Below, piece after piece: positions 1 through 61,708 of a stretch of DNA of 61,708 nucleotides. The number at the start of each line of letters is the position of its first letter. The first letter of the stretch is position 1. Under the pieces are notes generated by a model. The model ran no database searches. It saw only the letters and a list, made by a program, of their open reading frames with translations, and had not been told where the DNA came from. The position numbers and the translations under genes are program-made. Source of the DNA: a virus; IMG/VR virus record IMGVR_UViG_3300036854_000037, positions 1 through 61,708 of that record; one strand, given 5' to 3'.

Positions 1-1
1 G

Positions 2-2536
2 GCAGAATACGAGACGACGGTCTGCAAGTCCGACTTCCACTACAAGACCGAATGCAAAGCGTGCCCGCTCCGTGGAGAGCATGGCGCCGATATGAAGCCT
101 ACAGGTGTCCTGAGACCTGAGGTGTACATGCTAGGGGAAGCACCAGGACAAGATGAGGTTGAGGAACAGGAACAGTTCGTAGGGAAATCAGGGAAGATAC
201 TACGACCGCTGATCCCCAAACGTTGGAAGGGCGTCCTGAGGTGGAACAACTGCGTCCGCACCCGCCCACCCAACAACCGAACTCCAACGCCAATGGAAAT
301 CGATTCCTGCCGGCACAGCGTCGAAAACGACATCGTTAAGAGTGCGCCGCGCGCTGTGTTCGGGTTCGGTAATGTACCGCTCGAGTGGATGACAAGCCGC
401 ACAGGCATCACCGTGTGGACAGGGCGCTATCTCCCCGTGAAGGTGCTCAGTCACACGTGCTGGTTCTTCCCCATGATGCACCCAGCCTACATCGCGCGCA
501 CATTCGACAAGCGCCCACCCGAGCACTTGCCCGGGTTCAGGTCTGATCTACAGTTCACGTTCAACCGCCACCTCAAGCACGCATTCAAGCTTGTAGAAGA
601 TCTGCCCGACCCCGTGGTGCACACAGTCGACGACGCCTTCCATGATGTTGACTTCGACATGCGCTGCAACGACAACTCCATCGAGCGCATTCGCTCGTTT
701 GTCCTGTCGATGTATGACGCGAAAACGGTTGGGGTCGATCTCGAGACCAATGCTCTGCGGCCCTACAGCAACGCTTCGAAGATCCTCACCATTGCGCTGT
801 CCGGATCAAGGGGCACACTTGCGTGGCCCATGTACCATAAACAAGCACGCTGGACGAAGGAACAGCTTGCTCAGTTGGAGATCATAGTTGAGGACTTCAT
901 TCGCAAGGCTCCGTGCAAGAAGGTCGTGCACAACCTGACGTTCGAACAGGAATGGTTCGCTGTCCTATACGGAGTCGACTCCTTGAGGGAGACCGGCAAC
1001 TGGGGCTGCTCAATGGGGCAAGCCTTTATCCTCGACAACAGGATCCAATCACAGGCTGGCGGTGGACCTCTCAGTCTCGCCTTCCTCACCCTCCAACACT
1101 TCGGCCTCGACATCAAGAAGCTTGCCGGCATCGACCGCAAGGACTTGGACAACGTTGACCTCGACCACGTGCTTCGATACAACGCCGTGGATGCCCGCTA
1201 CCATCGTCTGCTATTTCTACGCCAAGCGAAGCTCCTTGACTTCGAGGACCTGACCTACGTCTACGACGAGCACATCAGGCGCGTGACAACGACATGCCTG
1301 ACCCAGGTCAAGGGAGTCCCCGTTGACCTGACTGCGAACAAGAAACTTACCGCCAAATACGAGGGGCAGAGACAGAAGGTCTGGGAAGAACTCAACGCCC
1401 TCCCCGTGGTCAAGGACTTCAGAGAAACCAAGGGACGCTCCTTCAAGCCCGTTGGCCCTGGAGACGTGCGCTGGTGCGTTCAGCAGCTGCCCAAGGACAT
1501 CAGCAAGGCGGCTCGCGACAACAAGGGTGAGCTATCCAGCATGAGCGAGAAGCAGCTGGGGCTTGTCCGGCACCCTGTCGCCTCCCTCACATTGAAGTAC
1601 CGCAAGCTCAACAAGGTCATCTCAACCTACATCGAACCCGTGCGAGAGCACGTCTTCGATGACGGCAAGGCGCATCCGCAAACGTCTGTCTGCCGCACAC
1701 GAACATGGCGCACCTCAGCATCCGATTGGAACTACCAGAACCAGATCAAGCGTGACCAGGCGCGACGCGAGATAAGGTCGCAGGTTGCGAAGAAGGGGTG
1801 CAAGGTCGTCTCGTTCGACTACGCCCAGATACAGGCTCGCAACATCGGCATGGAGTCCCTGGACAAGAACCTGCTCAAGGCCTTCAAGGATCGCTACGAC
1901 ATCCATTCCGACTGGGTTGAACGCATCGTCCGCGTGCACCCTCGCTGGGTCAAGGAAGGCGCTAAAAAGCTGGCAACCGACAAGGTGCTGTTCAAGAAGT
2001 ACCGAGACAAGGTTAAGCAGGACTTCGTGTTCTCGTCCTTCTTCGGCGCGCGCGGCCACACCGTTGCATACTACCTCGGGTGTGATGACCGGATTGGTGA
2101 GGAGCTGCACGATCAGCTGTGGGACATGTTCCCCGGCGTTCAGAAGTGGCACAAGCGACTCGAGACTATGTACTTCGACTTCGGCTACGTGACCGGCCAT
2201 TCGGGGTTCAGACGGCACGGACCCATCTCCTACAATGAGATGATCAACGCACCCATCCAGGCAGACGAGTCAATGATCGTTCTCGATGCCATGACACGCC
2301 TGTCCGAGCTGGACTGGGTGTACCAAACGAACATGGAAATCCACGACGACCTGACGTTCATTTGGCCCCATCAGAAGGTCGACGAACGCATCGAGACAGT
2401 GCTGGATACGATGCTCACGGTACCCTACCCATGGGCTCGCGTCTGTCCCATAGGAGTTGAGGTATTGATAGGTGACGACTGGTACCAGCAAAAACCAGCC
2501 GGTGAGTATTTCTCGGATACGTGGAGGAAGAAGTGA
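2..2536 (+). CDS. Uracil-DNA glycosylase-like domain fused to family A DNA polymerase (5' end outside window)
   Basis: Replicative DNA polymerase with proofreading. The frame is open to the left edge, so the start is missing; the ATG at 92 is internal because the codons before it encode a CxxCPL cluster typical of the iron-sulfur family 4 uracil-DNA glycosylases. That N-terminal domain also shows GEAPGQDE, a PFVGK-like segment, NCVRTRPP...C and an HPA motif. Next come exonuclease motifs (VDLET near residue 215 counted from 92, NLTFEQEW, YNAVD), then polymerase motif A FDYAQIQAR (about 574), a motif B helix around KQDFVFSSFFGARG and motif C IHDDL (about 750; most relatives have HDE). It heads the replication operon and overlaps the next gene by four bases. 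The polymerase assignment is firm; whether the glycosylase domain is active is inferred from its motifs only. Confidence 0.93.
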   Translation, partial: AEYETTVCKSDFHYKTECKACPLRGEHGADMKPTGVLRPEVYMLGEAPGQDEVEEQEQFVGKSGKILRPLIPKRWKGVLRWNNCVRTRPPNNRTPTPMEIDSCRHSVENDIVKSAPRAVFGFGNVPLEWMTSRTGITVWTGRYLPVKVLSHTCWFFPMMHPAYIARTFDKRPPEHLPGFRSDLQFTFNRHLKHAFKLVEDLPDPVVHTVDDAFHDVDFDMRCNDNSIERIRSFVLSMYDAKTVGVDLETNALRPYSNASKILTIALSGSRGTLAWPMYHKQARWTKEQLAQLEIIVEDFIRKAPCKKVVHNLTFEQEWFAVLYGVDSLRETGNWGCSMGQAFILDNRIQSQAGGGPLSLAFLTLQHFGLDIKKLAGIDRKDLDNVDLDHVLRYNAVDARYHRLLFLRQAKLLDFEDLTYVYDEHIRRVTTTCLTQVKGVPVDLTANKKLTAKYEGQRQKVWEELNALPVVKDFRETKGRSFKPVGPGDVRWCVQQLPKDISKAARDNKGELSSMSEKQLGLVRHPVASLTLKYRKLNKVISTYIEPVREHVFDDGKAHPQTSVCRTRTWRTSASDWNYQNQIKRDQARREIRSQVAKKGCKVVSFDYAQIQARNIGMESLDKNLLKAFKDRYDIHSDWVERIVRVHPRWVKEGAKKLATDKVLFKKYRDKVKQDFVFSSFFGARGHTVAYYLGCDDRIGEELHDQLWDMFPGVQKWHKRLETMYFDFGYVTGHSGFRRHGPISYNEMINAPIQADESMIVLDAMTRLSELDWVYQTNMEIHDDLTFIWPHQKVDERIETVLDTMLTVPYPWARVCPIGVEVLIGDDWYQQKPAGEYFSDTWRKK

Positions 2537-2835
2537 CCAACGATCAAAAGCCACTGCCCTCAATAGAGGAACTGATAGGCCCCAAGCTCACCACTGCTAT
2601 GGAGCGCCTGGAGCATGATTTGTCGAGGCGGGGTGGCCCAGCCTTCCCCTTGGGCTTTATCGAGATCGCAGGCAAAACAGGCTTCCTGGTGAGCGGCATG
2701 ACGATCCGTGACTATATGGCTTCGGCCGTCTTGCCCTCACTGATCCTGCGGGCGCGGCCGAACTCAACGGCAACCGCCATCGTTCAAGATGCGTACAAGT
2801 TTGCCGACGCCATGCTCAGGGAGCGCGACCTTTGA
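2533..2835 (+). CDS. Hypothetical 100-residue protein between polymerase and clamp loader
   Basis: Not recognised. I chose the GTG at 2533, which overlaps the polymerase stop as GTGA and has GGAGGAAG just upstream; an earlier in-frame GTG at 2521 lies inside that ribosome site. The product is soluble-looking, with a central hydrophobic stretch around AGKTGFLVSGMTIRDYMASAVLP and a helical C-terminus. Its stop overlaps the TTG start of the clamp loader, so the three genes are probably translationally coupled, which suggests a replication role without showing one. Confidence 0.7.
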   Translation: MTNDQKPLPSIEELIGPKLTTAMERLEHDLSRRGGPAFPLGFIEIAGKTGFLVSGMTIRDYMASAVLPSLILRARPNSTATAIVQDAYKFADAMLRERDL

Positions 2836-3761
2836 CCATCCTACACGAGAAGTATCGGCCTGGGAAGTTCGTCGATGTGTTCGGGCAAGGACACTTGATC
2901 TCCCAGCTGGAGGAGGCGGTCAAGAAGCGCTCGTCCCATGCCTTCCTCTTCTCCGGGCCGGCCGGGTGCGGCAAGACAACCCTTGCCCGCATCTGCGCCC
3001 GTGAACTGGGTTGCCGCGACCTCGACATCCGCGAGACCGATGGGGCGACCGATAGTGGGGTCGATGAAATGCGCGCCTTGCAGAACGCCATGCGCTACAA
3101 ACCACTTGGTGGTGGGAAGGCACGCGCCTGCATTATCGACGAGGCGCACAGGATATCCAAACAGGCATTCGACTCCCTCTTGAAGGTCATGGAGGAGCCA
3201 CCCGAGCACCTCTTCTGGTTCCTGTGCACGACAGCACCCGAGAAGTTGCAGAAGACAATTCGGTCTCGATGCATGCCCTTCACCGTGAAGTCGCTGTCTG
3301 ATGACGACATGAAGGAATTTCTTGGTGGCATCACGAGGGCTGAGAAACTCAAGACCTCAGACGAGGTCCTGTCGGTTTGTGCTATCGAGGCTGCTGGATC
3401 GTTGCGTCAGGGGCTCGTCAACCTGGCCATGTGCTCCAGCTGCAAGACACGTCGTGAAGCCAAGGCTCTCCTGCAACGATTGGATGAGAGCGATCCCATG
3501 CGGGAACTGTGTCAGTTCATCATCCGTGGTGGGTCCTGGTCCAAGTTCATTGCTCTCATGGAGAAGCTGGAAGACCAGAGCCCCGAAGGCATCCGCATTA
3601 TGATTGTCAACTACCTTGGTGGCTGCCTCAAGAATGCCAACAGTGACAAGGAAGCGATGGGCTTCCTGGGGCTGCTGCAGCACTTCGAGAGCCCCTACAA
3701 CGACTCGGAGAAGATGTCGCCGCTGTTTTTGTCTGTCGGTCGCGCGCTCTTCTCCGAATAA
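2832..3761 (+). CDS. AAA+ sliding-clamp loader subunit (DnaX/RFC-like)
   Basis: A 309-residue AAA+ ATPase of the clamp loader family, which opens a sliding clamp ring and places it on primed DNA. The protein starts with the EKYRP motif typical of loaders (HEKYRPGKFVDVFGQ), has Walker A GPAGCGKTT near residue 42, Walker B CIIDEAH near 99, and the IRSRC arginine-finger motif. The TTG start at 2832 overlaps the preceding TGA. No clamp gene is visible here, so the phage either encodes it elsewhere or uses the host beta clamp. It sits directly behind the polymerase, as in T4-like replication modules. Confidence 0.92.
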   Translation: MTILHEKYRPGKFVDVFGQGHLISQLEEAVKKRSSHAFLFSGPAGCGKTTLARICARELGCRDLDIRETDGATDSGVDEMRALQNAMRYKPLGGGKARACIIDEAHRISKQAFDSLLKVMEEPPEHLFWFLCTTAPEKLQKTIRSRCMPFTVKSLSDDDMKEFLGGITRAEKLKTSDEVLSVCAIEAAGSLRQGLVNLAMCSSCKTRREAKALLQRLDESDPMRELCQFIIRGGSWSKFIALMEKLEDQSPEGIRIMIVNYLGGCLKNANSDKEAMGFLGLLQHFESPYNDSEKMSPLFLSVGRALFSE

Positions 3762-3791
3762 CCCGGTATCACCCATTCAAGGGAGTGGTGT

Positions 3792-4295
3792 ATGTCCTAC
3801 GACGCCAAGATCAAGGAACTTGCTGGCAGGCTCTCTATCGACAAGGATGATCTTGATACCGAACTGATCACACACGCCGAGCTGTATTGGCACGCCAGCG
3901 AGATGCTTAGTGAGTTGACAGAACTGCGCGATAAGACCAAGCAAGACTTGAAACTCCGTGAGGCTGAGATCGATGCAGAGGAGCGCGAGAACGCCGCCAT
4001 CACGTCCTCGAAGATCACAGACAAGCAAGTCGGTGCGATCACAGCGGCCGATGAGATCGTAGTGCAAATGCAATCCGATCTGATCAAGCAAAACCAAATG
4101 GTGAAACGAGTCGAGGGTCTTGTGGACTCCTACAGGGAGCGCCGCCACAACCTCAACAAGCTGGTCGACCTGTACACATCCAACTACTGGTCGGCACCAC
4201 GTGGGGTGAACAGTCAGGAGGCAAAAATCAGGCGGTCAGAAGAGGCCCGCCGCGAGATAGTAGAGTTGAGAAAGAAGCGTCCCAAACTGAGGTGA
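3792..4295 (+). CDS. Coiled-coil protein, possible UvsY-type recombination mediator
   Basis: A 167-residue highly charged, mostly helical protein. The centre (KITDKQVGAITAADEIV, followed by a long heptad-like helix ending in RRHNLNKLVDLYTSNYW) resembles small phage proteins encoded next to UvsX and annotated as recombination mediators. The neighbours support this: ssDNA-binding protein follows four bases later and the recombinase comes next. T4 UvsY is shorter (137 residues). The assignment rests on position and general build rather than a diagnostic motif. Confidence 0.55.
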   Translation: MSYDAKIKELAGRLSIDKDDLDTELITHAELYWHASEMLSELTELRDKTKQDLKLREAEIDAEERENAAITSSKITDKQVGAITAADEIVVQMQSDLIKQNQMVKRVEGLVDSYRERRHNLNKLVDLYTSNYWSAPRGVNSQEAKIRRSEEARREIVELRKKRPKLR

Positions 4296-4299
4296 GACA

Positions 4300-5484
4300 A
4301 TGGTCAACCGACTACTGGGCAAGCGTGTCGCGAAGGAAGCTCGCGGCATCAAGTTCCATTACAAACCACACAAGCCGGAGAACATCAAGAAGCGCGCGGA
4401 GCATCGGGGTAACCGCCGCGACAGCTACATCAGCGGCAACGTAGAGATGTTCTTCGCCAACCCAGGCGAGAGTGTCCTCCGTGTCCTCCCGCCGACGTGG
4501 GACGACAACGAGCACTGGGGCTTCGACGTCGCCGCCCACCGCTACATCGGCGCTGGAGGCGGCCACTATCTGTGCCTCGCCTACAATGGCGACGGCTCCC
4601 CAACAGGCAAGCGCTGCCCCATCTGCGACGCTGCCGAGGACGCGAACAACGAAGGCGACAAGGAACTCTACGACGCCTTCAAATGGAAGGCTCGTGTTCT
4701 GATGTGGGTCGTTGACCGTGTTAAGGAGAAGGAGGGCGCCAAGGTGTGGGATATTTCGCGTACGCAGGACGCAGAGCTGTCCAATCAGTGCAGCCTCAAG
4801 AAGGGGCAGTCTCTGCAGATCGACAATCCTGACGTCGGGTTCGACGTGATCATGCAGCGCAAGGGGCAGGGCAAGACCAACACCCGCTACAGCATGGTGA
4901 TCGATCGCGACGAGAGCCCCATCTCCAACGATCCCAAGCAACAGCAGAAGATCCTTGACTTCATCGTGGCGAACCCCCTGCCGAGCATCCTCAAGCGCAA
5001 GAATGCCGAGTACCTGGAGAAGGTCATCGCCGGCACGATGGAGCAGAAGGACGAGGAACTCGACGAGGAGGAGAACGAGGGCGAGGAGGAAGAGGAAGAG
5101 ACGCCGAAGAAGCCCAAGAAGAAGCGTCCGTCACGTGAGGAGGAAGAGGAGGAACCAGAAGAGGAAGAGGAGGAACCGGAAGAGGAAGAGGAAGAGCCCG
5201 AGGAAGAGGAGGAGCCGGAAGAGGAAGAGGAAGAGCGCCCCCGTGGCCGCTCCAAACAGAAGCCGACCCGTCGTGCCAGCCGACGCGATGAAGAGGAAGA
5301 GGAGGAACCGGAAGAGGAAGAGGAGGAACCGGAAGAGGAAGAGGAAGAGCCCGAGGAAGAGGAGGAGCCGGAAGAGGAACCAGAAGAGGAAGAGGAGCGC
5401 CCTCGCCGCAAGGTTGCCAAGAGGCCTTCTCGCCGTGACGAGGAGGAAGAGCGCCCGCGTCGTCGCCTCAGCAATCGTCGGTAG
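4300..5484 (+). CDS. Single-stranded DNA-binding protein, gp32-like, with very long acidic tail
   Basis: Coats ssDNA during replication and recombination. The first 235 residues match the gp32-type layout: a basic start (KFHYKPHKPENIKKR), MFFANPGESVLRVLPP, and a zinc-binding set HYLC...CPIC near residues 88-108 comparable with the His-Cys-Cys-Cys site of gp32. From about residue 250 to the end the protein is almost entirely Glu with Pro, interrupted by three Arg/Lys/Ser patches. Family members normally have a short acidic tail that binds partner proteins; here it is around 145 residues. ATG follows the previous stop by four bases. Confidence 0.85.
   Translation: MVNRLLGKRVAKEARGIKFHYKPHKPENIKKRAEHRGNRRDSYISGNVEMFFANPGESVLRVLPPTWDDNEHWGFDVAAHRYIGAGGGHYLCLAYNGDGSPTGKRCPICDAAEDANNEGDKELYDAFKWKARVLMWVVDRVKEKEGAKVWDISRTQDAELSNQCSLKKGQSLQIDNPDVGFDVIMQRKGQGKTNTRYSMVIDRDESPISNDPKQQQKILDFIVANPLPSILKRKNAEYLEKVIAGTMEQKDEELDEEENEGEEEEEETPKKPKKKRPSREEEEEEPEEEEEEPEEEEEEPEEEEEPEEEEEERPRGRSKQKPTRRASRRDEEEEEEPEEEEEEPEEEEEEPEEEEEPEEEPEEEEERPRRKVAKRPSRRDEEEERPRRRLSNRR
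5128..5400 (+). repeat. GAGGAA-rich imperfect tandem repeat encoding poly-Glu
   Basis: Purine-only repeat made of GAGGAAGAGGAGGAACC-type units coding EEEEEPEEEEEE. A block of roughly 100 bases is present twice, at about 5128-5240 and 5286-5395, separated by a basic patch, so the tail probably grew by duplication or slippage. Long open antisense frames here (Arg/Ser-rich) are artefacts of the repeat. Confidence 0.85.
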
Positions 5485-5493
5485 GAAGCTTCC

Positions 5494-6558
5494 GTGGTCA
5501 GAACGCGACTCGAGGTCGTTGAAGGTGGGGTGGAGGACGCCCCACCACTATCACCAGCCAAGATTGCTGCAACGCAGAGGATACCTGTCCTCAATCCATC
5601 GAAGTCCGTCAAGTTCATCAGCAGCGGATGTACGTTGCTCGATCAGGCGTTGGGTGGTGGTTGGGCTGAGAAGCGGATCGCCAACATCATCGGTGACAAG
5701 TCAGCCGGCAAGACATTGCTGGCCATCGAGGTCGCCGCCAACTTCCATCTCAAATATCCCAAGGGTCGCATTCTGTACAGGGAGGCAGAAGCAGCCTTCG
5801 ATAGAGGCTATGCCAAGTCTCTTGGTATGCCGATTGAGGCGGTCGACTTCGGGAACAAACTAGACACGGTTGAGGAGTTCTTCGACGACATGTCCGCAGC
5901 CGTGAAGTTCACCAAGCCATCCCTGTACGTCCTCGACTCCCTTGATGCGCTCTCCGACGATGCGGAGATGCAGCGCGGGCTCAATGAACCGACATACGGG
6001 ACTGAGAAGGCGCGCAAGCTGTCACAACTGTTCCGGCGCCTCGTCCGTGACATGTCATCATCCAACCTGACGTTGATCATCATCTCGCAGATCAGGTCCA
6101 AGATCGGCTGGTCGATGGGGCGCACAACGACCCGCTCGGGTGGTCGTGCACTGGACTTCTACGCCTCACAGGTTCTCTACCTGTCGCACCTCGGCAGGCT
6201 GGCCAAGACCATTGAAGGCATCAAGCGTCCTATCGGTTTGCGCATAGGCGCGATGGTCGACAAGAACAAGGTTGGGCCACCACTGCGCGAGGCAGAGTTC
6301 ACCCTGCAGTTTGGTTACGGTATCGATGACCTGACAAGCTGTGTCAACTGGCTTGCCGAGGTCGGGAAGCTGGATGACATCGAACTGACGAACAAGAAGG
6401 GCGCAACAACCGCGTTCATCAAGGAGGTCAACGGACTCGCTGATCATGAGTACACCCAGAAACTAGCCTGGGTCCAGGGCAAGGTCCGTGATCGCTGGAA
6501 TATGATTGAAACCACATTCCTTCCGAAGCGCCACAAGTACGGAAATGGGCAAGACTGA
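5494..6558 (+). CDS. UvsX/RecA-like recombinase
   Basis: Strand-exchange ATPase that forms filaments on ssDNA. The 354-residue protein has Walker A GDKSAGKT at about residue 66, Walker B LYVLDSLDAL, a QIRSK segment after a hydrophobic strand, and GGRALDFYASQ where RecA proteins carry the end of loop L2. It follows SSB and the probable mediator, the usual phage recombination set. GTG start at 5494 with AGGAAG ten bases upstream. Its stop overlaps the next ATG. Confidence 0.9.
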   Translation: MVRTRLEVVEGGVEDAPPLSPAKIAATQRIPVLNPSKSVKFISSGCTLLDQALGGGWAEKRIANIIGDKSAGKTLLAIEVAANFHLKYPKGRILYREAEAAFDRGYAKSLGMPIEAVDFGNKLDTVEEFFDDMSAAVKFTKPSLYVLDSLDALSDDAEMQRGLNEPTYGTEKARKLSQLFRRLVRDMSSSNLTLIIISQIRSKIGWSMGRTTTRSGGRALDFYASQVLYLSHLGRLAKTIEGIKRPIGLRIGAMVDKNKVGPPLREAEFTLQFGYGIDDLTSCVNWLAEVGKLDDIELTNKKGATTAFIKEVNGLADHEYTQKLAWVQGKVRDRWNMIETTFLPKRHKYGNGQD

Positions 6559-6761
6559 TGGACACCTACCAATTCATCGTTGAGCTACTGAAGATCGTTG
6601 CGGGTTTGGCTTGGCCTGCAGCGCTCGTAGCCGTGGCCTACATCGTCAAGCGCATCCTCGACGCCGACGATGACAAGCCGGAACAACCGAAGGAGTCAGT
6701 TTCCGATGTCCGCACAAGGCACTCCAACCCCCCGCCTCCGACTTATCCGCCGCGGTGGTGA
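6558..6761 (+). CDS. Small single-pass membrane protein
   Basis: 67 residues. One hydrophobic segment (IVAGLAWPAALVAVAYIV, about residues 13-30) followed by a charged, proline-rich tail. Starts by overlapping the recombinase stop (TGATG), which supports it being translated. No family recognised; topology suggests the tail is cytoplasmic, which is inference. Confidence 0.6.
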   Translation: MDTYQFIVELLKIVAGLAWPAALVAVAYIVKRILDADDDKPEQPKESVSDVRTRHSNPPPPTYPPRW

Positions 6762-6939
6762 TGGCATCATCCAACAGCTGGTCTACGTCACGTTCGACGT
6801 AGGGCAGACCAAAGAGCGTTCGCGCTGGGTCTGGCTTGATCTGTCGGTGGGAGTCGAGACCGAGGACGAGAAGAAGGCGCGCCTTGAGGTTGAAGGCATC
6901 AAGGACTTCGTCCTGGCAACGTATCAGTTTGTTAGGTGA
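6706..6939 (+). CDS. Hypothetical 77-residue protein
   Basis: Not recognised. I chose the ATG at 6706 because GGAGTCAG precedes it; this makes it overlap the end of the small membrane protein by 56 bases in another frame. Core looks like a short beta-rich domain (QQLVYVTFDVGQT, RSRWVWLDLSVGV) followed by a helix. Stop overlaps the next GTG start. Confidence 0.55.
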   Translation: MSAQGTPTPRLRLIRRGGDGIIQQLVYVTFDVGQTKERSRWVWLDLSVGVETEDEKKARLEVEGIKDFVLATYQFVR

Positions 6940-7235
6940 CGACTATGCCCGTGAAGATGTGGAAGAGCCAACTAGACATCGAAGCCCTACAAGCAGTCGA
7001 GATGCCGATTGGCGCTGAAATCCTACATGCTGCAGGGCAATCAGAACCAGGTCGTCCATCGGAGGGCTTCCCCGTTATCTGGTATAGGTGCGATCCTGAG
7101 GCGAAGTACGAAAAACGATGGATCGCCATGTGCGGCACCGGCCACGAAGTGCCGTCTGGTGGCCTCTATCTTGGGACTGCCCACTTGCACAATGGCAGGT
7201 TGGTCCTCCACCTCTTCGAGGTAATGCCCAAATGA
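6936..7235 (+). CDS. DUF7352-like phage protein
   Basis: 99 residues. The pattern MWKSQLDIEALQAVEMPIGAEIL...WYRCDPEAKYEKR...CGTGHEVP...YLGTAHLHNGRLVLHLFE is that of a small phage/bacterial family of unknown function usually called DUF7352. Start GTG overlaps the previous stop; an ATG at 6945 is an alternative. Ends in an AATGA overlap with the nuclease gene. Confidence 0.7.
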   Translation: MTTMPVKMWKSQLDIEALQAVEMPIGAEILHAAGQSEPGRPSEGFPVIWYRCDPEAKYEKRWIAMCGTGHEVPSGGLYLGTAHLHNGRLVLHLFEVMPK

Positions 7236-7744
7236 ACGGCAAGCAGAAGGGGTCAGCGTTCGAGCGTGAGGTCTGCAAAAAACTATCGCTGTGGGTTTCG
7301 CATGGCAAGAGCGTCGACCTCTTCTGGAGAAGCGCAATGAGTGGCGGGCGCGCCACTGTAGCACGCACCCGTGGTCGGGTTGTGCGACAGGCGGGTGACA
7401 TCACAGCGGTAGCGCCTGAGGGCCATGCTCTAACAGACCTCACGTACATCGAGTGCAAGTTTTATCGTGACTTGGATATTGAGTCCTTCCTGATCCACGA
7501 GAAGGGTAAGCTTGCTGGGTTCTGGCGCTCTACAAAGATCAATGCGAAGGTTAACGTCAAGGCCCCGTGGTTGATTGCCAAACAGAACAGGCTTCCAACG
7601 CTACTGATCACAGCGCGTAATAACCATACCATTCGGTCAATGGCGCGGAACTATCCTTCCCTCCTCACAACACACCTTGACGGCGAGCCCTGCGACTTCT
7701 GGATATTTGACAACGTGCTAACCCTAAGATGGAGTCCACCATGA
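7232..7744 (+). CDS. PDDEXK-type nuclease, Holliday-junction-resolvase-like
   Basis: 170 residues starting at the ATG that overlaps the previous stop; the longer open frame reaching 7118 is read through the upstream gene. Core motifs fit a PDDEXK nuclease: an early Glu in GSAFEREV, SGGRATVARTRGRVVRQAGDI (metal-binding Asp), then YIECKF (ExK). Proteins with this GSAFEREVC...LSLW opening are common in phage recombination modules. It may cut branched DNA left by the recombinase encoded upstream; the exact substrate is not visible. Confidence 0.75.
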   Translation: MNGKQKGSAFEREVCKKLSLWVSHGKSVDLFWRSAMSGGRATVARTRGRVVRQAGDITAVAPEGHALTDLTYIECKFYRDLDIESFLIHEKGKLAGFWRSTKINAKVNVKAPWLIAKQNRLPTLLITARNNHTIRSMARNYPSLLTTHLDGEPCDFWIFDNVLTLRWSPP

Positions 7745-8139
7745 CAGAGAAACGCCATCCGATCCTATGCGTTGACTTCGATGGAGTCATCAACTCGTAC
7801 AAGTCCGGCTTCATCAAAGCCCACGTGATCCCAGACCCACCCGTGCCTGGTGCCCTTGCCTTCCTGAGAGAGTCGCTCAAGCACTTCGACACCAACATCT
7901 TCTCGAGCCGCACCCACCAGCCTGGAGGCCTGGAGGCGATGAAGGCTTACATCCACTACTACGCCGTCGATGAAAACCCGGCAGTCCTCTTGCAAGACGA
8001 CCCGTGGATGAACCGGCTGAACTGGCCCATGCAGAAGCCACCTGCATTCGTCACGCTCGACGACAGGGGCTGGACCTTCAACGGCGCATTCCCCTCAATG
8101 GAGGAGTTGCTCGCCTTCAAACCGTGGTGGCAGAAATGA
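7741..8139 (+). CDS. HAD-like hydrolase, polynucleotide-phosphatase type
   Basis: 132 residues. Catalytic motif I DFDGVI near the N-terminus (CVDFDGVINSY), a Ser-Ser-Arg segment IFSSRTHQPGG in the motif II position and TLDDRG for motif III/IV. This small cap-less form is common in phages beside nucleases, where it may remove 3' phosphates from DNA or RNA ends. Starts with an ATGA overlap; substrate is inferred from context only. Confidence 0.78.
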   Translation: MTEKRHPILCVDFDGVINSYKSGFIKAHVIPDPPVPGALAFLRESLKHFDTNIFSSRTHQPGGLEAMKAYIHYYAVDENPAVLLQDDPWMNRLNWPMQKPPAFVTLDDRGWTFNGAFPSMEELLAFKPWWQK

Positions 8140-8360
8140 TGCAGAAGGTGATCGTTGTCGAGAACATCGCTCGTGACAGCGACATCTACATCGATGCGGG
8201 GATGGCGCGGGTTGCCATCCCTTCGGTGCACAGGCCTGTCGGGAGGGCGGTGCAAGTCCTGTTCAAGGGCGAGCTGGCCGACTTCGATGCGGCAAGGAAG
8301 GAGCTGAAGAGGGCGAAGGGCAGCAGGGGGAAAGCAGGGACAGGTGGCCAACGCAGGTAG
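8136..8360 (+). CDS. Hypothetical 74-residue basic protein
   Basis: Not recognised. ATG at 8136 overlaps the HAD stop (ATGATG), so translation is probably coupled. N-terminal beta-like half (KVIVVENIARDSDIYIDAGMARVAIP) and a Lys/Arg-rich C-terminus that could touch nucleic acid. Its 3' end overlaps the GTG of the GcrA-like gene. Confidence 0.55.
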   Translation: MMQKVIVVENIARDSDIYIDAGMARVAIPSVHRPVGRAVQVLFKGELADFDAARKELKRAKGSRGKAGTGGQRR

Positions 8361-8595
8361 AACGCGCCTCAGCCAGCATCTTGCACAGAGGAGAGAACGG
8401 GTGCGACTTCCGAAGAAGGCGGAGAGGCGTACTGTGCTCGACCTCGAGTCGAACATGTGTCATTGGCCTGTGGGGACAGACAGTCAAGGCAGACACCTGT
8501 TTTGCTGCGAGACAGTCGAGGCGGCTGGTAGAGCGTACTGCACCATCCACGGGCAAATGGCCTACCAACCACTATACCAAAGGCGCCATCGATGA
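8344..8595 (+). CDS. GcrA-like C-terminal (sigma70-interacting) domain protein
   Basis: 83 residues. The second half, MCHWPVGTDSQGRHLFCC followed by GRAYCTIHGQMAYQP, is the hallmark of the C-terminal domain of GcrA, the alphaproteobacterial cell-cycle regulator that binds sigma70 at methylated GANTC promoters (established for Caulobacter). The GcrA N-terminal helix-turn-helix is absent: residues 1-35 are merely basic. A free GcrA-like sigma-binding domain could compete with host GcrA or tune host polymerase during infection. GTG start at 8344; stop overlaps the SbcD-like ATG. Family call good, function inferred. Confidence 0.72.
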   Translation: MANAGRTRLSQHLAQRRERVRLPKKAERRTVLDLESNMCHWPVGTDSQGRHLFCCETVEAAGRAYCTIHGQMAYQPLYQRRHR

Positions 8596-9572
8596 CGATC
8601 CTTGTGACTGCCGACTGGCACCTCAACGACAATCCCCGCGACGAGTACCGGCATCAGTTCCAGCGCAAGCTCCGTGGTCTGGTTGAGGACAACCAGGCAA
8701 CGACTGTCGTCATGCTGGGTGACCTGACAGAGGCAAAGGAGGGGCATAACGCCCACCTCGTCAACCGCATCATGAACCAGCTGGCCTTACTATCGAGGCT
8801 GGCGCACGTGATCATCCTCAAGGGCAATCACGACTACATCGATCCCGCATGCCCGTTCTTCGGTTTCGTGCACCACATGCCCAACATCGAATGGGTAGGG
8901 AAGCCGTGCGTACTCAAGATCGACGGCAAATACTATACGTTCCTTCCACACACAGACAACTACAAGGCTGATTGGCACCCATCCTTCTTCAAGGGTTCTA
9001 CCGTATTCGCACACGCGACATTCAAGGGTGCTGTGTCGGAGAGCGGACGGGAACTCGATGGTATCCCGCGTGACGCCATCGTGAGTGGCCTACCCGTGAT
9101 CGCTGGCGATGTGCACGTACCACAGACCATCGGCCATGTCACCTACGTTGGTTCACCCTACACCATCAAGTTTGGCGACGACTTCGTACCTCGTGTTCTG
9201 ATCATCAAGAAGGGTAGGATCACATCAGTCCCGTGCCCTGGGCAGCAGAAGCGTCTGATCCGTGTAACCAGCCTCGACGAAGCCAAGAAGAAGATACAGT
9301 CCAAACCCAAGGACATCATGAAGGTTCAGATTGCCTGGGATGGCCAGCGCATTGAGGAATGGCGCACAGCCCGCCGTGACTTGCTCGAATGGTCACGCGC
9401 CCGCGGCATTGAACTGCATGGCGTCGAGGCCGTTGTCGATGCACCAGAGCGCGCCAAGAAGTATCAGGCTGGGCAAGCGCAACGAGATGACGAAATCATC
9501 GCCGCCTACTGCAAGGCGAACGATGTTAACCAGGTTCTGGAGAAGGTAGGGCAGAAGATAGCCAAGGGGTAG
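8592..9572 (+). CDS. SbcD/gp47-like metallophosphoesterase (Mre11-type nuclease)
   Basis: 326 residues. Two-metal phosphoesterase motifs are in order: DWHLND, GDLTEAKEG, GNHDY, then FAHATF and GDVH with VTYVGSPY. This is the nuclease partner of the SbcC/gp46 ATPase encoded 200 bases downstream; together they trim DNA ends for recombination-dependent replication. ATG at 8592 overlaps the upstream stop (ATGA). The middle gene (9576-9776) separates the two partners. Confidence 0.9.
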   Translation: MTILVTADWHLNDNPRDEYRHQFQRKLRGLVEDNQATTVVMLGDLTEAKEGHNAHLVNRIMNQLALLSRLAHVIILKGNHDYIDPACPFFGFVHHMPNIEWVGKPCVLKIDGKYYTFLPHTDNYKADWHPSFFKGSTVFAHATFKGAVSESGRELDGIPRDAIVSGLPVIAGDVHVPQTIGHVTYVGSPYTIKFGDDFVPRVLIIKKGRITSVPCPGQQKRLIRVTSLDEAKKKIQSKPKDIMKVQIAWDGQRIEEWRTARRDLLEWSRARGIELHGVEAVVDAPERAKKYQAGQAQRDDEIIAAYCKANDVNQVLEKVGQKIAKG

Positions 9573-9575
9573 GTC

Positions 9576-9776
9576 GTGATCATACCGACGACGATCGACA
9601 AGGAAGTCAGGGAGAAGATGGAGAGTCTCTTCGAGTACCACATCACAACAACCACCTTCGCCGAGTTCCTTGCTCGCGTGTTCAGTGATGAGTCGCTGAA
9701 TGCTGAGGGCTCCGACGCCGGCACCCTGTTCGTCGTCTGGACAGCCTTTGAAGTGGCCAAGGGGTATCGAGGCTGA
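9576..9776 (+). CDS. Hypothetical 66-residue protein between nuclease subunits
   Basis: Not recognised. Short helical acidic protein (EVREKMESLFEYHITTTTFAEFLARVF). GTG at 9576 with AAGGGG upstream. Its place inside the gp47-gp46 pair suggests an accessory to that complex, without direct evidence. Confidence 0.55.
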   Translation: MIIPTTIDKEVREKMESLFEYHITTTTFAEFLARVFSDESLNAEGSDAGTLFVVWTAFEVAKGYRG

Positions 9777-9778
9777 CC

Positions 9779-11644
9779 ATGCGGCTCGACTTCGAGTCTC
9801 TCAGAATTGTCAACTTCGGGTCCTTCAAGGGCAAACACGAGATTGAGCTTGCTGGCCAGCACCCAGCGCTCAACTTCGTCCGTGGTCGCAACCTCCTTGA
9901 CAAACGCCTTGGGAGCAACGGCGCCGGCAAGAGCACGCTGTGGAATGCGCTGTCCTGGTGCCTGACCGGCAAGACGACCCAAGGACTGCTTGGCCCTGAT
10001 GTACGCCCGTGGTCGGGTGATGGACAGACAATCGTTGAGGTCGTGATCAAGGGCGACAAGAAGCGCAGCACCATCGTTAGGAAGGCGGGACCCAACTCGG
10101 TCACGCTTGATGGTTCTCCCGTACTCCAACCAGCAATCGATCGTCTACTTGGCATGTCGTTCGAGGTGTTTCGCCAAACCATTCTCCTTGGTCAGGGCAG
10201 ACCACTGTTTCACGATCTACCGAACAGCGAGAAGCTCACGTTCCTGTCCGATGTGCTCGATCTCGAACGCTGGGACAAGTACTCGAAGAAGGCACAGGGA
10301 CTTGCCGGCGCTATGGAGGAGGAGCGTCACGACTTCGAGTCCCGGTACAACGCCGATACAGCCATCGTCGCCAGTCTAAAAGACCAGATCGTCAAACAGG
10401 AACGAGAGTACGAGTCCTGGGAGAAGGACAGGCAGTCCAGCCTCAAGACCACGGAGAAGGAGTTTGACGCGCTCACCAAGTCCCTTGCAGCCCTCGACAC
10501 CCGCTTGGGTGCGCTGACAGCTGAACACGACATGTCGGGTTATAACCTGGGGCTGCAGCAGGGCGACCTCGACAAGTTGGTCAAGGTGCAGCGGCTGGCC
10601 GAACGAGAGCTAGCCGAGGTCAAGGCCGGACACACAGCCCTGATGCGGCATCACGATGAGGCGAAGCAGAGACTAGAGGACCTTCTCAAAGCGCGCACCT
10701 GTCCGACCTGCGGGCAGCCAATCAAGAACCAGAAGGACTTCCTCAAGAACAAGGCCAGGGTCGAAGAACAGGTCACAAACTACTTCGACGACGCCGCCGA
10801 CTTGGACATCGAGTATCACACCAACACCGTCGCCAAGGCCAAGAAGCAACTCGAGGAATGCGAGGCTCTGGTCAAGAGCCAGCAGAAAGACCTGGACAAG
10901 TTAGGGGCCGAGAAGGACCTCATAGCCCATAACCGAAACGAGGAAGCCGTGCGGCACAGCGTCGCCAAGGCTGAGGTAGAGCGCCTGTCCACTTCTGCCA
11001 ACCCCCATCGCAAGCGCCTTGTCGATCTGAAGAAGTCCCGCGACGCAGCTGTGTCCGGGGCGAAGGAAGCAAAGGCCGAGATCGACAGGTTAGAGAAGCT
11101 CATTGACCGTCGCCTCTTCTGGGTCAAGTCCTTCAAGGACATTCGCCTCTTCGTGCTGGAAGATGTCCTGCACGAACTCGAGCTTGTGACCAACAGTATG
11201 CTGGACGCTGTGGGACTGACCGATTGGGAAGTCAGTTATGCGGTTGAGCGCGAGACCAAATCCGGCTCGATCAGAAAGGAGCTCCTAACCACGGTCACGA
11301 ACCCCCGCAAGGAAGGTGAGGGTGTGAAGTGGTCGGCTTGGTCAGGAGGTGAAGGACAACGCCTCAGGCTGGTCGGCGCTCTCGCCCTCTCCGAGGTCCT
11401 CCTCGCGCGCGCTGGGGTCGAATGCAATATCGAGGTGCTTGACGAGCCCACCCGCCACCTGTCAACTGAGGGTGCGCTTGATCTCTGCGAGTTCCTGTCG
11501 GACAGGGCTCAACGTCTTGGCCGGACGATCTGGTTGGTGGATCACAAGGCGATGGAGTCGAGCTACTTCGACAAGGTGATCACGGTGACCAAGGGCAAGG
11601 CGGGGTCATCCCTCTCGCTCCGAAACGGAGGCGCAAATGAGTAA
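9779..11644 (+). CDS. SbcC/gp46-like (Rad50-type) ATPase
   Basis: 621 residues. Walker A GSNGAGKST near residue 44, long coiled coil with a zinc hook CPTCGQ near 308, ABC signature SGGEGQRL near 521 and Walker B IEVLDEP near 550. Partner of the metallophosphoesterase upstream; drives end resection coupled to UvsX-type recombination. Length fits the compact phage version of the family. Next gene overlaps by eight bases. Confidence 0.92.
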   Translation: MRLDFESLRIVNFGSFKGKHEIELAGQHPALNFVRGRNLLDKRLGSNGAGKSTLWNALSWCLTGKTTQGLLGPDVRPWSGDGQTIVEVVIKGDKKRSTIVRKAGPNSVTLDGSPVLQPAIDRLLGMSFEVFRQTILLGQGRPLFHDLPNSEKLTFLSDVLDLERWDKYSKKAQGLAGAMEEERHDFESRYNADTAIVASLKDQIVKQEREYESWEKDRQSSLKTTEKEFDALTKSLAALDTRLGALTAEHDMSGYNLGLQQGDLDKLVKVQRLAERELAEVKAGHTALMRHHDEAKQRLEDLLKARTCPTCGQPIKNQKDFLKNKARVEEQVTNYFDDAADLDIEYHTNTVAKAKKQLEECEALVKSQQKDLDKLGAEKDLIAHNRNEEAVRHSVAKAEVERLSTSANPHRKRLVDLKKSRDAAVSGAKEAKAEIDRLEKLIDRRLFWVKSFKDIRLFVLEDVLHELELVTNSMLDAVGLTDWEVSYAVERETKSGSIRKELLTTVTNPRKEGEGVKWSAWSGGEGQRLRLVGALALSEVLLARAGVECNIEVLDEPTRHLSTEGALDLCEFLSDRAQRLGRTIWLVDHKAMESSYFDKVITVTKGKAGSSLSLRNGGANE

Positions 11645-11936
11645 GTTCCTGCACTACACAGTCAAGGCAGCAAGCCTGCTCTTCTATGGTCTGTCCATCG
11701 CATTTGAACGACTGGCGGTCCTCTTCAACGGAGCGCATGATGTACTGGAAGCGGCAATCCGGCCAGCACCCCCACCACTGCCCAAGACGGGGACTACTAC
11801 AATGGTTGCCGCGGAGGAGGGGGCTGCCACACCTCGGGCAGTTCTGAGCCCAGTCGGGGTTGTTGCTGGCACCAAGGTCACGGCACCCGATCCAACACGC
11901 CCCATCATTATCGGAGGCGGCAAGCCTAAGGAGTAG
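11637..11936 (+). CDS. Hypothetical protein with N-terminal amphipathic/membrane segment
   Basis: 99 residues. Hydrophobic N-terminal part (YTVKAASLLFYGLSIAFERLAVLF) followed by a proline/alanine-rich low-complexity region ending IIIGGGKPKE. No family recognised. Eight-base overlap with the upstream ATPase gene supports expression. Confidence 0.5.
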   Translation: MSKFLHYTVKAASLLFYGLSIAFERLAVLFNGAHDVLEAAIRPAPPPLPKTGTTTMVAAEEGAATPRAVLSPVGVVAGTKVTAPDPTRPIIIGGGKPKE

Positions 11937-11972
11937 CTTGCCGGTTGCAGCCGCCTATCCTAGAAGGGGTGA

Positions 11973-11992
11973 GGCTACCAAATTGGGTAGCC
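11973..11992 (+). other. Perfect 7-bp inverted repeat in the leader of the next gene
   Basis: GGCTACC and GGTAGCC separated by six bases, 20 bases before the ATG at 12013. There is no T-run, so it is not a typical terminator; it could be an operator or an RNA hairpin in the leader. The rest of 11937-12012 shows nothing else. Confidence 0.5.
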
Positions 11993-12012
11993 GTGCAAGT
12001 GAGCCCCACACC

Positions 12013-12300
12013 ATGTGGAAGAAAGTCAACCGGGCGCTCGAAAGATTGGAAGAGCGCCTAACTCGCATGGAGAAGCGTCTGATGACTGCCATCGACAATC
12101 TGCGCGCCCAGGTGGAGCGCAACAACTCCGTAACAGAGAGCGCCATCACCCTTCTGCAGGGCATCAAGACCCAGCTCGACAACGCCATCGCCAGCGGCGA
12201 CCCGGCCGCCATCCAGGCGCTTTCCGACACCCTGGGAACCGAGACCGACAAGCTGGCCGCCGCCGTCGTTGCCAACACCCCGGCCGCGCCGACTCCCTGA
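12013..12300 (+). CDS. Small coiled-coil protein
   Basis: 95 residues from the ATG at 12013 (MWKKVNRALERLEERL). Residues 1-60 form a heptad-rich helix; the tail (TPAAPTP) is low complexity. Small proteins of this build, ending in a TANTPA-type tail, are frequent in phages and of unknown role. It is the last gene of the rightward operon, just before the terminator. Confidence 0.65.
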   Translation: MWKKVNRALERLEERLTRMEKRLMTAIDNLRAQVERNNSVTESAITLLQGIKTQLDNAIASGDPAAIQALSDTLGTETDKLAAAVVANTPAAPTP

Positions 12301-12354
12301 TCGACAATCGACGTTTCCTGCGCCGTGTAGTGGGGTGGCGCGGGGGAGATGCTA

Positions 12355-12387
12355 AGGGGCGGTACCCTGGGGCCGCCCCTATTTCTT
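12355..12387 (+). terminator. Rho-independent terminator of the rightward operon
   Basis: Perfect 8-bp stem AGGGGCGG / CCGCCCCT with a ten-base loop followed by ATTTCTT. It lies between the convergent operons, 55 bases after the last + gene. The stem is symmetric, so it may also help stop leftward transcription, although no T-run exists on that side. Confidence 0.75.
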
Positions 12388-12393
12388 ACCCCT

Positions 12394-12412
12394 CAGCGGC
12401 GTTCCTAGGCGG
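12394..12412 (-). repeat. Stop-codon-embedded repeat, copy 1
   Basis: On the - strand CCGCCTAGGAACGCCGCTG; the TAG at its centre is the stop of the 12405-12842 gene. All 19 bases recur at 30024-30042, and a diverged copy is at 44411-44433. Confidence 0.7.
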
Positions 12413-12842
12413 CCTTCTGCCTATCGGTGGCCTCAGCCACCTTCTTGGCCATATCGTGAACGAACTGAGGCACCCACCAGCGCGAGGCGTCTGGGAACAA
12501 GACCCACTTGTAGACGATAGCCAGCGCGCCGACACAGAAGATGAACGTGACGGACGATACGACCACGGGTGTCATCGTAACTTCCCTGCCCAACGCCATA
12601 TTAGACATGACGATGAACATCTGGGCCGACTGCAACGCCAACATCACCCAGGCGGAGAACAGCCAGAAGAACCGATAACGACTCTCGTACTGCATGAGAG
12701 ATCGAAGTTCGGTATCGACGTCTTGGGGAGTCATGTCATCCTCCTCCGATCGCTCTGGCAAAATGCATGGCGGCGGGTCGAGGGGTTCGTCATCCGGCAA
12801 TAGCCCCACAAGAACCCGCGAGCTGGGTTGTGTTGCAGCCAT
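12405..12842 (-). CDS. Two-helix membrane protein at the end of the lysis cluster
   Basis: 145 residues, with two hydrophobic segments in the second half (FFWLFSAWVMLALQSAQMFIVM and VVVSSVTFIFCVGALAIVYKW). The ATG at 12842 has AGGAG six bases upstream; a second ATG at 12734 has GGAGGAGG, and would give a 109-residue form lacking the Pro/Asp-rich N-terminus. Position beside spanins and endolysin suggests a holin or antiholin, but no family motif is visible. Confidence 0.6.
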   Translation of the reverse strand: MAATQPSSRVLVGLLPDDEPLDPPPCILPERSEEDDMTPQDVDTELRSLMQYESRYRFFWLFSAWVMLALQSAQMFIVMSNMALGREVTMTPVVVSSVTFIFCVGALAIVYKWVLFPDASRWWVPQFVHDMAKKVAEATDRQKAA

Positions 12843-12886
12843 TTCATGCTCCTGTTCTCCCCCAAACCCCGGATCAAGATACCTGG

Positions 12887-13168
12887 TTACTTCCCCGAGC
12901 GTTCCAACCTATCGCGGATGACCGCCACGTCCTGTCTGATGTTGTACATCATGGTTGACAACTCAGAATTCGCCGATGACTGTCTCTGCATAGATAACTC
13001 AAGCGCCTGAATGCGCGTCTCGTGCTCCGAAATAGTCACACGATACGTAACATAACTGCCGGCAAGGATGCCAAGGAGCGAGAGGAGTGTCAGCACATTG
13101 CCGAGGCTGATCCGCTTGTCGAACGATATGGAATGCCCATCTGTCTTCTCAACGGTATCCACAGGCAT
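12887..13168 (-). CDS. Membrane-anchored coiled-coil protein
   Basis: 93 residues: short cytoplasmic N-terminus, one membrane helix (LGNVLTLLSLLGILAGSYVTY) and a helical C-terminal half (HETRIQALELSMQRQ...). Resembles the small hemolysin-XhlA-like proteins that sit in phage lysis cassettes. The 3' gene is the two-helix protein, the 5' gene the outer spanin. Confidence 0.6.
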   Translation of the reverse strand: MPVDTVEKTDGHSISFDKRISLGNVLTLLSLLGILAGSYVTYRVTISEHETRIQALELSMQRQSSANSELSTMMYNIRQDVAVIRDRLERSGK

Positions 13169-13240
13169 CAGCCCAACCCCGTGCTAGTGCGTCACCCCCA
13201 AGGCAAATGATATTGGGTGACCACCCCCACCTCAAGCACC

Positions 13241-13564
13241 TCAATTCTGCTTGTCCCTGAGAGCCTGATCACGGAGCTTGTAGTAACGAAGCAGTAAAGC
13301 GTGCCTGTTGCGGCAGTCGTCGAGGAGATCCGCATCAGTGCCCCACTTATCCTCGATCTCCTGCTGCTCCAAGACCTTTCGAGGAAGTGCCTTGGGACGA
13401 GGGCACGGAGAAGTCGCCCACTTGGGCGGGTCCTTTAGGACAGGCTTGACAGCGACAGACGCTGGCGCTGGCTGATCGCCCTTGACGTTGCTGCTTAGCG
13501 CCGCGCAACCGGCGCTGATTGAGACGATCGACAGCGCTAAGATCGAGACCAGGACGCTTGGCAT
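13241..13564 (-). CDS. Outer-membrane spanin lipoprotein (Rz1-like)
   Basis: 107 residues from the ATG at 13564. A signal sequence ends in a lipobox (ALSIVSISAGC), followed by a proline-containing stretch and a C-terminal helix (DDCRNRHALLLRYYKLRDQAL). Its 5' 220 bases overlap the inner spanin gene in another frame, the arrangement typical of Rz/Rz1 pairs that fuse the membranes at lysis of Gram-negative hosts. Confidence 0.78.
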   Translation of the reverse strand: MPSVLVSILALSIVSISAGCAALSSNVKGDQPAPASVAVKPVLKDPPKWATSPCPRPKALPRKVLEQQEIEDKWGTDADLLDDCRNRHALLLRYYKLRDQALRDKQN

Positions 13565-14018
13565 CCGGGTCCTTGGAAGCAGCGGCGCGGAGCTTGTCGT
13601 TCTCAACCTGGAGGGCCTTGGTGTCGGCATCGTACTTCTCCTTCCACTTGTCCACCTCTTTCAGGGCATCGTCATTCGCTCGCTCTTGCCTGCCGGTCTC
13701 TTTCTCTGCGACCTTCTTGTAGGCCGCCTGTAACTCCGCAATGCGCTTCTCGTACTCAGGAACGATCATCTCCTCTCTATCAATGCCACCCTTGAGGTAG
13801 CCCGCGACAACGAGCACAGCCGCAATGCCCAAGCGGGACATGGGCGAGTCCGACTGAGCGATGTAGGCACAGGCAACCAGCGCACCCGCGAAGACAGCCG
13901 CCGACTTCCAGTCCGTGACCTCGAACCAATAATTGAAGCCAAAACCAGCGAGCACACCCGCAAGCGCAACAGCGATGGGCCAAAACCTGAGTATCAATCC
14001 AACAAGGCCGGCGATCAT
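13347..14018 (-). CDS. Inner-membrane spanin (Rz-like), with extra membrane helices
   Basis: 223 residues. Hydrophobic N-terminal part with about three helices (LILRFWPIAVALAGVLAGFGF, SAAVFAGALVACAYIA, LGIAAVLVVAGYL), then a long coiled coil (PEYEKRIAELQAAYKKVAEKETGRQERANDD...) and a basic, serine-rich tail where it overlaps the outer spanin. Classical Rz has a single N-terminal anchor, so the additional helices are unusual. Four-base overlap with the holin-like gene. Confidence 0.7.
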   Translation of the reverse strand: MIAGLVGLILRFWPIAVALAGVLAGFGFNYWFEVTDWKSAAVFAGALVACAYIAQSDSPMSRLGIAAVLVVAGYLKGGIDREEMIVPEYEKRIAELQAAYKKVAEKETGRQERANDDALKEVDKWKEKYDADTKALQVENDKLRAAASKDPDAKRPGLDLSAVDRLNQRRLRGAKQQRQGRSASASVCRCQACPKGPAQVGDFSVPSSQGTSSKGLGAAGDRG

Positions 14019-14284
14019 TCCTTAGATGCTCCCATTCCAAGTTGCTTCGACACGGCGTCCAGTCCAAAGGCGAAGCCGGCGAATGTGATCACCATCGTGG
14101 TGATTGAGGAATACATGGGACCCCAGGCAGCCCCAATCGCCGTGATTGTCGCAGCATCGGTCGTGAAGATCGCAATCCTGGCGGTCATGATGGAAGTGAT
14201 CAGCATCCAGAACGCAAGTAGCGCAACCGCAACCTCGCGCTTGAAGGTCCTTACCGACCATCCCCACCTGATCGCTTGCAGCAT
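14015..14284 (-). CDS. Holin-like two-helix membrane protein
   Basis: 89 residues from the ATG at 14284. Helices VAVALLAFWMLITSIMTARIAIF and WGPMYSSITTMVITFAGFAFGL. Placed between endolysin and spanins, so it is the best holin candidate; holin families are too diverse to name one. The longer open frame extending to 14461 runs through the endolysin gene and is not used. Confidence 0.65.
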   Translation of the reverse strand: MLQAIRWGWSVRTFKREVAVALLAFWMLITSIMTARIAIFTTDAATITAIGAAWGPMYSSITTMVITFAGFAFGLDAVSKQLGMGASKE

Positions 14285-14294
14285 GACCCGCCTC

Positions 14295-14849
14295 TCAGCC
14301 GACGGCTGACCCTCCCGATGATATGGCAGCGAGCGCCTGTTGCTCCAATCGATCGGTGCGGCTGATCCAACCATTGCCAAAACGCCAGAATGTATTGAGC
14401 GAACGCAGGAACCTGCGCCTGCGTTCGATGTACGCCTTGATGAACTCCGGGAGGTCTTCAATCCCCGAAACAGCTGTCAGGCTCTTGGGGCCGATAACCC
14501 CATCGAGGTCCTCGTCCTTGAAACCAAGCTGCTTCTGCAAGTCAAGACCGGCGCGCTTGACCCCTGAGTTCACGGCGTAGTCAAATACGGGCTGATCGAG
14601 CCCAACCGGAAGCTGGTCGGCCTTGACCTTGTCCCAGTAGTTCTTCTTGTAGATCGACGCAACGTCGGCATCAGGGATGTGCCGCAAGGCTTCCTTCACC
14701 GCGACGAGATCCTTGATCCCAAGAAACTTGGCGTACTCCTTGAGGATGATGCCTTTGTTGGTTGGTCCGCCCGGATCGATTGGGTCATCGGTCCATCCGC
14801 CCTCGAACTCGAGAACTTGTGCAAGGCAGTAGTCGAAGCGCGCCGTCAT
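14295..14849 (-). CDS. Endolysin, GH108 N-acetylmuramidase
   Basis: 184 residues from the ATG at 14849. EFEGGWTDDPIDPGGPTNKGI carries the catalytic Glu and the signature of glycoside hydrolase family 108; the second half, with QLGFKDEDLDGVIGPKSLTA, matches the accompanying peptidoglycan-binding domain. It cuts the glycan backbone of host peptidoglycan at lysis. No signal peptide, so it depends on a holin. Confidence 0.9.
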   Translation of the reverse strand: MTARFDYCLAQVLEFEGGWTDDPIDPGGPTNKGIILKEYAKFLGIKDLVAVKEALRHIPDADVASIYKKNYWDKVKADQLPVGLDQPVFDYAVNSGVKRAGLDLQKQLGFKDEDLDGVIGPKSLTAVSGIEDLPEFIKAYIERRRRFLRSLNTFWRFGNGWISRTDRLEQQALAAISSGGSAVG

Positions 14850-14850
14850 C

Positions 14851-15249
14851 CTAACCCCCTGTTTTGACCAGAGCCATCTCACCGAGCTTCTGTAGGCCGG
14901 ACTCCATGAGGGCCCTCTTCGTCTCATAGCCCTGAGACCCTTTGATTGCATCCACCGTGGACAACGCTTGCAGGCGCAGTTGCTCGCGCAGATCGGGACC
15001 CACAAACATTGACGCCTGACACGATCGAAATCTCTGCTGCACAGACTCAATCATCTCGTCGTCCGATATGATGACAGGCACCCGCTCGCTGAAGTTGACC
15101 CCATCGAACTCAAGACCCGGTTCCACATTCTCGTGGCCGTTATCACTGAGTTCAACGAGAGTGCCATCCGGGATATAGTCGGGTTGCGTGGCGGGGTCGT
15201 AGGTAATGACGTTTACCACCTTCCCGTCCTTGACGACCGCGTATCGCAT
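14851..15249 (-). CDS. Hypothetical protein between fibre and endolysin
   Basis: 132 residues from the ATG at 15249 (MRYAVVKDGKVVNVITYDP). The opening beta-hairpin and DGVNFSERVPV segment resemble small proteins that sit beside phage tail fibres, sometimes fibre-assembly factors. The C-terminal half is helical. Not assigned to a named family. Confidence 0.6.
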   Translation of the reverse strand: MRYAVVKDGKVVNVITYDPATQPDYIPDGTLVELSDNGHENVEPGLEFDGVNFSERVPVIISDDEMIESVQQRFRSCQASMFVGPDLREQLRLQALSTVDAIKGSQGYETKRALMESGLQKLGEMALVKTGG

Positions 15250-15254
15250 GTTCC

Positions 15255-16511
15255 TCACCAACTGATTACAATGCACGTACCATCAGCGCCAGCGCCCGAG
15301 TTACCTGTGACAGAGCCACCGCCCCCACCCCCAGGTTGAGAACCGCTGGAAGCGCTCGCCGCACCTGTAGCACCAGCACCACCAACACCTCCAAAAAGAG
15401 ATGAGCCGGCAGCACCAGCACCAGTCGAACCGCCTCCCCCGCCACCCCCACCGCCATAAATTGACGAGCCTCCCGAACCTCCATTCTGTGTCGCACCCCC
15501 TCCGCCAGCACCAGCACCACCAAAAACACTGTCACCACCAGCATCAGCAGTGGTAGCAGTCGTGCCAGCACCTCCTCCACCACCACCAGCGATATTACCA
15601 CCAGCACCGTTGGTGCCGCCTGTGGTTGTTGCCTTACCCAGTGTCACAGCGGAAGCGCCTGCGTCCGAGATCAGGAGGGACTTGGGTGTACCACCATCTC
15701 CACCATCGTCGGTTGTGGATGACGATACACCAGCACCAGTCGAACCTCCTCCACCACCACCACCATTATTTGCAGCCGCACCAGAACCGCCACCGCCACC
15801 GAAGGCTGTGACATGCGATCCAAATGTGGTATTACCACCCGCTGCACCGTTGGTATCTGCGGTCGTGCGCGCCGCACCACCCGCACCAACCGATACACTA
15901 ATGGTTGCGGCGAGAGAAGCGGCATTCATGACGCGTTCGACAAACGCCCCACCTCCCCCACCTCCCCCACCCCGGCCAGCCCGGGTCTTGCCGCCTGAGC
16001 CGCCAGCAGCCCAAGCCCTTATCCAAACAGACGGCTTGTCAGTTGGCTTCGTCCAGGTACCAGAGGCTGTGAATGTCTGAATGTCGGAAAATCCCGAACC
16101 GCCTCCCCCACCACCTGATGTGCTACTCGACAGAGAAATAACTACAAACGACGAACCATTGAAGATCAGGATGTACGTCGTGGAGGTGTTGAGCTGGCCG
16201 GCTGTGAGGGCATCCCCATTCTGGGCCACCAAGGGGAAGGCGCCCTGTCCATCGATATTGAGAGTGGCCGCGCCTGTATTCGCGAGCGCCGGCCGGAACC
16301 AAAAACCCATGCCCGCTTGCGGGGCTGTGTCAAGCGCTGGTGTAACGCTGCCCGTGATGACGTTTGCTGTACCGGCGATGGAACCAACAACGAGAACACC
16401 AGCTGCCCACAAGGCGCGTGTTTGGGCTGCAACGGCATCGGCGTACTCGCCCTGCCCAATGAGACCGCCTGATACGTTGGTTGGAGTCGGTGAGTCCCTG
16501 GTAGTGACCAT
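15255..16511 (-). CDS. Glycine-rich tail fibre / adhesin
   Basis: 418 residues. Residues 1-140 look like a fibre attachment region (NTGAATLNIDGQGAFPLVAQNGDALTAGQL). A short segment IQTFTASGTWTKP begins a glycine-rich domain in which runs of four to eight Gly recur about a dozen times, separated by short loops, to the C-terminus. This build recalls adhesins whose polyglycine helices form a packed sandwich with variable loops contacting the receptor. It directly follows the J-like tip protein, so it is probably the receptor-binding tip. Confidence 0.8.
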   Translation of the reverse strand: MVTTRDSPTPTNVSGGLIGQGEYADAVAAQTRALWAAGVLVVGSIAGTANVITGSVTPALDTAPQAGMGFWFRPALANTGAATLNIDGQGAFPLVAQNGDALTAGQLNTSTTYILIFNGSSFVVISLSSSTSGGGGGGSGFSDIQTFTASGTWTKPTDKPSVWIRAWAAGGSGGKTRAGRGGGGGGGGAFVERVMNAASLAATISVSVGAGGAARTTADTNGAAGGNTTFGSHVTAFGGGGGSGAAANNGGGGGGGSTGAGVSSSTTDDGGDGGTPKSLLISDAGASAVTLGKATTTGGTNGAGGNIAGGGGGGAGTTATTADAGGDSVFGGAGAGGGGATQNGGSGGSSIYGGGGGGGGGSTGAGAAGSSLFGGVGGAGATGAASASSGSQPGGGGGGSVTGNSGAGADGTCIVISW

Positions 16512-19500
16512 CAGTACAGTTCCCCATCAACCAGTAGGCTCGCCACAACCTGGGTAGTCCGCAAGATCTGCGGGTCCCCCGTCGTCAACCCAGCGGCCAC
16601 AGTGGCATTGACCGTGATCTGGTTGTTGAGACTCAGATCAGGGCTGTTCATCGCCAAGCTTGTGAGAGCATTGGCTGCCCCACCTGGGGAACGCAGTTCA
16701 AAATTGCCAACCACGTCCGCGACCACATTAACTGGTGGTATTGAAGCCAGCGGCGCGAAGAGCGGGATGACGATACGAGCTGAAACAGCCGAGTCGGCAT
16801 AGCCCTGTCCGATGGTATTTGACGTACCTATCCCTTGGAGAACCTGTGTGTACCTGAACGCACGTTCTTGCTGGAATGACAAGGGCAGCCACTCAAACGT
16901 CGTAGCGGGTGCGATCTCGAACTGTACCCCCGTGATGTCAAACGTGGCGCCCAAGGTCTCGACGAGGTTGATGCTGCCATTGACGCCTCGTGGGTGAACA
17001 CCCGTCTGCCACTGATTGGCTGTGTCGCTTCCCTGGGTCGTACCAATCCCGAGCGATACGCGCAGTGACAATGCTTTGCTACCGCTGGCTGTGAAATCGT
17101 AACCCAGCGGCGGCGCTGGTATCATAATGATACGTCTGTACCATGTATTGGCGGTCGGGATCGAAAACGTGAAGGGATAGGCATTCGTGTCGAGTGCATT
17201 ACCAAAGGCGCCCGTATACACACCAGCCACGGATGCCCTGACCATGAACGACAGCGCCATCTGCAAACCAGATGACAGGCCCCAGTCCATATTGAGGATG
17301 TCGTCCTGAGGAAAGTTGTACCCAATGAAGTACCTATCGTTAGTGGGTACGGGTGTGATCTGACTGGTGATCGTTGCGCGCAGGTAGTCACTGAACCCTG
17401 GAGGTGGACTGCCTGTCGCCAACTGCTGCACATTGAAGCGAACCGTGGTGCCCACGCTATCGCCACTGAATGCAAGCCAGCGATCCAACGTGTAGGTAGT
17501 GGTCTTGTCCGTGAGCGTGGCAACAGAACCTCTGTGGCGCTGGTCAAGGCGCATATCACCATTGATGATCTTGTTCCGCATAAACTCCTCGTCAACTTTC
17601 AATGGCTCAGGGAACGGCCACAGCTGCGGCGCCTCATCCACAAAGGTCATGGCCGCCTGAAGATTGGCGGCTGGCTTGATCTCGTAGACTATCATGCGGC
17701 GCGCTTCGCGCAACAAACGCCCCGTGGTCACCAGACATTCGCGCTCAAACACGTCTGCATCAATACCCGTCAGGGGCGGCTCTGGCGTAAGGGTAAAACC
17801 GTCTTCCGACACAGAGGCCGGGAAGATGCGCAAGGTCCCGTCTTTCTGCCTGACACAGACCCCCACATCCTGAGAGAAGAACTCTGTAGGTGTAATGAAG
17901 AAGGCAGGGGAGTCATCCAGGAAGAAGGTATCGATGGGAAGAACGGTACCGTCAACGTCGAAGCTTGTGACCTCCCCACCATCCACCGTGACCCTCAAAA
18001 TGCGCGTGAAGCCAGCGAATTGGTCAAGAGTATCATGTTGGACAACGACGAGATCGCCACGACGACAGACTAGCATCTCAACGTCAACGTCGCCGTAGTA
18101 GAATGTGAACCGATCTACAACCTGCTCCTGGTCGTAGAGCGCCTTGACCACGGCCTCTTCGAGCGTGACAAGACCATCGTACCTGATCTCCTCGAGTCGT
18201 CCTGCGTAGTCGAGCCCCAGACGAGGTACGACAATTGTGTGCTCATTGTAATCATCCGTGGCATCACTATACCGAACACGCAACCCATCAGGTCTGTGCC
18301 TGAGGAACGCCTTCTCCCACCTAAAGTTGTTCATATTGCGTGGTGTGAAGACCTGGGTGGGGACGATATTGGTGAAGTCCCTGTCCTGGGCTACGTCCCA
18401 CACCTCGCTCTGGCGCGCCCGTGCGTATCCGCATGAGGCAACAGTATCCAGTATCCTGTCGATGTTCTCGCCACTGAATACGGCATTGCACTCAAACCCA
18501 AGGTCCAGGCAACGTTGGCGCCACTCAACGAGCACCTCGTCATCGACCATCGACTCAGAGATTCTGTTGTCATTGAGATCGCCCACCAGCACGTCACGAT
18601 AGTGAGGCGCTGGATTGCTGGTGGCGTTCAAACCTGCCCACTCAGTACCATCCCAATCAGCCACGAGCCCTGAGGCGAGGATGCTCAAGGCATCAATACG
18701 ACGACCACGCACCTTGACATAGACAGCTGCAAAGTCACCCGTGCGGGCAATGGGCGGCGAGTTCCACACACTCGCGGCGCGAGAGAGCTGGATATCCTCA
18801 GCAGCATTGGATTGCTTGAGTAGGATTACAGCACTACCTGCCAAGAGCGCATAACCAAATAGATCGTAGACACCATCAGTCAAGGCATCCGCTGGCGGGT
18901 CCGTGACCATATTGTACGTGGCATACGTAAACTTGTCGGCGATATAGATTTGGCTACGCTTGACCTCAACCTCAATCGGGCCCTTGTCGATCAGACCATT
19001 GAGGAAGAACTCAGCCCGCTCTTGGGTGATACGGATATTTCGCAAGCCCGTGGTATTGAAGTTGTCGGAGTCGAAGTACGTATCGCCTGCCCCTGCGTAG
19101 AAATGCGGGTCGGCCTGCCACCCACCTGATCCAACGGGGGTTACGGTTTGCGTTGGTACCGTGTAGTACGCAGACTTCCAACACTTCTGTGCGAGGGGAA
19201 CAAAATTCGGGATGCCATTGGGCATTACCAGGTCTGAGTCCCAACGGAAGACCAGCATGCGAGAGAAGAGCGCGGAGCGACGTTCATGGATATGAACCTC
19301 TGGCATATTAAACCAGGTGTCCGTGCCGACAGCGCGCACGCGCACCCTGAATGCTACGCCATTAAACCACGTTGCATCAAAGCCTGTGTCGGTATAGAAG
19401 AGCCCCGCTGTGAATGTAAGCGTGACCCAAGCCTCATCAAAACCAACACCGCGCACCACAACAGACTGAGGCTGAGGCAAGCTACGCTGCGGGACAGTCT

Positions 19501-21067
19501 GATTGGTCAGGTTGTCCCGTGTCCCCTGCGTTGTCGTAGGATTGGTGATCCTATGAATGGACAACAGGATACCAGGGGTGATCGTCTTGCCATAGCGTTC
19601 AATCAGATCAGGTTGTGCCAACCGATAGGGGGAACGCCGTAGGGTGAACGAGTTGCCCGTAAACCCCGAGGCGCTACCGATGACAAACCGCGCCTCATCG
19701 ACCCAACCGTTCCAGTCATTACTGATGACGTTCTGACCACGAGACCCGATGGCGAAACCGTTGCTGCATAGGGGGATCGAGCTGGCGAACGCCACATCCC
19801 CGCTTTGCTTGATGCTATCTACGTAAGCTCGAACAATCCCATCCTCGCGGGCAATCGCGTAGTGATGCCTTCCCGTGGTCACGTTGCTGGTTGTCGTAAT
19901 GGTTGTAAAACCCACTCCATTGGAGATCAGAGTGTCGATGGTACCAGAGGAATTCAACCGGGTATAGAAGGCGGAGCCGGCTGCCGTTGCTCCACTATCC
20001 GTGTGCCCCATCAATTGGGCTTCAAGTCCGGCAGCACCATCATACTCAAACCAGAAGTCAATGGAGAAGTCCTCCGTGTCGATGAACATCGACGGGACAC
20101 TGGGTGTCACCAACTGCCCATCCGAGCCACCAAAGAATGCAGCAGCAAGCCCGAACCACTTCGAGTCCTTGTCGATGAAAACCGCACCCGTGGCATTAAA
20201 GGCTAGATCTAGAGGTCCGCTGTCTGGAAACGACTGAGCGTCCTGACTACCATCAAGGTGAAGCATGAAGATGGTATTGTCGTCGATACCATTGTCCTCA
20301 TCGGACAACTCGATTATCTGGTACTCAAGCTGATCGAGGTCGACATCATCCAGGAAGGCAGTACCTGTTTTGATCTGCTCCATGAAATGCGGGCCGGCAA
20401 GACCATACACAGCCTCCGACACCTCATCGTACTCTATCAAGTCGTTCAACGGTTGGCTGAGGAATGGAGGGAAGACGCGCATGGTGCCTATCACGCGTGG
20501 TACAGGTTCACCACGGCGGAGTACGTTGCCGGACAGGGCAGCTGCCTGCCCCTCGATCTCATTCGACGTCTTGGGCTGTGCAACGTTTGATGGCGGTTTG
20601 ACGAAGGCGCCCAAGAGAAGCGAGCCAGCAATGGTCACGGCACCAGCCGCAATGGCAGCGCTCGTACTTCCGGCAGCGAATGCGCCCGCCCCAAAAAGCG
20701 CCTCGGACGTCGGTCCAGAAAGTGCGCCGGCTGAGATGACCGAGGCGATGACAAGGATGGCGATTGCACCTACGATCCTGAGTGCATCCTTTCCGCCACC
20801 GCCGCCACCCCTGATGGGCATGTGGAGAGTGACGAGGAGGTCTTCCCGTGACTTGGGGCGAACGAACGGCCACATCTCACGCGGGACCATCTCACCGTTG
20901 ATGCAGAAGACCCCCTCTTGAAGGAAGCGGCGTGTATCGATGTCAGGAACCTGGGCGATGATCTCAGCGCACGTGAAGCCCTGAGGGAGGGCCATCGCAT
21001 GGGGCTTACCTACGAACGGCTTGTCCCGCCACGCTACGTTGACCTTCTCACTGGGCAAGTACAGCAT
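16511..21067 (-). CDS. Tail tip / host-specificity protein (lambda gpJ-like) with inserted jelly-roll domain
   Basis: 1518 residues. N-terminus has the J-type opening with a Gly run followed by hydrophobic segments (IVGAIAILVIASVISAGAL), then the FxxPPSN...RG.PVPRVIGTMRV hub region. A concanavalin/LamG-like domain (about residues 260-470: DNTIFMLHLDGSQDAQSF...FSIDFWFEY...GWVDEARFVIGSA) is inserted into it. The last 330 residues contain NKIINGDMRLDQRHRG...YTLDRW, typical of a carbohydrate-binding module on phage fibres. It forms the tail tip central fibre. The 5' end overlaps the NlpC/P60 gene by 20 bases. Confidence 0.85.
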   Translation of the reverse strand: MLYLPSEKVNVAWRDKPFVGKPHAMALPQGFTCAEIIAQVPDIDTRRFLQEGVFCINGEMVPREMWPFVRPKSREDLLVTLHMPIRGGGGGGKDALRIVGAIAILVIASVISAGALSGPTSEALFGAGAFAAGSTSAAIAAGAVTIAGSLLLGAFVKPPSNVAQPKTSNEIEGQAAALSGNVLRRGEPVPRVIGTMRVFPPFLSQPLNDLIEYDEVSEAVYGLAGPHFMEQIKTGTAFLDDVDLDQLEYQIIELSDEDNGIDDNTIFMLHLDGSQDAQSFPDSGPLDLAFNATGAVFIDKDSKWFGLAAAFFGGSDGQLVTPSVPSMFIDTEDFSIDFWFEYDGAAGLEAQLMGHTDSGATAAGSAFYTRLNSSGTIDTLISNGVGFTTITTTSNVTTGRHHYAIAREDGIVRAYVDSIKQSGDVAFASSIPLCSNGFAIGSRGQNVISNDWNGWVDEARFVIGSASGFTGNSFTLRRSPYRLAQPDLIERYGKTITPGILLSIHRITNPTTTQGTRDNLTNQTVPQRSLPQPQSVVVRGVGFDEAWVTLTFTAGLFYTDTGFDATWFNGVAFRVRVRAVGTDTWFNMPEVHIHERRSALFSRMLVFRWDSDLVMPNGIPNFVPLAQKCWKSAYYTVPTQTVTPVGSGGWQADPHFYAGAGDTYFDSDNFNTTGLRNIRITQERAEFFLNGLIDKGPIEVEVKRSQIYIADKFTYATYNMVTDPPADALTDGVYDLFGYALLAGSAVILLKQSNAAEDIQLSRAASVWNSPPIARTGDFAAVYVKVRGRRIDALSILASGLVADWDGTEWAGLNATSNPAPHYRDVLVGDLNDNRISESMVDDEVLVEWRQRCLDLGFECNAVFSGENIDRILDTVASCGYARARQSEVWDVAQDRDFTNIVPTQVFTPRNMNNFRWEKAFLRHRPDGLRVRYSDATDDYNEHTIVVPRLGLDYAGRLEEIRYDGLVTLEEAVVKALYDQEQVVDRFTFYYGDVDVEMLVCRRGDLVVVQHDTLDQFAGFTRILRVTVDGGEVTSFDVDGTVLPIDTFFLDDSPAFFITPTEFFSQDVGVCVRQKDGTLRIFPASVSEDGFTLTPEPPLTGIDADVFERECLVTTGRLLREARRMIVYEIKPAANLQAAMTFVDEAPQLWPFPEPLKVDEEFMRNKIINGDMRLDQRHRGSVATLTDKTTTYTLDRWLAFSGDSVGTTVRFNVQQLATGSPPPGFSDYLRATITSQITPVPTNDRYFIGYNFPQDDILNMDWGLSSGLQMALSFMVRASVAGVYTGAFGNALDTNAYPFTFSIPTANTWYRRIIMIPAPPLGYDFTASGSKALSLRVSLGIGTTQGSDTANQWQTGVHPRGVNGSINLVETLGATFDITGVQFEIAPATTFEWLPLSFQQERAFRYTQVLQGIGTSNTIGQGYADSAVSARIVIPLFAPLASIPPVNVVADVVGNFELRSPGGAANALTSLAMNSPDLSLNNQITVNATVAAGLTTGDPQILRTTQVVASLLVDGELY

Positions 21068-21464
21068 GCCGGTAGCACCCCACCAACCTGCGCTTGATCC
21101 TCGAGTTGCTCAACGGCACCTCGACGACAGCGTCCCTCATGTCGGTGTGCATAACATAGCCCGGCCGGGTCACAATGCCAGTATGGATGACCCCTCTCCG
21201 TGGAGTCCCTTCAATCGGCAGCCATCCTGTCATCACAACGACGTCGTAGACCTTCTCCGCGCCTGGGAAGGGGCTGATGGTAGCCCACGTCTGCCTCGGG
21301 TCTGACGTTCCGTTGAGGACAGCGAGCGCAATCGCGTGAAGCTCCTTGGGATCGATCTCGCCATAAACCTCAAGGTTGATCCCGAGCTGTTCCTCGAAGA
21401 CCCTCCTCACCAAGCCCCAGCAATGCAGGTCGCTGCGGCCGATATATCCATTCGCCCATGTCAT
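21048..21464 (-). CDS. NlpC/P60-family tail assembly peptidase (gpK-like)
   Basis: 138 residues. DLHCWGLVRRVFEEQLG holds the catalytic Cys and HTGIVTRPGYVMHTDM the His of NlpC/P60 cysteine peptidases. In lambda-like tails the equivalent protein helps build the tip and may cut peptidoglycan during DNA entry. Located as expected between the DUF1833 protein and the J-like protein, with short overlaps on both sides. Confidence 0.85.
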   Translation of the reverse strand: MTWANGYIGRSDLHCWGLVRRVFEEQLGINLEVYGEIDPKELHAIALAVLNGTSDPRQTWATISPFPGAEKVYDVVVMTGWLPIEGTPRRGVIHTGIVTRPGYVMHTDMRDAVVEVPLSNSRIKRRLVGCYRHAVLAQ

Positions 21465-21973
21465 GGATCAAGACCCGGCAATCGGTCGGCTGTTGATCTG
21501 ATCGCCGGCCACGGTTCATTGGTCATGTCAAATGACCCAAGCTCCCCCGTAACCTCCATGGCGTTGACACTGATGTTGTTGAATATCAAGTTGATTGCCT
21601 CGTACTCAACCGTAGGTGTCCCAAGCGGCGCCCGCACACCATTACTCAAAGCGCCGAAGTCAGCTGACGCGAGGACGGTGATCGTGAGAATAGGCGAGTC
21701 CGTCAGATTGAGGATGGCCTCACCAATCTGCCTATCCACGTTCTGAATTCTGATGCGGCCTGTTGGTATGCGGATCGAGTCATCCACCAACTCCACCTCA
21801 AACGGGAAGCCCACGTAGGTATCGCCGTTGTAGATATAGGAGACCGTGTCGTTGGCGACCCTGATTGGAGTCCTGAGTGTGGTATCTGAAATGGTCAAGA
21901 GGACAACGACAAACTCCTCTGACCTCGGCTCCTCGAGTTCACGCCTGAATGAGGATGAGATAGCACGTGGCAT
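21461..21973 (-). CDS. DUF1833 minor tail protein
   Basis: 170 residues. The opening RAISSSFRRELEEPRSEEFVVVLLTI, then YIYNGDTYVGFPFEVELVDD and NVDRQIGEAI, fits the DUF1833 tail-tip family found upstream of NlpC/P60 genes. Mostly beta, consistent with a tail-hub role analogous to lambda gpL. Short overlap with the next gene. Confidence 0.8.
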   Translation of the reverse strand: MPRAISSSFRRELEEPRSEEFVVVLLTISDTTLRTPIRVANDTVSYIYNGDTYVGFPFEVELVDDSIRIPTGRIRIQNVDRQIGEAILNLTDSPILTITVLASADFGALSNGVRAPLGTPTVEYEAINLIFNNISVNAMEVTGELGSFDMTNEPWPAIRSTADRLPGLDP

Positions 21974-21974
21974 T

Positions 21975-22202
21975 TTACGAGGTCCGTGGTGTCAGGGCAG
22001 CAACCTTCTCAGGGTTCGGATTGTTTTTGATGGCATCCCCCACCTTCTCGCGGATCGCAGCCTGTACGGCCTCAGCCTCAGCCTTGGCCTTTGCCTCCAA
22101 CTTCGTGTTGAAGAACAAGATGATTCTTGAAGCCTCCCTGTGACGGCAGTCCTCAAGTAGTGCATTCAACTCGGCAAAGTCCTGCTCTGACAGCACCAGC
22201 AT
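21975..22202 (-). CDS. Small helical protein among tail genes
   Basis: 75 residues from the ATG at 22202 (MLVLSEQDFAELNALLEDC), with AAGGAGAG upstream. Highly helical and charged, with KAKAEAEAVQAAIREKV. Not recognised; may be an assembly factor. Confidence 0.6.
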   Translation of the reverse strand: MLVLSEQDFAELNALLEDCRHREASRIILFFNTKLEAKAKAEAEAVQAAIREKVGDAIKNNPNPEKVAALTPRTS

Positions 22203-22213
22203 TGGTCTCTCCT

Positions 22214-24043
22214 TCAAAAGGCTGGAATGTACCGGACGGTACCTGCGGAATTCTTTACCATGAACCACTCCTGCACCGTAGTCTGCGATCCCGTCGGACC
22301 GATATTTCCAAGGGTCTTGTTCACAGCACCATTGGCAGCGAACATGCCAGCTGTGCCGGCGCGCAACACACCCGTACCTTTGGGCACAAGCGCCAAGTCG
22401 ATATTGGTGTCGGAGCCAGCTACCTCAAATGACGGCGCGACGCCTGTTGCGGTCACCCGCACCTGCGTCCAGTTTACACCACTGGCATTATCCAGGATGA
22501 AGAACATACTACGGGCGAAGCTGGCCGTGAAGAAGCCGAAGTTTGCATTGCCCTTATTGTTGAAGTTGATGCCGATGTTGGTATCAGCGCCGCGTGCCTG
22601 GATGAATGGCGAGCCTGTTGTTGCTGCGGCGTTCAGCTCAATTCCGTTGACATCATTAGCCACAACGTCGAAGCGATGAGGACCAACGGTAAGCGTAGTA
22701 AGCAACTGGCTCGTGGCATCACCATTAGCTATCGCCACAGTGGAAGCACCAATCACCGTGGTTTTGGTCGTCGAGTTCTCAATGCTATTATTCGCGATGA
22801 CGTTGTTGTCAGCGCTGCCGGACTCGAGGATGCCGACAGCCATAATGTTCCCACCGCTGACACCTGAGATCGAATTGCCGGAGACCGTTGTGTAGCTGCC
22901 CGTCAGAACGACGCCATGGTAGGTATTATTGGCGCCAGTCCCCACCTCGTTGATCACGTTGCCGCTGATGGTGTTCCATTTGCAGTCCGTCTCTTGCTTG
23001 ACCCCGTCCTGCACACAGTTGAGCATCTGATTCCCGCAGACACTCGCGCGCTCAGCGGAAGCCAGTCGGACATGGATGACATTCTCATCCAGATTATTAC
23101 CGAAAATGCCGATCTCGGAATTGTTCTCGGCGAAGACGCCCGCCGAACCCGTCACTACTCGCTGGCCAGCTCCTCGGATCGAGTTTTCGCAGATGCGCGC
23201 GCCGAACCCGTTTGGCCCAAGATGAACGTTGTGTAGTCCTGGCGATTGCAGGACAGAACCAAGCACAGTTGGAAACGAGCTGATGCCAGAGCCCGTGCCA
23301 TCGAACTTGACGTTAGAACCATAACCTTGCGTAAGGTAGCAGTTCAAGAGCGTCGGGAATTCCACAGCGTCGAAGCTGATGATAGCATCACCGCTCGCTT
23401 GATTGGCACGGTTGCCATCAAGGTAAAGGTTCTGAAACGCTACATTCGGTGTATAGGTCGTTCCGTCTCCAGACTTGAACATGTTGCTATTTGATCCATT
23501 GGCGAGGATCAAGATGCACGTACCAAAGCCATGGCACTTGAGCGTTATGCGACCGCGTGTGCTGAGGCCAATCTCGCTACTGATAAAAAATTGACCATCT
23601 GGGAACACCAGTGTATGCGGTGAGGAAAAGCCTGTAGGAATTGATGCAACTGCGGCCTGTACCACAGCAGTGATGTCAGTGTTGTTAGCGAGTGGTGTAA
23701 CGCTGAAATCGGCGACGTTGACCTCGATCTCACGCACTTTGCTCTGCCAAGAGCGCGCCTGGGCCCCTGTACCAACCTGTATGAAGCCTGCCCAAACTAC
23801 ATCCGAGCCGTCACTCTGTAGATGATAGCCTGATGCCCCAAGCGGCAGGTTCTGCCATTGCGATAATGCACTACCACGGATAACGTCACCACGAGTAGGT
23901 GCTGACAACGTACCTAGGGTAGGCAAACCTCCTAGGTTACCCCTACCTGAAACACCCCCGCGCACCACGTAGGTCTGGTCATTTGCTTGAACTACGCCGT
24001 GGTCAAACAGCTCTGAGAGTTTCTCACCAGCATCAATTGCCAC
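22214..24043 (-). CDS. Tail fibre / spike with right-handed beta-helix
   Basis: 609 residues. Short head-binding part, then a pectate-lyase-like opening (NNTDITAVVQAAVASIPTGF...LVFPDGQFFIS) followed by many Asn-rich turns of a parallel beta-helix (NNSEIGIFGNNLDEN, CGNQMLNC, ISGNVINEVGTG, VSGNSISG) and a C-terminal trimer-type region ending VKNSAGTVRYIPAF. Such spikes bind or cleave surface polysaccharide. It sits inside the tail-hub genes rather than after the tip, which is unusual. Confidence 0.82.
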   Translation of the reverse strand: MAIDAGEKLSELFDHGVVQANDQTYVVRGGVSGRGNLGGLPTLGTLSAPTRGDVIRGSALSQWQNLPLGASGYHLQSDGSDVVWAGFIQVGTGAQARSWQSKVREIEVNVADFSVTPLANNTDITAVVQAAVASIPTGFSSPHTLVFPDGQFFISSEIGLSTRGRITLKCHGFGTCILILANGSNSNMFKSGDGTTYTPNVAFQNLYLDGNRANQASGDAIISFDAVEFPTLLNCYLTQGYGSNVKFDGTGSGISSFPTVLGSVLQSPGLHNVHLGPNGFGARICENSIRGAGQRVVTGSAGVFAENNSEIGIFGNNLDENVIHVRLASAERASVCGNQMLNCVQDGVKQETDCKWNTISGNVINEVGTGANNTYHGVVLTGSYTTVSGNSISGVSGGNIMAVGILESGSADNNVIANNSIENSTTKTTVIGASTVAIANGDATSQLLTTLTVGPHRFDVVANDVNGIELNAAATTGSPFIQARGADTNIGINFNNKGNANFGFFTASFARSMFFILDNASGVNWTQVRVTATGVAPSFEVAGSDTNIDLALVPKGTGVLRAGTAGMFAANGAVNKTLGNIGPTGSQTTVQEWFMVKNSAGTVRYIPAF

Positions 24044-24475
24044 CTAACCCTCCAGGATAAGAGCTGTGCCGCTGCTGTCCTCAAGCATGAGCGCTTGGCT
24101 TGGTGGGAGATTGACCCTTCGAAGAGAGAACTGCAGGCGCCAATATCCTGGACTGACATCCCTCCAAGATGGCACCTGCATAAACTGATACTCCGTCGCA
24201 TTGCCTGTGCGAGGATCGACCGCCGAGAAGTTCAAGACACCTGACTGCAGGTCACCCTCGTAGAAGTCAAGGAACGCGTTCAAGTCATCCGAACTGATGA
24301 TCCGTTGGAACTCCACCCGTGTGCTGGGGAGGTACGTACGCCTGCGGCGCTTCGATGGACCAACCTCAACCGCGAAGTCCACAACATTGGGTTCGACAGA
24401 CTCCTGCCATGTCCCGTGCTCAGCGAAGAACGTCAGGAGGGTGATTGGCCAAGGGATAGGATCGACGGTTGCCAT
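24044..24475 (-). CDS. Minor tail protein downstream of tape measure
   Basis: 143 residues, beta-rich (SKRRRRTYLPSTRVEFQRI..., FEGDLQ-like turn, YEGDLQSGVLNFSAVD, WRLQFSLRRVN). Position right after the tape measure gene and general build fit distal tail/hub proteins such as lambda gpM. No diagnostic motif, so the family is uncertain. Confidence 0.65.
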   Translation of the reverse strand: MATVDPIPWPITLLTFFAEHGTWQESVEPNVVDFAVEVGPSKRRRRTYLPSTRVEFQRIISSDDLNAFLDFYEGDLQSGVLNFSAVDPRTGNATEYQFMQVPSWRDVSPGYWRLQFSLRRVNLPPSQALMLEDSSGTALILEG

Positions 24476-24478
24476 GTG

Positions 24479-26665
24479 TCACCTCTGGATCGCTCGTTGC
24501 CTGATACCGAAGCGGGCGGCCATCGTCGGGTCAGCGTCTCCGCGACCAAACCGCTTCATAACTTCCGTGAAGACCTGCTCAATGATCGTTTCACCATTCG
24601 GACCGCGCCTCTCGTGTTGTTGGACATCCATGTCCTTGGACGAGTAGATATGGTTATTAACCTGGACCGCACCACCCGCGCCTCCCTGTCGCGCTCGCGC
24701 AGCTGGCGTAATGTCCACTCGCTCCCCAGGACCGAGCCCGAGGAGGAGTGACGGGCGATCAGCACCCCCAGAGCCCGGCACTGTGAACGAACCACCATGT
24801 TGAAATGTCGGTATAGCACCTGTAGCTGCACCAGCTGTTGCCGCACCACCTGCCGCTCCTACACCATACGCTGAACTCAGCATGGGGTTGACAATGCCCG
24901 TGATCGATTGGACCAAGGGCTTGATGACGTAGGCCTGCAATCCGATCCGGATCAGGTCGCGGATCATACTTTCCGCGAGCTGGTGGAAATTGAATTTACC
25001 AGTCGCCGCGAAGTCCGCGATAGAATTGCCAATGTCCGTGAAGACCGCTGTAGCAGCCTGCTCAACTGTTGCCGTCGCGCGCTGCAGTTCGCGCAGGAGA
25101 CGAATTTTGTCTGTAAGCTGTTTGCGATCGTCATCCTCAAGCTCCTGGTGCCGGCGCTTCAACTGCAGCTCAACCCTGAGTATCTCTTGCTGAACCTGCC
25201 GCTCGTTGGTATTGTACTGGAGCAGTTTGGTCTGACCATCAATACGCTCATTCTCAAGTTGAAGGATGCCAGGTCTATCTGCTTCTGCAAGGCGCCGCTT
25301 CTCCTCGGTCAACTTTTGAACAGCCTGTCTGTACTGCGTTACCCGTGCGTCATCGTAGGCAAGACCCTCTCTCTGCGCGAACTGGCGGGCGGCAAGGTCA
25401 GCGCGGTTGATCGCATCCCTATAAACGCTCAACTCACCCGTGATCTTCTCCAGGTCCTGCTGCACCCTGAGGTTCTGCTGTGCTCGTTGACGACCAAAAG
25501 CATCCCCTCCTATGAGGGCGGCGTTGTCGGCATTCATTTGCAAAACAGCTTCGCGTTGGAGCTGGGCTTGTCTCAACTCTTCCTGATGCCGTCCAACCGC
25601 ACCTGAAATCCCAATAGCAAATCCCTCCACACCCCCTTCCTTGATCTTCTTGTTGAGGGCGTCTATCGTCAAATTCAGTTGTACGATTTGTTCATCCAAC
25701 GCCGCAACACGTTCTTGAATATCCTTGGGGAAGAAATTCTTATTTAGGTCTTCAACGACACCAGCAAGGTCTTGAGCGCCTTTTGCCGTACCAAGAAACC
25801 GCTCGATGACTCCACCAAGGTTGGTGAACAACTCAGCTGTCGCCTCAGACAGACGCCTATAACTACCAACCACACCTTGGTTCTGACTAGCCGCTGTGCC
25901 GCCAAGCTGTTGCTCAAGTAGATCGAGAACGGTTCCTTGAGCGCCAAGGGCATCATTGAACTTCTCAGCTTCTTCCAAGGACTCCTTCTGCTGATCGGTG
26001 AAACGAATACCAGCCGCCTGGAGCGTGTAGTAGGCTTCCGATGGCTTCTTCAACACCTCGTTGAGGGTTTGGACAGCCTGTGAAACACCTCCTGTCCGTG
26101 TCGCAAGGTCAGGCAGTATCTTAACGGCACGCTCGAGTGTGTCACCTGTGATCACACCTTCCCTACCAAGAGCAATGAACGCCTGGGTCAGCTCATTGAT
26201 GGGTGCGCCGGTCGAACGACTGACCGTGCGAGAGATGCTCTCGATGTTCTCCTGGGTGACACCAAGACCATTATTGACCGCGGACAGGGAGTTGGTGAGG
26301 TTGTTCTCCTGCACCTGCAGCTGGCCAAACGAGGCAATCGCCTGGTTGGCTGCATAGGCGATGCCACCGAGACCACCAAGACCAATGAGCCCCGCGAGGG
26401 GTCCGAGCGCGCTTGAGGCAACTTGCTTGAAAGCGTTGACGGCTGTGTCCAGTCCCTTCATCGAGCTGAGGGACTCGTCGCCGCGCTTGCCTAAGTTACC
26501 AACCTCTGTGCCAAGTTTCTTGGTGGAGTCGGTCGCACCATCGAGCTGCTTCTGCGTCGTGGTGCCGAAGTCCTGGGCTTGCTTCTTGGCCTGGTCAAGA
26601 CCCTTGGTGAAGTTGTCAAGGTTTGCGTTGACCCCTACCTCGACTGATCCGACTTGCTTGACCAT
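24479..26665 (-). CDS. Tape measure protein
   Basis: 728 residues. N-terminal coiled coil (VNANLDNFTKGLDQAKKQAQDF), hydrophobic segment about 84-106 (LGPLAGLIGLGGLGGIAYAA), the tape-measure domain around NNLTNSLSAVNNGLGVTQENI...GVSQAVQTLNEVLKKPSEAYYTLQAAGIRFTDQQ quoted here only in short form by its ends, long coiled coils and a lambda-tape-type C-terminus (FTDIGNSIADFAATGKFNF). It sets tail length; by the usual 1.5 angstrom per residue the tail should be about 110 nm. Its start overlaps the frameshift extension of the chaperone gene. Confidence 0.92.
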   Translation of the reverse strand: MVKQVGSVEVGVNANLDNFTKGLDQAKKQAQDFGTTTQKQLDGATDSTKKLGTEVGNLGKRGDESLSSMKGLDTAVNAFKQVASSALGPLAGLIGLGGLGGIAYAANQAIASFGQLQVQENNLTNSLSAVNNGLGVTQENIESISRTVSRSTGAPINELTQAFIALGREGVITGDTLERAVKILPDLATRTGGVSQAVQTLNEVLKKPSEAYYTLQAAGIRFTDQQKESLEEAEKFNDALGAQGTVLDLLEQQLGGTAASQNQGVVGSYRRLSEATAELFTNLGGVIERFLGTAKGAQDLAGVVEDLNKNFFPKDIQERVAALDEQIVQLNLTIDALNKKIKEGGVEGFAIGISGAVGRHQEELRQAQLQREAVLQMNADNAALIGGDAFGRQRAQQNLRVQQDLEKITGELSVYRDAINRADLAARQFAQREGLAYDDARVTQYRQAVQKLTEEKRRLAEADRPGILQLENERIDGQTKLLQYNTNERQVQQEILRVELQLKRRHQELEDDDRKQLTDKIRLLRELQRATATVEQAATAVFTDIGNSIADFAATGKFNFHQLAESMIRDLIRIGLQAYVIKPLVQSITGIVNPMLSSAYGVGAAGGAATAGAATGAIPTFQHGGSFTVPGSGGADRPSLLLGLGPGERVDITPAARARQGGAGGAVQVNNHIYSSKDMDVQQHERRGPNGETIIEQVFTEVMKRFGRGDADPTMAARFGIRQRAIQR

Positions 26666-26999
26666 GGGTCAGCTTGTCCTTCCCCGTACTCTTCCCACCA
26701 AACATAGCATCGAACGCGCTCGTTGTCAGGGGAGGTAGCTTCTTGGGGTCAGGAAAGGCGATAACACGCCCGCGCTGAGGGGGCGGCGCGGCTTGCGGGG
26801 TTGTATCGTCCAGCCACGGGTCGCGCCCGCGCTGGAAGCGTATGAGGCGGACACGACCCTCGTAGCCGGCAATGATTGCGTTGATGTCCGAGTAGAGCGT
26901 CTGGCGTTCGGACCACCCAAGCCACCCGAGCGCAATCTGCTCGAGTTCGTCGTACCATTCTTCTATGGTGACGCGGGGCGCATCGGAGGGTTTGCCTCG
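26616..26999 (-). CDS. Tail chaperone frameshift extension (gpT-like), no start codon of its own
   Basis: Open frame bounded by a TGA at 27000-27002 and TGA at 26616-26618 with no ATG, GTG or TTG before its conserved region EEWYDELEQIALGWLGWSE...TLYSDINAIIAGYEGRV. That sequence matches the second tail chaperone of lambda-like and GTA-like tails. It lies in the -1 frame relative to the chaperone gene and starts just before the slippery AAACCCT at 26987-26993, so it is best read as the C-terminal part of a chaperone fusion made by frameshifting, as lambda gpGT. It overlaps the tape measure start by 50 bases. Confidence 0.75.
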   Translation of the reverse strand, partial: RGKPSDAPRVTIEEWYDELEQIALGWLGWSERQTLYSDINAIIAGYEGRVRLIRFQRGRDPWLDDTTPQAAPPPQRGRVIAFPDPKKLPPLTTSAFDAMFGGKSTGKDKLTHGQASRISRGRGQRKP

Positions 27000-27364
27000 T
27001 CAGCTTCCTCCGAAACATCGCTGCCATTGGCAGGCATCGGCTTGCCGCCGCGCATCAGGCCAATGATGTAGGAGACGCACAGTTCGGCAAGACGGCCTGT
27101 ATCCGATGTGATCCCCGTTCGGAAGATCGCCTCGCTCAGCTCATCACGCGCCTTGACGGTTGTGGGGAGACCCAAGCCAGCTTCCAGCACGTCAGTAATG
27201 GTATCGAAGTCCAGCTTCTCGATCTTGTCGATTGCCTGCCGCAAGCCACCGTGACGTTGCGAAATGCGCCGCATGGCGTAGATGGAGGGCTTGAGTTGCC
27301 TCTCCTCCTCAACGCCATCCTTGTTGGCCAACCTGATCTCGACGTTGCCTGATCCCACCGCCAT
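26963..27364 (-). CDS. Tail assembly chaperone (GTA gp10-like / gpG-like)
   Basis: 133 residues from the ATG at 27364 (MAVGSGNVEIRLANKDG). The pattern GVEEERQLKPSIYAMRRISQRHGGLRQAIDKI...DTITDVLEAGLGL fits the GTA-gp10 family of alphaproteobacterial phages and gene transfer agents. It binds the tape measure protein and organises tail tube polymerisation. Near its end a slippery heptamer leads to the extension described separately. The TTG at 27430 would add 22 residues without support. Confidence 0.8.
   Translation of the reverse strand: MAVGSGNVEIRLANKDGVEEERQLKPSIYAMRRISQRHGGLRQAIDKIEKLDFDTITDVLEAGLGLPTTVKARDELSEAIFRTGITSDTGRLAELCVSYIIGLMRGGKPMPANGSDVSEEADEANPPMRPASP
26987..26993 (-). promoter_or_regulatory. 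Candidate -1 ribosomal slippery heptamer A AAC CCT
   Basis: In the chaperone zero frame the bases read gcA AAC CCT, the X XXY YYZ form required for -1 slippage (AAC to AAA, CCT to CCC). It is 22 bases before the zero-frame TAG and in the only window where the -1 frame is open. Confidence 0.65.
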
Positions 27365-27438
27365 CCAGCCACTCCAATTCGATGCGTACCTCAGCAAACC
27401 GCGGCTATCCCTTCCAGTACTGAAAATCAATACCTAGT

Positions 27439-27918
27439 TTATGGAACGGCGTCGACCCTCACGACGTTGCTGTTGATGCCAATCCGGCCAGCGCGCTTGA
27501 CCACATTGTTCGCCGTGTCCAACTGCTCGCGCGCGGTCATCACCTTGCCGATCATGAACCGCTGGCTTGGTGTGCCGGCTTCCGCCGCATCATTGAAGTC
27601 CACCCGGAAGGCGAAGTCGTGAGGTGTTGCTTCCGCGGCAAGGAGGGCGGTCTGACCAGCGTCCGTGTGATCGACGCCCATGACCAGGTCCAGGTTGCCA
27701 GCGTTCCTGATGCCCTTCAACTTCTGGGTTCGGCCCTCGCCGATTGCGTCGAAGGTAATCTCGGCCGACTCATCACCAAACTGTCCGATGCTCTCCAGCC
27801 ATCTGATCTCAACCCAGGACTGGCCATCGAAGTCGGCCGCTACGAAGTCTGAACTCTGGGGATCAAGGGACTGGCCGATGAAGACCTTTGACCCAGCGGT
27901 TGCGAAGATGCCGGACAT
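27439..27918 (-). CDS. Major tail (tube) protein
   Basis: 159 residues, beta-rich with AGSKVFIGQSLDPQSSDFVAADF...WVEIRWLESIGQFGDESAEITFD, KGIRNAGNLDLVMG and FRVDFNDA, the pattern of lambda-V-like tail tube proteins in alphaproteobacterial siphophages. Forms stacked hexamers of the tube. Placed just upstream of the chaperone genes. A CACGGG motif lies ten bases before its ATG in the 67-base gap 27919-27985, which otherwise holds nothing I recognise. Confidence 0.85.
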   Translation of the reverse strand: MSGIFATAGSKVFIGQSLDPQSSDFVAADFDGQSWVEIRWLESIGQFGDESAEITFDAIGEGRTQKLKGIRNAGNLDLVMGVDHTDAGQTALLAAEATPHDFAFRVDFNDAAEAGTPSQRFMIGKVMTAREQLDTANNVVKRAGRIGINSNVVRVDAVP

Positions 27919-27985
27919 GTCTTAAACCCCGTGGTGTTAGTCCGCCCAATGTTAAGGGAGTAGGCACAAGCTGCCCAGCCCCAGC

Positions 27986-29137
27986 TCACAGCACCCGCCC
28001 CTGTTGTTGCGCACAGAAGGCGCGACAGATAGCGATCTGATCGTCGGTCATGAGTCCCGGTCGGACGATTCCCGTGTAAAAGCGGGCATTGAAGAGGCTG
28101 GAGTTGCCCAAGAACGCCGCCAATACACCAATACCGTCATAAGCACCCGCACCTGCATCGCCCATCTGATACGCTGCGTTGTCAAGGGTGATGCGACTGG
28201 AGGCGCCATTGAAGGTCGCAGTGACAACATAATCAGTACCAACCACCTCACTTGCAGGTCCAGATGACAAGAGGCCACCTGCAAATGCGAAGATGTCCCC
28301 CACCTCCTGTTGTCGAGAGTAGAGGCCTGTAGCACTGGGACTGGCCACCAACGCGACCGTGGTTCCCTGTACCGACAACGCTCGATACGCCATGACCATC
28401 TCAAAGGGCTGAGGTATGGCAGCAAATGCAACCGAAGCCATGAACTGCCCGGCACCATCACCCTCGATCCAATTCAAACTACCATCGGTTTGGTAAAATG
28501 GTCTGCGACCAGACACAGGCTGGAGTGCAGGATTGTTCCCGGTGCCAAGATCGGCCATGTAGCCAACTGCACCTCCTGGATTGACGACACCCACACCACC
28601 TGTGTCAGGACCAAGGTAGGGTGGTTCTCCGACGTAGAACGTGTAGGGCGAGAGAGCCAAGACCTCGGCCAACAGATCAACTGGCGGAACAGCTGCAGGC
28701 GCCAACTGCGCGAGACGAACAGTGAGGTTGACAGTCCTGGTGGTGATCTCGCCTGTGCTAACGATGTCCACAGGACCCATGCACCTCTGATCGATCGTAG
28801 TCCATTCCGGAATTGTCACGTTGCGCTTGCGGTGGAACAGCTTCCGAACCTCGAAGGCGATGTCACTGATATTACGGTATTGCGTAGGAGGTAGGTCGTT
28901 GCGCCCGTGCACAGCGACCTGATAGCTCACAATCGGTCTGTAATCATCGACACCATCCTCACTCTGCTGACTAAGGTTCCTCGAGATGGTAATGATTGGA
29001 TATTTGATGGCATCAGGTACAGGCAACCGTGTGAAGACAGCCGGCGCTCCTTGATAGACAGACAGCAACGCCGTGATCACTGGGTCCGCAAGGATCAGTT
29101 CGCGCATCTTGGCGGCAAGGTCTGGATCAGTCGTCAA
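27986..29137 (-). CDS. Tail terminator-like protein fused to a jelly-roll (LamG-like) domain
   Basis: 383 residues. Residues 1-145 (MRELILADPVITALL...VFTRLPVPDAIKYPIITIS...DDYRPIVSYQVAVHGRND...ISDIAFEVRKLFHR) match the DUF3168-type tail terminator fold and are clearly paralogous to the next gene. Residues about 190-383 form a concanavalin-like domain (LNWIEGDGAGQFMASVAF...FEMVMAYRAL...ARFYTGIVRPGLMTDDQ). The terminator caps the tube at the head-tail joint; the added domain would project from the neck and might bind host glycans. Confidence 0.78.
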   Translation of the reverse strand: MTTDPDLAAKMRELILADPVITALLSVYQGAPAVFTRLPVPDAIKYPIITISRNLSQQSEDGVDDYRPIVSYQVAVHGRNDLPPTQYRNISDIAFEVRKLFHRKRNVTIPEWTTIDQRCMGPVDIVSTGEITTRTVNLTVRLAQLAPAAVPPVDLLAEVLALSPYTFYVGEPPYLGPDTGGVGVVNPGGAVGYMADLGTGNNPALQPVSGRRPFYQTDGSLNWIEGDGAGQFMASVAFAAIPQPFEMVMAYRALSVQGTTVALVASPSATGLYSRQQEVGDIFAFAGGLLSSGPASEVVGTDYVVTATFNGASSRITLDNAAYQMGDAGAGAYDGIGVLAAFLGNSSLFNARFYTGIVRPGLMTDDQIAICRAFCAQQQGRVL

Positions 29138-29570
29138 GTAATGCCACCCGTATGCTTAGTTGCACAACCCTACCCGTGATTTTGTCCTCTTCAACCTCAA
29201 CTGCGATTGGCACCTCAGCTTGAATGTCTGTCAGAGTCCAACCTGTAGGTAAGGTGAGGGAGAACCGTTGGCGATTGAACAACCTACGAACGGATTGGGC
29301 AATCACATCGACCTGTCGATAGTTTGCGGGCAGCTCATTGCTGTGGTAGACCGCGACATCCCGGTGGATGATTGGTCTGAAGTCCCTGATCCCATCTTCC
29401 TCACCCAAACTGATGTCCTGCGATACTATAACCAGCGGCAGTGGCACATCATTGGGAACAGGGCGTCTTGTGAAGATCGGGAAACTACCTAGGTAAGCCG
29501 GCAACTGACCCGTGATCTCAGCGTCGGCAATCAACGCGTCTCTGATCGATTGTGTCAGGTCAGGTGCCAT
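29127..29570 (-). CDS. Tail terminator-like protein (second copy)
   Basis: 147 residues, same layout as the N-terminal half of the neighbouring gene: IRDALIADAEITGQL, FPIFTRRPVPNDVPLPLVIVS, DFRPIIHRDVAVYHSNEL, VIAQSVRRLFNRQRF. Lacks the jelly-roll domain. Probably the true tail terminator, or one of two different neck proteins. Overlaps the fused paralog by 11 bases. Confidence 0.75.
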   Translation of the reverse strand: MAPDLTQSIRDALIADAEITGQLPAYLGSFPIFTRRPVPNDVPLPLVIVSQDISLGEEDGIRDFRPIIHRDVAVYHSNELPANYRQVDVIAQSVRRLFNRQRFSLTLPTGWTLTDIQAEVPIAVEVEEDKITGRVVQLSIRVALLDD

Positions 29571-29582
29571 GCCACGAGCACG

Positions 29583-29993
29583 CTACTCCAATTCGACCTC
29601 AACCTCATCACCAACGATATCCTCGATCGTATCCTTCATGCTGTCCAGTGCCGCTCGCATATACGGCCGTGGTGCCATCTTGGTCGTGCCAAACTCGAGC
29701 AGCTCTGCGTAGGCATCGTTGCTCACAACGGTAGCGCTCATGATCGAAGGGTCAACCTCGACCGTGATATTTCGCACAAGATTGCCGGTATCGCTAGCTG
29801 GGGCTTCACCTGGTGCCGATGCCTGATGGGTCACCCCACGACGCTGATACAGACGCCCTGTCTTGGGCGTCTGTTGAATGAGTCTCAGGACTTCGTTTCG
29901 GACTTCGTTGGCCGCCTTGAGAACGCCAGCGAAGGCACCGCGCTGAACGCCCGCAATTGCCTCCTCAGGCGTCCAAGTGATACGAACGGCCAT
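29583..29993 (-). CDS. HK97 gp10-like tail completion/neck protein
   Basis: 136 residues. AYAELLEFGTTKMAPRPYMRAAL near the C-terminus is the signature of the HK97 gp10-like family, and VLKAANEVRNEVLRLIQQTPKTGRL its conserved helix. Acts at the head-tail interface. ATG at 29993; the gap 29994-30044 carries the repeated stop-adjacent element. Confidence 0.87.
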   Translation of the reverse strand: MAVRITWTPEEAIAGVQRGAFAGVLKAANEVRNEVLRLIQQTPKTGRLYQRRGVTHQASAPGEAPASDTGNLVRNITVEVDPSIMSATVVSNDAYAELLEFGTTKMAPRPYMRAALDSMKDTIEDIVGDEVEVELE

Positions 29994-30023
29994 AGGGGTA
30001 CCTGGGGGCTCCGTTTCCCGCCC

Positions 30024-30042
30024 CAGCGGCGTTCCTAGGCGG
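30024..30042 (-). repeat. Stop-adjacent repeat, copy 2
   Basis: Same 19 bases as at 12394-12412 (CCGCCTAGGAACGCCGCTG on the - strand), beginning three bases after the TAG of the 30045-30272 gene. Here the flanks pair as CCCGCC / GGCGGG, so it can fold as a hairpin between this gene and the gp10-like gene. Confidence 0.7.
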
Positions 30043-30044
30043 GC

Positions 30045-30272
30045 CTAGGGCAGGATCGACATGACCCCGACGAGTGCAAAGGCGTTGTTCATGCGGAAGG
30101 CGAGCTGGGCACGCCATTCTGGCGGGGTGGCGGGGTGTACGCGTATCTGGAGCAGCTCGCGATAGGCCGCCGCCTGCCGGGACGCCGTGGCAGAAGCCAG
30201 TGCGCTGTCGATCTCCTGCACATCAGCAAGGTAGTTTGGGTATGTATACGCACCAGAGGTTGACAGGCGCAT
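30045..30272 (-). CDS. Hypothetical 75-residue neck-region protein
   Basis: Starts at the ATG at 30272 after AGGAGGAG. Helical (YPNYLADVQEIDSALASATASRQAAAYRELLQIR) with FRMNNAFALVGVM at the end. Not recognised; position is within the connector genes. Confidence 0.6.
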   Translation of the reverse strand: MRLSTSGAYTYPNYLADVQEIDSALASATASRQAAAYRELLQIRVHPATPPEWRAQLAFRMNNAFALVGVMSILP

Positions 30273-30282
30273 GATCTCCTCC

Positions 30283-30468
30283 TCAGATTGGTGTCTGGGC
30301 AACACCATAGCGTCGTGCTGCCTTACGGACCGCGAAGCGAGCCCACATAGGCGCGCGGGTGTCCAGGTTGGTGCCGTAGCGCTGAGAGAGCTTGTTCGCC
30401 AGGTAGAAGACCCACGTCGGATGAACGTTGATCTGGAACGTCGTTCCGAAGACCGTGACGAAGATCAT
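30283..30468 (-). CDS. Hypothetical 61-residue protein
   Basis: Begins with an ATGA overlap on the upstream gene, which supports translation. Short beta start (MIFVTVFGTTFQINVHPTWVFYLANKL) then basic residues. No family recognised. Confidence 0.55.
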   Translation of the reverse strand: MIFVTVFGTTFQINVHPTWVFYLANKLSQRYGTNLDTRAPMWARFAVRKAARRYGVAQTPI

Positions 30469-30863
30469 GATGGGTCCTCAATCTCGAAGCACTGCAGCTC
30501 AATATGAGCGTTGGCGGGGTCAACGGCAAGAACTGAACGTACCTGATGCCACTTGGGTTGCCCTGTCGAGTCGCGAATGCGCACCTTGTCATCAACAGCC
30601 GGCACGATGTCGATCAAGCCTGAGATGATGAGAATACGAACGTCCGTGACAGGAATGCCAGCCTGGACTGCGAAGCGGCGGTTGAAGTTGTCCCTGATCC
30701 CCTCGAATGGGAAGTCGGTGAAACCCGTTGTAATCGGATCGCCGTTACTGTCGACCCCTGAGACGAGTTCGCGTCGGACGACTCCCTTGACCAGCTGGTT
30801 CTTGAACCCCTTCGCGATCTCGCGGCGGATCAGGTTGTTGACCCCCTCCAAAGACGACGCCAT
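30465..30863 (-). CDS. Probable head-tail joining protein
   Basis: 132 residues from the ATG at 30863, preceded by GGAGACAGG. Beta-rich C-terminal half (VTDVRILIISGLIDIVPAVDDKVRIRDSTGQPKWHQVRSV... given by its motifs DDKVRIRD and WHQVRSV) resembles head completion proteins that seal the portal. Located between capsid and tail-terminator genes, where such a protein is expected. Family not certain. Confidence 0.6.
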   Translation of the reverse strand: MASSLEGVNNLIRREIAKGFKNQLVKGVVRRELVSGVDSNGDPITTGFTDFPFEGIRDNFNRRFAVQAGIPVTDVRILIISGLIDIVPAVDDKVRIRDSTGQPKWHQVRSVLAVDPANAHIELQCFEIEDPS

Positions 30864-31230
30864 CGCCTGTCTCCGTGGCCAGTGCTGGTCGTAGGATGCC
30901 TTGCTTGATCTCCTCCCACAGGAGCTTCGCCTTCTTGACCAAACCCTCGAGTGTCGTCCTGGGGTGAGCAATGACGTTGCGCTCATGCATCCACGTGCGG
31001 AGTTCGTCCTCACTCATCGACGCGAAGATCGGCCGGCCGTCGTTCTCATCCTCAGCAACGACCTCTGGCGGTAGCATTCGGAGGTAGCGGCTGTCGTAGA
31101 GCTGACGCAACCGCCTCGGATTGCTCTTGTCGGTAAAAGGCTGGCCCCCCGTGATGGCAATACCAGCCCAACGAAAATCCTTGTTGGCGACGAAAGACCG
31201 GGTTGCATCAAATGTCTCTCGTCGCCCCAT
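30745..31230 (-). CDS. Hypothetical head-region protein
   Basis: 161 residues. N-terminal part (FVANKDFRWAGIAITGGQPFTDKSNPRRLRQLYDSRYL) resembles small proteins found beside capsid genes, with a domain that may bind the capsid or neck. The last 45 residues are encoded in the 119-base overlap with the next gene and look low in information, so the true end could be earlier if a frameshift is present. ATG at 31230. Confidence 0.55.
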   Translation of the reverse strand: MGRRETFDATRSFVANKDFRWAGIAITGGQPFTDKSNPRRLRQLYDSRYLRMLPPEVVAEDENDGRPIFASMSEDELRTWMHERNVIAHPRTTLEGLVKKAKLLWEEIKQGILRPALATETGDGVVFGGGQQPDPPRDREGVQEPAGQGSRPTRTRLRGRQ

Positions 31231-31250
31231 AACTTCCCTCCAAACTCTCG

Positions 31251-31334
31251 ATAGTTAAGGTATCACATGTTTGATGGTGGTCGTGCCTAAGCCACAGTGC
31301 TGATACCCAGTGAACTCTTGCCGGCCACCATCAA
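31251..31334 (-). repeat. 84-base structured element, copy A (downstream of capsid gene)
   Basis: In the - strand RNA a stem TTGATGGTGG / CCACCATCAA (31334-31325 with 31280-31271) encloses a 44-base loop and is followed by ATACCTTAACTAT at 31263-31251. Copy B at 34545-34626 shares GATGGTGGTCGTGCCT (+ strand), the ACCCAGTGA loop core and the ATAGTTAAGGTAT end. No T-run follows, so it is not a standard terminator. It fills most of the gap 31231-31338. Confidence 0.75.
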
Positions 31335-31338
31335 TAGT

Positions 31339-32394
31339 TTACGATACCGTGGAGAAGGCCGCCTGGTTGAAGAACACAGCGAGGTCGGCCGCGACCTGGC
31401 GAAGGTCCCATGCCATGCGGTTCTGGAAGTAGTCGCTGTGAGCGCGATCGTCGCGGCCACGCTCGATGACTCCACCGATGGCGTTCGTCTCGCCCGGGAT
31501 CAGACCGGTCCAGGCGAAGTTCGCGATAGCCGTCGGCGAGTCCAACGCCGGGTTGGGGTCGATGTAGGCCAACAACGCCGAGTTCTCGTCAAGGATGAAC
31601 TCGAAGTCATCGACCGCACCTTCCGCCGCCGCGTTGTAGACCGACCGCGCCGTGATCACATTGTCCACCTCGAACAGCGTCGCCAGGATGTCGTCGTCGG
31701 CGATGCCGGTCTGGGTGTACTTGATGCGATCGGAAATGTCCGGGTGCGTTCTGAGCGCGCGCTTGACTGCAGCACCGAGCACTAGACAGTTCGGCATGAA
31801 GCCTGTCTTGCGGGCGATGACATCCTTGTACTGGTCAATGACCTCGATGGGAGTCGACTGGGCATCATTCCAGTTCAGGAACTCATTCGGCGCGTCGGCC
31901 TGGGTGTTGACGCCTTGCGCTTCCGTCGTCCACACACCCGTGGTGAAGAAGCGCTGTCCCCAAACCCGGTCTTGCTTGATCAACTGCTTCTGGGTGAGAA
32001 GCGTCGTGGCGTTCTCGTCCAGCCGGATAGGCTCATCGGCGTTGGCGCGCTGGCGGTCGTCGACCACGTGCTCCAAGCCGTACTCGACCGCCGAGTAGTT
32101 GCCCTCGGAAATCTTGTAACCAACCTGCTGAGGCCGCCCGCCGAGTGGCCTGGGCTGTGCCTCATCGCGCCAGAAGTAGCCGCGCTCGTAGACCACGTAC
32201 AGGTCGGTCTGCTTCATGACCGGTACGATGGAGGTGGCGCGTTGGGCGACGAAGTTGCGCTGGTCCTGCACGTACATGACCGAGTAGTTGGTCAGGTAGC
32301 GGTCGACGTGAAGCGCGCCCTCGATGTTTGTCGCAGTCGGAGAGTCCTTGCGGAAGTCCGTGCGATAGTGCTTGTATAGGCGTCTGTCGCTCAT
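31339..32394 (-). CDS. Major capsid protein
   Basis: 351 residues, the size of HK97-fold capsid proteins of the lambda gpE-like group. Features: VMYVQDQRNFVAQRATSIVPVMKQTDLYVVYERGYFWRDEAQPR in the N-arm region (named here by its ends VMYVQDQ and WRDEAQPR), RVWGQRFFTTGVW, and a C-terminal domain with FEVDNVITARSVYNAAAEG, FAWTGLIPG and HSDYFQNRMAWDLR. Starts with ACACGGGGTACAACT before ATG and no other ribosome site. Decoration and scaffold genes lie immediately upstream. Confidence 0.9.
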   Translation of the reverse strand: MSDRRLYKHYRTDFRKDSPTATNIEGALHVDRYLTNYSVMYVQDQRNFVAQRATSIVPVMKQTDLYVVYERGYFWRDEAQPRPLGGRPQQVGYKISEGNYSAVEYGLEHVVDDRQRANADEPIRLDENATTLLTQKQLIKQDRVWGQRFFTTGVWTTEAQGVNTQADAPNEFLNWNDAQSTPIEVIDQYKDVIARKTGFMPNCLVLGAAVKRALRTHPDISDRIKYTQTGIADDDILATLFEVDNVITARSVYNAAAEGAVDDFEFILDENSALLAYIDPNPALDSPTAIANFAWTGLIPGETNAIGGVIERGRDDRAHSDYFQNRMAWDLRQVAADLAVFFNQAAFSTVS

Positions 32395-32401
32395 AGTTGT
32401 A

Positions 32402-32428
32402 CCCCGTGTTTACGCCTATACCAGGCGC
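32402..32428 (-). promoter_or_regulatory. Hairpin plus CACGGGG motif upstream of capsid gene
   Basis: On the - strand GCGCCTGGTATAGGCGT forms a short hairpin (32428-32412), followed by CACGGGG (32408-32402), eight bases before the capsid ATG. The same arrangement, GCGCCTGCAATAGGCGCACGGG, precedes the outer membrane protein gene at 37441-37420. Could be a promoter, an RNA element or, for the G-run, the ribosome site of this gene. Confidence 0.4.
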
Positions 32429-32438
32429 CTCCTTCCCG

Positions 32439-32798
32439 TCAGCCCGAGACCAGCGCTACCGCTGTGATGACGCCAGCCGCGCTTGCCCCGTCAAGGGACA
32501 CACCAGCGGCCTTCCCCGCCGCCAACGTGATAGCAGCGCCATTCCCATCACTCTGAACCTGGGCCCCTGCCGTGATCGCCGCGCCCGCAACCACCTTGGC
32601 GATGCCGCCGAACTGAATGGAGACGGGGCCGGCGGAAGCGGCTACCTCGAAGACCGTACCGAGCACCTTGTCGCCGCTGCCGCAAAGGACAGCCAACTTC
32701 GATGAGTTGATCTTGACGAAGCGGTTCAGCCCAGCGGACAGGTCTGCGCCGGCTTCCACGGCATACGTCAGACCCTCCACCAATTTGAAGATTGCCAT
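32439..32798 (-). CDS. Capsid decoration protein (DUF2190-like)
   Basis: 119 residues, small-residue-rich beta protein: YAVEAGADLSAGLNRFVKI, GSGDKVLGTVFEVAASAGPVSIQFGG (short form), AGAAITAGAQVQSDGNG. This matches the DUF2190-type decoration proteins encoded just upstream of capsid genes; they sit on the shell and stabilise it. A CACGGG motif lies 33 bases upstream of its ATG. Confidence 0.85.
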   Translation of the reverse strand: MAIFKLVEGLTYAVEAGADLSAGLNRFVKINSSKLAVLCGSGDKVLGTVFEVAASAGPVSIQFGGIAKVVAGAAITAGAQVQSDGNGAAITLAAGKAAGVSLDGASAAGVITAVALVSG

Positions 32799-32851
32799 CT
32801 GAGTTATATCCCTACTTGGTGATTATTGCCCCGTGGTTGCTCGTCGCTCAA

Positions 32852-34546
32852 TCAGCCTTGGCCGACCTGGTAAGCCTCGAAGCCTTCCGGGTCCTCGCGC
32901 CGCGCCTTCTGCATCGCCTCGGTGTTGCTGCAGTTGTCGCGCGACTTGATCGTAGCCACCCGCTTCTGGAACGAGGTGCCGCCGCCAGCCTTCGAGAGCC
33001 CCGCCTGGTGACCGTAGGTCTTGAAGGCTGTGCCGGCCGAACGATCTCCCGACTTCAGCATCTTCGACAGGAGCAGGCGCTCGTCCTGGTCGAGGTACTC
33101 CGCCAGGTTCTTGAGAAGGTGAGCCTTCTCCTCAACCGTACCGGGCAGGTGACCAAGCTCCTCCTCGGCAACCTTGGCAAACTCGAGCAACTCGCGGGTG
33201 GTGCGCTCATCGTCCAGCGCCTTGGCAACCCGCTCGGTCTCATCTGCCTGGGCCTTGAGAAGCTCGAAGAGGTCATGGCCGACGTCCGACTTGCGGATCA
33301 TGCGGTCGCCGATCTCGAGAGTCTCGTCCTGGAGGCGGGTGCGCTTGCCCATATGGCCCGTGCCGCCAATGGGGGTGGCCGAACCAGCGGCGATCTTGTC
33401 CTCCTCCTCCCCTTCGGTCGTAACGAAGCCCTCGCGAACCGTGGTCTTCTTCTTGCCCTTACCCTTGCCGCCGCCCGTCTCGCTGTCGTAGGCTGCCTTG
33501 CCCATATCGTCACCTTCATCGAGCTGATCCGCGTTGTCCTGGGTCACCTCCTGCCGAACGTCGGGAGCGTCCTCGGGATCGTCGCCGTCGTCCTCGGTAA
33601 TGGTGATCTGCGGACCCTTCTTCTTGTTGGTGCGGCCGAACAGCGCGGCAAGCCGACCGGCGATGTCGTCCTCGCTTCCAGAGTCCGAGCCGGGCTTCTT
33701 GGCCTTGAAGAGGGTGGTGCCATCGTCGGAGTCGTCGGACTCGTTACCGTCGTCGTCGAACTTCTCGATCTCGTCGTCATCCTCGCGCCGCTGGCGCTTG
33801 CTGAGGACAGAATCCAGCTTGCTGTTCAACGAGTCCATCTTCTTCCTGAGCTGCCCAAGATTCATTTCATCGCTCCTACTACCCAGACTCTTCCGGATGT
33901 ATCCCTCAATTCCCGGTAGCTCGTCCTTGGCCACCTGGAGGAAGTCGCTGGCTGACCTCCTCAACATAACCAACCTGTCCGTGCCCCCAAGATTAGGGTC
34001 ATCGAGAATTGAACGCAAGGATGTATCCAAGGCCTTGAGGTACATTCTGGCCTTGTCACCATCCGAACCATCGGACTTGGCAAGGGAGTTTGCCAGCCCG
34101 GGCTCGATCAAAAAGCCCTGGATGAACCTATCCAAACGATCATCCCGTTTCATGATCGCCGCGGTTGCACCAGCCTGTGCCGGGCGGTCAACCATCGACA
34201 ACTCGTCGATCTTAAACGACTTCATGCGTCGCTTACGAGACATGTCCGTGGGGCTCATCATCGACATGCGAGCCGAACCAGCGCTCGCATCACCTATCCC
34301 GCCCATTGATGCGGCCTTCCCAAGCGCGCGATCGATTTGAGCCACCACGTTTTGTCTTCCTCTACCACCCGGCTTGCGCATGCTCGGTACTCGCTCTGCG
34401 TGCGCTCGAAGGCGCCCCAATGCTTCTTTGTCCTTGGCGGCAAGCGCACGATCCAACGCGCGGTAGTGGTGCGTACCCCACTCAGACGCACCTCGTCGCG
34501 GCTGAAACTTGCCGCCTCCATCATGGTATGGGTTAAACTTTCTCAT
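32852..34546 (-). CDS. Scaffold-like head protein with tag-related N-terminus
   Basis: 564 residues. Starts with FNPYHDGGGKFQPRRGAS, a cousin of the 22-residue cargo module. Then FKIDELSMVDRPAQ, found in many phage protease/scaffold proteins, an Asp/Glu/Lys-rich disordered middle (DDDEIEKFDDDGNESDDSDD) and long helices. Between protease and decoration genes this is the expected place for a scaffold. The ATG is part of the ATACCTTAACTATG sequence of structured element B and lacks a clear ribosome site, which suggests unusual translation control. Confidence 0.72.
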   Translation of the reverse strand: MRKFNPYHDGGGKFQPRRGASEWGTHHYRALDRALAAKDKEALGRLRAHAERVPSMRKPGGRGRQNVVAQIDRALGKAASMGGIGDASAGSARMSMMSPTDMSRKRRMKSFKIDELSMVDRPAQAGATAAIMKRDDRLDRFIQGFLIEPGLANSLAKSDGSDGDKARMYLKALDTSLRSILDDPNLGGTDRLVMLRRSASDFLQVAKDELPGIEGYIRKSLGSRSDEMNLGQLRKKMDSLNSKLDSVLSKRQRREDDDEIEKFDDDGNESDDSDDGTTLFKAKKPGSDSGSEDDIAGRLAALFGRTNKKKGPQITITEDDGDDPEDAPDVRQEVTQDNADQLDEGDDMGKAAYDSETGGGKGKGKKKTTVREGFVTTEGEEEDKIAAGSATPIGGTGHMGKRTRLQDETLEIGDRMIRKSDVGHDLFELLKAQADETERVAKALDDERTTRELLEFAKVAEEELGHLPGTVEEKAHLLKNLAEYLDQDERLLLSKMLKSGDRSAGTAFKTYGHQAGLSKAGGGTSFQKRVATIKSRDNCSNTEAMQKARREDPEGFEAYQVGQG

Positions 34547-34626
34547 AGTTAAGGTATCTTACACCCGATGGTGGTCGTGCCTTCATAGTTGTGCTAAGAC
34601 CCAGTGATACCATGCCGACCACCATC
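34545..34626 (-). repeat. 84-base structured element, copy B (upstream of scaffold gene)
   Basis: Perfect 11-bp stem GATGGTGGTCG / CGACCACCATC (34567-34577 with 34616-34626) followed in the - strand RNA by ATACCTTAACTATG, whose ATG starts the scaffold-like gene. It also covers the stop codon of the protease gene. A and B together bracket scaffold, decoration and capsid genes. Confidence 0.78.
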
Positions 34627-35758
34627 ACCCTTCGACAGGCTCATCGATGAGCCGGTTACCCCCGATGCTAAACCCAGTGAACTCGCCAGACCTGAACCGC
34701 TCAAGCATGCGAGGATCGTCTGGCTTCACCCCGATCATAAGTCCTGTTCTCGAACCGCCAAGCCCCATAGCCTTGGAAATATCATCCGTGACAGGCCAAG
34801 CGTAAACTACCTCCCCCACGCGCTTGCCCTTATGCATGACTTTCAAGTCTCGTTTCGACATCATGAAATCCATCGACGCCCTCAACATAGCGTCTTGAGG
34901 GATGTGGTCACCTTGCGAGTCGAAGTACGGATCACCCTTCTCATCGCAGACGATAGCCCACCCGAACACCAGACCTAGTGGGTCGTTGGGGCCTGGGTTG
35001 CCGTGGTTGGGCGTCATCTTAGCGAGCGCTTGGGTGAATGTCATCGCTTTCAACAGACGCTTCTTGGAACCGCGCAGTCGATCTTCAAGGTCGTTGATGT
35101 CAGAACGCGTCCTCTGGCGTGATGCCTCCAGTTGCTTGACGCGCTGATCGTACAACTGGTACTCAGCGTCGAAGCGACGGTAGCGGCGGTCCCAATAATC
35201 TTCTGTACCCGGACCAGATGCCGCACCATAGAGGTAGTACGCATCTTCACGATTGGCAAACGCCTTGTCACGAAGGACCGTTGCTTCGCTGAGCTGAGCG
35301 TCGAAACGATCGTACTGCTCGTACAACGAGTCGAGCCGCTTACGATCCCGTGCATCCATGCCAGAGGTCTGAGGCCGCTCGACCGGCGCCTCCTCCTTCG
35401 GCTTGACTTCCTCAGGCGCTTGCTCGGTTGGCTTCTCTACTGGCTTCTCAGCCTGGGGTTTGGCGCGCGGCTTCCGTAGTTTGGGAGGAGGCGCCTTCTC
35501 CTTCGGCTTCTCCTTGGCCTTGGGTTTTGGTGCCGGCTTGGGTTTCGACTTCGGCTTGGCAGCAGGTTTTGCAGCGGGCTTCTTGCTAGGGGCCTTCGCC
35601 TTCATCTTACCCTTACCACCAGCTGATCCCTTGGGCTTGCCGGCGCCAGCGCCGCGACCTGTAGTCCAACGACCCTTGGAGTCCCGTGTCTGGTTCTCGT
35701 CGAACTCCGGGTAGCCCTTACCCAGGATGGGGCCGACGTTGAAGAGGTCCTCACTCAT
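34625..35758 (-). CDS. XkdF-like head maturation protease, tagged
   Basis: 377 residues from the ATG at 35758. N-terminus MSEDLFNVGPILGKGYPEF begins with the cargo module (residues 14-35). Next is a Lys/Pro/Ala-rich linker of about 80 residues, a coiled-coil region, and a C-terminal domain (VFGWAIVCDEKGDPYFDSQGDHI...VMHKGKRVGEVVYAWPVTDD...TGFSIGG) that matches the XkdF putative serine protease family of prohead proteases. It would process head proteins, possibly those carrying the module. Catalytic residues cannot be assigned by eye. Confidence 0.78.
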   Translation of the reverse strand: MSEDLFNVGPILGKGYPEFDENQTRDSKGRWTTGRGAGAGKPKGSAGGKGKMKAKAPSKKPAAKPAAKPKSKPKPAPKPKAKEKPKEKAPPPKLRKPRAKPQAEKPVEKPTEQAPEEVKPKEEAPVERPQTSGMDARDRKRLDSLYEQYDRFDAQLSEATVLRDKAFANREDAYYLYGAASGPGTEDYWDRRYRRFDAEYQLYDQRVKQLEASRQRTRSDINDLEDRLRGSKKRLLKAMTFTQALAKMTPNHGNPGPNDPLGLVFGWAIVCDEKGDPYFDSQGDHIPQDAMLRASMDFMMSKRDLKVMHKGKRVGEVVYAWPVTDDISKAMGLGGSRTGLMIGVKPDDPRMLERFRSGEFTGFSIGGNRLIDEPVEG

Positions 35759-35759
35759 C

Positions 35760-36599
35760 TCAAAAATGCCCCCGAACCGCAAACAGATCAACCTCAGCCT
35801 TCCCGAGCGAGCGACCAGACGTCCTGCGCATTATGGGAAGGCCAGTCACCATACCTTGGATCCAGTCCCAATTCGCACTCCCCGCTGTTCGCTTCGAATG
35901 CATGGCACTCAGCTTCGCCATAGCCCGCGTCATCTCCGTGCGTTGGGCCTTGAGGTCCCCCAACCTCTTGTAGGAATTGCGGTAGGCTTGCGAATTGCGC
36001 TTGAACTGAGTCATGCGCGCTTGCAGGTTACGAATGTTGCGAGCGACCTTGTCGCGCTCCTTCTTGGTTTTGGTATAAGCGGCGCGGATGGATTTGAGAG
36101 ACGGCTGCTTGGTCTTCTTACCCCGTGCTCGGCCCTCACTTACCCCACCACCCGCGCCGCCACCCCCTGACCAACGACCGTCTGAACCACGAGACTGGTC
36201 TGGATTATATTCAGGGTAGCCCTTCCAAAGTCCTCTATCCATGAGCCGGCGCCGCTTCTTACGCCCGCTCACATGCAACCGACCCTCAATCGAGGTTGAC
36301 TCCGGCGATCCTGGAGAGCCTGGGGCTGCGACCTTTTGCTGCTGAGTGGTCCACGAAGAGTAACTCAGCGAGGCGCCAGCCTTCTTAATCTTCTTGCCGC
36401 GAGCGGACCAGCGTCCGCCGCCCTTGGGGCGCTTGTAGGAGTGGCTTACAGCGCCCCACGCCTGTCTGTGGGCACTCTCGTCGCTGGCGCCGCCACTGAT
36501 GGCTGAGTTGACGACGTTGCGGAAGATGTCTTGGGCGTGACCCGGAAGGGTATGCGTGACAGGCTTAGGTAGTTGATCGTTCCGATCGTAGGGCATCAA
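35760..36599 (-). CDS. ChaB-domain protein with internal cargo module
   Basis: 279 residues. Residues 1-57 (MPYDRNDQLPKPVTHTLPGHAQDIF...HRQAWGAVSHSYK) are a ChaB domain, a small fold common in phage multi-domain cargo proteins. Residues 58-125 are basic and disordered. The module KGYPEYNPDQSRGSDGRW starts at residue 126 and is followed by a lysine-rich coiled coil (YTKTKKERDKVARNIRNLQARM). The build suggests a precursor cut at the module. The gene begins a transcription unit directly after the terminator at 36646-36679. Confidence 0.75.
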   Translation of the reverse strand: MMPYDRNDQLPKPVTHTLPGHAQDIFRNVVNSAISGGASDESAHRQAWGAVSHSYKRPKGGGRWSARGKKIKKAGASLSYSSWTTQQQKVAAPGSPGSPESTSIEGRLHVSGRKKRRRLMDRGLWKGYPEYNPDQSRGSDGRWSGGGGAGGGVSEGRARGKKTKQPSLKSIRAAYTKTKKERDKVARNIRNLQARMTQFKRNSQAYRNSYKRLGDLKAQRTEMTRAMAKLSAMHSKRTAGSANWDWIQGMVTGLPIMRRTSGRSLGKAEVDLFAVRGHF

Positions 36600-36617
36600 A
36601 AACCCCTCGAGTCATAA

Positions 36618-36623
36618 CCCGTG
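36618..36623 (-). promoter_or_regulatory. CACGGG motif after a terminator, candidate promoter element
   Basis: Reads CCCCACGGGTTATGA on the - strand, 19 bases before the ChaB ATG and 23 bases after the terminator T-run, so a promoter must lie close by. Related CACGGG sites precede the tail tube (27928-27933), capsid (32403-32408), decoration (32830-32835), outer membrane protein (37420-37425) and one methyltransferase gene (43499-43504). Confidence 0.35.
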
Positions 36624-36645
36624 GGGTCAATCCTAGTGCAGGCAG

Positions 36646-36679
36646 AAAAAAGGTACAAGTGCGTTCACACCTGTACCTT
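36646..36679 (-). terminator. Rho-independent terminator after the outer membrane protein gene
   Basis: Stem AAGGTACAGGTG / CACTTGTACCTT with one mismatch, six-base loop, then TTTTTT on the - strand. One of the clearest terminators in the window; it isolates the outer membrane protein gene from the ChaB gene. The remaining bases of 36600-36729 hold only the CACGGG motif. Confidence 0.9.
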
Positions 36680-36729
36680 GCAGTTACCGGGCTAAGGAGG
36701 GCCAAGCCCAGGGGAGTCGATCAGTTTGA

Positions 36730-37368
36730 TCAGTTGATCTTGATGTTGATGCGCGCCATCACGGTGCTGCTCGTGACACCGAAGTTGTCGCCGAAGTCTG
36801 TGTACTTGTACTCCGCGCCCCAAGTCACGTGGTTGACCAGAGGCTTCTCGAAGCCAGCGAGGACCGCCCACCCATCGGATGTGGTATCGAACGCTTCGGC
36901 ACGAACCCAAGCTGCCCCGAGGTAGAGCATGAGGTCATCGGGGAAGACCAGACCGGCGCGACCACCCAAGCTGTAGATGTTGTCGATACCACCTGTGCCA
37001 ATCAAGAACTGGGGGCTCCAGGTTCCAAATGCGCCCAACAAGAGCGCGCCGTTGCCGAAGCGATAGTCGTAACCGGCCTTGAGTTCACCAAGGAAGAAGT
37101 CACTGCTGCCGGCGCAGTCATCGCGCACGACTGCAAATGCTGGAAGAGGTCCGTATGGCAGTTCGACAGGGCTCGCTCCACAATTCGTGTTGAGCCAAGT
37201 GTAGCCAACGCCGCCGCCGACATAGAGGCCGGTCCAGTTGAAGGTCGTGTCGGATGCTTGAGGGGGAACAATGGTAGCCGAGCGCGGCCGATAGGTATTG
37301 GGCAGCCCATCCGCGTATACAGCGCTGGCGCACATGAGCGCGATCAGCGCGACGATCCATCTCTTCAT
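36730..37368 (-). CDS. Outer membrane beta-barrel protein, Omp25/31-like
   Basis: 212 residues from the ATG at 37368. Signal peptide MKRWIVALIALMCASAVYA with a clean AxA site. FNWTGLYVGGGVGYTW opens the mature barrel and is the hallmark of the Omp25/Omp31/RopB family of Rhizobiales and relatives; alternating strands follow (FFLGELKAGYDYRFGNGALLLGAF, LMLYLGAAWVRAEAF, VTWGAEYKYTDFG). It would insert in the host outer membrane, perhaps to block superinfection or alter the surface. Its own terminator and upstream hairpin make it look like a separately expressed cassette. Confidence 0.82.
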   Translation of the reverse strand: MKRWIVALIALMCASAVYADGLPNTYRPRSATIVPPQASDTTFNWTGLYVGGGVGYTWLNTNCGASPVELPYGPLPAFAVVRDDCAGSSDFFLGELKAGYDYRFGNGALLLGAFGTWSPQFLIGTGGIDNIYSLGGRAGLVFPDDLMLYLGAAWVRAEAFDTTSDGWAVLAGFEKPLVNHVTWGAEYKYTDFGDNFGVTSSTVMARINIKIN

Positions 37369-37424
37369 GACTTGTCTCGCCTTGAGGGTTCCTACGTAAC
37401 CGACTGTATCATGCACTTACCCGT

Positions 37425-37441
37425 GCGCCTATTGCAGGCGC
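37425..37441 (-). promoter_or_regulatory. Hairpin GCGCCT-GCAAT-AGGCGC before the outer membrane protein gene
   Basis: Perfect 6-bp stem directly after the MazG stop and directly before CACGGG (37425-37420). It may end the MazG transcript or form part of a promoter region. The same sequence pattern occurs before the capsid gene. Confidence 0.45.
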
Positions 37442-37448
37442 GCAACAG

Positions 37449-37850
37449 TCAACGATTGATGCGGCGCCTCCACTCATCGCCCTCGATATGGATGCTGGAC
37501 CCGACCTGGGTGCTCTTCTTGTTGAAGGTGTCGGTCACAGCCATACCAAGGTTGATGCCGGCTTGCCCCGCCAGAATGTCGAGGTAGGTCACGACGTCGG
37601 CGAACTCCTGGATCAGCAAGGGCCTGGCTTCCTCGAGTGTCATGTCGCCACGCCTGATCTTCTTGCAGACGTTGGCTGCTTCGCCCAACTCACCGAGGCA
37701 AGCGGTCATCCAATCGTTCAGAGACCAGTCCGAACCGTCGGGCTTGGAATGTGCCGGCTCGCCCTTGTTGTTCTTGAACTCAGGGAGGCGCGCTGTGTTC
37801 GCCTCACGTAGCGTGTTGAAGCTAAGTCCATTGGTACCGTAGCCCATCAA
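37449..37850 (-). CDS. MazG-like nucleotide pyrophosphohydrolase
   Basis: 133 residues. The all-helical MazG core is clear: GELGEAANVCKKIRRGD (ExxE metal site) and EFADVVTYLDILAGQAG (ExxD). Such phage enzymes hydrolyse dNTPs or alarmones and are found near nucleotide metabolism genes. ATG at 37850 overlaps the upstream gene by four bases. Confidence 0.85.
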   Translation of the reverse strand: MMGYGTNGLSFNTLREANTARLPEFKNNKGEPAHSKPDGSDWSLNDWMTACLGELGEAANVCKKIRRGDMTLEEARPLLIQEFADVVTYLDILAGQAGINLGMAVTDTFNKKSTQVGSSIHIEGDEWRRRINR

Positions 37851-38188
37851 CCCTTCTCCTTCTTCTCCAACTCCTCAATCATTGTCTGGCGGCGTTCGCC
37901 GTGCCAGCCCTCCTTGTCCTCCAAATAGTCAGCAAGCGCCATACCCATACGCTTGGCGTCCTTGATGAAGTCATCGCGTCTGAGTTGCCGACACTTCAGG
38001 ACTTCCACAGCCGAGTCGACCGTCGTAGTACCAAATGTCGAACGTGACAGTGGTGGAATGTTGCCATCGCCGTATTCCATCCACTCCTTGGCAGAGTCGA
38101 TCTCGATGGCGCGGCGGGCGAAGACGTGACCATGGTCGTCCCGGAAGGTCATCTCGAGGAAGAAACGTCGAGTCTGGTATTTGCTCAT
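37847..38188 (-). CDS. Hypothetical 113-residue protein
   Basis: From the ATG at 38188 (MSKYQTRRFFLEMTFRDDHGHVFARRAIEID). Beta-rich first half, charged helical end. Not recognised. Four-base overlaps on both sides place it in a MazG operon. Confidence 0.6.
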   Translation of the reverse strand: MSKYQTRRFFLEMTFRDDHGHVFARRAIEIDSAKEWMEYGDGNIPPLSRSTFGTTTVDSAVEVLKCRQLRRDDFIKDAKRMGMALADYLEDKEGWHGERRQTMIEELEKKEKG

Positions 38189-38361
38189 AATGGTTTGAAC
38201 TTCCTCACTGCATCGATAGGGGAGGAGCAATCCTTCAAGACGCGCCTGGTGCGCCGCTGGCGCTCTTCCTCCTCCAATCGAGCCTGCATTCGTTGCTGCT
38301 CAGCCTTCTGCCGACCGAACCGCGGCGCGGTACCGCTGATACCATGCTTACGACTGCCCAT
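38185..38361 (-). CDS. Hypothetical small charged protein
   Basis: 58 residues from the ATG at 38361 (MGSRKHGISGTAPRFGRQKAEQQ). Stop overlaps the next ATG (ATGA), which supports it. Very helical and Arg/Glu-rich. An ATG at 38382 would add seven residues. No family recognised. Confidence 0.5.
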   Translation of the reverse strand: MGSRKHGISGTAPRFGRQKAEQQRMQARLEEEERQRRTRRVLKDCSSPIDAVRKFKPL

Positions 38362-38416
38362 GCCCCCACGAGCCTGTTGCACCTACCTAGCCCTCCAATT
38401 CTCTGCCTGGGGCATA

Positions 38417-38542
38417 CTACCTGCTCCTGCAACTGTCGGCAGGGATGCCCAGCTTCTCGCAGATGCGACCGCGGGCGCTATCGCAACCCGGTGAGCAGCT
38501 GACGAGAAAGCCGAAGATGGAAAACACTATGATTGCCTTCAT
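38417..38542 (-). CDS. Very small predicted lipoprotein
   Basis: 41 residues: MKAIIVFSIFGFLVSC, then SPGCDSARGRICEKLGIP. LVSC fits a lipobox, so the mature peptide would be a lipid-anchored 26-mer with further cysteines. GGCAGGATC precedes the ATG. Possible roles (surface exclusion, lysis helper) are guesses. The flanking stretches 38362-38416 and 38543-38608 show nothing else except the ATACCTTAACTAT 13-mer at 38604-38616. Confidence 0.5.
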   Translation of the reverse strand: MKAIIVFSIFGFLVSCSPGCDSARGRICEKLGIPADSCRSR

Positions 38543-38608
38543 GATCCTGCCCTTTCGCTCCGATCCAAACCCATTCAGGCCCGTCCGATCCTGTACCCTT
38601 ACAATACC

Positions 38609-39157
38609 TTAACTATCGCATCCAGGTCCAGCCTTGTAGGCATCCTTGATGTCACCAGAGCGCGCGTAGCCTGTGAACTCCTTCCAGGACTTCCAGCCAT
38701 TGGGGCAATGAAAACCCCACTCTCTGACCCGTGGTCCAATAATGAAGAGGCTCCAAACCGGGCTAGCACCAACTTCCAACCTATGAGCCATCTTACCAGA
38801 CCTGATGACTACACTCCCCTGGGCCCTGACGATGGACTTGGAAGGACCGGCTGGGTTGCTTGGGTCGACCGGAACATGCTCAATATAGTTGCCGACAAGG
38901 AGAATGGAGATGTTCCACCACGGGTGATCATGCAAGGCGCGGTTGTCGTCGCTCTTCTTGATGCGGTGAAGATAGGCCGCGATGCGAAGTCCCAAGCGAT
39001 CCCGATCCTCCTTGTCCTTGACGTGTGGATAGCGAAGCCACCAGCGGTCCATGTAACCTGGACCAATGTCAACATCAGGTACACCCAGGATTGCCGGGAG
39101 TACATAGCGCTTCACCAGATAGCGCCGAACAAGCTCTGGTATCCTCATCTCATCCAT
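38609..39157 (-). CDS. Cupin-like protein
   Basis: 182 residues. NRALHDHPWWNISILLVGNY and MAHRLEVGASPVWSLFIIGPRVREWGFHCPNGW look like a double-stranded beta-helix with a metal-binding HDHxW; phages often carry this HDHPW family with unknown substrate. It adjoins the Mu F-like gene and the glyco-island, so it could act on nucleotide sugars or virion proteins. ATG at 39157 overlaps the upstream stop; ATG at 39148 is an alternative. Confidence 0.65.
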   Translation of the reverse strand: MDEMRIPELVRRYLVKRYVLPAILGVPDVDIGPGYMDRWWLRYPHVKDKEDRDRLGLRIAAYLHRIKKSDDNRALHDHPWWNISILLVGNYIEHVPVDPSNPAGPSKSIVRAQGSVVIRSGKMAHRLEVGASPVWSLFIIGPRVREWGFHCPNGWKSWKEFTGYARSGDIKDAYKAGPGCDS

Positions 39158-40205
39158 TCTCCCCGAGGTAGTCGTCGACCTCTTGTTGTGAACTAAGTAT
39201 TTGATACGCGGTTGTGCAGCGACAATTGATCACTTCTTCGGGTGGTGCACTGGAATCACCAGGATGCATCAATTGCGCGCCGGACTCTGAGTCGAATGGC
39301 TCATCGATCTGACGCGCCTGACCATCAAGACCACGATGGGTGTCGCGTGTGCGAGAATCGTTGGTAGCCGACCATTGCTTGACCACAAACGCCCTGTCGA
39401 TGCCAGCCTGGTCGATGGCGTCGTCCATCGAGTTGGCGCGTACCTGCTCCGTAACCCGCAGCGACTCTGTGCGCGCAATCGTCTCAGCCCTGAGGTCCAG
39501 GAGTCGATCACGATAGCGCTCGACCATGTTGTCGATCGTGTCCTGGTCGATGAAGTCATTCTGATCGATGGCGTTCTCAACCGTGCTATCGAAGCGCCTG
39601 TCGCGTAGCTGACGATTGAGTGCCTGCGTGCTTGTGTTGTCCAAGAGGTTGCGGTAGCTGTCCACCATACCCTGCTGGTGGGGTGTCAACCCAATGACAT
39701 CCGACAGGGCGCGAGCGGTCTCAATTGGGTTCTGCCCTTCCTCTGCAGCGTCCGTGAGTATCTCCAAAACCTGATCCTGCTGCTCAGCTGTCAATCCCTC
39801 AATGTTGTCGAGGAGACTGGCGAACATCTCATCGACGACCTCAGATGGAGGTGGCTTGAAGCCAACGCCCACACTCGCCTTGCTGATACGCCCAGCAATC
39901 GAGTCGAGTTCGTGCGCCCAAATGATGGGTCCCATACCGCGGATGGCCTTCCTGAAATCATTGAAGTGCCCCGCCAGCAACTCGCCCGAGGTCAGCACGT
40001 CGCCACTACACAAAGACCAGGCGTCTTTCCTGATCGAATGCATGCAGTACAGAAAGTGCGACTTGATGTGCTGAGCACACTTCTCGAGTGTGCCCTCAAC
40101 GCGGATCAACTCCTCAGGCGGCGCCCTTCGACCTCTCTTGAGGAGGCGCTTGACCGGCGGTCCTGTGTGGAAGTTCCGAAAGCCATTCGCTCGTAGGAGC
40201 ACCAA
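39150..40205 (-). CDS. Phage Mu gpF-like minor head (head morphogenesis) protein
   Basis: The C-terminal 150 residues carry the family signature: RAETIARTESLRVTEQVRAN, QWSATNDSRTRDTHRGLDGQ, PGDSSAPPEEVINCRC. In Mu and SPP1-like phages this protein binds the portal inside the head. The frame opens with TTG at 40205, but 92 bases of that overlap the next gene; a TTG near 40099 or an ATG near 40043 may be the real start. It is about 21 kb from the presumed portal position, which is atypical. Confidence 0.83.
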   Translation of the reverse strand: MVLLRANGFRNFHTGPPVKRLLKRGRRAPPEELIRVEGTLEKCAQHIKSHFLYCMHSIRKDAWSLCSGDVLTSGELLAGHFNDFRKAIRGMGPIIWAHELDSIAGRISKASVGVGFKPPPSEVVDEMFASLLDNIEGLTAEQQDQVLEILTDAAEEGQNPIETARALSDVIGLTPHQQGMVDSYRNLLDNTSTQALNRQLRDRRFDSTVENAIDQNDFIDQDTIDNMVERYRDRLLDLRAETIARTESLRVTEQVRANSMDDAIDQAGIDRAFVVKQWSATNDSRTRDTHRGLDGQARQIDEPFDSESGAQLMHPGDSSAPPEEVINCRCTTAYQILSSQQEVDDYLGENG

Positions 40206-40701
40206 ATATCTCCTTCGTCCAACCGGACATGGATCTTACGCGATCCTTGTATTCCCCGTGGTACTCTGTCCACACCTTGCGATAGTACATCGCTTCTGGC
40301 CAGCCCTTCTTCTTCGGCCTCGAGAAGTGCTTCTGTACCGGGTCCATCGGGATGCCCGCCAGCACACACCTGTCAGCCACGATGCAGGCAACGACCATCC
40401 CCATGAAACCTGAGGAGCCACCTCGATGCGGAACTGTCCTGAACTCAATCCCGAGCTTGGGTCGGATTGCGATCTTGTCGTAAGTCCAGATGAACAACGG
40501 ATCAACCAGACCCCTGTCACGCCGCATCTTCAGTTCCTTGGGGAGGCGTTCTGGATGGTACGTGACCCAATGATCGATATGCGGGTAAGTTATCCCGATG
40601 TCCTTAACCGCAACCACAATATCTGGTTTGAAGAGAGCAAGTGCCGCTTCCATATCTCGATGGAGGCACTCAGCACCACCCAGAACCAAGGCAATCGTCA
40701 T
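40114..40701 (-). CDS. Hypothetical Rossmann-like protein of the glyco-island
   Basis: 195 residues from the ATG at 40701, which overlaps the upstream stop. MTIALVLGGAECLHRDMEAAL suggests a nucleotide-binding strand-loop-helix; later PHIDHWVTYHPERLP and RGGSSGFMGMVVACIV. This combination occurs in phage proteins next to glycosyltransferases; I cannot assign an activity. Confidence 0.55.
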   Translation of the reverse strand: MTIALVLGGAECLHRDMEAALALFKPDIVVAVKDIGITYPHIDHWVTYHPERLPKELKMRRDRGLVDPLFIWTYDKIAIRPKLGIEFRTVPHRGGSSGFMGMVVACIVADRCVLAGIPMDPVQKHFSRPKKKGWPEAMYYRKVWTEYHGEYKDRVRSMSGWTKEIFGAPTSEWLSELPHRTAGQAPPQERSKGAA

Positions 40702-40958
40702 GTTGGACCACCCGCATTGAACAGCTTGCGCGACCAAGGGCCGCTCGCATGCTGGGTCGTAGGCGTCAGGCGCCTCGTCCAACTCTCACCAGACCCGAAG
40801 TTCGTTGAGCCGTGGGTGGCCAGGATACGCGGCCAGTTCTCTCCCGTCAGACCGGGTTGCGCTGTAACAAGCCCCAAGGCAACGCGACGCTTCCAGGAAC
40901 CTGTGCTGGCATGCGTCATACCGCGCGCCTCAGCAACCTTCCTCCACCAGGAAGACAT
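40698..40958 (-). CDS. Hypothetical 86-residue protein
   Basis: Coupled to both neighbours by start/stop overlaps. Trp-rich and Thr/Ser-rich (MSSWWRKVAEARGMTHASTGSWKRR ... WPRILATHGSTNFGSGESW given in part). No family recognised. Confidence 0.5.
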   Translation of the reverse strand: MSSWWRKVAEARGMTHASTGSWKRRVALGLVTAQPGLTGENWPRILATHGSTNFGSGESWTRRLTPTTQHASGPWSRKLFNAGGPT

Positions 40959-40960
40959 GA

Positions 40961-41305
40961 CTATCTCCGTTCACTTTCCTTGAACTCCGCCTTTGTCAGC
41001 CAGAGAACATCGTCGTCCAGTTTCGCCAGGTACACAGGATCGTTGCTCTTGCCCGCGTACTCTTGCAGCTTGCGTTGCATGCGCTTCGCCATGTCGTGCG
41101 CTTCTTCGAGTTTGGTCATACCCAACGCATCGTCACGATGCTGGGCGTCTCGATAGAGTTCGCGTAGGACCTCGCAGATCGAGCGAACGCCCTTGCTTAA
41201 GACCTTCCCCTTCCCCCGGTTCTGCCTAATGTAGAACTTACGCCAGACGACCAGCGCGCGGTTGGGCGGAATAGGTACCCGTGGGTCTGTCGCTACTTCA
41301 ACCAT
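40961..41305 (-). CDS. Hypothetical 114-residue helical protein
   Basis: From the ATG at 41305, overlapping the glycosyltransferase stop. Basic first half (RALVVWRKFYIRQNRGKGK), then long helices. Not recognised. Confidence 0.55.
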   Translation of the reverse strand: MVEVATDPRVPIPPNRALVVWRKFYIRQNRGKGKVLSKGVRSICEVLRELYRDAQHRDDALGMTKLEEAHDMAKRMQRKLQEYAGKSNDPVYLAKLDDDVLWLTKAEFKESERR

Positions 41306-42066
41306 CGCACCAGGTTCGCATGCCACTCATCTGCAAAAGGCACATCGCGATACCTGTGCAACCAGGGCCCACCCTCGGTGAAGTGGACGATTGCCGGGTC
41401 ATCGCAAGGTTCAGACACGTTGACCAACCAGTTCCACTCGAGCGGAAGCTCCCCGATCTCCTTGTCCTTGAGCCAGCAGAACGCATGCAGGTCCCGACCC
41501 GGTCTCAAGTTCAGGAGCTTGAGGTTCAACTTGTCGTTCGAGGGATGGTCAACATTGAACAACATCACGGACGACCAGTTCTTGCGCGCATACCTGGTCT
41601 GGACCTGGGCGTCCTTCTTGTACGAATTGTCGATCTCGACGTGATGGTTGTGCTTGACGCAGAAAACCGCCTTCTCAGGATGCCTTTCAACGAGGTTGAA
41701 CAACTCCGTGAGATTGTGGCGGCACATGATGTCGCAGTCGACGAACATCGCCCATCCATACTTGGCCGGCGGGTCGTATTCCTTCCTGTGCTCAATAACT
41801 GATTTCTTCACGAGGTAGGGCACGAAGAACCGTGAAATCGCAAACTGGGTCGACATGGGGGCTTCTGATATGACGTCGTGAAGCCTGTGGTTCTTGCCGA
41901 TAAACTTGATGGGGCGTGTGTACTCACCCGACTTGATGAGCTCCTGCAAAACGACAGGTTCGATCCTCGCGTGATCTGGGCTGTTGTACTGCAACGTCAT
42001 ACGAGCAACAGCGTAAGCCCCCACTTCCCTATCGTCAAAACCAATCCAGATCGTACGTCGAACCAT
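41293..42066 (-). CDS. Glycosyltransferase, GT-A fold
   Basis: 257 residues from the ATG at 42066. MVRRTIWIGFDDREVGAYAV opens the nucleotide-sugar fold; MFVDCDIMC holds a DxD metal motif; HNHHVEIDNSY, MLFNVDHPSN and VHFTEGGPWLHRY follow the GT8-like order with a C-terminal His. It would transfer a sugar from a nucleotide donor. Acceptor unknown. Start overlaps the FkbM stop (TGATG). Confidence 0.78.
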   Translation of the reverse strand: MVRRTIWIGFDDREVGAYAVARMTLQYNSPDHARIEPVVLQELIKSGEYTRPIKFIGKNHRLHDVISEAPMSTQFAISRFFVPYLVKKSVIEHRKEYDPPAKYGWAMFVDCDIMCRHNLTELFNLVERHPEKAVFCVKHNHHVEIDNSYKKDAQVQTRYARKNWSSVMLFNVDHPSNDKLNLKLLNLRPGRDLHAFCWLKDKEIGELPLEWNWLVNVSEPCDDPAIVHFTEGGPWLHRYRDVPFADEWHANLVRWLK

Positions 42067-42794
42067 CACTTCCACCTCATGCAATGGTCCCCTGACATGG
42101 ACCAAACCTCTGTTGCGCCCCACGACTTTAGCAACTCAACCGCCGAACCCCGTGGTCGCCCGTAGCGCTCCGAGTTGCCGGGCTTCTGCTCTACCACCAT
42201 AACAGGCTTGCACGCGTTGATGAATTTTTCAGCACCTAAAATCACATCATGCTCGTAACCCTCAACGTCAATCTTGATGAAGTCTGCGTACTCGATACCA
42301 CGCGACTCAGCAATTGTATCAAGCTTGTGCACGGTTACGATCGGTTTGCACGACTCAACTGACGAGGGCGGCCGGTGATAAGAGTTACCAGGCGTCCAAC
42401 CCTCAGGAAGACCCTTCGTCGGAGGGACTACTCTCGTGTTACCTGAGTTTTCTGTGGCGACATCCATCCCGATAACGCCATCTTCATTACCAAGAGCAAA
42501 CTCGTAGATGGAGATGTTGGGACAATGCTCCGTGTTCTCTCTCAGGAACTCCCTGAATACAGGTTCGAACGCATGTACAATCCCGAAGTACGAGGCGAGG
42601 GCAAGAGACCAAGTCCCGACGTGCGCGCCAATATCAAGTGCAACCCTCTTCTTCGGCACGAACTCCATTGCCGCCTTGATCTTCTTCAGCTGGTACGAGC
42701 CCCTCCCCTGGAACGTCGGCCCCTTCTCCAACGCTGTCTGGAAGTGGGTGTCCTCCGCTGGGATCAGGATTCCCCGCACCATCTTCGACTTCAT
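42066..42794 (-). CDS. FkbM-family methyltransferase
   Basis: 242 residues from the ATG at 42794, preceded by AGGAGG. SAM-binding DIGAHVGTWSLALA near residue 54, VHAFEPV, NEDGVIGMDV, and DFIKIDVEGYEHDVILGA are characteristic of FkbM O-methyltransferases that decorate sugars or small molecules. Lies between a small methyltransferase and a glycosyltransferase. Confidence 0.87.
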   Translation of the reverse strand: MKSKMVRGILIPAEDTHFQTALEKGPTFQGRGSYQLKKIKAAMEFVPKKRVALDIGAHVGTWSLALASYFGIVHAFEPVFREFLRENTEHCPNISIYEFALGNEDGVIGMDVATENSGNTRVVPPTKGLPEGWTPGNSYHRPPSSVESCKPIVTVHKLDTIAESRGIEYADFIKIDVEGYEHDVILGAEKFINACKPVMVVEQKPGNSERYGRPRGSAVELLKSWGATEVWSMSGDHCMRWK

Positions 42795-43446
42795 TCTTGA
42801 CCTCCTCACCTGGTGGTGGCAGTTGATAATGGACAGACAGCTTCACACCCGAGCCCTTAAACGCCTTCTTGATCAAGGGGTCCCAGAAGTCAGGGAGTTC
42901 AACCGTCTTGTGCAGGTTGGTCCCATCGGCAAACGTCTTCCAGGCAAGACGGCAAGAGATGTTGAAGTAGACGAATGAGTGAAATTGAGTGTCGATGTAC
43001 GCACGGATGTCGTTCAGAGCATCCTCGATGTCCTCCTTCTCAAGGTGTTCCATGACGTCTGTGCAGATGATGCCATTGAAACGCCCGTGTGGCCGGTCAG
43101 AGAGTTGGATGACACCAGGGTCGTAGCAGATAGGCAGGATGCCTCCCCACTCGTTGTGCACACGCCGCGCCAGATACTGGTAACCCTTGCCCGAACCGTA
43201 ATCGAGCAAGCGCGGTTTTGGTGGGGGTGCACCAGGCACCTTGCTCGCAAGCGACTGCCACCACTTGACCATGCGGGCGATACCAAGGACGTTGTCACCC
43301 GTGAGCTTCCCAGGAAGAAGTTTCTGGTTCGCTTCGTGGTAGTCCTTGTAGAGGTTAGAGTAGTACTGAAGGCGCCTCAGCCTTGGGTAGTCAGGCGCTG
43401 GTTCCATACCCTTAGGTGGTTCCGTCTTGGATCGGAGACCCATCAT
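42634..43446 (-). CDS. Class I SAM-dependent methyltransferase (paralog 1)
   Basis: 270 residues. LLDYGSGKGYQYLARR (about 79-94), CYDPGVIQLSDRPHG, GIICTDVMEHLEKEDI and a FADGTNLHKTVELPDFW region match the two related genes at 48173-48850 and 48834-49364. After residue 212 the frame continues 161 bases into the FkbM gene and encodes a low-information Gly/Pro/Glu tail; a TGA one base out of frame at 42808-42806 would end it naturally, so a frameshift is possible. ATGA overlap with the upstream glycosyltransferase. Confidence 0.75.
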   Translation of the reverse strand: MMGLRSKTEPPKGMEPAPDYPRLRRLQYYSNLYKDYHEANQKLLPGKLTGDNVLGIARMVKWWQSLASKVPGAPPPKPRLLDYGSGKGYQYLARRVHNEWGGILPICYDPGVIQLSDRPHGRFNGIICTDVMEHLEKEDIEDALNDIRAYIDTQFHSFVYFNISCRLAWKTFADGTNLHKTVELPDFWDPLIKKAFKGSGVKLSVHYQLPPPGEEVKNEVEDGAGNPDPSGGHPLPDSVGEGADVPGEGLVPAEEDQGGNGVRAEEEGCT

Positions 43447-44318
43447 GAGGTCCTTTGGGGATAGCGCTGAGCGTAGCGATCCCTGTTGGAAACATTAGCC
43501 CGTGGTCGCCTGTCCTGTTGGCGATGATGCTGGTTGAAGCGGGGATGGTCGTGACTACACCCCTTCTCCTTCCGCATGCCCTTGAGATGATCCATGTACT
43601 CACCAAGCTTGGTGTACCCAAACGGATGGGTGATATGCCGGTGATCGTAGGTGATCTTGAACGACGGGATAGCCTTGCGCTTTCGTATCCAGTCGAAGAC
43701 GTAGCTGTCATGCCATTCAGGCAACTCGAAGATCTCACCCGACTCATAGATACGCGAGAACTCACGGAGGAAGGGGCGCGTCAAGAGATGGCGCATGTTG
43801 TAGGCGACAACGCCGCACTCGCTGTGGTAAGGATGTCGATCGATGTACGCAAGCGCCGCTGTGCTTGGGGGCAGCCCATCGAAGATGGTCTCAGGCACAG
43901 GCTTGAGGGTGATCGTATCAGCATCCAACCACACCATGTGATCGCTGTCTGTGACATAGGGCAGGACGAGGTTGAGCGCGAACACCTTCTTGGAGAACCG
44001 GAACGCATCCTTGCGATAGTCGTAGCCTGTCTTCTTCGACCTGAAGTGTGCGATCTCCGTGCCCTTGCGAAAACCATGGGTGACCGGGTTGTCCTTATGC
44101 TTCTCCCAGAACGCTACGGCCGGCTTGCTGGAGTTGAGGTCCCAGAACTTGATCAAGGGACGCTTGCGCAGGATCGACTCAGGCAAGTCCAGGCGGTCCT
44201 CACTGACGATGTTGAGCTTCACGTCCAAGGGCCAGAACTGATCGAAGGATGTGAGGAACTTCTGGCCGTATTGGGTGTAGCCAGCCGTCGAGCAACTGGT
44301 GACAATAGTGAGCGCCAT
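43443..44318 (-). CDS. Glycosyltransferase, GT-A fold
   Basis: 291 residues. MALTIVTSCSTAGYTQYGQ opening, HMVWLDADTITLKPV with a DxD motif, then SECGVVAYNM and LPEWHDSYVFDW. Typical of phage glycosyltransferases of about 250 residues; the last 45 residues are Arg/His/Gln-rich and may be disordered. First gene of a leftward sub-cluster, after a 103-base gap with a hairpin. Confidence 0.78.
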   Translation of the reverse strand: MALTIVTSCSTAGYTQYGQKFLTSFDQFWPLDVKLNIVSEDRLDLPESILRKRPLIKFWDLNSSKPAVAFWEKHKDNPVTHGFRKGTEIAHFRSKKTGYDYRKDAFRFSKKVFALNLVLPYVTDSDHMVWLDADTITLKPVPETIFDGLPPSTAALAYIDRHPYHSECGVVAYNMRHLLTRPFLREFSRIYESGEIFELPEWHDSYVFDWIRKRKAIPSFKITYDHRHITHPFGYTKLGEYMDHLKGMRKEKGCSHDHPRFNQHHRQQDRRPRANVSNRDRYAQRYPQRTS

Positions 44319-44340
44319 GCCGATTCCCCTCTCCTACGCC

Positions 44341-44370
44341 CCACATTGCCGTGCCTGCGGGCAAATGTGG
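44341..44370 (-). other. Hairpin in the leader of the glycosyltransferase gene
   Basis: CCACATTTGCC / GGCAATGTGG pair with one bulged base and an eight-base loop, 23 bases upstream of the ATG at 44318. No T-run. The gap 44319-44421 also holds copy 3 of the stop-embedded repeat. Confidence 0.5.
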
Positions 44371-44410
44371 TAGGGGTGGTACCCCAGACACTCCCGATCT
44401 GATCGCCCGC

Positions 44411-44433
44411 CAGCGGCGTCGCTATGCCGCCTT
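44411..44433 (-). repeat. Stop-codon-embedded repeat, copy 3 (diverged)
   Basis: On the - strand AAGGCGGCATAGCGACGCCGCTG: the TAG is the stop of the 44422-45318 gene and ACGCCGCTG matches copies 1 and 2. GCGGC and GCCGC pair across the stop. Genes ending in copies 1 and 3 both encode KAA at the C-terminus. Confidence 0.6.
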
Positions 44434-45318
44434 CAACACCCAAGGCCTCAAGTTCTCCCAGGCGAAGCCTGAGGCAATCTCCTCGTTCGTGTACTGGCAC
44501 CAGGACAGTTCCGCCAGCCGGGTGAGTAACGCATCGCTGCTGGGGACCGTGGGATTGAGCACATCCTCGAAATCTGTGTTGACGATATCCCAGAGCGGAC
44601 AGGCGCGACCGTTAATAGCCAGCACAGGCACACCAGCCATTGCCGCCTCGACCCCGGCGTTCGATCCATCGATAACAACACATTGTGTGTCAGGGAACAG
44701 AGACCAGTAAGGTTCTGTGTCCGGGTCCGAATAGCCTGTATTCGGGGGAGGGATGGGCATCCCGTGGTAGTCGCTTCCCTTGCGGGCGCAAGCCTTCGGT
44801 CGATAGATGATCTCGAGACCCAGTTCTGGCTTCGTGTCGATGACCTCCTGGATACTGCCGCAGATGCGAGCGGCGTATGCGCCGATCTCGCCCAGGTCCT
44901 GGAAGTCGTAGTACTTCTTGGTCTGCTCTACGTAAACGACCTTGTGCCTAGTAGATGGTCGTGGGTCAAGGGACACGAAAACGCCAAGCTCCTTGAGACG
45001 TCGGCGGTCTGTGTTGCCGCAGCCGAGGTAGTAGGGTTGGAAGCCCCCAATTGAGAAGCGGTTGTAAGCACCCCGCTTGAAGTAGCCCTTGTCGATGAGC
45101 ATCGTCCGCTGCTCCACAGCGCGCGCCGCCTTGTTGACGCGCTGTGATGTCAGACGAACCCCCACGAAGACAGCAAGGTGGCCTGAATGGGGCCCTGTGT
45201 CCTGTGCCGTATCGTACAGGTCTACTATCTCGCCGTGGCGCTTGAAGCCAGCGACCAGGGCCTCAGCCAGAGCCCGGTCCTTGATCGACTGATTGAGATA
45301 GGCCGCTATTTGCATCAT
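44422..45318 (-). CDS. Capsule-synthesis-like GT-B glycosyltransferase, paralog 1
   Basis: 298 residues from the ATG at 45318 after AAGGGGG. Shares with the next three paralogs: VFVGVR after a first strand, LIDKGYFKRG...RFSIGG, IIYRPK, CVVIDGSNAGVEAAMAGVPVL and LAELSWCQYTNEEIASGFAW. The SN.G.EA...G.PV block resembles the nucleotide-sugar site of capsule proteins of the KpsC/KpsS type. Activity inferred from that likeness. Confidence 0.68.
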   Translation of the reverse strand: MMQIAAYLNQSIKDRALAEALVAGFKRHGEIVDLYDTAQDTGPHSGHLAVFVGVRLTSQRVNKAARAVEQRTMLIDKGYFKRGAYNRFSIGGFQPYYLGCGNTDRRRLKELGVFVSLDPRPSTRHKVVYVEQTKKYYDFQDLGEIGAYAARICGSIQEVIDTKPELGLEIIYRPKACARKGSDYHGMPIPPPNTGYSDPDTEPYWSLFPDTQCVVIDGSNAGVEAAMAGVPVLAINGRACPLWDIVNTDFEDVLNPTVPSSDALLTRLAELSWCQYTNEEIASGFAWENLRPWVLKAA

Positions 45319-46201
45319 GTGCCCCCTTGAGCCCGTGTCGTACGCTTGACCATGCGAAGCTGGACGCAATCTCATCGAACGAGAACTGAGCCCAGGCAAG
45401 TTCCGAGAGTCGCTGACGACGCGCCTCATCCGACGGGAAAGGAGGATCGAGAACCTGATTGAGATCGTGACCGACGATCGAGTAGATCGGGCTCGTGTCC
45501 GGTCCTGTGGCCGTCGTCACGACAGGGATGCCGGCAATCAGCGCCTCAATGCCTGTGTTCGACCCGTGAGTGACCACACATCTGCATTTGGGGAGAAGCG
45601 CGGCAATGTCCTGATCTGGTCCAGAGAAGACAACACCCTGGGGAATACGCTTATGCGTAAGGCGCCCCCACCATGAAGGCTTCGGTCGGTAGATGACGCG
45701 GGTATTGAGAGAGTCCTTAGTCCTGACCACATTCAGCAACTGTCCACAGATCTTCTCCGCGTAGTCGCTCGCGTCACCGAGCTCGTGAAAGTCGCAGTAC
45801 TTCTGCGAGGAACCGGCGAACAAGATGTAGTCGCCGCCCCTGTGGCGCGGCAGGGGCGCAATCCCAAACTTCTTCAATCGCGCATCGGTGTAGGGCTCCC
45901 GCCCCAGGTACCAAGGGTGGATGCCATCGACCGAGAAGCGCATGTGAGTGCCGCGGAGCATGTACCCCTTGTCAACCATGAGCGTATGCAAACCAGCTTC
46001 CTTGGCATGGTTGTAGATGCGTCGGCTCTTGCGGCGGACACCCACGAACACGATCAGGTCGTACTTCGTTAGGGCACTCCTGTCATAGTCATGTGTGTGG
46101 ATGACTATGGGCGCATCGCCGTTGGCCTTGAAGCCAGAGGTGAGCGCGGCTTCGAGGTTGCGCTCACCTTCCGTTTCGGTCATGTACAGGGCGATCTTCA
46201 T
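45263..46201 (-). CDS. Capsule-synthesis-like GT-B glycosyltransferase, paralog 2
   Basis: 312 residues from the ATG at 46201 with GGAGGGAT upstream. Closest to paralog 1: LIVFVGVRRKSRRIY, LMVDKGYMLRGTHMRFSVDG, VIYRPKPSWW, CVVTHGSNTGIEALIAGIPVV, LAWAQFSFDEIASSFAW. Overlaps paralog 1 by 56 bases in another frame. Confidence 0.7.
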   Translation of the reverse strand: MKIALYMTETEGERNLEAALTSGFKANGDAPIVIHTHDYDRSALTKYDLIVFVGVRRKSRRIYNHAKEAGLHTLMVDKGYMLRGTHMRFSVDGIHPWYLGREPYTDARLKKFGIAPLPRHRGGDYILFAGSSQKYCDFHELGDASDYAEKICGQLLNVVRTKDSLNTRVIYRPKPSWWGRLTHKRIPQGVVFSGPDQDIAALLPKCRCVVTHGSNTGIEALIAGIPVVTTATGPDTSPIYSIVGHDLNQVLDPPFPSDEARRQRLSELAWAQFSFDEIASSFAWSSVRHGLKGAHDANSGLSQSVDQGPGSG

Positions 46202-46202
46202 C

Positions 46203-47054
46203 TCATCCCTCCAAGTCCGACAATACGTGGGCCTTGAGATACTTCCAGCACTCACCGCCAGCCATCTCTTGAAGGTTCCACTGACAGTAGGCAAGGTTGG
46301 CCGCCCATTGCTCGCGACCCTCTGGATAGAATAGCGTCTCAATCTTGGTCAGATCGCTGTCCGGTAGTGACATGGGAAGCGCCGCGCCGCGCCGGCAGAA
46401 CACGGGCACACCAGCAACGATCGCATCGCAGCCGACGTTGGAATGATGGGTGACCACACAGTGCGCCGTGGCCAACGCCTTATCGACAGGGGTCAGCTTG
46501 TCAAACTTCGATCCATCGATGTGTGCGGCCTGATGCCAGTTGGGCTTGGGCCGATAGATGATCGGGCGTTTGGTGATGTTGCGAAGGCGAGCGATAACAT
46601 TCCGCTCGTACTCAGCAGCCTGAAACTTCCAGGACCAAGCTGCCTTACCACTCATGCCGGCAACGAGTACAGGAGCCGTGGCCGCCGACTCCTTCTTCCA
46701 GGGCTCGATCCGGACATGCAACGAGTCCCAACGGTCGCTTGGCGCCTGTCGGTTCATTAAGTACGCTTCTGGATGCCGGTCGTTGACTGTCACCTTGAAG
46801 TAGCCAAACTCACGACGCCAGTACGCAAGGTCGACGTACACCCAGGGCTTGTTCTCCCTGCGGCAGACCTCAACGATGCGCTGGCAATTCTCCCAGAAGC
46901 CCCAGAAGATCGCTACGTCAAAGTCCTTCATGTCAGCATCGGCGTCGGTCCTGATCTGGACCTTGTCTCCAATAGCCGAGCAACCCTCAGCCATCGCGCG
47001 ACAGACCCGGCTCGCGTTCCAATTGTTCGCGAGAATGTTGACGCTAACCCTCAT
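46203..47054 (-). CDS. Capsule-synthesis-like GT-B glycosyltransferase, paralog 3
   Basis: 283 residues. More diverged N-terminus (MRVSVNILANNWNASRVC), then VAIFWGFWENC, YVDLAYWRREFGYFKVTVND, IIYRPKPNWH, CVVTHHSNVGCDAIVAGVPVF and LAYCQWNLQEMAGGECW. One base separates its stop from the next ATG. The conserved order of blocks shows common descent with the other three. Confidence 0.7.
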   Translation of the reverse strand: MRVSVNILANNWNASRVCRAMAEGCSAIGDKVQIRTDADADMKDFDVAIFWGFWENCQRIVEVCRRENKPWVYVDLAYWRREFGYFKVTVNDRHPEAYLMNRQAPSDRWDSLHVRIEPWKKESAATAPVLVAGMSGKAAWSWKFQAAEYERNVIARLRNITKRPIIYRPKPNWHQAAHIDGSKFDKLTPVDKALATAHCVVTHHSNVGCDAIVAGVPVFCRRGAALPMSLPDSDLTKIETLFYPEGREQWAANLAYCQWNLQEMAGGECWKYLKAHVLSDLEG

Positions 47055-47316
47055 AATAGGACTCCATCACCGCCGCCGCATCACGCATATTGCACCACGC
47101 CTCGTTATCTGGATGTGTGGCATTTCGGTAGATCATCGCCAACTCATCCCGCCTCCAAATGAGCGGGCACCCAACAACGGCTCGCGTGACCCATTCCGAC
47201 ATCCTGTTCAACTGCACGTCCGTGACGAAGGGCTCCTTGCTCCAGTCGCGGGACTCAAGCTCCAAACGCTCGCGCTCACGAAGTACGAGTCCCTTCTCTG
47301 CTTCGGTCAATCGCAT
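47044..47316 (-). CDS. Hypothetical 90-residue protein within the GT-B array
   Basis: From the ATG at 47316 (MRLTEAEKGLVLRERERLELE). All-helical, ending MESYYEG. Overlaps both neighbouring paralogs by about ten bases, so it belongs to the operon. Not recognised. Confidence 0.6.
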   Translation of the reverse strand: MRLTEAEKGLVLRERERLELESRDWSKEPFVTDVQLNRMSEWVTRAVVGCPLIWRRDELAMIYRNATHPDNEAWCNMRDAAAVMESYYEG

Positions 47317-48173
47317 GGCAACAAGCCTCGAAGGAAGGCCCAAGCTGTCCCGTCTCCATACTCTACCGAGTTAAACTGGAAGTAGGCGAGGTCGTTGAGC
47401 AGATTTGTGACCTCCTCATGAGAAGCCAGCTTGGGATTGTCAACTTCCGAAAGACACGTGCTTGAAATCAACCTCGTAGGAGACGGCCCCAGCACAACTG
47501 ACGGCACCCCACTGAGAAGCGCTTCGATCGCAATCGAACTCTCCTCCACAACGAGAGTGTGACAGTCTGCGAAGAGAGCCGGCAGATCATATACCTTGTG
47601 TGAAGCATCGATAGCGTTGGGAAGAGGCCCACCGAAGTCCCTGCGCAGGTTTGGCTTGACCCGGAAGAGAACCTGGCGCTTGCTGTAACGCTTGATGTCA
47701 TCCACCACCTGGATAACATGCGATCTGATACCAGGAATGCCCCTGCGGTCATAGTAGGAGCGCGCGGCGCCAGCAAAGACTATGTACTTGCCTTCCCTAC
47801 GCCACGGCTTGGGATTCCAGTTGAAGCGATTGCGCCTGTCATCTGGCATCGACAACTTACCCAAGAAGTCCATCGGATGGCTGTCGTTTATACTAACCCG
47901 TGAGTAGTTCCGAATGCGACTCAGCTCACCACCTTCAAGAACTGCATAGGCCCTGTCGATAGAGATGATCGGACAACCGTACTCACTCAAGGGATTTAGA
48001 AGGTAACGCTGTTTGTTGCCGATGATCACAGCGGCGTGGTAACAGTCAGGGAAACCTTGACCAAGAGGTTGGAAGGTGATGTTGTCACCGTGACGCCGCA
48101 CACCAGCCGCAAACGTCTCAGCCATCTCGAGCCTGTGCTCCTTAGGGCTGGTGTAGAAGACGATAGGGAGCAT
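47307..48173 (-). CDS. Capsule-synthesis-like GT-B glycosyltransferase, paralog 4
   Basis: 288 residues. VIIGNKQR, ISIDRAYAVLEG...YSRVSINDSHPM, LFRVKPNLRRDFG, TLVVEESSIAIEALLSGVPSVV and LAYFQFNSVEYGDGTAWAFL. The most distant of the four; the RVKPN replaces YRPKP. ATG overlaps the methyltransferase stop. Confidence 0.68.
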   Translation of the reverse strand: MLPIVFYTSPKEHRLEMAETFAAGVRRHGDNITFQPLGQGFPDCYHAAVIIGNKQRYLLNPLSEYGCPIISIDRAYAVLEGGELSRIRNYSRVSINDSHPMDFLGKLSMPDDRRNRFNWNPKPWRREGKYIVFAGAARSYYDRRGIPGIRSHVIQVVDDIKRYSKRQVLFRVKPNLRRDFGGPLPNAIDASHKVYDLPALFADCHTLVVEESSIAIEALLSGVPSVVLGPSPTRLISSTCLSEVDNPKLASHEEVTNLLNDLAYFQFNSVEYGDGTAWAFLRGLLPCD

Positions 48174-48850
48174 CAGACACCCTTAAGTCGCAGATTGCGA
48201 GTGAATAGCACCACCAACTCAAACCGCTGTGACAACCAATGATAACCCTCAACCTTGTCAGTAGGCGATATATCAAAAGTGTAGTCAGGATGGAGCACGC
48301 GCAAGGCCGCTACAATTCTCTCGCGCCACCACATTGGTTCCTTAACAGTTAAGTGTGTATTTGTACCACTTGGCAACGTCTTCCTAGAGGGGTCACACGC
48401 AATTGACATGAATGCAAACTTGCCGACGTATGATAGTACATCGATGAGGAACCAATCGATACAAGATTCTGGAATATGCTCCGCGACGTCTGTACAAATG
48501 ACGCCATCAAACTTGTACGTTGGTTTGACCAAGAGTCCAGGGACACCCGGATCGTAACAAACCGGTACCACACCCCAAGGTAGGTGTTGTTGTCGTGCTG
48601 GACTATGAGCGTCAGATTGAACATACTGACGACCCTTACCCGAGCCGTAATCCAGAATGCTCGCAGCATGATGTGCGCCCACAAGCGTCGCAAGAAATTC
48701 AACGCTGGGCTTGCTAAGCCCACCCCTGAAACGCTTATGGTGCTGGTGTGCCTCAAGGTACTCAACACCCAGCTTCTGAATTTCCAGAGGTCCGTAATCA
48801 GCCACGCCATCCTGTAACATTATAGCGCTCACTCTAGTTCTTCTTGACAT
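48173..48850 (-). CDS. Class I SAM-dependent methyltransferase (paralog 2)
   Basis: 225 residues. ILDYGSGKGRQYVQ, CYDPGVPGLLVKP, GVICTDVAEHIPESCID, FMSIACDPSRKTLPSGTNTHLTV. Very similar in block order to the gene at 42634-43446. ATG at 48850 overlaps the next gene by 17 bases; ATG at 48820 is an alternative. Likely modifies a sugar or lipid-like acceptor made by the neighbouring enzymes. Confidence 0.78.
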   Translation of the reverse strand: MSRRTRVSAIMLQDGVADYGPLEIQKLGVEYLEAHQHHKRFRGGLSKPSVEFLATLVGAHHAASILDYGSGKGRQYVQSDAHSPARQQHLPWGVVPVCYDPGVPGLLVKPTYKFDGVICTDVAEHIPESCIDWFLIDVLSYVGKFAFMSIACDPSRKTLPSGTNTHLTVKEPMWWRERIVAALRVLHPDYTFDISPTDKVEGYHWLSQRFELVVLFTRNLRLKGV

Positions 48851-49364
48851 GAAGCCTTAGAGACTTCCGGCCAGGATTGCACTCAACTACAGACCACGAG
48901 TGGTGATTTAGTTTCTCCAACCACCAACCAGAGGGCTTGATCGTTATATGAGCATTTTGTCCATCGGGCAGCACCCTCTTTGCCTTGGTCAATCCAATAG
49001 AAAAGTACCCTCCAATCAACATGAGATTGTGGATATGTTCTAATACATCATCCACATACTCAATCTCTACATGCTCCATGACATCCGTACAGACTATGAA
49101 GTCAGCTGGCAGAGGATCACCTGCACAGGACTCAATGGCTGGATCATACTCAGCTACCGATAAACTCGGGTTTGACTCTGCGAGATGACGCCTGACAGTC
49201 CCAAAACCCGATCCATAATCAAGGACAGTCTTACAACGCAATTCCTCGCAGAACGGTAGGAAATCCTGGATATACGAGAAGCCTTTAGTCCCCCAAGGGG
49301 CTGCCTGGTGCATTTGGGCCAGGAGCTGCCTGTAGTCGTCTGAGATGAACTTTGACAAAGTCAC
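48834..49364 (-). CDS. Class I SAM-dependent methyltransferase (paralog 3)
   Basis: 176 residues. VLDYGSGFGTVRRHLAE, EYDPAIESC, FIVCTDVMEHVEIEYVDDVLEH, RVLPDGQNAHITIKPSGWW. Shorter than paralogs 1 and 2 but the same DxMEH and N.H.T.K blocks. GTG start overlapping the upstream stop (GTGA). Confidence 0.78.
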   Translation of the reverse strand: MTLSKFISDDYRQLLAQMHQAAPWGTKGFSYIQDFLPFCEELRCKTVLDYGSGFGTVRRHLAESNPSLSVAEYDPAIESCAGDPLPADFIVCTDVMEHVEIEYVDDVLEHIHNLMLIGGYFSIGLTKAKRVLPDGQNAHITIKPSGWWLEKLNHHSWSVVECNPGRKSLRLHVKKN

Positions 49365-49771
49365 AGCTCCCTAAATAAGGCAGCTATCTTCATGGTACCA
49401 GCATCACCAACGTTATCTGCCGTCATGAATGGAAAGTAAAACCGAGCTTTTGGCAAACTAAGACCAGCCTCTACAGGGTCGGCCGAGTTTGTCCAAGGGA
49501 TCATCATGTTGCCACCAGCGGCAAGCATGTTCAAAGCGTAGTCAGCACCAAACCCTGGTGTACTTGGTGCGTCGTTCAAGTTGGAACACCGAAAAGTAGC
49601 AGATGGAGAACCCGACGAAACCAACACCTGGGCTGACACAGAAAGAATTTCGCAGTCAATAGCCTCAAAGGCAACTCCAAGGTCTTGGTTGTTTTGACCA
49701 TGATCAACCGACATGTCCCACTCAATCGTGAACAACTTATTTCCGACGAAGTACTTCGCGTAAGCTGACAT
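49361..49771 (-). CDS. Hypothetical beta-rich protein, possibly a virion protein
   Basis: 136 residues. MSAYAKYFVGNKLFTIEWDMSV..., many small residues and beta-strand pattern, FRCSNLNDAPSTPGFGADY. Similar small beta-sandwich proteins are structural in other phages, but I cannot name a family. Good ribosome site AAGGGAAGGGG before its ATG. Its co-transcription with methyltransferases suggests it could be a modification target. Confidence 0.5.
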   Translation of the reverse strand: MSAYAKYFVGNKLFTIEWDMSVDHGQNNQDLGVAFEAIDCEILSVSAQVLVSSGSPSATFRCSNLNDAPSTPGFGADYALNMLAAGGNMMIPWTNSADPVEAGLSLPKARFYFPFMTADNVGDAGTMKIAALFREL

Positions 49772-49795
49772 AACTAATCCCCTTCCCTTGTTATA

Positions 49796-51970
49796 TTAAC
49801 CACACCGTGAGTAGGTGCAGTTCTCACATGACCAGCAACCTTCACGCTGGATCAGATTGGCGCGGCAGGCGGGGCACTCCTTGCCCTCCGACTTGGCGAC
49901 AGGCACGACCACACCAAGTGAAGAGAGGTGAGTGTCGATCACCTGTCCGATGCCGGCGATGATGGATGGCACATAGGACTTGCCTTCCCAGTAGCCGCCC
50001 CGTGGGTCGAACACAGCCTTGAGTTCAGCTCCCACGAACGAGACGTCGCCTCCCTTGCGGAAGATGGCGCTGATCATGACAGTCAGGGCCGTGGTCCAGG
50101 AGATGAATTCGAGGTTCTTGGTATTGATGAAAACCTCGTAAGGACGCCGCATACCATTGATCTCTGCATCGTTAATCGTGATGAAGAGGGCGTGCTCATG
50201 CCCTGGGGGCTTGAGACGATAGGTCGATCCGACAAGCTGTGCCGGCCGGACAAGCGGCTTGCTCAGTTCCACGACGTTGCTCATATCACCCTCCTTGGTC
50301 GTCATCGAGTCGGATGACAGGATCGAACCAGTGATCTTGTTCGGGCGATATGTAGTACAACTCTTGGCCCCTTGACCATAGGCATTCGAGTAAATGTCCA
50401 CGAATTCCTCGAATGTTATGCTCTCGGGACAGTTGATCGTCTTGGAGACGGACGAGTCGATATTCGCCTGTGCAGCGGTAAGGATGTCGATATGGTTGTT
50501 GGGCGTCAGATTGGCGGCGGTCTCCCAAACCTCACTGCCTATACCGCGTAGATGAGCGTACTGCTCGTACAAGTTCCACGCATAGTCCGTAACCTCAACC
50601 TCCTTCCACGTGTCATCCTTCTGCAGGATACGCCTCTTAAGAGACAGGTCGAAGATGGGCTCGATGCCAGAGGATACGTTGCCGGCAAACAGCGAGATCG
50701 TTCCCGTGGGTTGGATCGACATGAGATGTGAGTTGCGGCGCGCGGGGGCTATGCTGGGGTAGAAGGAGGGATCGAAGAGAGGGAACGAGCCCTTCTGCCG
50801 CCCCAACTCCTCAGACGCCAGTTCGGCAATATATCGAATGTCTCCAGTCACACGTGTCGTGAACTCGACTGCCGCCGCTTCCGAGTACTTGACACCCAAC
50901 ATCACAAGACAATCAGCCAACCCCGTGATACCGATCCCAATGCGGCGCTTCGACTGCGACTCGAGCCGTTGCTGAGGTAATGGGTAATGGGTCACATCGA
51001 GTACATTGTCGAGGAAGCGCACGAGGGTGCTCACCAAGACCTCAAGGCGGTTCCAATTGAAACGCTGCCGCTCAGGCTCGAAGGGGTGAAGGACAAGGCG
51101 CGCGAGGTTGATCGAACCCAGGCAACAGACACCATAGGGCGGTAGCAGCTGTTCCCCACACGGGTTGGTGCATGAGATCAGCTCGATGGAACGCAGGGGG
51201 TTCGCAGCATTGACGCGATCAATGAAGATAACACCCGGATCAGCGAACTCATAGGTCGAGCGCATGATCTTGTTCCAGAGATCACGCGCCTGAAGTGTCT
51301 TGTGCACATTGCCGTTGAACTTCAGGTCCCACCACAAGTCCTTCTCGACAGCGCCCATGAACTCGTCTGTGATGAGCACGGAGAGATTGAAGTTCTTGAG
51401 GCGTCCCTTACCTTGGCGCTTGGCCTCGATGAACGCTTCGATGTCCGGGTGATCGCAGCGAAGGGTCCCCATCATAGCGCCGCGCCTGGTGCCCGCCGAC
51501 ATGATGGTCTCGCACATCGAGTTCCACTCATCCATGAACGGCAGGGGTCCCGACGCACCAGTACCCAGCTTGCTAACGAGAGCACCCCTGGGTCTGAGGG
51601 TCGAGAAGTCCATCCCGATGCCGGCGCCCGTCTGCATTGTGAGGGCGGACTCCGTGAGTGCCTCGTGGATGCCCCTCAGACTGTCAGAGATCGTTCCCAT
51701 GACGTAACAATTCATGAGGGTGACAGCGCGATTGGTGCCAGCGCCGGCGTAGATGCGCCCTCCAGGGAGGACCTCGAGGTCCTCCATCATGTTGAAGAAG
51801 CGCGCCTCCCACTCCTCGCGCACGTCCTCTTCTTCAACGGAGGCGACAGCGCGCGCTACGCGAGCGAATGTGCTCTCAAGGCTGAGATCGATGGGGTCGC
51901 CGTGATGATCCTTGTAGCGATACTTCTCGTTCCAGATGTACTCGCCGATCTCTGTGAGTTTGGCGACCAT
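49796..51970 (-). CDS. nrdJ: Adenosylcobalamin-dependent (class II) ribonucleotide reductase
   Basis: 724 residues. Reduces ribonucleotides to deoxyribonucleotides for phage DNA synthesis. LPGGRIYAGAGTN and NCYVMGTISDS near the N-terminus, ISCTNPCGEQLLPPYGVCCLGSINL with the NxCxE active-site loop, PTGTISLFAGNVSSGIEP, and a C-terminal zinc ribbon CPACRANLIQREGCWSCENC typical of NrdJ. No separate small subunit is visible, as expected for class II. The 215-base leader may fold a G-quadruplex; I found no B12-box. Confidence 0.92.
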   Translation of the reverse strand: MVAKLTEIGEYIWNEKYRYKDHHGDPIDLSLESTFARVARAVASVEEEDVREEWEARFFNMMEDLEVLPGGRIYAGAGTNRAVTLMNCYVMGTISDSLRGIHEALTESALTMQTGAGIGMDFSTLRPRGALVSKLGTGASGPLPFMDEWNSMCETIMSAGTRRGAMMGTLRCDHPDIEAFIEAKRQGKGRLKNFNLSVLITDEFMGAVEKDLWWDLKFNGNVHKTLQARDLWNKIMRSTYEFADPGVIFIDRVNAANPLRSIELISCTNPCGEQLLPPYGVCCLGSINLARLVLHPFEPERQRFNWNRLEVLVSTLVRFLDNVLDVTHYPLPQQRLESQSKRRIGIGITGLADCLVMLGVKYSEAAAVEFTTRVTGDIRYIAELASEELGRQKGSFPLFDPSFYPSIAPARRNSHLMSIQPTGTISLFAGNVSSGIEPIFDLSLKRRILQKDDTWKEVEVTDYAWNLYEQYAHLRGIGSEVWETAANLTPNNHIDILTAAQANIDSSVSKTINCPESITFEEFVDIYSNAYGQGAKSCTTYRPNKITGSILSSDSMTTKEGDMSNVVELSKPLVRPAQLVGSTYRLKPPGHEHALFITINDAEINGMRRPYEVFINTKNLEFISWTTALTVMISAIFRKGGDVSFVGAELKAVFDPRGGYWEGKSYVPSIIAGIGQVIDTHLSSLGVVVPVAKSEGKECPACRANLIQREGCWSCENCTYSRCG

Positions 51971-52185
51971 ATGGTGTTCCCTTGTATGGTTTTTGGTGCC
52001 CCGAAGAAACAGAGGAGGCGGTAGGCGTTCACTACCACCTCCCCACCCGCTCCCTGCACCCGCTGGCGGTGGACCTACGGTTGAACATAGGGGGATACGA
52101 GCAGATCAATTTGAGTGCATCAGCACGACGTTGCCAAGGCCCAATCTGTGTCGTGCCAATCACACATCGAAATCAAATACCCGAA
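51971..52185 (-). promoter_or_regulatory. Leader region of the reductase gene with a G-quadruplex motif
   Basis: Longest gene-free stretch of the - strand operons. The - strand carries GGGTGCAGGGAGCGGGTGGGG at 52061-52041, four G3 runs with loops of 4, 3 and 1, about 70 bases before the ATG at 51970. A weak stem GGTAGTGAACGCCTACC follows. A search by eye for cobalamin riboswitch sequences found none. Confidence 0.45.
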
Positions 52186-52386
52186 CTACAGCTGGGCAAT
52201 GGGTGCAGCGTCCAATTTGATCAACGCGCCCGTCACTGCGTCGTAGTACCCATCCTTCTCAGCGCGCATCTTCGCATTAGGCTTGAGCGCCACATGGCTG
52301 CCGTTGGGCAGGATCAGGTCCGCACGCTTCACCCCATCAACCGTGAAGATGCGGATCGAATTCCGGGGGATCGCATTCTTACTCAT
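52186..52386 (-). CDS. Hypothetical 66-residue protein
   Basis: Beta-rich small protein (IRIFTVDGVKRADLILPNGSHVALKP). ATGA overlap with the tandem peptidase gene. No family recognised. Confidence 0.55.
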   Translation of the reverse strand: MSKNAIPRNSIRIFTVDGVKRADLILPNGSHVALKPNAKMRAEKDGYYDAVTGALIKLDAAPIAQL

Positions 52387-53933
52387 CCGAGGCTCCTCAG
52401 CGCATCCACTGACCCACTAAACGTGGTTAGCACCGCTTGCTGCGTCATCGATCTGTTGAAGAGGTACTTGCCGCTCGTCGGCCTGCCGTAGGTTGCTGTG
52501 TAAATCTCAGCGAACAGTTCCTGAGGAATGGATGAAGGCTCATAGGCCTTGGCGTAATAGTCCCGGACAGCCGGAGGTGCGAGTGCGTACTCGTGCAACA
52601 TGACCGGCGCCAACGCATGCGATATGGCAAACTCTTCACCTGGGATCGCGTAGTAGTCAAGTGCATGTGCGCTCTCATGGATAACGATCCGATTGATGTC
52701 ATCAAAAGGTGTGAAGCCAAACCTCTGGTTGCTCCAACCCTGACCCACAACAAGACCCATACCAGGATTGAAGAAGCCTGCGATATACCCACGCTCGGGA
52801 TCAATCTTAGGGTTGAGTGATGCAAACCGGCGCATATCGTAAAGGGCTGTTATCTGCAGGTTCTTCAAGACCTCGTAATGGTTCCGTGGTATCCTAGCCA
52901 TTGTGTCCTTGATCGCCACCATAACCTTCTCAGTACCAGGTTCAGCACGCACCCTGATGTAACGCTGTTCCTGCTCTTGCCTGGGTGGAGATGGTCGAGC
53001 CGTCGCACGCTGTTGACGTTGCTTCTCCCTGTAGCGCTCGCGTCGACGTACAGAGGCCGGGTCCATCCTGAGTTCGCTGATGCCACCAGCACCACCAGAC
53101 CATCGACCATCCTCACCCCGTGATTGATCAGGGTTGTATTCAGGGTAGCCCTTCACGAAGTAGTCGAGGCACTTGGATGTCGGCATTGTACCAGACGTCC
53201 AGTTCCTGATGGCTGAGACTGTCCTGGGGAAGCGGCGCAAGACGCCCTGTTGCGTCAGGCTGTAACCAATGAAGTCCCGCTCTCTTCCTCCCTGCGGTCC
53301 GTACATCGCTGCGTACACATCGGCGAACAGCTCCTTGGGGAGGCTGTCGGCTGAATAGTGCTCTGAGTAGTAGCGCTGCGAACGCGACAAACCATTGTAC
53401 TCAGACATGATGGTGCCAGCAAGCGCGCTCGAGAAGGCGAAGGGTTTACCAGGGATGGCGTTGTAGTCAAATGCATGCCCGAACTCATGCGTTGCCCAAC
53501 GCTCAACATTCTCAAACTCGATGAAGCCCCACTTGTTGTTGGTCCAACCTTCACCCACAACGAGTCCCAGGATTGGACTGTAGAAGCCGGCTGTGAACGT
53601 CAGGTCCTTGCGGTTGGGATCGATTTCAAGCATTCCCATCCTGGAATACTTCGCCATGTCATAGACGGCCTTTTTCGGTAGGTTCCGAAGGACAGCCTGG
53701 TGATCCTCAGGTAGCCGTGACATGACGTTCTTGATTGCCCGGCCGGCGTTGTCGGCTCCCCTCTCCTGGAGAAGCCTGATCGATGTATCTTGCTTGGACC
53801 AGTCAATGCCGCGCCGCTTGACCCTGTACGTCTTAGGGCGCTGGCGAGCCGAACCTCCTCCAGACCAACGTCCATCCTCACCCCGTGGTTGATCCGGATG
53901 GTATTCAGGATAGCCTTTGAATAGGTTGAGCAT
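52383..53933 (-). CDS. Tandem metallopeptidase protein with two cargo modules
   Basis: 516 residues made of two repeats, each a cargo module plus peptidase. Module 1 at residues 6-27, peptidase 1 with ATHEFGHAFDY (149) and ELFADVYAAMYG (201); module 2 at 261-282, peptidase 2 with VIHESAHALDYYAIPG (419) and ELFAEIYTATYG (471). HExxH plus a downstream Glu fits gluzincin-type zinc peptidases related to lethal-factor/Pro-Pro endopeptidase folds. Both copies keep the catalytic residues but have diverged widely. Probable injected or head-internal proteases; target unknown. Confidence 0.8.
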   Translation of the reverse strand: MLNLFKGYPEYHPDQPRGEDGRWSGGGSARQRPKTYRVKRRGIDWSKQDTSIRLLQERGADNAGRAIKNVMSRLPEDHQAVLRNLPKKAVYDMAKYSRMGMLEIDPNRKDLTFTAGFYSPILGLVVGEGWTNNKWGFIEFENVERWATHEFGHAFDYNAIPGKPFAFSSALAGTIMSEYNGLSRSQRYYSEHYSADSLPKELFADVYAAMYGPQGGRERDFIGYSLTQQGVLRRFPRTVSAIRNWTSGTMPTSKCLDYFVKGYPEYNPDQSRGEDGRWSGGAGGISELRMDPASVRRRERYREKQRQQRATARPSPPRQEQEQRYIRVRAEPGTEKVMVAIKDTMARIPRNHYEVLKNLQITALYDMRRFASLNPKIDPERGYIAGFFNPGMGLVVGQGWSNQRFGFTPFDDINRIVIHESAHALDYYAIPGEEFAISHALAPVMLHEYALAPPAVRDYYAKAYEPSSIPQELFAEIYTATYGRPTSGKYLFNRSMTQQAVLTTFSGSVDALRSLG

Positions 53934-53936
53934 TGG

Positions 53937-54512
53937 TTAAATGCCCTCATCAAACCCAAGGTCGTCCTGGGTGACAGAGATGCCATCCGTACCACTGGTG
54001 ATGAACTGCTCAAAGTCACCCTGACCACACAGAAACTGCCCAACGAGTTCCTGCACAGGCAACGGGAATCGATTGAGCTGTGCCGCAGTGCCCTCAGCGA
54101 GGCGGAACCACTCGATGTTGACCGAGCCTGCACCCAACCGTCTGATCTTCTGAACGCCTGGGACGTTGTTGTTGACCGCCTCGTTGCCATCGGTGAGCGC
54201 GAACGCCATCTCAACGGAGCCATCAATGATCTGCTGAGGAATGGTTTGATCATCCAAACCATCGATGCCGGTATTGGTTCGCGGCCACTGCAACGTCTGA
54301 CCGCTCAGCATAGTCGGCTCACCAAGCCAACACTGACGATCGAAGAGACGCGTCGCCGTGACGAGGGCAGAACCCTTCTGATCATCTGTCAGGTTGAACC
54401 AACCAGACGCCAGGAAGTTCGCCTGCAGGTAGAGATTTGCGTAGTCGAGCGTTGAGTAGGCATCATACGGCTGCGAGTTTACGATGACGACACTCTCATT
54501 AGCGTCGGTCAT
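53937..54512 (-). CDS. Head-tail connector, DnaT-like-domain family
   Basis: 191 residues. YSTLDYANLYLQANFLASGWFNLT..., LVTATRLFDRQCWLGE, LQWPRTNTGID and IPQQIIDGSVEMAFAL give the pattern of the helical connector family often labelled DnaT-like. In other phages it follows the capsid gene; here it sits among cargo genes about 21 kb away. No cargo module. Confidence 0.75.
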   Translation of the reverse strand: MTDANESVVIVNSQPYDAYSTLDYANLYLQANFLASGWFNLTDDQKGSALVTATRLFDRQCWLGEPTMLSGQTLQWPRTNTGIDGLDDQTIPQQIIDGSVEMAFALTDGNEAVNNNVPGVQKIRRLGAGSVNIEWFRLAEGTAAQLNRFPLPVQELVGQFLCGQGDFEQFITSGTDGISVTQDDLGFDEGI

Positions 54513-55114
54513 GGCATATGCCTCCAGATAAACCTCAGCGTGTCCAAAACCGGGTTGACGATATCAAAACCGTCACTGGGTACAGGAGCACGACCTCCAA
54601 AATAGAAGTAGGCAGCGAGTCCCACAAGGACAGCTGTGCCAACGACGTTGATGAAGATCGACTCCTGGGTGGCTGGGTCCAATGAGCCGAACCATTCCCT
54701 TACCGATGTCCGCACCTTCTGCAGGACACCAGCCGACGCCTGCTTCAATTCAGGCGCGCTGGGGGTGCCACCATCGGAGAGCATCGAGGCGACAGGCCTG
54801 ACAAGATCGAGTCCAGCCGTCTTCCCAGAACCAGAGGAGCTTGTCCACTTACCAGACCTATCCCGTGCCTCCTCAGATCTGTATTCTGGATAACCCTTCG
54901 TCACTGAGCGCAGCAACGACACAGATGCGCGCGCCATGTTGAGAACGGCATCAACGTAGTCGGCGGCCTGCCCCGTGAGCTTGATACGTTCCTTCTGCAG
55001 TCTGTTGATCAACGAGTCCAGACGCATGGGATTGCGCTCAGTGCGAGACAACCGCATGAGCGAGACCATCTCACGCAATACCTCATCGAGAACCAAAGGC
55101 GCTTGTGCTACCAT
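54509..55114 (-). CDS. Membrane protein with internal cargo module
   Basis: 201 residues. Helical N-terminal domain (1-70), module variant KGYPEYRSEEARDRSGKW at 73-90, then after a linker a single membrane helix FINVVGTAVLVGLAAYFYFG near residue 165-184. If the module is cut, a small single-pass peptide would be released. Overlaps the neighbouring genes by 4-7 bases. Confidence 0.65.
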   Translation of the reverse strand: MVAQAPLVLDEVLREMVSLMRLSRTERNPMRLDSLINRLQKERIKLTGQAADYVDAVLNMARASVSLLRSVTKGYPEYRSEEARDRSGKWTSSSGSGKTAGLDLVRPVASMLSDGGTPSAPELKQASAGVLQKVRTSVREWFGSLDPATQESIFINVVGTAVLVGLAAYFYFGGRAPVPSDGFDIVNPVLDTLRFIWRHMP

Positions 55115-55590
55115 GGCCTACTCAACCCCGCAGTCAAAACGCGCTGTGCATCGAGTGCCCATCCGTTAACCTCACGCTTCATTGAGTCAATGGCTGCCTT
55201 GCGACTCTTGACCTTCCTAGCGTTTATAACCTGAACGGCAGCATAGGCAGCATCTGGCGGTTCCTTCGCAAGAGTGTCGATCAAATCATAGGCTTTCTGC
55301 CTGATCGGAGCCATGTCAGCCCGCAACCTGCGGCCAGCCTCCTGTGAGCGGGATGGACCAAATCGTTCGGCGCGCTGACGCGCTTGGTTGATCTGCGAGC
55401 GCAATTTATTGAGCTTGGAACCTACTCCTTTGCCACGGGCTACCGCTGCCTTGTTGCCCACAGGTTTGGTCTTACCACGCGCTCGACCCTCACCGGCCCA
55501 ACGTCCATCATCACCCCTAACCTCGTCGGGGTCGTACTCTGGATAACCCTTGCCTAGGATCGGGCGCATCTTAAATAGGTCTTGAGTCAT
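55108..55590 (-). CDS. Helical protein with N-terminal cargo module
   Basis: 160 residues. MTQDLFKMRPILGKGYPEYD at the N-terminus matches the start of the head protease (MSEDLFNVGPILGKGYPEFD) in 14 of 20 positions, so the two leaders share ancestry. The rest is basic and coiled-coil (KLNKLRSQINQARQRAERF). Function unknown; resembles internal head proteins in composition. Confidence 0.62.
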   Translation of the reverse strand: MTQDLFKMRPILGKGYPEYDPDEVRGDDGRWAGEGRARGKTKPVGNKAAVARGKGVGSKLNKLRSQINQARQRAERFGPSRSQEAGRRLRADMAPIRQKAYDLIDTLAKEPPDAAYAAVQVINARKVKSRKAAIDSMKREVNGWALDAQRVLTAGLSRPW

Positions 55591-58271
55591 TCCAAGAACC
55601 TCTCACCCAAACGAGCAAACTTCTCCTGAGGCAACCTGTACCTAGCCGTGGTTCCAAGGAGTAGAAACTTGCCAAGGGTCAGTCTGCTACCAGACTTGCG
55701 AACCCTGTCATGTGTGAAACGAAGCGGGAGCGCTGAGTTAGGTAGCTCTTGGTTAAGATGGGCAAGGCGGAAAGCCAAGTCAGGACCACCAGACTTGAGG
55801 ATCACATCGCGCACATAGTCAACAGTCTCCTTGTCAAGGGAACCCTCACCATGTGCCGCGAGCAAACGTGTGTCCACCTCATAAGCAAGTTTCCGCACCT
55901 CGTTCTCATCGGCAAGCTCGAAACCAAGTCGCGGCCAGACGTATCCACCACAGACACCACCACTACAAAACGGATTTGCACCCGACTCGAAAGCTATCTT
56001 ACGAACCTCCTCCATGATAGACGACACCCAGCCCTTGGCAGTGCGAGTTCCACCTGAGAGGATGAGCTTGGACGTTTCACCATTGTTGTCGTACAGCTTC
56101 CACTGGTACATCCGGTCCTTGACGGTATCGAAGGCCAGCTCATTGACACCCTTGCCGAGGATGTAGGTTGGTACATAACGACCAAACGAGTTGCTCATTG
56201 CGCGACCGATGGCGCGGGTCGCTGCGATCTCAGGTGTCGTCTGAACGAATAGACCAGAAACCCGATAGCCGGCTTCCTCGAACGCATCCATCAAATCGGT
56301 AGAGGCATCAGGCGATCTCAACGTCGCGTCATGGATGATATTGAGCCCCAGCTCGCGACCTCTGTCCTCGAGTTCCGATGCGAGTTCAGATGCCTCCTCA
56401 TGGTAGAGCGATGAGTTCCACCCGTGATACCCAGGCAAACCATAGTCTGCGTCACCCGCCTTGAACTGCTTGTTGTCGCCGCGCAGATCATCGGCATTGA
56501 CATAGAGATACTTATCCATGTCAGGCACAAAACCCGACTCCATGAGTGATGTGGTCTTACCCGACCCAGGGCGACCTCCCATGATGATCAGTTGCGGGTC
56601 TTCGCCTTCCGCTGGCTTGGCGCGCTCCAACGCGTCCTCAAGGCGTAACTCGATAATACGCTCATGCAGTGCCTGACGATCGGCTGTCCACGTACCGTCA
56701 GGGTTCTTGAAGCCCCCTTCCGAGACGAGCGCATCTGTGTGAGGCAGCTTGGAGAGGCGCTTGTTGGTATCGCGAATGTAGGCGCGCTGTTTGGGTGTGA
56801 GGCTCCTCATGAATGCGCGCTGGGATGGCGTTGGCTTCTCCCTCAGATGTGACCCGAGGAGATCGCGCGCCTCGTGCCCAGGCCGCAACTCGCCACCCTC
56901 ACCACCAAGCCATCGACCGTCAGGACCGCGCGTCTGGCTTGGATTGTACTCTGGATAACCCTTGGTCAATCCATATCCAACAACTGTGAAGCGGTAAGTG
57001 TCACGATCCTCCTTGAACCAACCACCAAAGCCAGCGCGTACCCTACCTGTTCCATCGAAGCGCAATCGCAAGCCGCGAGGGAGGATGAGTTCGTCCTCCT
57101 TATAACCAGGTGTAAACATAATACGGTCTACAGCACGCCAGAATGCCTTACCAGGGCCGATAGGTGTTCCCTGAGGAACTGCAATTTCCATGAGTTGCCC
57201 AAACCCACTTGCATGCGCGACATCCGGTGTAGCTGATGTATAACCAGCATTAACCAAAAGATCACCCTCCTTAAGTCCGCCTAGAATATCACGACCAATT
57301 CTAAGATCGTCTCCCACTAGAGAATTAAAGCCGCGGTACACAATACCATCCCGCTTGGTCTTGTGTGCTGCTATAAAGGCATCAAGTGCCACCACGACTT
57401 CATCGCCTGTTTGACCCAAAGACTCACCATTGCGCAATCGTCGGTTGAGGGTCATCGAATACATGGTACCTAAGTAGTTATCCCGAATGGTATTATATTG
57501 CTGCTTTGTCCATGAACCTATTTTCTCCGCATCGTCCTGATGCAATAAGTTGGTGGGGCGGCCAGCGCCCCCCACCCAACGACCATGTTCATCCCGTGAC
57601 TGATCAGGGTTGTACTCTGGGTAGCCCTTGTTGACCTTGGGTGACAGGACGAAGTCGTAGTGGTAAGAGTTACGGAAAAGTTGCACCTTACCAACAAACT
57701 TCAACTCCGTGTCGCGGGGGAGGAGGATCTCAGCCTCATCCGACCGGTCGTCAAGGAACAGAGCACCTACGTGGACACCAGGTAAGAGAGTGATACGCAT
57801 GCTATTATCGCCGAAGGTGCTGATCACATCGGCATGAACAGACGTTGACATGAAGCCTTTGTCAACCACAGAGTCCCCAGGCGTCAGGCTGTCAAACATC
57901 TCCAACCGTTTAATATTGGTACCCGCTGCCCTGTAGACCACAACCGGCTCAGTTATAATGTAGGACTTGGTATACACATCGAGGTTTGCGACGTGTTCCT
58001 CGATTTTCTCCCTGTTCAGGGGAGAGGCAGGGACGCGGATACCTCTCAAGTAACTATTGACTATCATGTACCCAGACGTACCATAATTCTTGACCGATGC
58101 TCTAATAGCCTCGGAAGGACGCTGCAGCTCCTGGATCGCACCACCAAGTGTCAGATGGAAAGTATCAGGCGCATCCTCACGAGCCCAACGACCATCAGGT
58201 GCGCGCCACTCATCGGGATTGAATTCCGGGTAGCCCTTGAGGACCAGGAGCACCACTACTTCCTCACTCAA
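55587..58271 (-). CDS. Three-module cargo polyprotein: ADP-ribosyltransferase, ADP-ribosyltransferase, zeta-toxin-like kinase
   Basis: 894 residues in three units, each headed by the cargo module (residues 12-33, 215-236, 437-458). Unit 1 has the R-S-E triad of ADP-ribosyltransferases: VYRA (R114), FMSTS (140-144) and DEAEILLPR (ExE 179-181). Unit 2 repeats it: VYRG (R313), GYTSA (343-347), KEDELILPR (392-394). Unit 3 has a P-loop kinase, GGRPGSGKTT (565-574), VNADDLRG (591-598) and TRAIGRAMSNSFGRYVP, the pattern of zeta/PezT toxins, then a C-terminal helical domain. All catalytic residues appear intact. Likely injected effectors acting on host proteins and cell-wall precursors; that role is inferred. 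Confidence 0.85.
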   Translation of the reverse strand: MSEEVVVLLVLKGYPEFNPDEWRAPDGRWAREDAPDTFHLTLGGAIQELQRPSEAIRASVKNYGTSGYMIVNSYLRGIRVPASPLNREKIEEHVANLDVYTKSYIITEPVVVYRAAGTNIKRLEMFDSLTPGDSVVDKGFMSTSVHADVISTFGDNSMRITLLPGVHVGALFLDDRSDEAEILLPRDTELKFVGKVQLFRNSYHYDFVLSPKVNKGYPEYNPDQSRDEHGRWVGGAGRPTNLLHQDDAEKIGSWTKQQYNTIRDNYLGTMYSMTLNRRLRNGESLGQTGDEVVVALDAFIAAHKTKRDGIVYRGFNSLVGDDLRIGRDILGGLKEGDLLVNAGYTSATPDVAHASGFGQLMEIAVPQGTPIGPGKAFWRAVDRIMFTPGYKEDELILPRGLRLRFDGTGRVRAGFGGWFKEDRDTYRFTVVGYGLTKGYPEYNPSQTRGPDGRWLGGEGGELRPGHEARDLLGSHLREKPTPSQRAFMRSLTPKQRAYIRDTNKRLSKLPHTDALVSEGGFKNPDGTWTADRQALHERIIELRLEDALERAKPAEGEDPQLIIMGGRPGSGKTTSLMESGFVPDMDKYLYVNADDLRGDNKQFKAGDADYGLPGYHGWNSSLYHEEASELASELEDRGRELGLNIIHDATLRSPDASTDLMDAFEEAGYRVSGLFVQTTPEIAATRAIGRAMSNSFGRYVPTYILGKGVNELAFDTVKDRMYQWKLYDNNGETSKLILSGGTRTAKGWVSSIMEEVRKIAFESGANPFCSGGVCGGYVWPRLGFELADENEVRKLAYEVDTRLLAAHGEGSLDKETVDYVRDVILKSGGPDLAFRLAHLNQELPNSALPLRFTHDRVRKSGSRLTLGKFLLLGTTARYRLPQEKFARLGERFLE

Positions 58272-58291
58272 AGTAGCCGTTGATCATAACG

Positions 58292-58618
58292 TCACCACGC
58301 CAAACCAGGTCCTGTGTATCCGTCGAAGGAGAATGAAGCGCCAGGCTTAAGAACGTGACCAGTGGTGCTGGTCACACCTGAAGTTGATCCTAGATAGACC
58401 TTGATGGATGCATCGTCGTTGGTAAGCTCGCCGAAAACCCTACCAGGGTTGCTCGCAACGACCAACTCAGCCGACGTGGAGAGAACATTCTGACCAACAG
58501 ATAGAGTGTTGCTAACCAGGTCGTCAGCCGGGCGCGTCTTCAGATTGCCGTCAGAATCTAGGTTTACAGCGACCGGGTTTTTGTTTGCCCTGTCATAGCC
58601 AAAAGTCAACCGCGTCAT
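58292..58618 (-). CDS. Small virion-type beta protein
   Basis: 108 residues. LTFGYDRANKNPVAVNLDSDGNL and VYLGSTSGVTSTTGHVLKPGASFSF resemble small capsid-associated proteins found in many siphophages. GGGGGAGGAG precedes the ATG. No cargo module. Confidence 0.6.
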   Translation of the reverse strand: MTRLTFGYDRANKNPVAVNLDSDGNLKTRPADDLVSNTLSVGQNVLSTSAELVVASNPGRVFGELTNDDASIKVYLGSTSGVTSTTGHVLKPGASFSFDGYTGPGLAW

Positions 58619-58640
58619 GGTCTCCTCCCCCTAGCAGGGG

Positions 58641-58817
58641 CTACCCATCCTTAGGTTCAGTCTCACTTGCCTTCTTGGTAGCACGGATGATCTGCAGGCC
58701 CACCCCATCCTCAACGAAGCGGGATCGGCGGGTCATGTCATTGCGAGGGAGGCGCACGCGATCCTTCTTCTGCATCGCGTCGAATGCTTCCTTGAACGTC
58801 TTGTGCAACTTGGGCAT
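58641..58817 (-). CDS. Hypothetical 58-residue basic protein
   Basis: MPKLHKTFKEAFDAMQKKDR...IIRATKKASETEPKDG. Starts one base after the ATP-grasp gene stop, which supports coupled translation. Lys/Arg-rich; no family recognised. Confidence 0.5.
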   Translation of the reverse strand: MPKLHKTFKEAFDAMQKKDRVRLPRNDMTRRSRFVEDGVGLQIIRATKKASETEPKDG

Positions 58818-58818
58818 C

Positions 58819-60081
58819 TCAGAACTCTATCCCGAACTCTGCCAACTTCTTGATCTCTGCCTGGGCCTCATCCAGCGCGTCGGGGTAGAGCTGAACGAGG
58901 TAGCCTTCAACCTTCTCAGCGATCTGCTTGACCTGTTTGACCACCTCATCCTGCGACTCGGCATAGGCAACGATGGCGCCGATCTCAGGCATGCCGGCCG
59001 GATCAGGGACAACATAGTACTTCCCGTCGACGACCGCCAGGTTGCGCAGCTTGACGTTCTCGCGCAGATCATCGGGGAACTCGATGGCTTGCCAGTTGCG
59101 CTCACCAGCCCAGGCAGAATGGATCAGCAGTTCAGCCGCCCACGTACCCTTGTAGGATGGTTCGACCAGCACACCATCAGCCCCTTCCCAGAGCACCTCT
59201 GCAATGTTCTCCATCATGAGACCGAACAACTCCGAGGGAGGTGAGCCGAAGCGCGCACAAGGATCGATGCTGTAGGCCGTTCCATCCTTGGGAATACGAA
59301 GTTCTGCCGACCAGAAATTACGATACTTGTACGCCTTCAAGACAGGTGCGAACCGGGCGTTGACATCACGCACCTGTTTGGGCAGACCAGCATAGGGCTT
59401 CACGCGCCCGACATACCCCTTGTCCTTGACCTCGATGCCATAAAGCGTCTGCTTGGGGAATTGACCATCGATGCAGTAGCCATCGTAGCCAACCTCGACC
59501 GCATCGTTGATTGCATCCTCGACGATGAACTCGATCTTGTTGCGCTTGGCGCCAAGCTTGTGACCCAGCTCGTCAAGGCGCGGTTCGATCAGCTTGTAGT
59601 TCTTGGAGTAGAACGTCTCCATATCACCACGCGTCGCGCTCACCTTGATGTACTGATCGTCGTTCTTCTTGAGGTAGGCGCGCAACGCATCGAGCCCTGT
59701 GACAACCTTGTAGGGGCCGATGGTGATACCAAGGTCCTTCTGCAGGTCCTTGCTGACAGACCTGTCCAATTCCAGGTCTTCCCCTCTCCGTGATCCCCAA
59801 ACCCGCTTGCCCATCTCAACGAGATGGGTCTGGAGGGCACCATCGTAGACATCAGGGAAGACGAACAGGTCGACGTAGGGGGCGACATCCCAGATGTTGG
59901 TGACGCGCTCGACCCCGTCGATGCCCTTGCCGATCCACAGCGGATTGCTGTTCGGATAGCTGCTTATCCAGGGGCAGTAGTAGTAGACCAGATCGAAGTC
60001 ATTGGCGAGGACGCTCGCTATCTCAACGAAGAGCCCGTTATCATAAACGAGCGCCTTCTTCCCTGGATACAACTTTGCCAT
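58819..60081 (-). CDS. ATP-grasp-like ligase
   Basis: 420 residues. The central region LGITIGPYKVVTGLDALRAYL, IKVSATRGDMETFY, KIEFIVEDAINDAVEVGYDGYCIDG and a later TAYSIDPCARFGSPPSELFG follow the ATP-grasp fold with a carboxylate-amine ligase layout reminiscent of PurD or carbamoyl-phosphate synthase. It could ligate an amino acid or amine to a virion protein or a metabolite. Placed among cargo genes; no module. Fold call moderate, reaction unknown. Confidence 0.68.
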   Translation of the reverse strand: MAKLYPGKKALVYDNGLFVEIASVLANDFDLVYYYCPWISSYPNSNPLWIGKGIDGVERVTNIWDVAPYVDLFVFPDVYDGALQTHLVEMGKRVWGSRRGEDLELDRSVSKDLQKDLGITIGPYKVVTGLDALRAYLKKNDDQYIKVSATRGDMETFYSKNYKLIEPRLDELGHKLGAKRNKIEFIVEDAINDAVEVGYDGYCIDGQFPKQTLYGIEVKDKGYVGRVKPYAGLPKQVRDVNARFAPVLKAYKYRNFWSAELRIPKDGTAYSIDPCARFGSPPSELFGLMMENIAEVLWEGADGVLVEPSYKGTWAAELLIHSAWAGERNWQAIEFPDDLRENVKLRNLAVVDGKYYVVPDPAGMPEIGAIVAYAESQDEVVKQVKQIAEKVEGYLVQLYPDALDEAQAEIKKLAEFGIEF

Positions 60082-60096
60082 CGCAGCCCCATCGGT

Positions 60097-60822
60097 TTAG
60101 TCCATGCCTGTATTCCAACCAGGCCGCACACCTGCATACCGTCCCCCTGTCGCTGCCTTGCGATAGACCCAACGAGCCATCAGGTAAAGAGCGGTTGCTG
60201 TCACAGCAGCACCATAAACTGTCATGACCACACCACCTGTGGCAAGGCCACCCAAGCCTGCGATGAGAAGTGCGTGGGTGCTGGTCAGCTCCTGCAATAC
60301 ATGGTCGGCAAACGAGGGCTCGTACCAAACCTTGCCGTCATAGCTGCGCATGGTGTCCCAGGTCTTCTGCGCCTCGCGCGACATACGATCGGATGCCGCC
60401 TGCCGCTCAGCCTCCGACTTGGATGTCAGCCCATCAACGTCGCGCTTGATACGATCGAGGCCACCCTTGACCCCATCGTACTTGGCCCCCATGGATTTCG
60501 ACCACTCAGGCCGGCGATTGCGCTCACTGGAACTAGATTCCATTGAGTCCATCCAGTCGAGCTTGGCTCGCAACCAATCAGCATTCACACGAGAGGGTGG
60601 CTTACGACCGAACTTGCGCTCGTACTCAGAAGCGAGTTTTGCACGCTCTCCAGGCTTGGCACGACCTTCGCTGATACCACCAACAGAACCACCAGACCAA
60701 CGTCCATCCTCACCCCGTGACTGGTCAGGGTTGTATTCAGGGTAGCCCTTGCTTAAGACTGTCAGCAACCCATCGATGCGAGCGTCGAGGTCCGCCACAT
60801 CCTTCCACAGAGTCTGTCTCAT
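60097..60822 (-). CDS. Membrane protein with N-terminal cargo module
   Basis: 241 residues from the ATG at 60822 (ATGA overlap). Short leader [20 protein letters not shown], module KGYPEYNPDQSRGEDGRW at residues 25-42, a helical domain, then one or two membrane helices (LLIAGLGGLATGGVVMTVYGAAVTATALYLMARWV) near the C-terminus. Could insert in a host membrane after injection. The longer frame to 60936 runs through the upstream gene. Confidence 0.68.
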   Translation of the reverse strand: MRQTLWKDVADLDARIDGLLTVLSKGYPEYNPDQSRGEDGRWSGGSVGGISEGRAKPGERAKLASEYERKFGRKPPSRVNADWLRAKLDWMDSMESSSSERNRRPEWSKSMGAKYDGVKGGLDRIKRDVDGLTSKSEAERQAASDRMSREAQKTWDTMRSYDGKVWYEPSFADHVLQELTSTHALLIAGLGGLATGGVVMTVYGAAVTATALYLMARWVYRKAATGGRYAGVRPGWNTGMD

Positions 60823-61424
60823 GGCACCAAAACCTTGAGCGCGCCACCAATCGCCCGACCCAACGAGTCGACCGCCATCGGGATGGCCACTGATGCAACA
60901 GCGATGACGATAGCCGACAGGAACAGCGCAAACCATACCTTCTGCATGGTCTCCACTGTGTCACGAGATGGCAAGCCGATCCTCGCGTTGGCGACATCCA
61001 CAGATCGCATGACAGCGTCGCGGGAGTCAGCGGGCACACCTTGCTTGATCAGATGCTCCCTGATGGCAGCAGCGATCTGACGGCGTTGGGGTCCGATCTT
61101 GCGCTTGCCCTCGAGTGTTATCTCGCGAGGGGCTGAGGCGCCACCAGAGGTCCACTCACCCGACTGTGTGCGCGCCTCATCGGGATTGAATTCCGGGTAG
61201 CCCTTCTTCGTTTCTGTGGCCACCCGCTTGATCATGGGCATCAAGGCCGCCACAACGGCCTCTGCAGCGTTCTTGCGATGCTCCGTAGGGAGTGCCCGTA
61301 TGGCGCGAGCAACGCCCTGAGCGGCCCGCGCTGACGCAGCAATCGCCGTTCTGATGTCAGCGTCGGGGCTGCGCACCTTGTAAACGGGTGCACCGGACAG
61401 CACAACGACGCTCAAGCCGGTCAT
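60819..61424 (-). CDS. Membrane protein with internal cargo module
   Basis: 201 residues. N-terminal helical domain ([17 protein letters not shown]), module variant [18 protein letters not shown] at 74-91, [17 protein letters not shown] region, then membrane segments [21 protein letters not shown] near the end. Layout parallels the proteins at 54509 and 60097. Coupled at both ends by ATGA overlaps. Confidence 0.66.
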
Positions 61425-61591
61425 TTGGGCTTGTCCTTCTTACCCAGCTTCGCCTTGAGTCCTTCAACCCAGGCCTTGCGGCGCTTGAGATAGTCATCCG
61501 AGTAGCTGGCATCAACGACCTTCGGGTCCAGCACCTCACCTTCGTTGATGAAGTCGGCGGCGTGCAGGTCGCCATGCTTGTGCCTTGCCAT
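61421..61591 (-). CDS. Hypothetical 56-residue protein
   Basis: From the ATG at 61591 ([26 protein letters not shown]), ending in [11 protein letters not shown]. Small charged protein; the [16 protein letters not shown] segment is conserved-looking but not recognised. Confidence 0.55.
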
Positions 61592-61602
61592 GGTCCTTGT
61601 CC

Positions 61603-61708
61603 TCACTTCCTGTTGCGGGACATCGCTCCCCGACCTGTGAAGCTACCGGAATTGATACCGCGTACATCACGCGCGAACTGATCGGCTGAGGTAGGCTTGC
61701 TCGCCCGG
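61603..61708 (-). CDS. C-terminal end of an upstream gene (partial)
   Basis: The - strand frame ending in TGA at 61603-61605 encodes a Ser/Gly/Arg-rich tail ([24 protein letters not shown]) and is open to the window edge. Such flexible tails occur at the end of portal-type proteins, but the fragment is too short to assign. Confidence 0.45.

What the first reader, a model, noticed from the sequence alone, without database searches (positions are those of the whole stretch)
34625..61424. A recurrent 22-residue module marks at least eight phage proteins, including the head protease and toxin-like enzymes
KGYPEYNPDQSRGEDGRW-type modules occur 11 times in eight genes of otherwise unrelated fold: protease, ChaB protein, tandem peptidases, ADP-ribosyltransferases, zeta-like kinase and membrane proteins. 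Short NP..PR..GRW/GKW motifs are known near the start of head-associated proteins in other phages, and the polyvalent-protein concept describes phage multi-domain proteins injected with DNA. The new element here is the sheer number of copies and their placement at every domain border. I infer a capsid-loading signal and/or cleavage site used by the XkdF-like protease, comparable in logic to capsid-targeting sequences of T4 internal proteins.
Basis: partly seen in the sequence, partly recalled or inferred. Interest (0 to 1): 0.92.

Follow-up and report, generated by a model that had tools for sequence, protein, structure and literature searches.

The report
Shared leader tag on phage effectors
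A short, strongly conserved peptide tag sits in front of each effector domain in this phage and in many unrelated phages, often joining the effector to a protein of the phage head, so it is probably a loading (and perhaps release) tag for proteins that phages carry in their heads and inject into bacteria.

Summary
In detail: 11 copies of K-G-Y-P-E-[YF]-x5-R-x3-G-x-W in eight genes, none in 60 codon-shuffled controls, conserved as protein rather than DNA. It is not peculiar to this phage. It joins portal, MuF or protease proteins to effector domains: ADP-ribosyltransferases, zeta kinases, nucleases, topoisomerase IB and others. It is polar: 113 of 114 copies are followed by at least 97 residues, while 44 of 96 first copies lie within 60 residues of the N-terminus. 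Copies cluster in one region per phage. The same domain can be a stand-alone tagged gene, part of a fusion, or a portal tail. I read it as a leader that loads effectors into the prohead, T4-CTS-like in logic but not shown to be a T4 CTS. Cleavage by the head protease is possible but unsupported. The tag also occurs on chromosomal toxin-like and membrane proteins in bacteria without a detectable portal, so it is not capsid-exclusive. The literal motif strings searched appear in no paper of the library.

The parts
35654..35719 (-). module copy 1 (KGYPEFDENQTRDSKGRWTTGR), residue 14 of the XkdF-like protease
36159..36224 (-). module copy 2 (KGYPEYNPDQSRGSDGRWSGGG), after the ChaB domain
53088..53153 (-). 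module copy 3 (KGYPEYNPDQSRGEDGRWSGGA), between the two peptidase domains
53853..53918 (-). module copy 4 (KGYPEYHPDQPRGEDGRWSGGG), residue 6 of the tandem peptidase protein
54833..54898 (-). module copy 5 (KGYPEYRSEEARDRSGKWTSSS), before a hydrophobic, membrane-like segment
55486..55551 (-). module copy 6 (KGYPEYDPDEVRGDDGRWAGEG), residue 14 of a small protein whose N-terminus resembles the protease's
56898..56963 (-). module copy 7 (KGYPEYNPSQTRGPDGRWLGGE), before the zeta kinase domain
57564..57629 (-). module copy 8 (KGYPEYNPDQSRDEHGRWVGGA), before the second ART domain
58173..58238 (-). module copy 9 ([22 protein letters not shown]), before the first ART domain
60685..60750 (-). module copy 10 (KGYPEYNPDQSRGEDGRWSGGS)
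61140..61205 (-). module copy 11 ([22 protein letters not shown])
34625..35758 (-). module-bearing XkdF-like prohead protease (PF14550) with Lys/Pro-rich linker and coiled coil
   Evidence: E 1e-6; (helices 136-179, 185-247)
35760..36599 (-). ChaB domain, module, coiled-coil tail
   Evidence: PF06150, E 6e-13
52383..53933 (-). two module + metallopeptidase (HExxH) units, 41% identical to each other
54509..55114 (-). module-bearing protein with hydrophobic C-terminal segment
55108..55590 (-). small module-bearing protein
55587..58271 (-). module-ART-module-ART-module-zeta protein ending in a piece homologous to a portal-borne domain of L020
60097..60936 (-). module-bearing protein with C-terminal hydrophobic segments
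60819..61424 (-). module-bearing protein with C-terminal hydrophobic segment
31339..32394 (-). major capsid protein (no module), context
   Evidence: phrog_1005, E 6e-78
39150..40205 (-). head-morphogenesis homologue of R6L gp95 and RDJL Phi 1 gp70 (no module), context
53937..54512 (-). head-tail adaptor Ad1 lying among the module genes, context
   Evidence: phrog_477, E 8e-23

Best explanation
The module is the local, GYPE-extended form of a short leader found in many unrelated phages. It precedes effector domains that are carried with, or fused to, head proteins. Most likely it is a recognition tag bound by a component of the prohead interior (portal, scaffold or protease), which draws the tagged protein into the head before DNA is packaged, so that it is injected with the genome. 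Shown: the element, its polarity, its clustering, its presence on portal, MuF and protease-type proteins, and reshuffling of tagged domains between genes of related phages. Inferred: location inside the virion, binding to a head component, and injection. Whether the tag is later cut, freeing effectors from the portal or from each other, is open; such a cut would explain repeated copies and portal fusions, but gene fusion of already tagged genes explains the repeats without it.
For: Tagged ORFs in viral contigs match portal, minor head/MuF and head-morphogenesis PHROGs plus ART, zeta and other enzyme Pfams. Architectures with coordinates (motif positions): portal 41-396, motif 485, ART 516-682 (L042); portal, motif 525, PBECR3 551-663 (L088); Mu portal, motif 502, InPase 605-730 (L030); motif 416, topoisomerase IB 441-678 (L091); portal, MuF, motif 1066 (L096). 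Where a portal domain was detected the motif lies C-terminal to it, the end that lies on the lumen side in known portals (established knowledge). Polarity: 113/114 copies followed by >=97 residues; copies within an ORF are 110-545 residues apart. Clustering: median span 4% of the record in 17 long records. Window module+zeta equals a stand-alone tagged gene in L020 (38% identity), and the window's C-terminal piece equals a portal tail in L020 (34%). Positions not fixed by the DNA pattern are conserved: T/S at +1 and G at +3 to +5. T4 IPs and the Alt ART are drawn into the prohead by a short N-terminal propeptide (PMC7411985).
Against: No virion proteomics. The element also occurs in bacteria with no detected HK97-type portal (G038, G039, G041-G043), four of which also gave no Terminase_6N match, and on a Pseudonocardiales membrane-protein family, so a capsid partner cannot be universal. 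A single tag per protein should suffice for loading, yet up to four copies occur. Related phages R6L and RDJL Phi 1 showed no recognisable copy in the regions scanned, so it is accessory.
Confidence: 0.55

Rival explanations
1. The module is mainly a processing site: the prohead protease cuts at or beside it, releasing effectors from the portal and from polyproteins.
For: Copies sit between domains, up to four in one 1305-aa protein (L050). An effector fused to the dodecameric portal could not easily be injected unless freed (inference). In 24 motif-bearing records of 38 kb or more, Pfam matches were found for S78 in 7 (5 over cut-off), S78_2 in 4 (3 over) and DUF2213 in 10 (9 over), and none for Clp; DUF2213 as a protease is my reading, not established here.
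Against: The invariant R, G and W with P-x-x-P-R and D-x-x-G look like a binding epitope rather than a protease subsite pattern. No baseline of untagged phages was measured. The window's capsid protein lacks the module, and in L087 (motif 112, S78 528-653, capsid 910-1090) the motif was not found at the protease/capsid junction. Many copies lie within 20 residues of the N-terminus, where a cut would free nothing but the tag. Tagged proteins occur in bacteria without detected head genes.
Confidence: 0.17
2. The module is a flexible recombination-friendly linker: a shared short sequence that lets effector cassettes be swapped, with no specific binding partner.
For: Cassettes clearly move between genes of related phages; the downstream stretch is Gly-rich; AlphaFold gives low confidence over the module in the protease.
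Against: DNA of the copies is diverged while protein is held (46% identity at four-fold sites), so homologous recombination at the module is not the selected trait. Invariant R, G and W across unrelated phages are not needed for a linker. Nearly half of first copies lie near the N-terminus, joining nothing.
Confidence: 0.12
3. The element is a general leader of secreted or delivered effectors, older than its phage use, recognised by a partner that is not a capsid component (for example an export or translocation machine, or a host factor).
For: In bacterial genomes it precedes HNH-like and nuclease-like toxin-type domains with small downstream genes that look like immunity genes, peptidoglycan-hydrolase-type domains, and a membrane-protein family in Pseudonocardiales; some of these genomes have no detected portal.
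Against: In viral contigs it is tied to the head-gene region. Some bacterial cases are themselves phage- or GTA-like: in L204/L302 a tagged protein lies next to a terminase with a portal carrying a variant tag downstream, and L300 is a portal with a variant tag and extension. No common export machine was looked for.
Confidence: 0.12

Closest known systems
T4 capsid targeting sequence (CTS) of IPI-III and Alt
   Same: Short leader in front of proteins made with the head genes, one class of which (Alt) is an ADP-ribosyltransferase; proposed to draw them into the prohead (PMC7411985).
   Different: The T4 CTS is a terminal propeptide of about 10-20 residues removed by gp21; this module is often internal and repeated and has a rigid R-x3-G-x-W core; no sequence comparison with the T4 CTS was made.
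Polyvalent proteins and MuF/portal/protease effector fusions (Iyer et al. 2017, PMC5512222; Iyer et al. 2022, PMC9503650)
   Same: Same domain repertoire (ARTs, 2H, PBECR, metallopeptidases) and same fusion partners (MuF, portal, head protease).
   Different: Passages read in those papers describe domains and fusions; I found no mention of a shared short leader at the junctions. Full text and supplements were not read end to end.
MuF polymorphic toxins (Jamet et al. 2017, PMC5576092)
   Same: Phage-borne toxins with a head-type N-terminal domain and variable C-terminal toxin.
   Different: That family is defined by the MuF domain; the words 'motif' and 'linker' do not occur in the paper's main text. 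Here the common part is a 13-22-residue tag independent of MuF.
SPN3US/T4-type prohead protease propeptides
   Same: Head proteins carry leaders thought to target them to the prohead (PMC7411985).
   Different: Cleaved after a T4 gp21-like motif in SPN3US; nothing comparable was shown here.

Membership tests
T4-type capsid targeting sequence | Located at the protein's N-terminus | tested here: not met
   Only 44 of 96 first copies lie within 60 residues of the start, and second to fourth copies are internal; in the window about half are internal.
T4-type capsid targeting sequence | Removed by the prohead protease | not testable with these tools
   Needs virion mass spectrometry.
T4-type capsid targeting sequence | Sufficient to bring a passenger protein into heads | not testable with these tools
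   Needs a packaging assay.
Polyvalent proteins | Several distinct effector domains in one polypeptide of a phage or plasmid | tested here: met
   Window 55587-58271: two ART stretches and a zeta domain; L021 protein: ART homology to the window plus an HExxH peptidase.
Polyvalent proteins | Encoded with head genes | tested here: met
   Adaptor Ad1 lies among module genes; adjacent to the portal in L020, L021, L050 and L054.
Polyvalent proteins | Injected into the host | not testable with these tools
   Inference only.
Prohead-protease cleavage site | Present at the cut between capsid prodomain and mature capsid protein | tested here: not met
   Not in the window's capsid protein; not found at the protease/capsid junction of L087. 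Capsid processing in these phages is itself unproven.
XkdF-type protease (PF14550) | Match to the family above its curated cut-off | tested here: met
   29.2 bits against a cut-off of 24.

The most novel reading that the evidence does not exclude
A common 13-residue sorting tag, shared by phages with unrelated portal families and possibly by GTA-like elements, marks effectors for carriage inside capsids; chromosomal toxin-immunity genes of Alphaproteobacteria carry the same tag in order to ride in prophage or GTA particles.
Probability: 0.2. Interest if true: 0.95.

Novelty: new variant of a known kind. Interest (0 to 1): 0.82.

Why it matters
Which proteins enter phage heads, and by what signal, is known in detail only for a few phages such as T4. 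A recognisable tag would let virion-carried effectors (ARTs, nucleases, anti-defence proteins) be predicted from sequence, would explain how unrelated effectors are swapped onto portal, MuF and protease proteins, and could serve for loading proteins into phage particles. The chromosomal tagged toxins raise the testable question of whether bacteria use phage-like particles to deliver them.

Tried and rejected
A tblastn search with the full window module found nothing in 50,697 phage isolates; a consensus form gave 14 weak hits (E about 1), all on mycobacteriophage/Nocardia proteins labelled head maturation protease, whose sequences are basic and not evidently proteases, so I do not use them as evidence for a protease link. 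The window's ART-ART-zeta protein has no relative in phage isolates at E 1e-5. PDB searches gave no useful match. Protease-family counts were meant to separate cleavage from loading but lack a baseline of untagged phages. AlphaFold of the ART-ART-zeta protein was poor (mean pLDDT 42); the single-sequence protease model (58.5) shows at best a weak hairpin at R-D-x-x-G-R-W and is not used as evidence. No viral homologue of the whole protease was found. An upstream amphipathic helix was considered: position-specific composition showed no clear periodicity. PHROG 595 'head maturation protease' matches are discounted: in the window protein the match covers the ART region. Literature searches for the motif strings and for tag-like descriptions found nothing.

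Full report
THE OBSERVATION. The window is an IMG/VR-type virus record of 61,708 bases. None appears in 60 codon-shuffled windows, and identity at four-fold degenerate sites between copies is 46%, so the conservation is at protein level. Pfam confirms the XkdF-like protease, ChaB, ART and zeta domains. The 52383-53933 protein is a duplicated module + HExxH peptidase unit (41% identity). The nearest isolate by capsid protein is Erythrobacter phage R6L (50.6%). No part of the window was similar to the L021 portal or terminase, so these genes may lie off the end of the record.

SAME MODULE IN OTHER VIRUSES. DNA patterns for the module found it in a few other viral contigs. One (L021) has nine copies in seven ORFs, including an ART-module-module-peptidase protein beside the portal. 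Another (L020) has it on a zeta kinase, on a 192-aa protein and inside the C-terminal extension of the portal itself. The window's module+zeta region aligns with the stand-alone tagged zeta gene of L020 (38% over 397 residues), and the C-terminal piece of the window protein aligns with the tail of the L020 portal (34%). The same tagged domain is therefore a separate gene, part of a fusion, or a portal tail in different phages.

THE WIDER ELEMENT. Residues not fixed by the pattern are also conserved: F or Y before it, D after R, T or S after W, and G at +3 to +5. The window module is an extended form of this element. Of 75 ORFs, many match portal, minor head/MuF and head-morphogenesis PHROGs, and Pfam finds ADP-ribosyltransferases (10), portal families, MuF (7), zeta (3), topoisomerase IB (3), kinase-like domains, Acb1 (2), PBECR3 and others. 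Coordinates for 20 proteins show the order head protein, motif, effector: L042 (portal, motif, ART), L088 (portal, motif, PBECR3), L030 (Mu portal, motif, InPase). There are also variants: L097 has portal, Acb1, then motif; L066 has an Acb1/2H domain, MuF, then motif; L036 has the motif before MuF.

POLARITY AND CLUSTERING. In viral sequences, 113 of 114 copies are followed by at least 97 residues (one by 25), while 44 of 96 first copies lie within 60 residues of the start; copies in one ORF are 110-545 residues apart. In 17 records with at least two copies, the copies span a median of 4% of the record; a simple uniform-placement test combines to p 6e-17, overstated because copies within one ORF are not independent. 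One record (G024) is an exception because of a weak distant match.

OUTSIDE PHAGES. The same pattern in bacterial genomes gave 56 ORFs. Some are prophage-type portals and MuF proteins. Others are solitary genes: HNH-like and nuclease-like toxin-type proteins with a small downstream gene (L199, L162; toxin and immunity roles are inferred from sequence by eye), peptidoglycan-hydrolase-type proteins, and an orthologous Pseudonocardiales family with a hydrophobic segment. In 5 of 16 such genomes no HK97-type portal was found, and four of those five also gave no Terminase_6N match; some are draft or MAG assemblies. In L204/L302 a tagged protein lies next to a terminase, and a portal with a variant tag (FNPGQIRKPPGQPGGGRWT) lies downstream; in L300 a portal carries YSPDQPRVPAGNPDGGQWT.

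MECHANISM. The simplest reading is a leader that marks effectors for the prohead. The T4 precedent is direct: internal proteins and the Alt ART carry short CTS propeptides that bind the prohead core and are cut by gp21 (PMC7411985). Polyvalent-protein work had already inferred that effectors fused to MuF, portal and head protease are packaged and injected (PMC5512222, PMC9503650). What is new here is the shared short element at these junctions; the literal strings I tried do not occur in the library, and further searches found no description. Cleavage remains possible but has no positive evidence: the element is absent from the window's capsid protein and was not found at the protease/capsid junction of L087, and its invariant R, G and W suggest a bound epitope. 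Protease counts across records are compatible with both readings.

LIMITS. Both scans were capped, so counts are minimum values and composition may depend on scan order. PHROG and Pfam names are annotations. Virion location, binding partner, cleavage and injection are all inferred. Novelty rests on an open-access library, not on all literature.

Noticed in passing
window 32325 (-) and 36290 (-); L021 3107: I-E-G-x-L-H-V occurs near the N-terminus of the window's major capsid protein and upstream of the module in the ChaB proteins of the window and L021. It may be a second shared signal or a processing site; not found in the R6L and RDJL Phi 1 regions scanned.
   Followed up: partly
window 32852-34546 and 34625-35791: The protease domain appears split over two genes: the first ends at GFSIGG..., the next starts MRKFNPYHDGGGKFQP and carries FKIDELSMVDRPAQ, with a weak S78 match. 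R6L has a protease-like gene followed by a second gene in the same order.
   Followed up: partly
window 55590-55950; L020 portal C-terminus: Shared C-terminal piece (GGYVWPxxGFEL...) that by eye resembles the second half of a GNAT domain; in L020 it is the tail of the portal.
   Followed up: partly
window 35758, 55590; L020 6747; L021 13051, 15479: Several module proteins share an N-terminal [ST]xDLF...(PILG)KGYPE start, so for N-terminal copies the leader may be about 30 residues long.
   Followed up: no
L162, L194, L172, L174, L211, L152, L199: Chromosomal tagged toxin-type genes in Alphaproteobacteria, in at least two cases with a small downstream gene that could be an immunity gene.
   Followed up: partly
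L204/L302/L270 (Hyphomicrobiaceae MAG): A phage- or GTA-like element with a tagged protein next to the terminase, deaminase-like and other small genes, and a portal with a variant tag.
   Followed up: partly
L159, L170, L210, L213, L223: Pseudonocardiales family with the tag at the N-terminus followed by a hydrophobic segment; no portal was found in three of the four genomes tested. Function unknown.
   Followed up: partly
L066, L097: Anti-CBASS Acb1-type domains in tagged head proteins (MuF and portal fusions), which suggests an anti-defence enzyme carried in the virion.
   Followed up: no
L050 5941-9858: 1305-aa protein with four tag copies, ART-like segments and a neighbouring tagged zeta-like protein, directly after the portal.
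   Followed up: no
L144 3495-4256, L146 3504-4277, L145 3492-4202: Mycobacteriophage and Nocardia phage proteins annotated as capsid maturation proteases begin with the tag but are short basic proteins; the annotation looks doubtful.
   Followed up: partly
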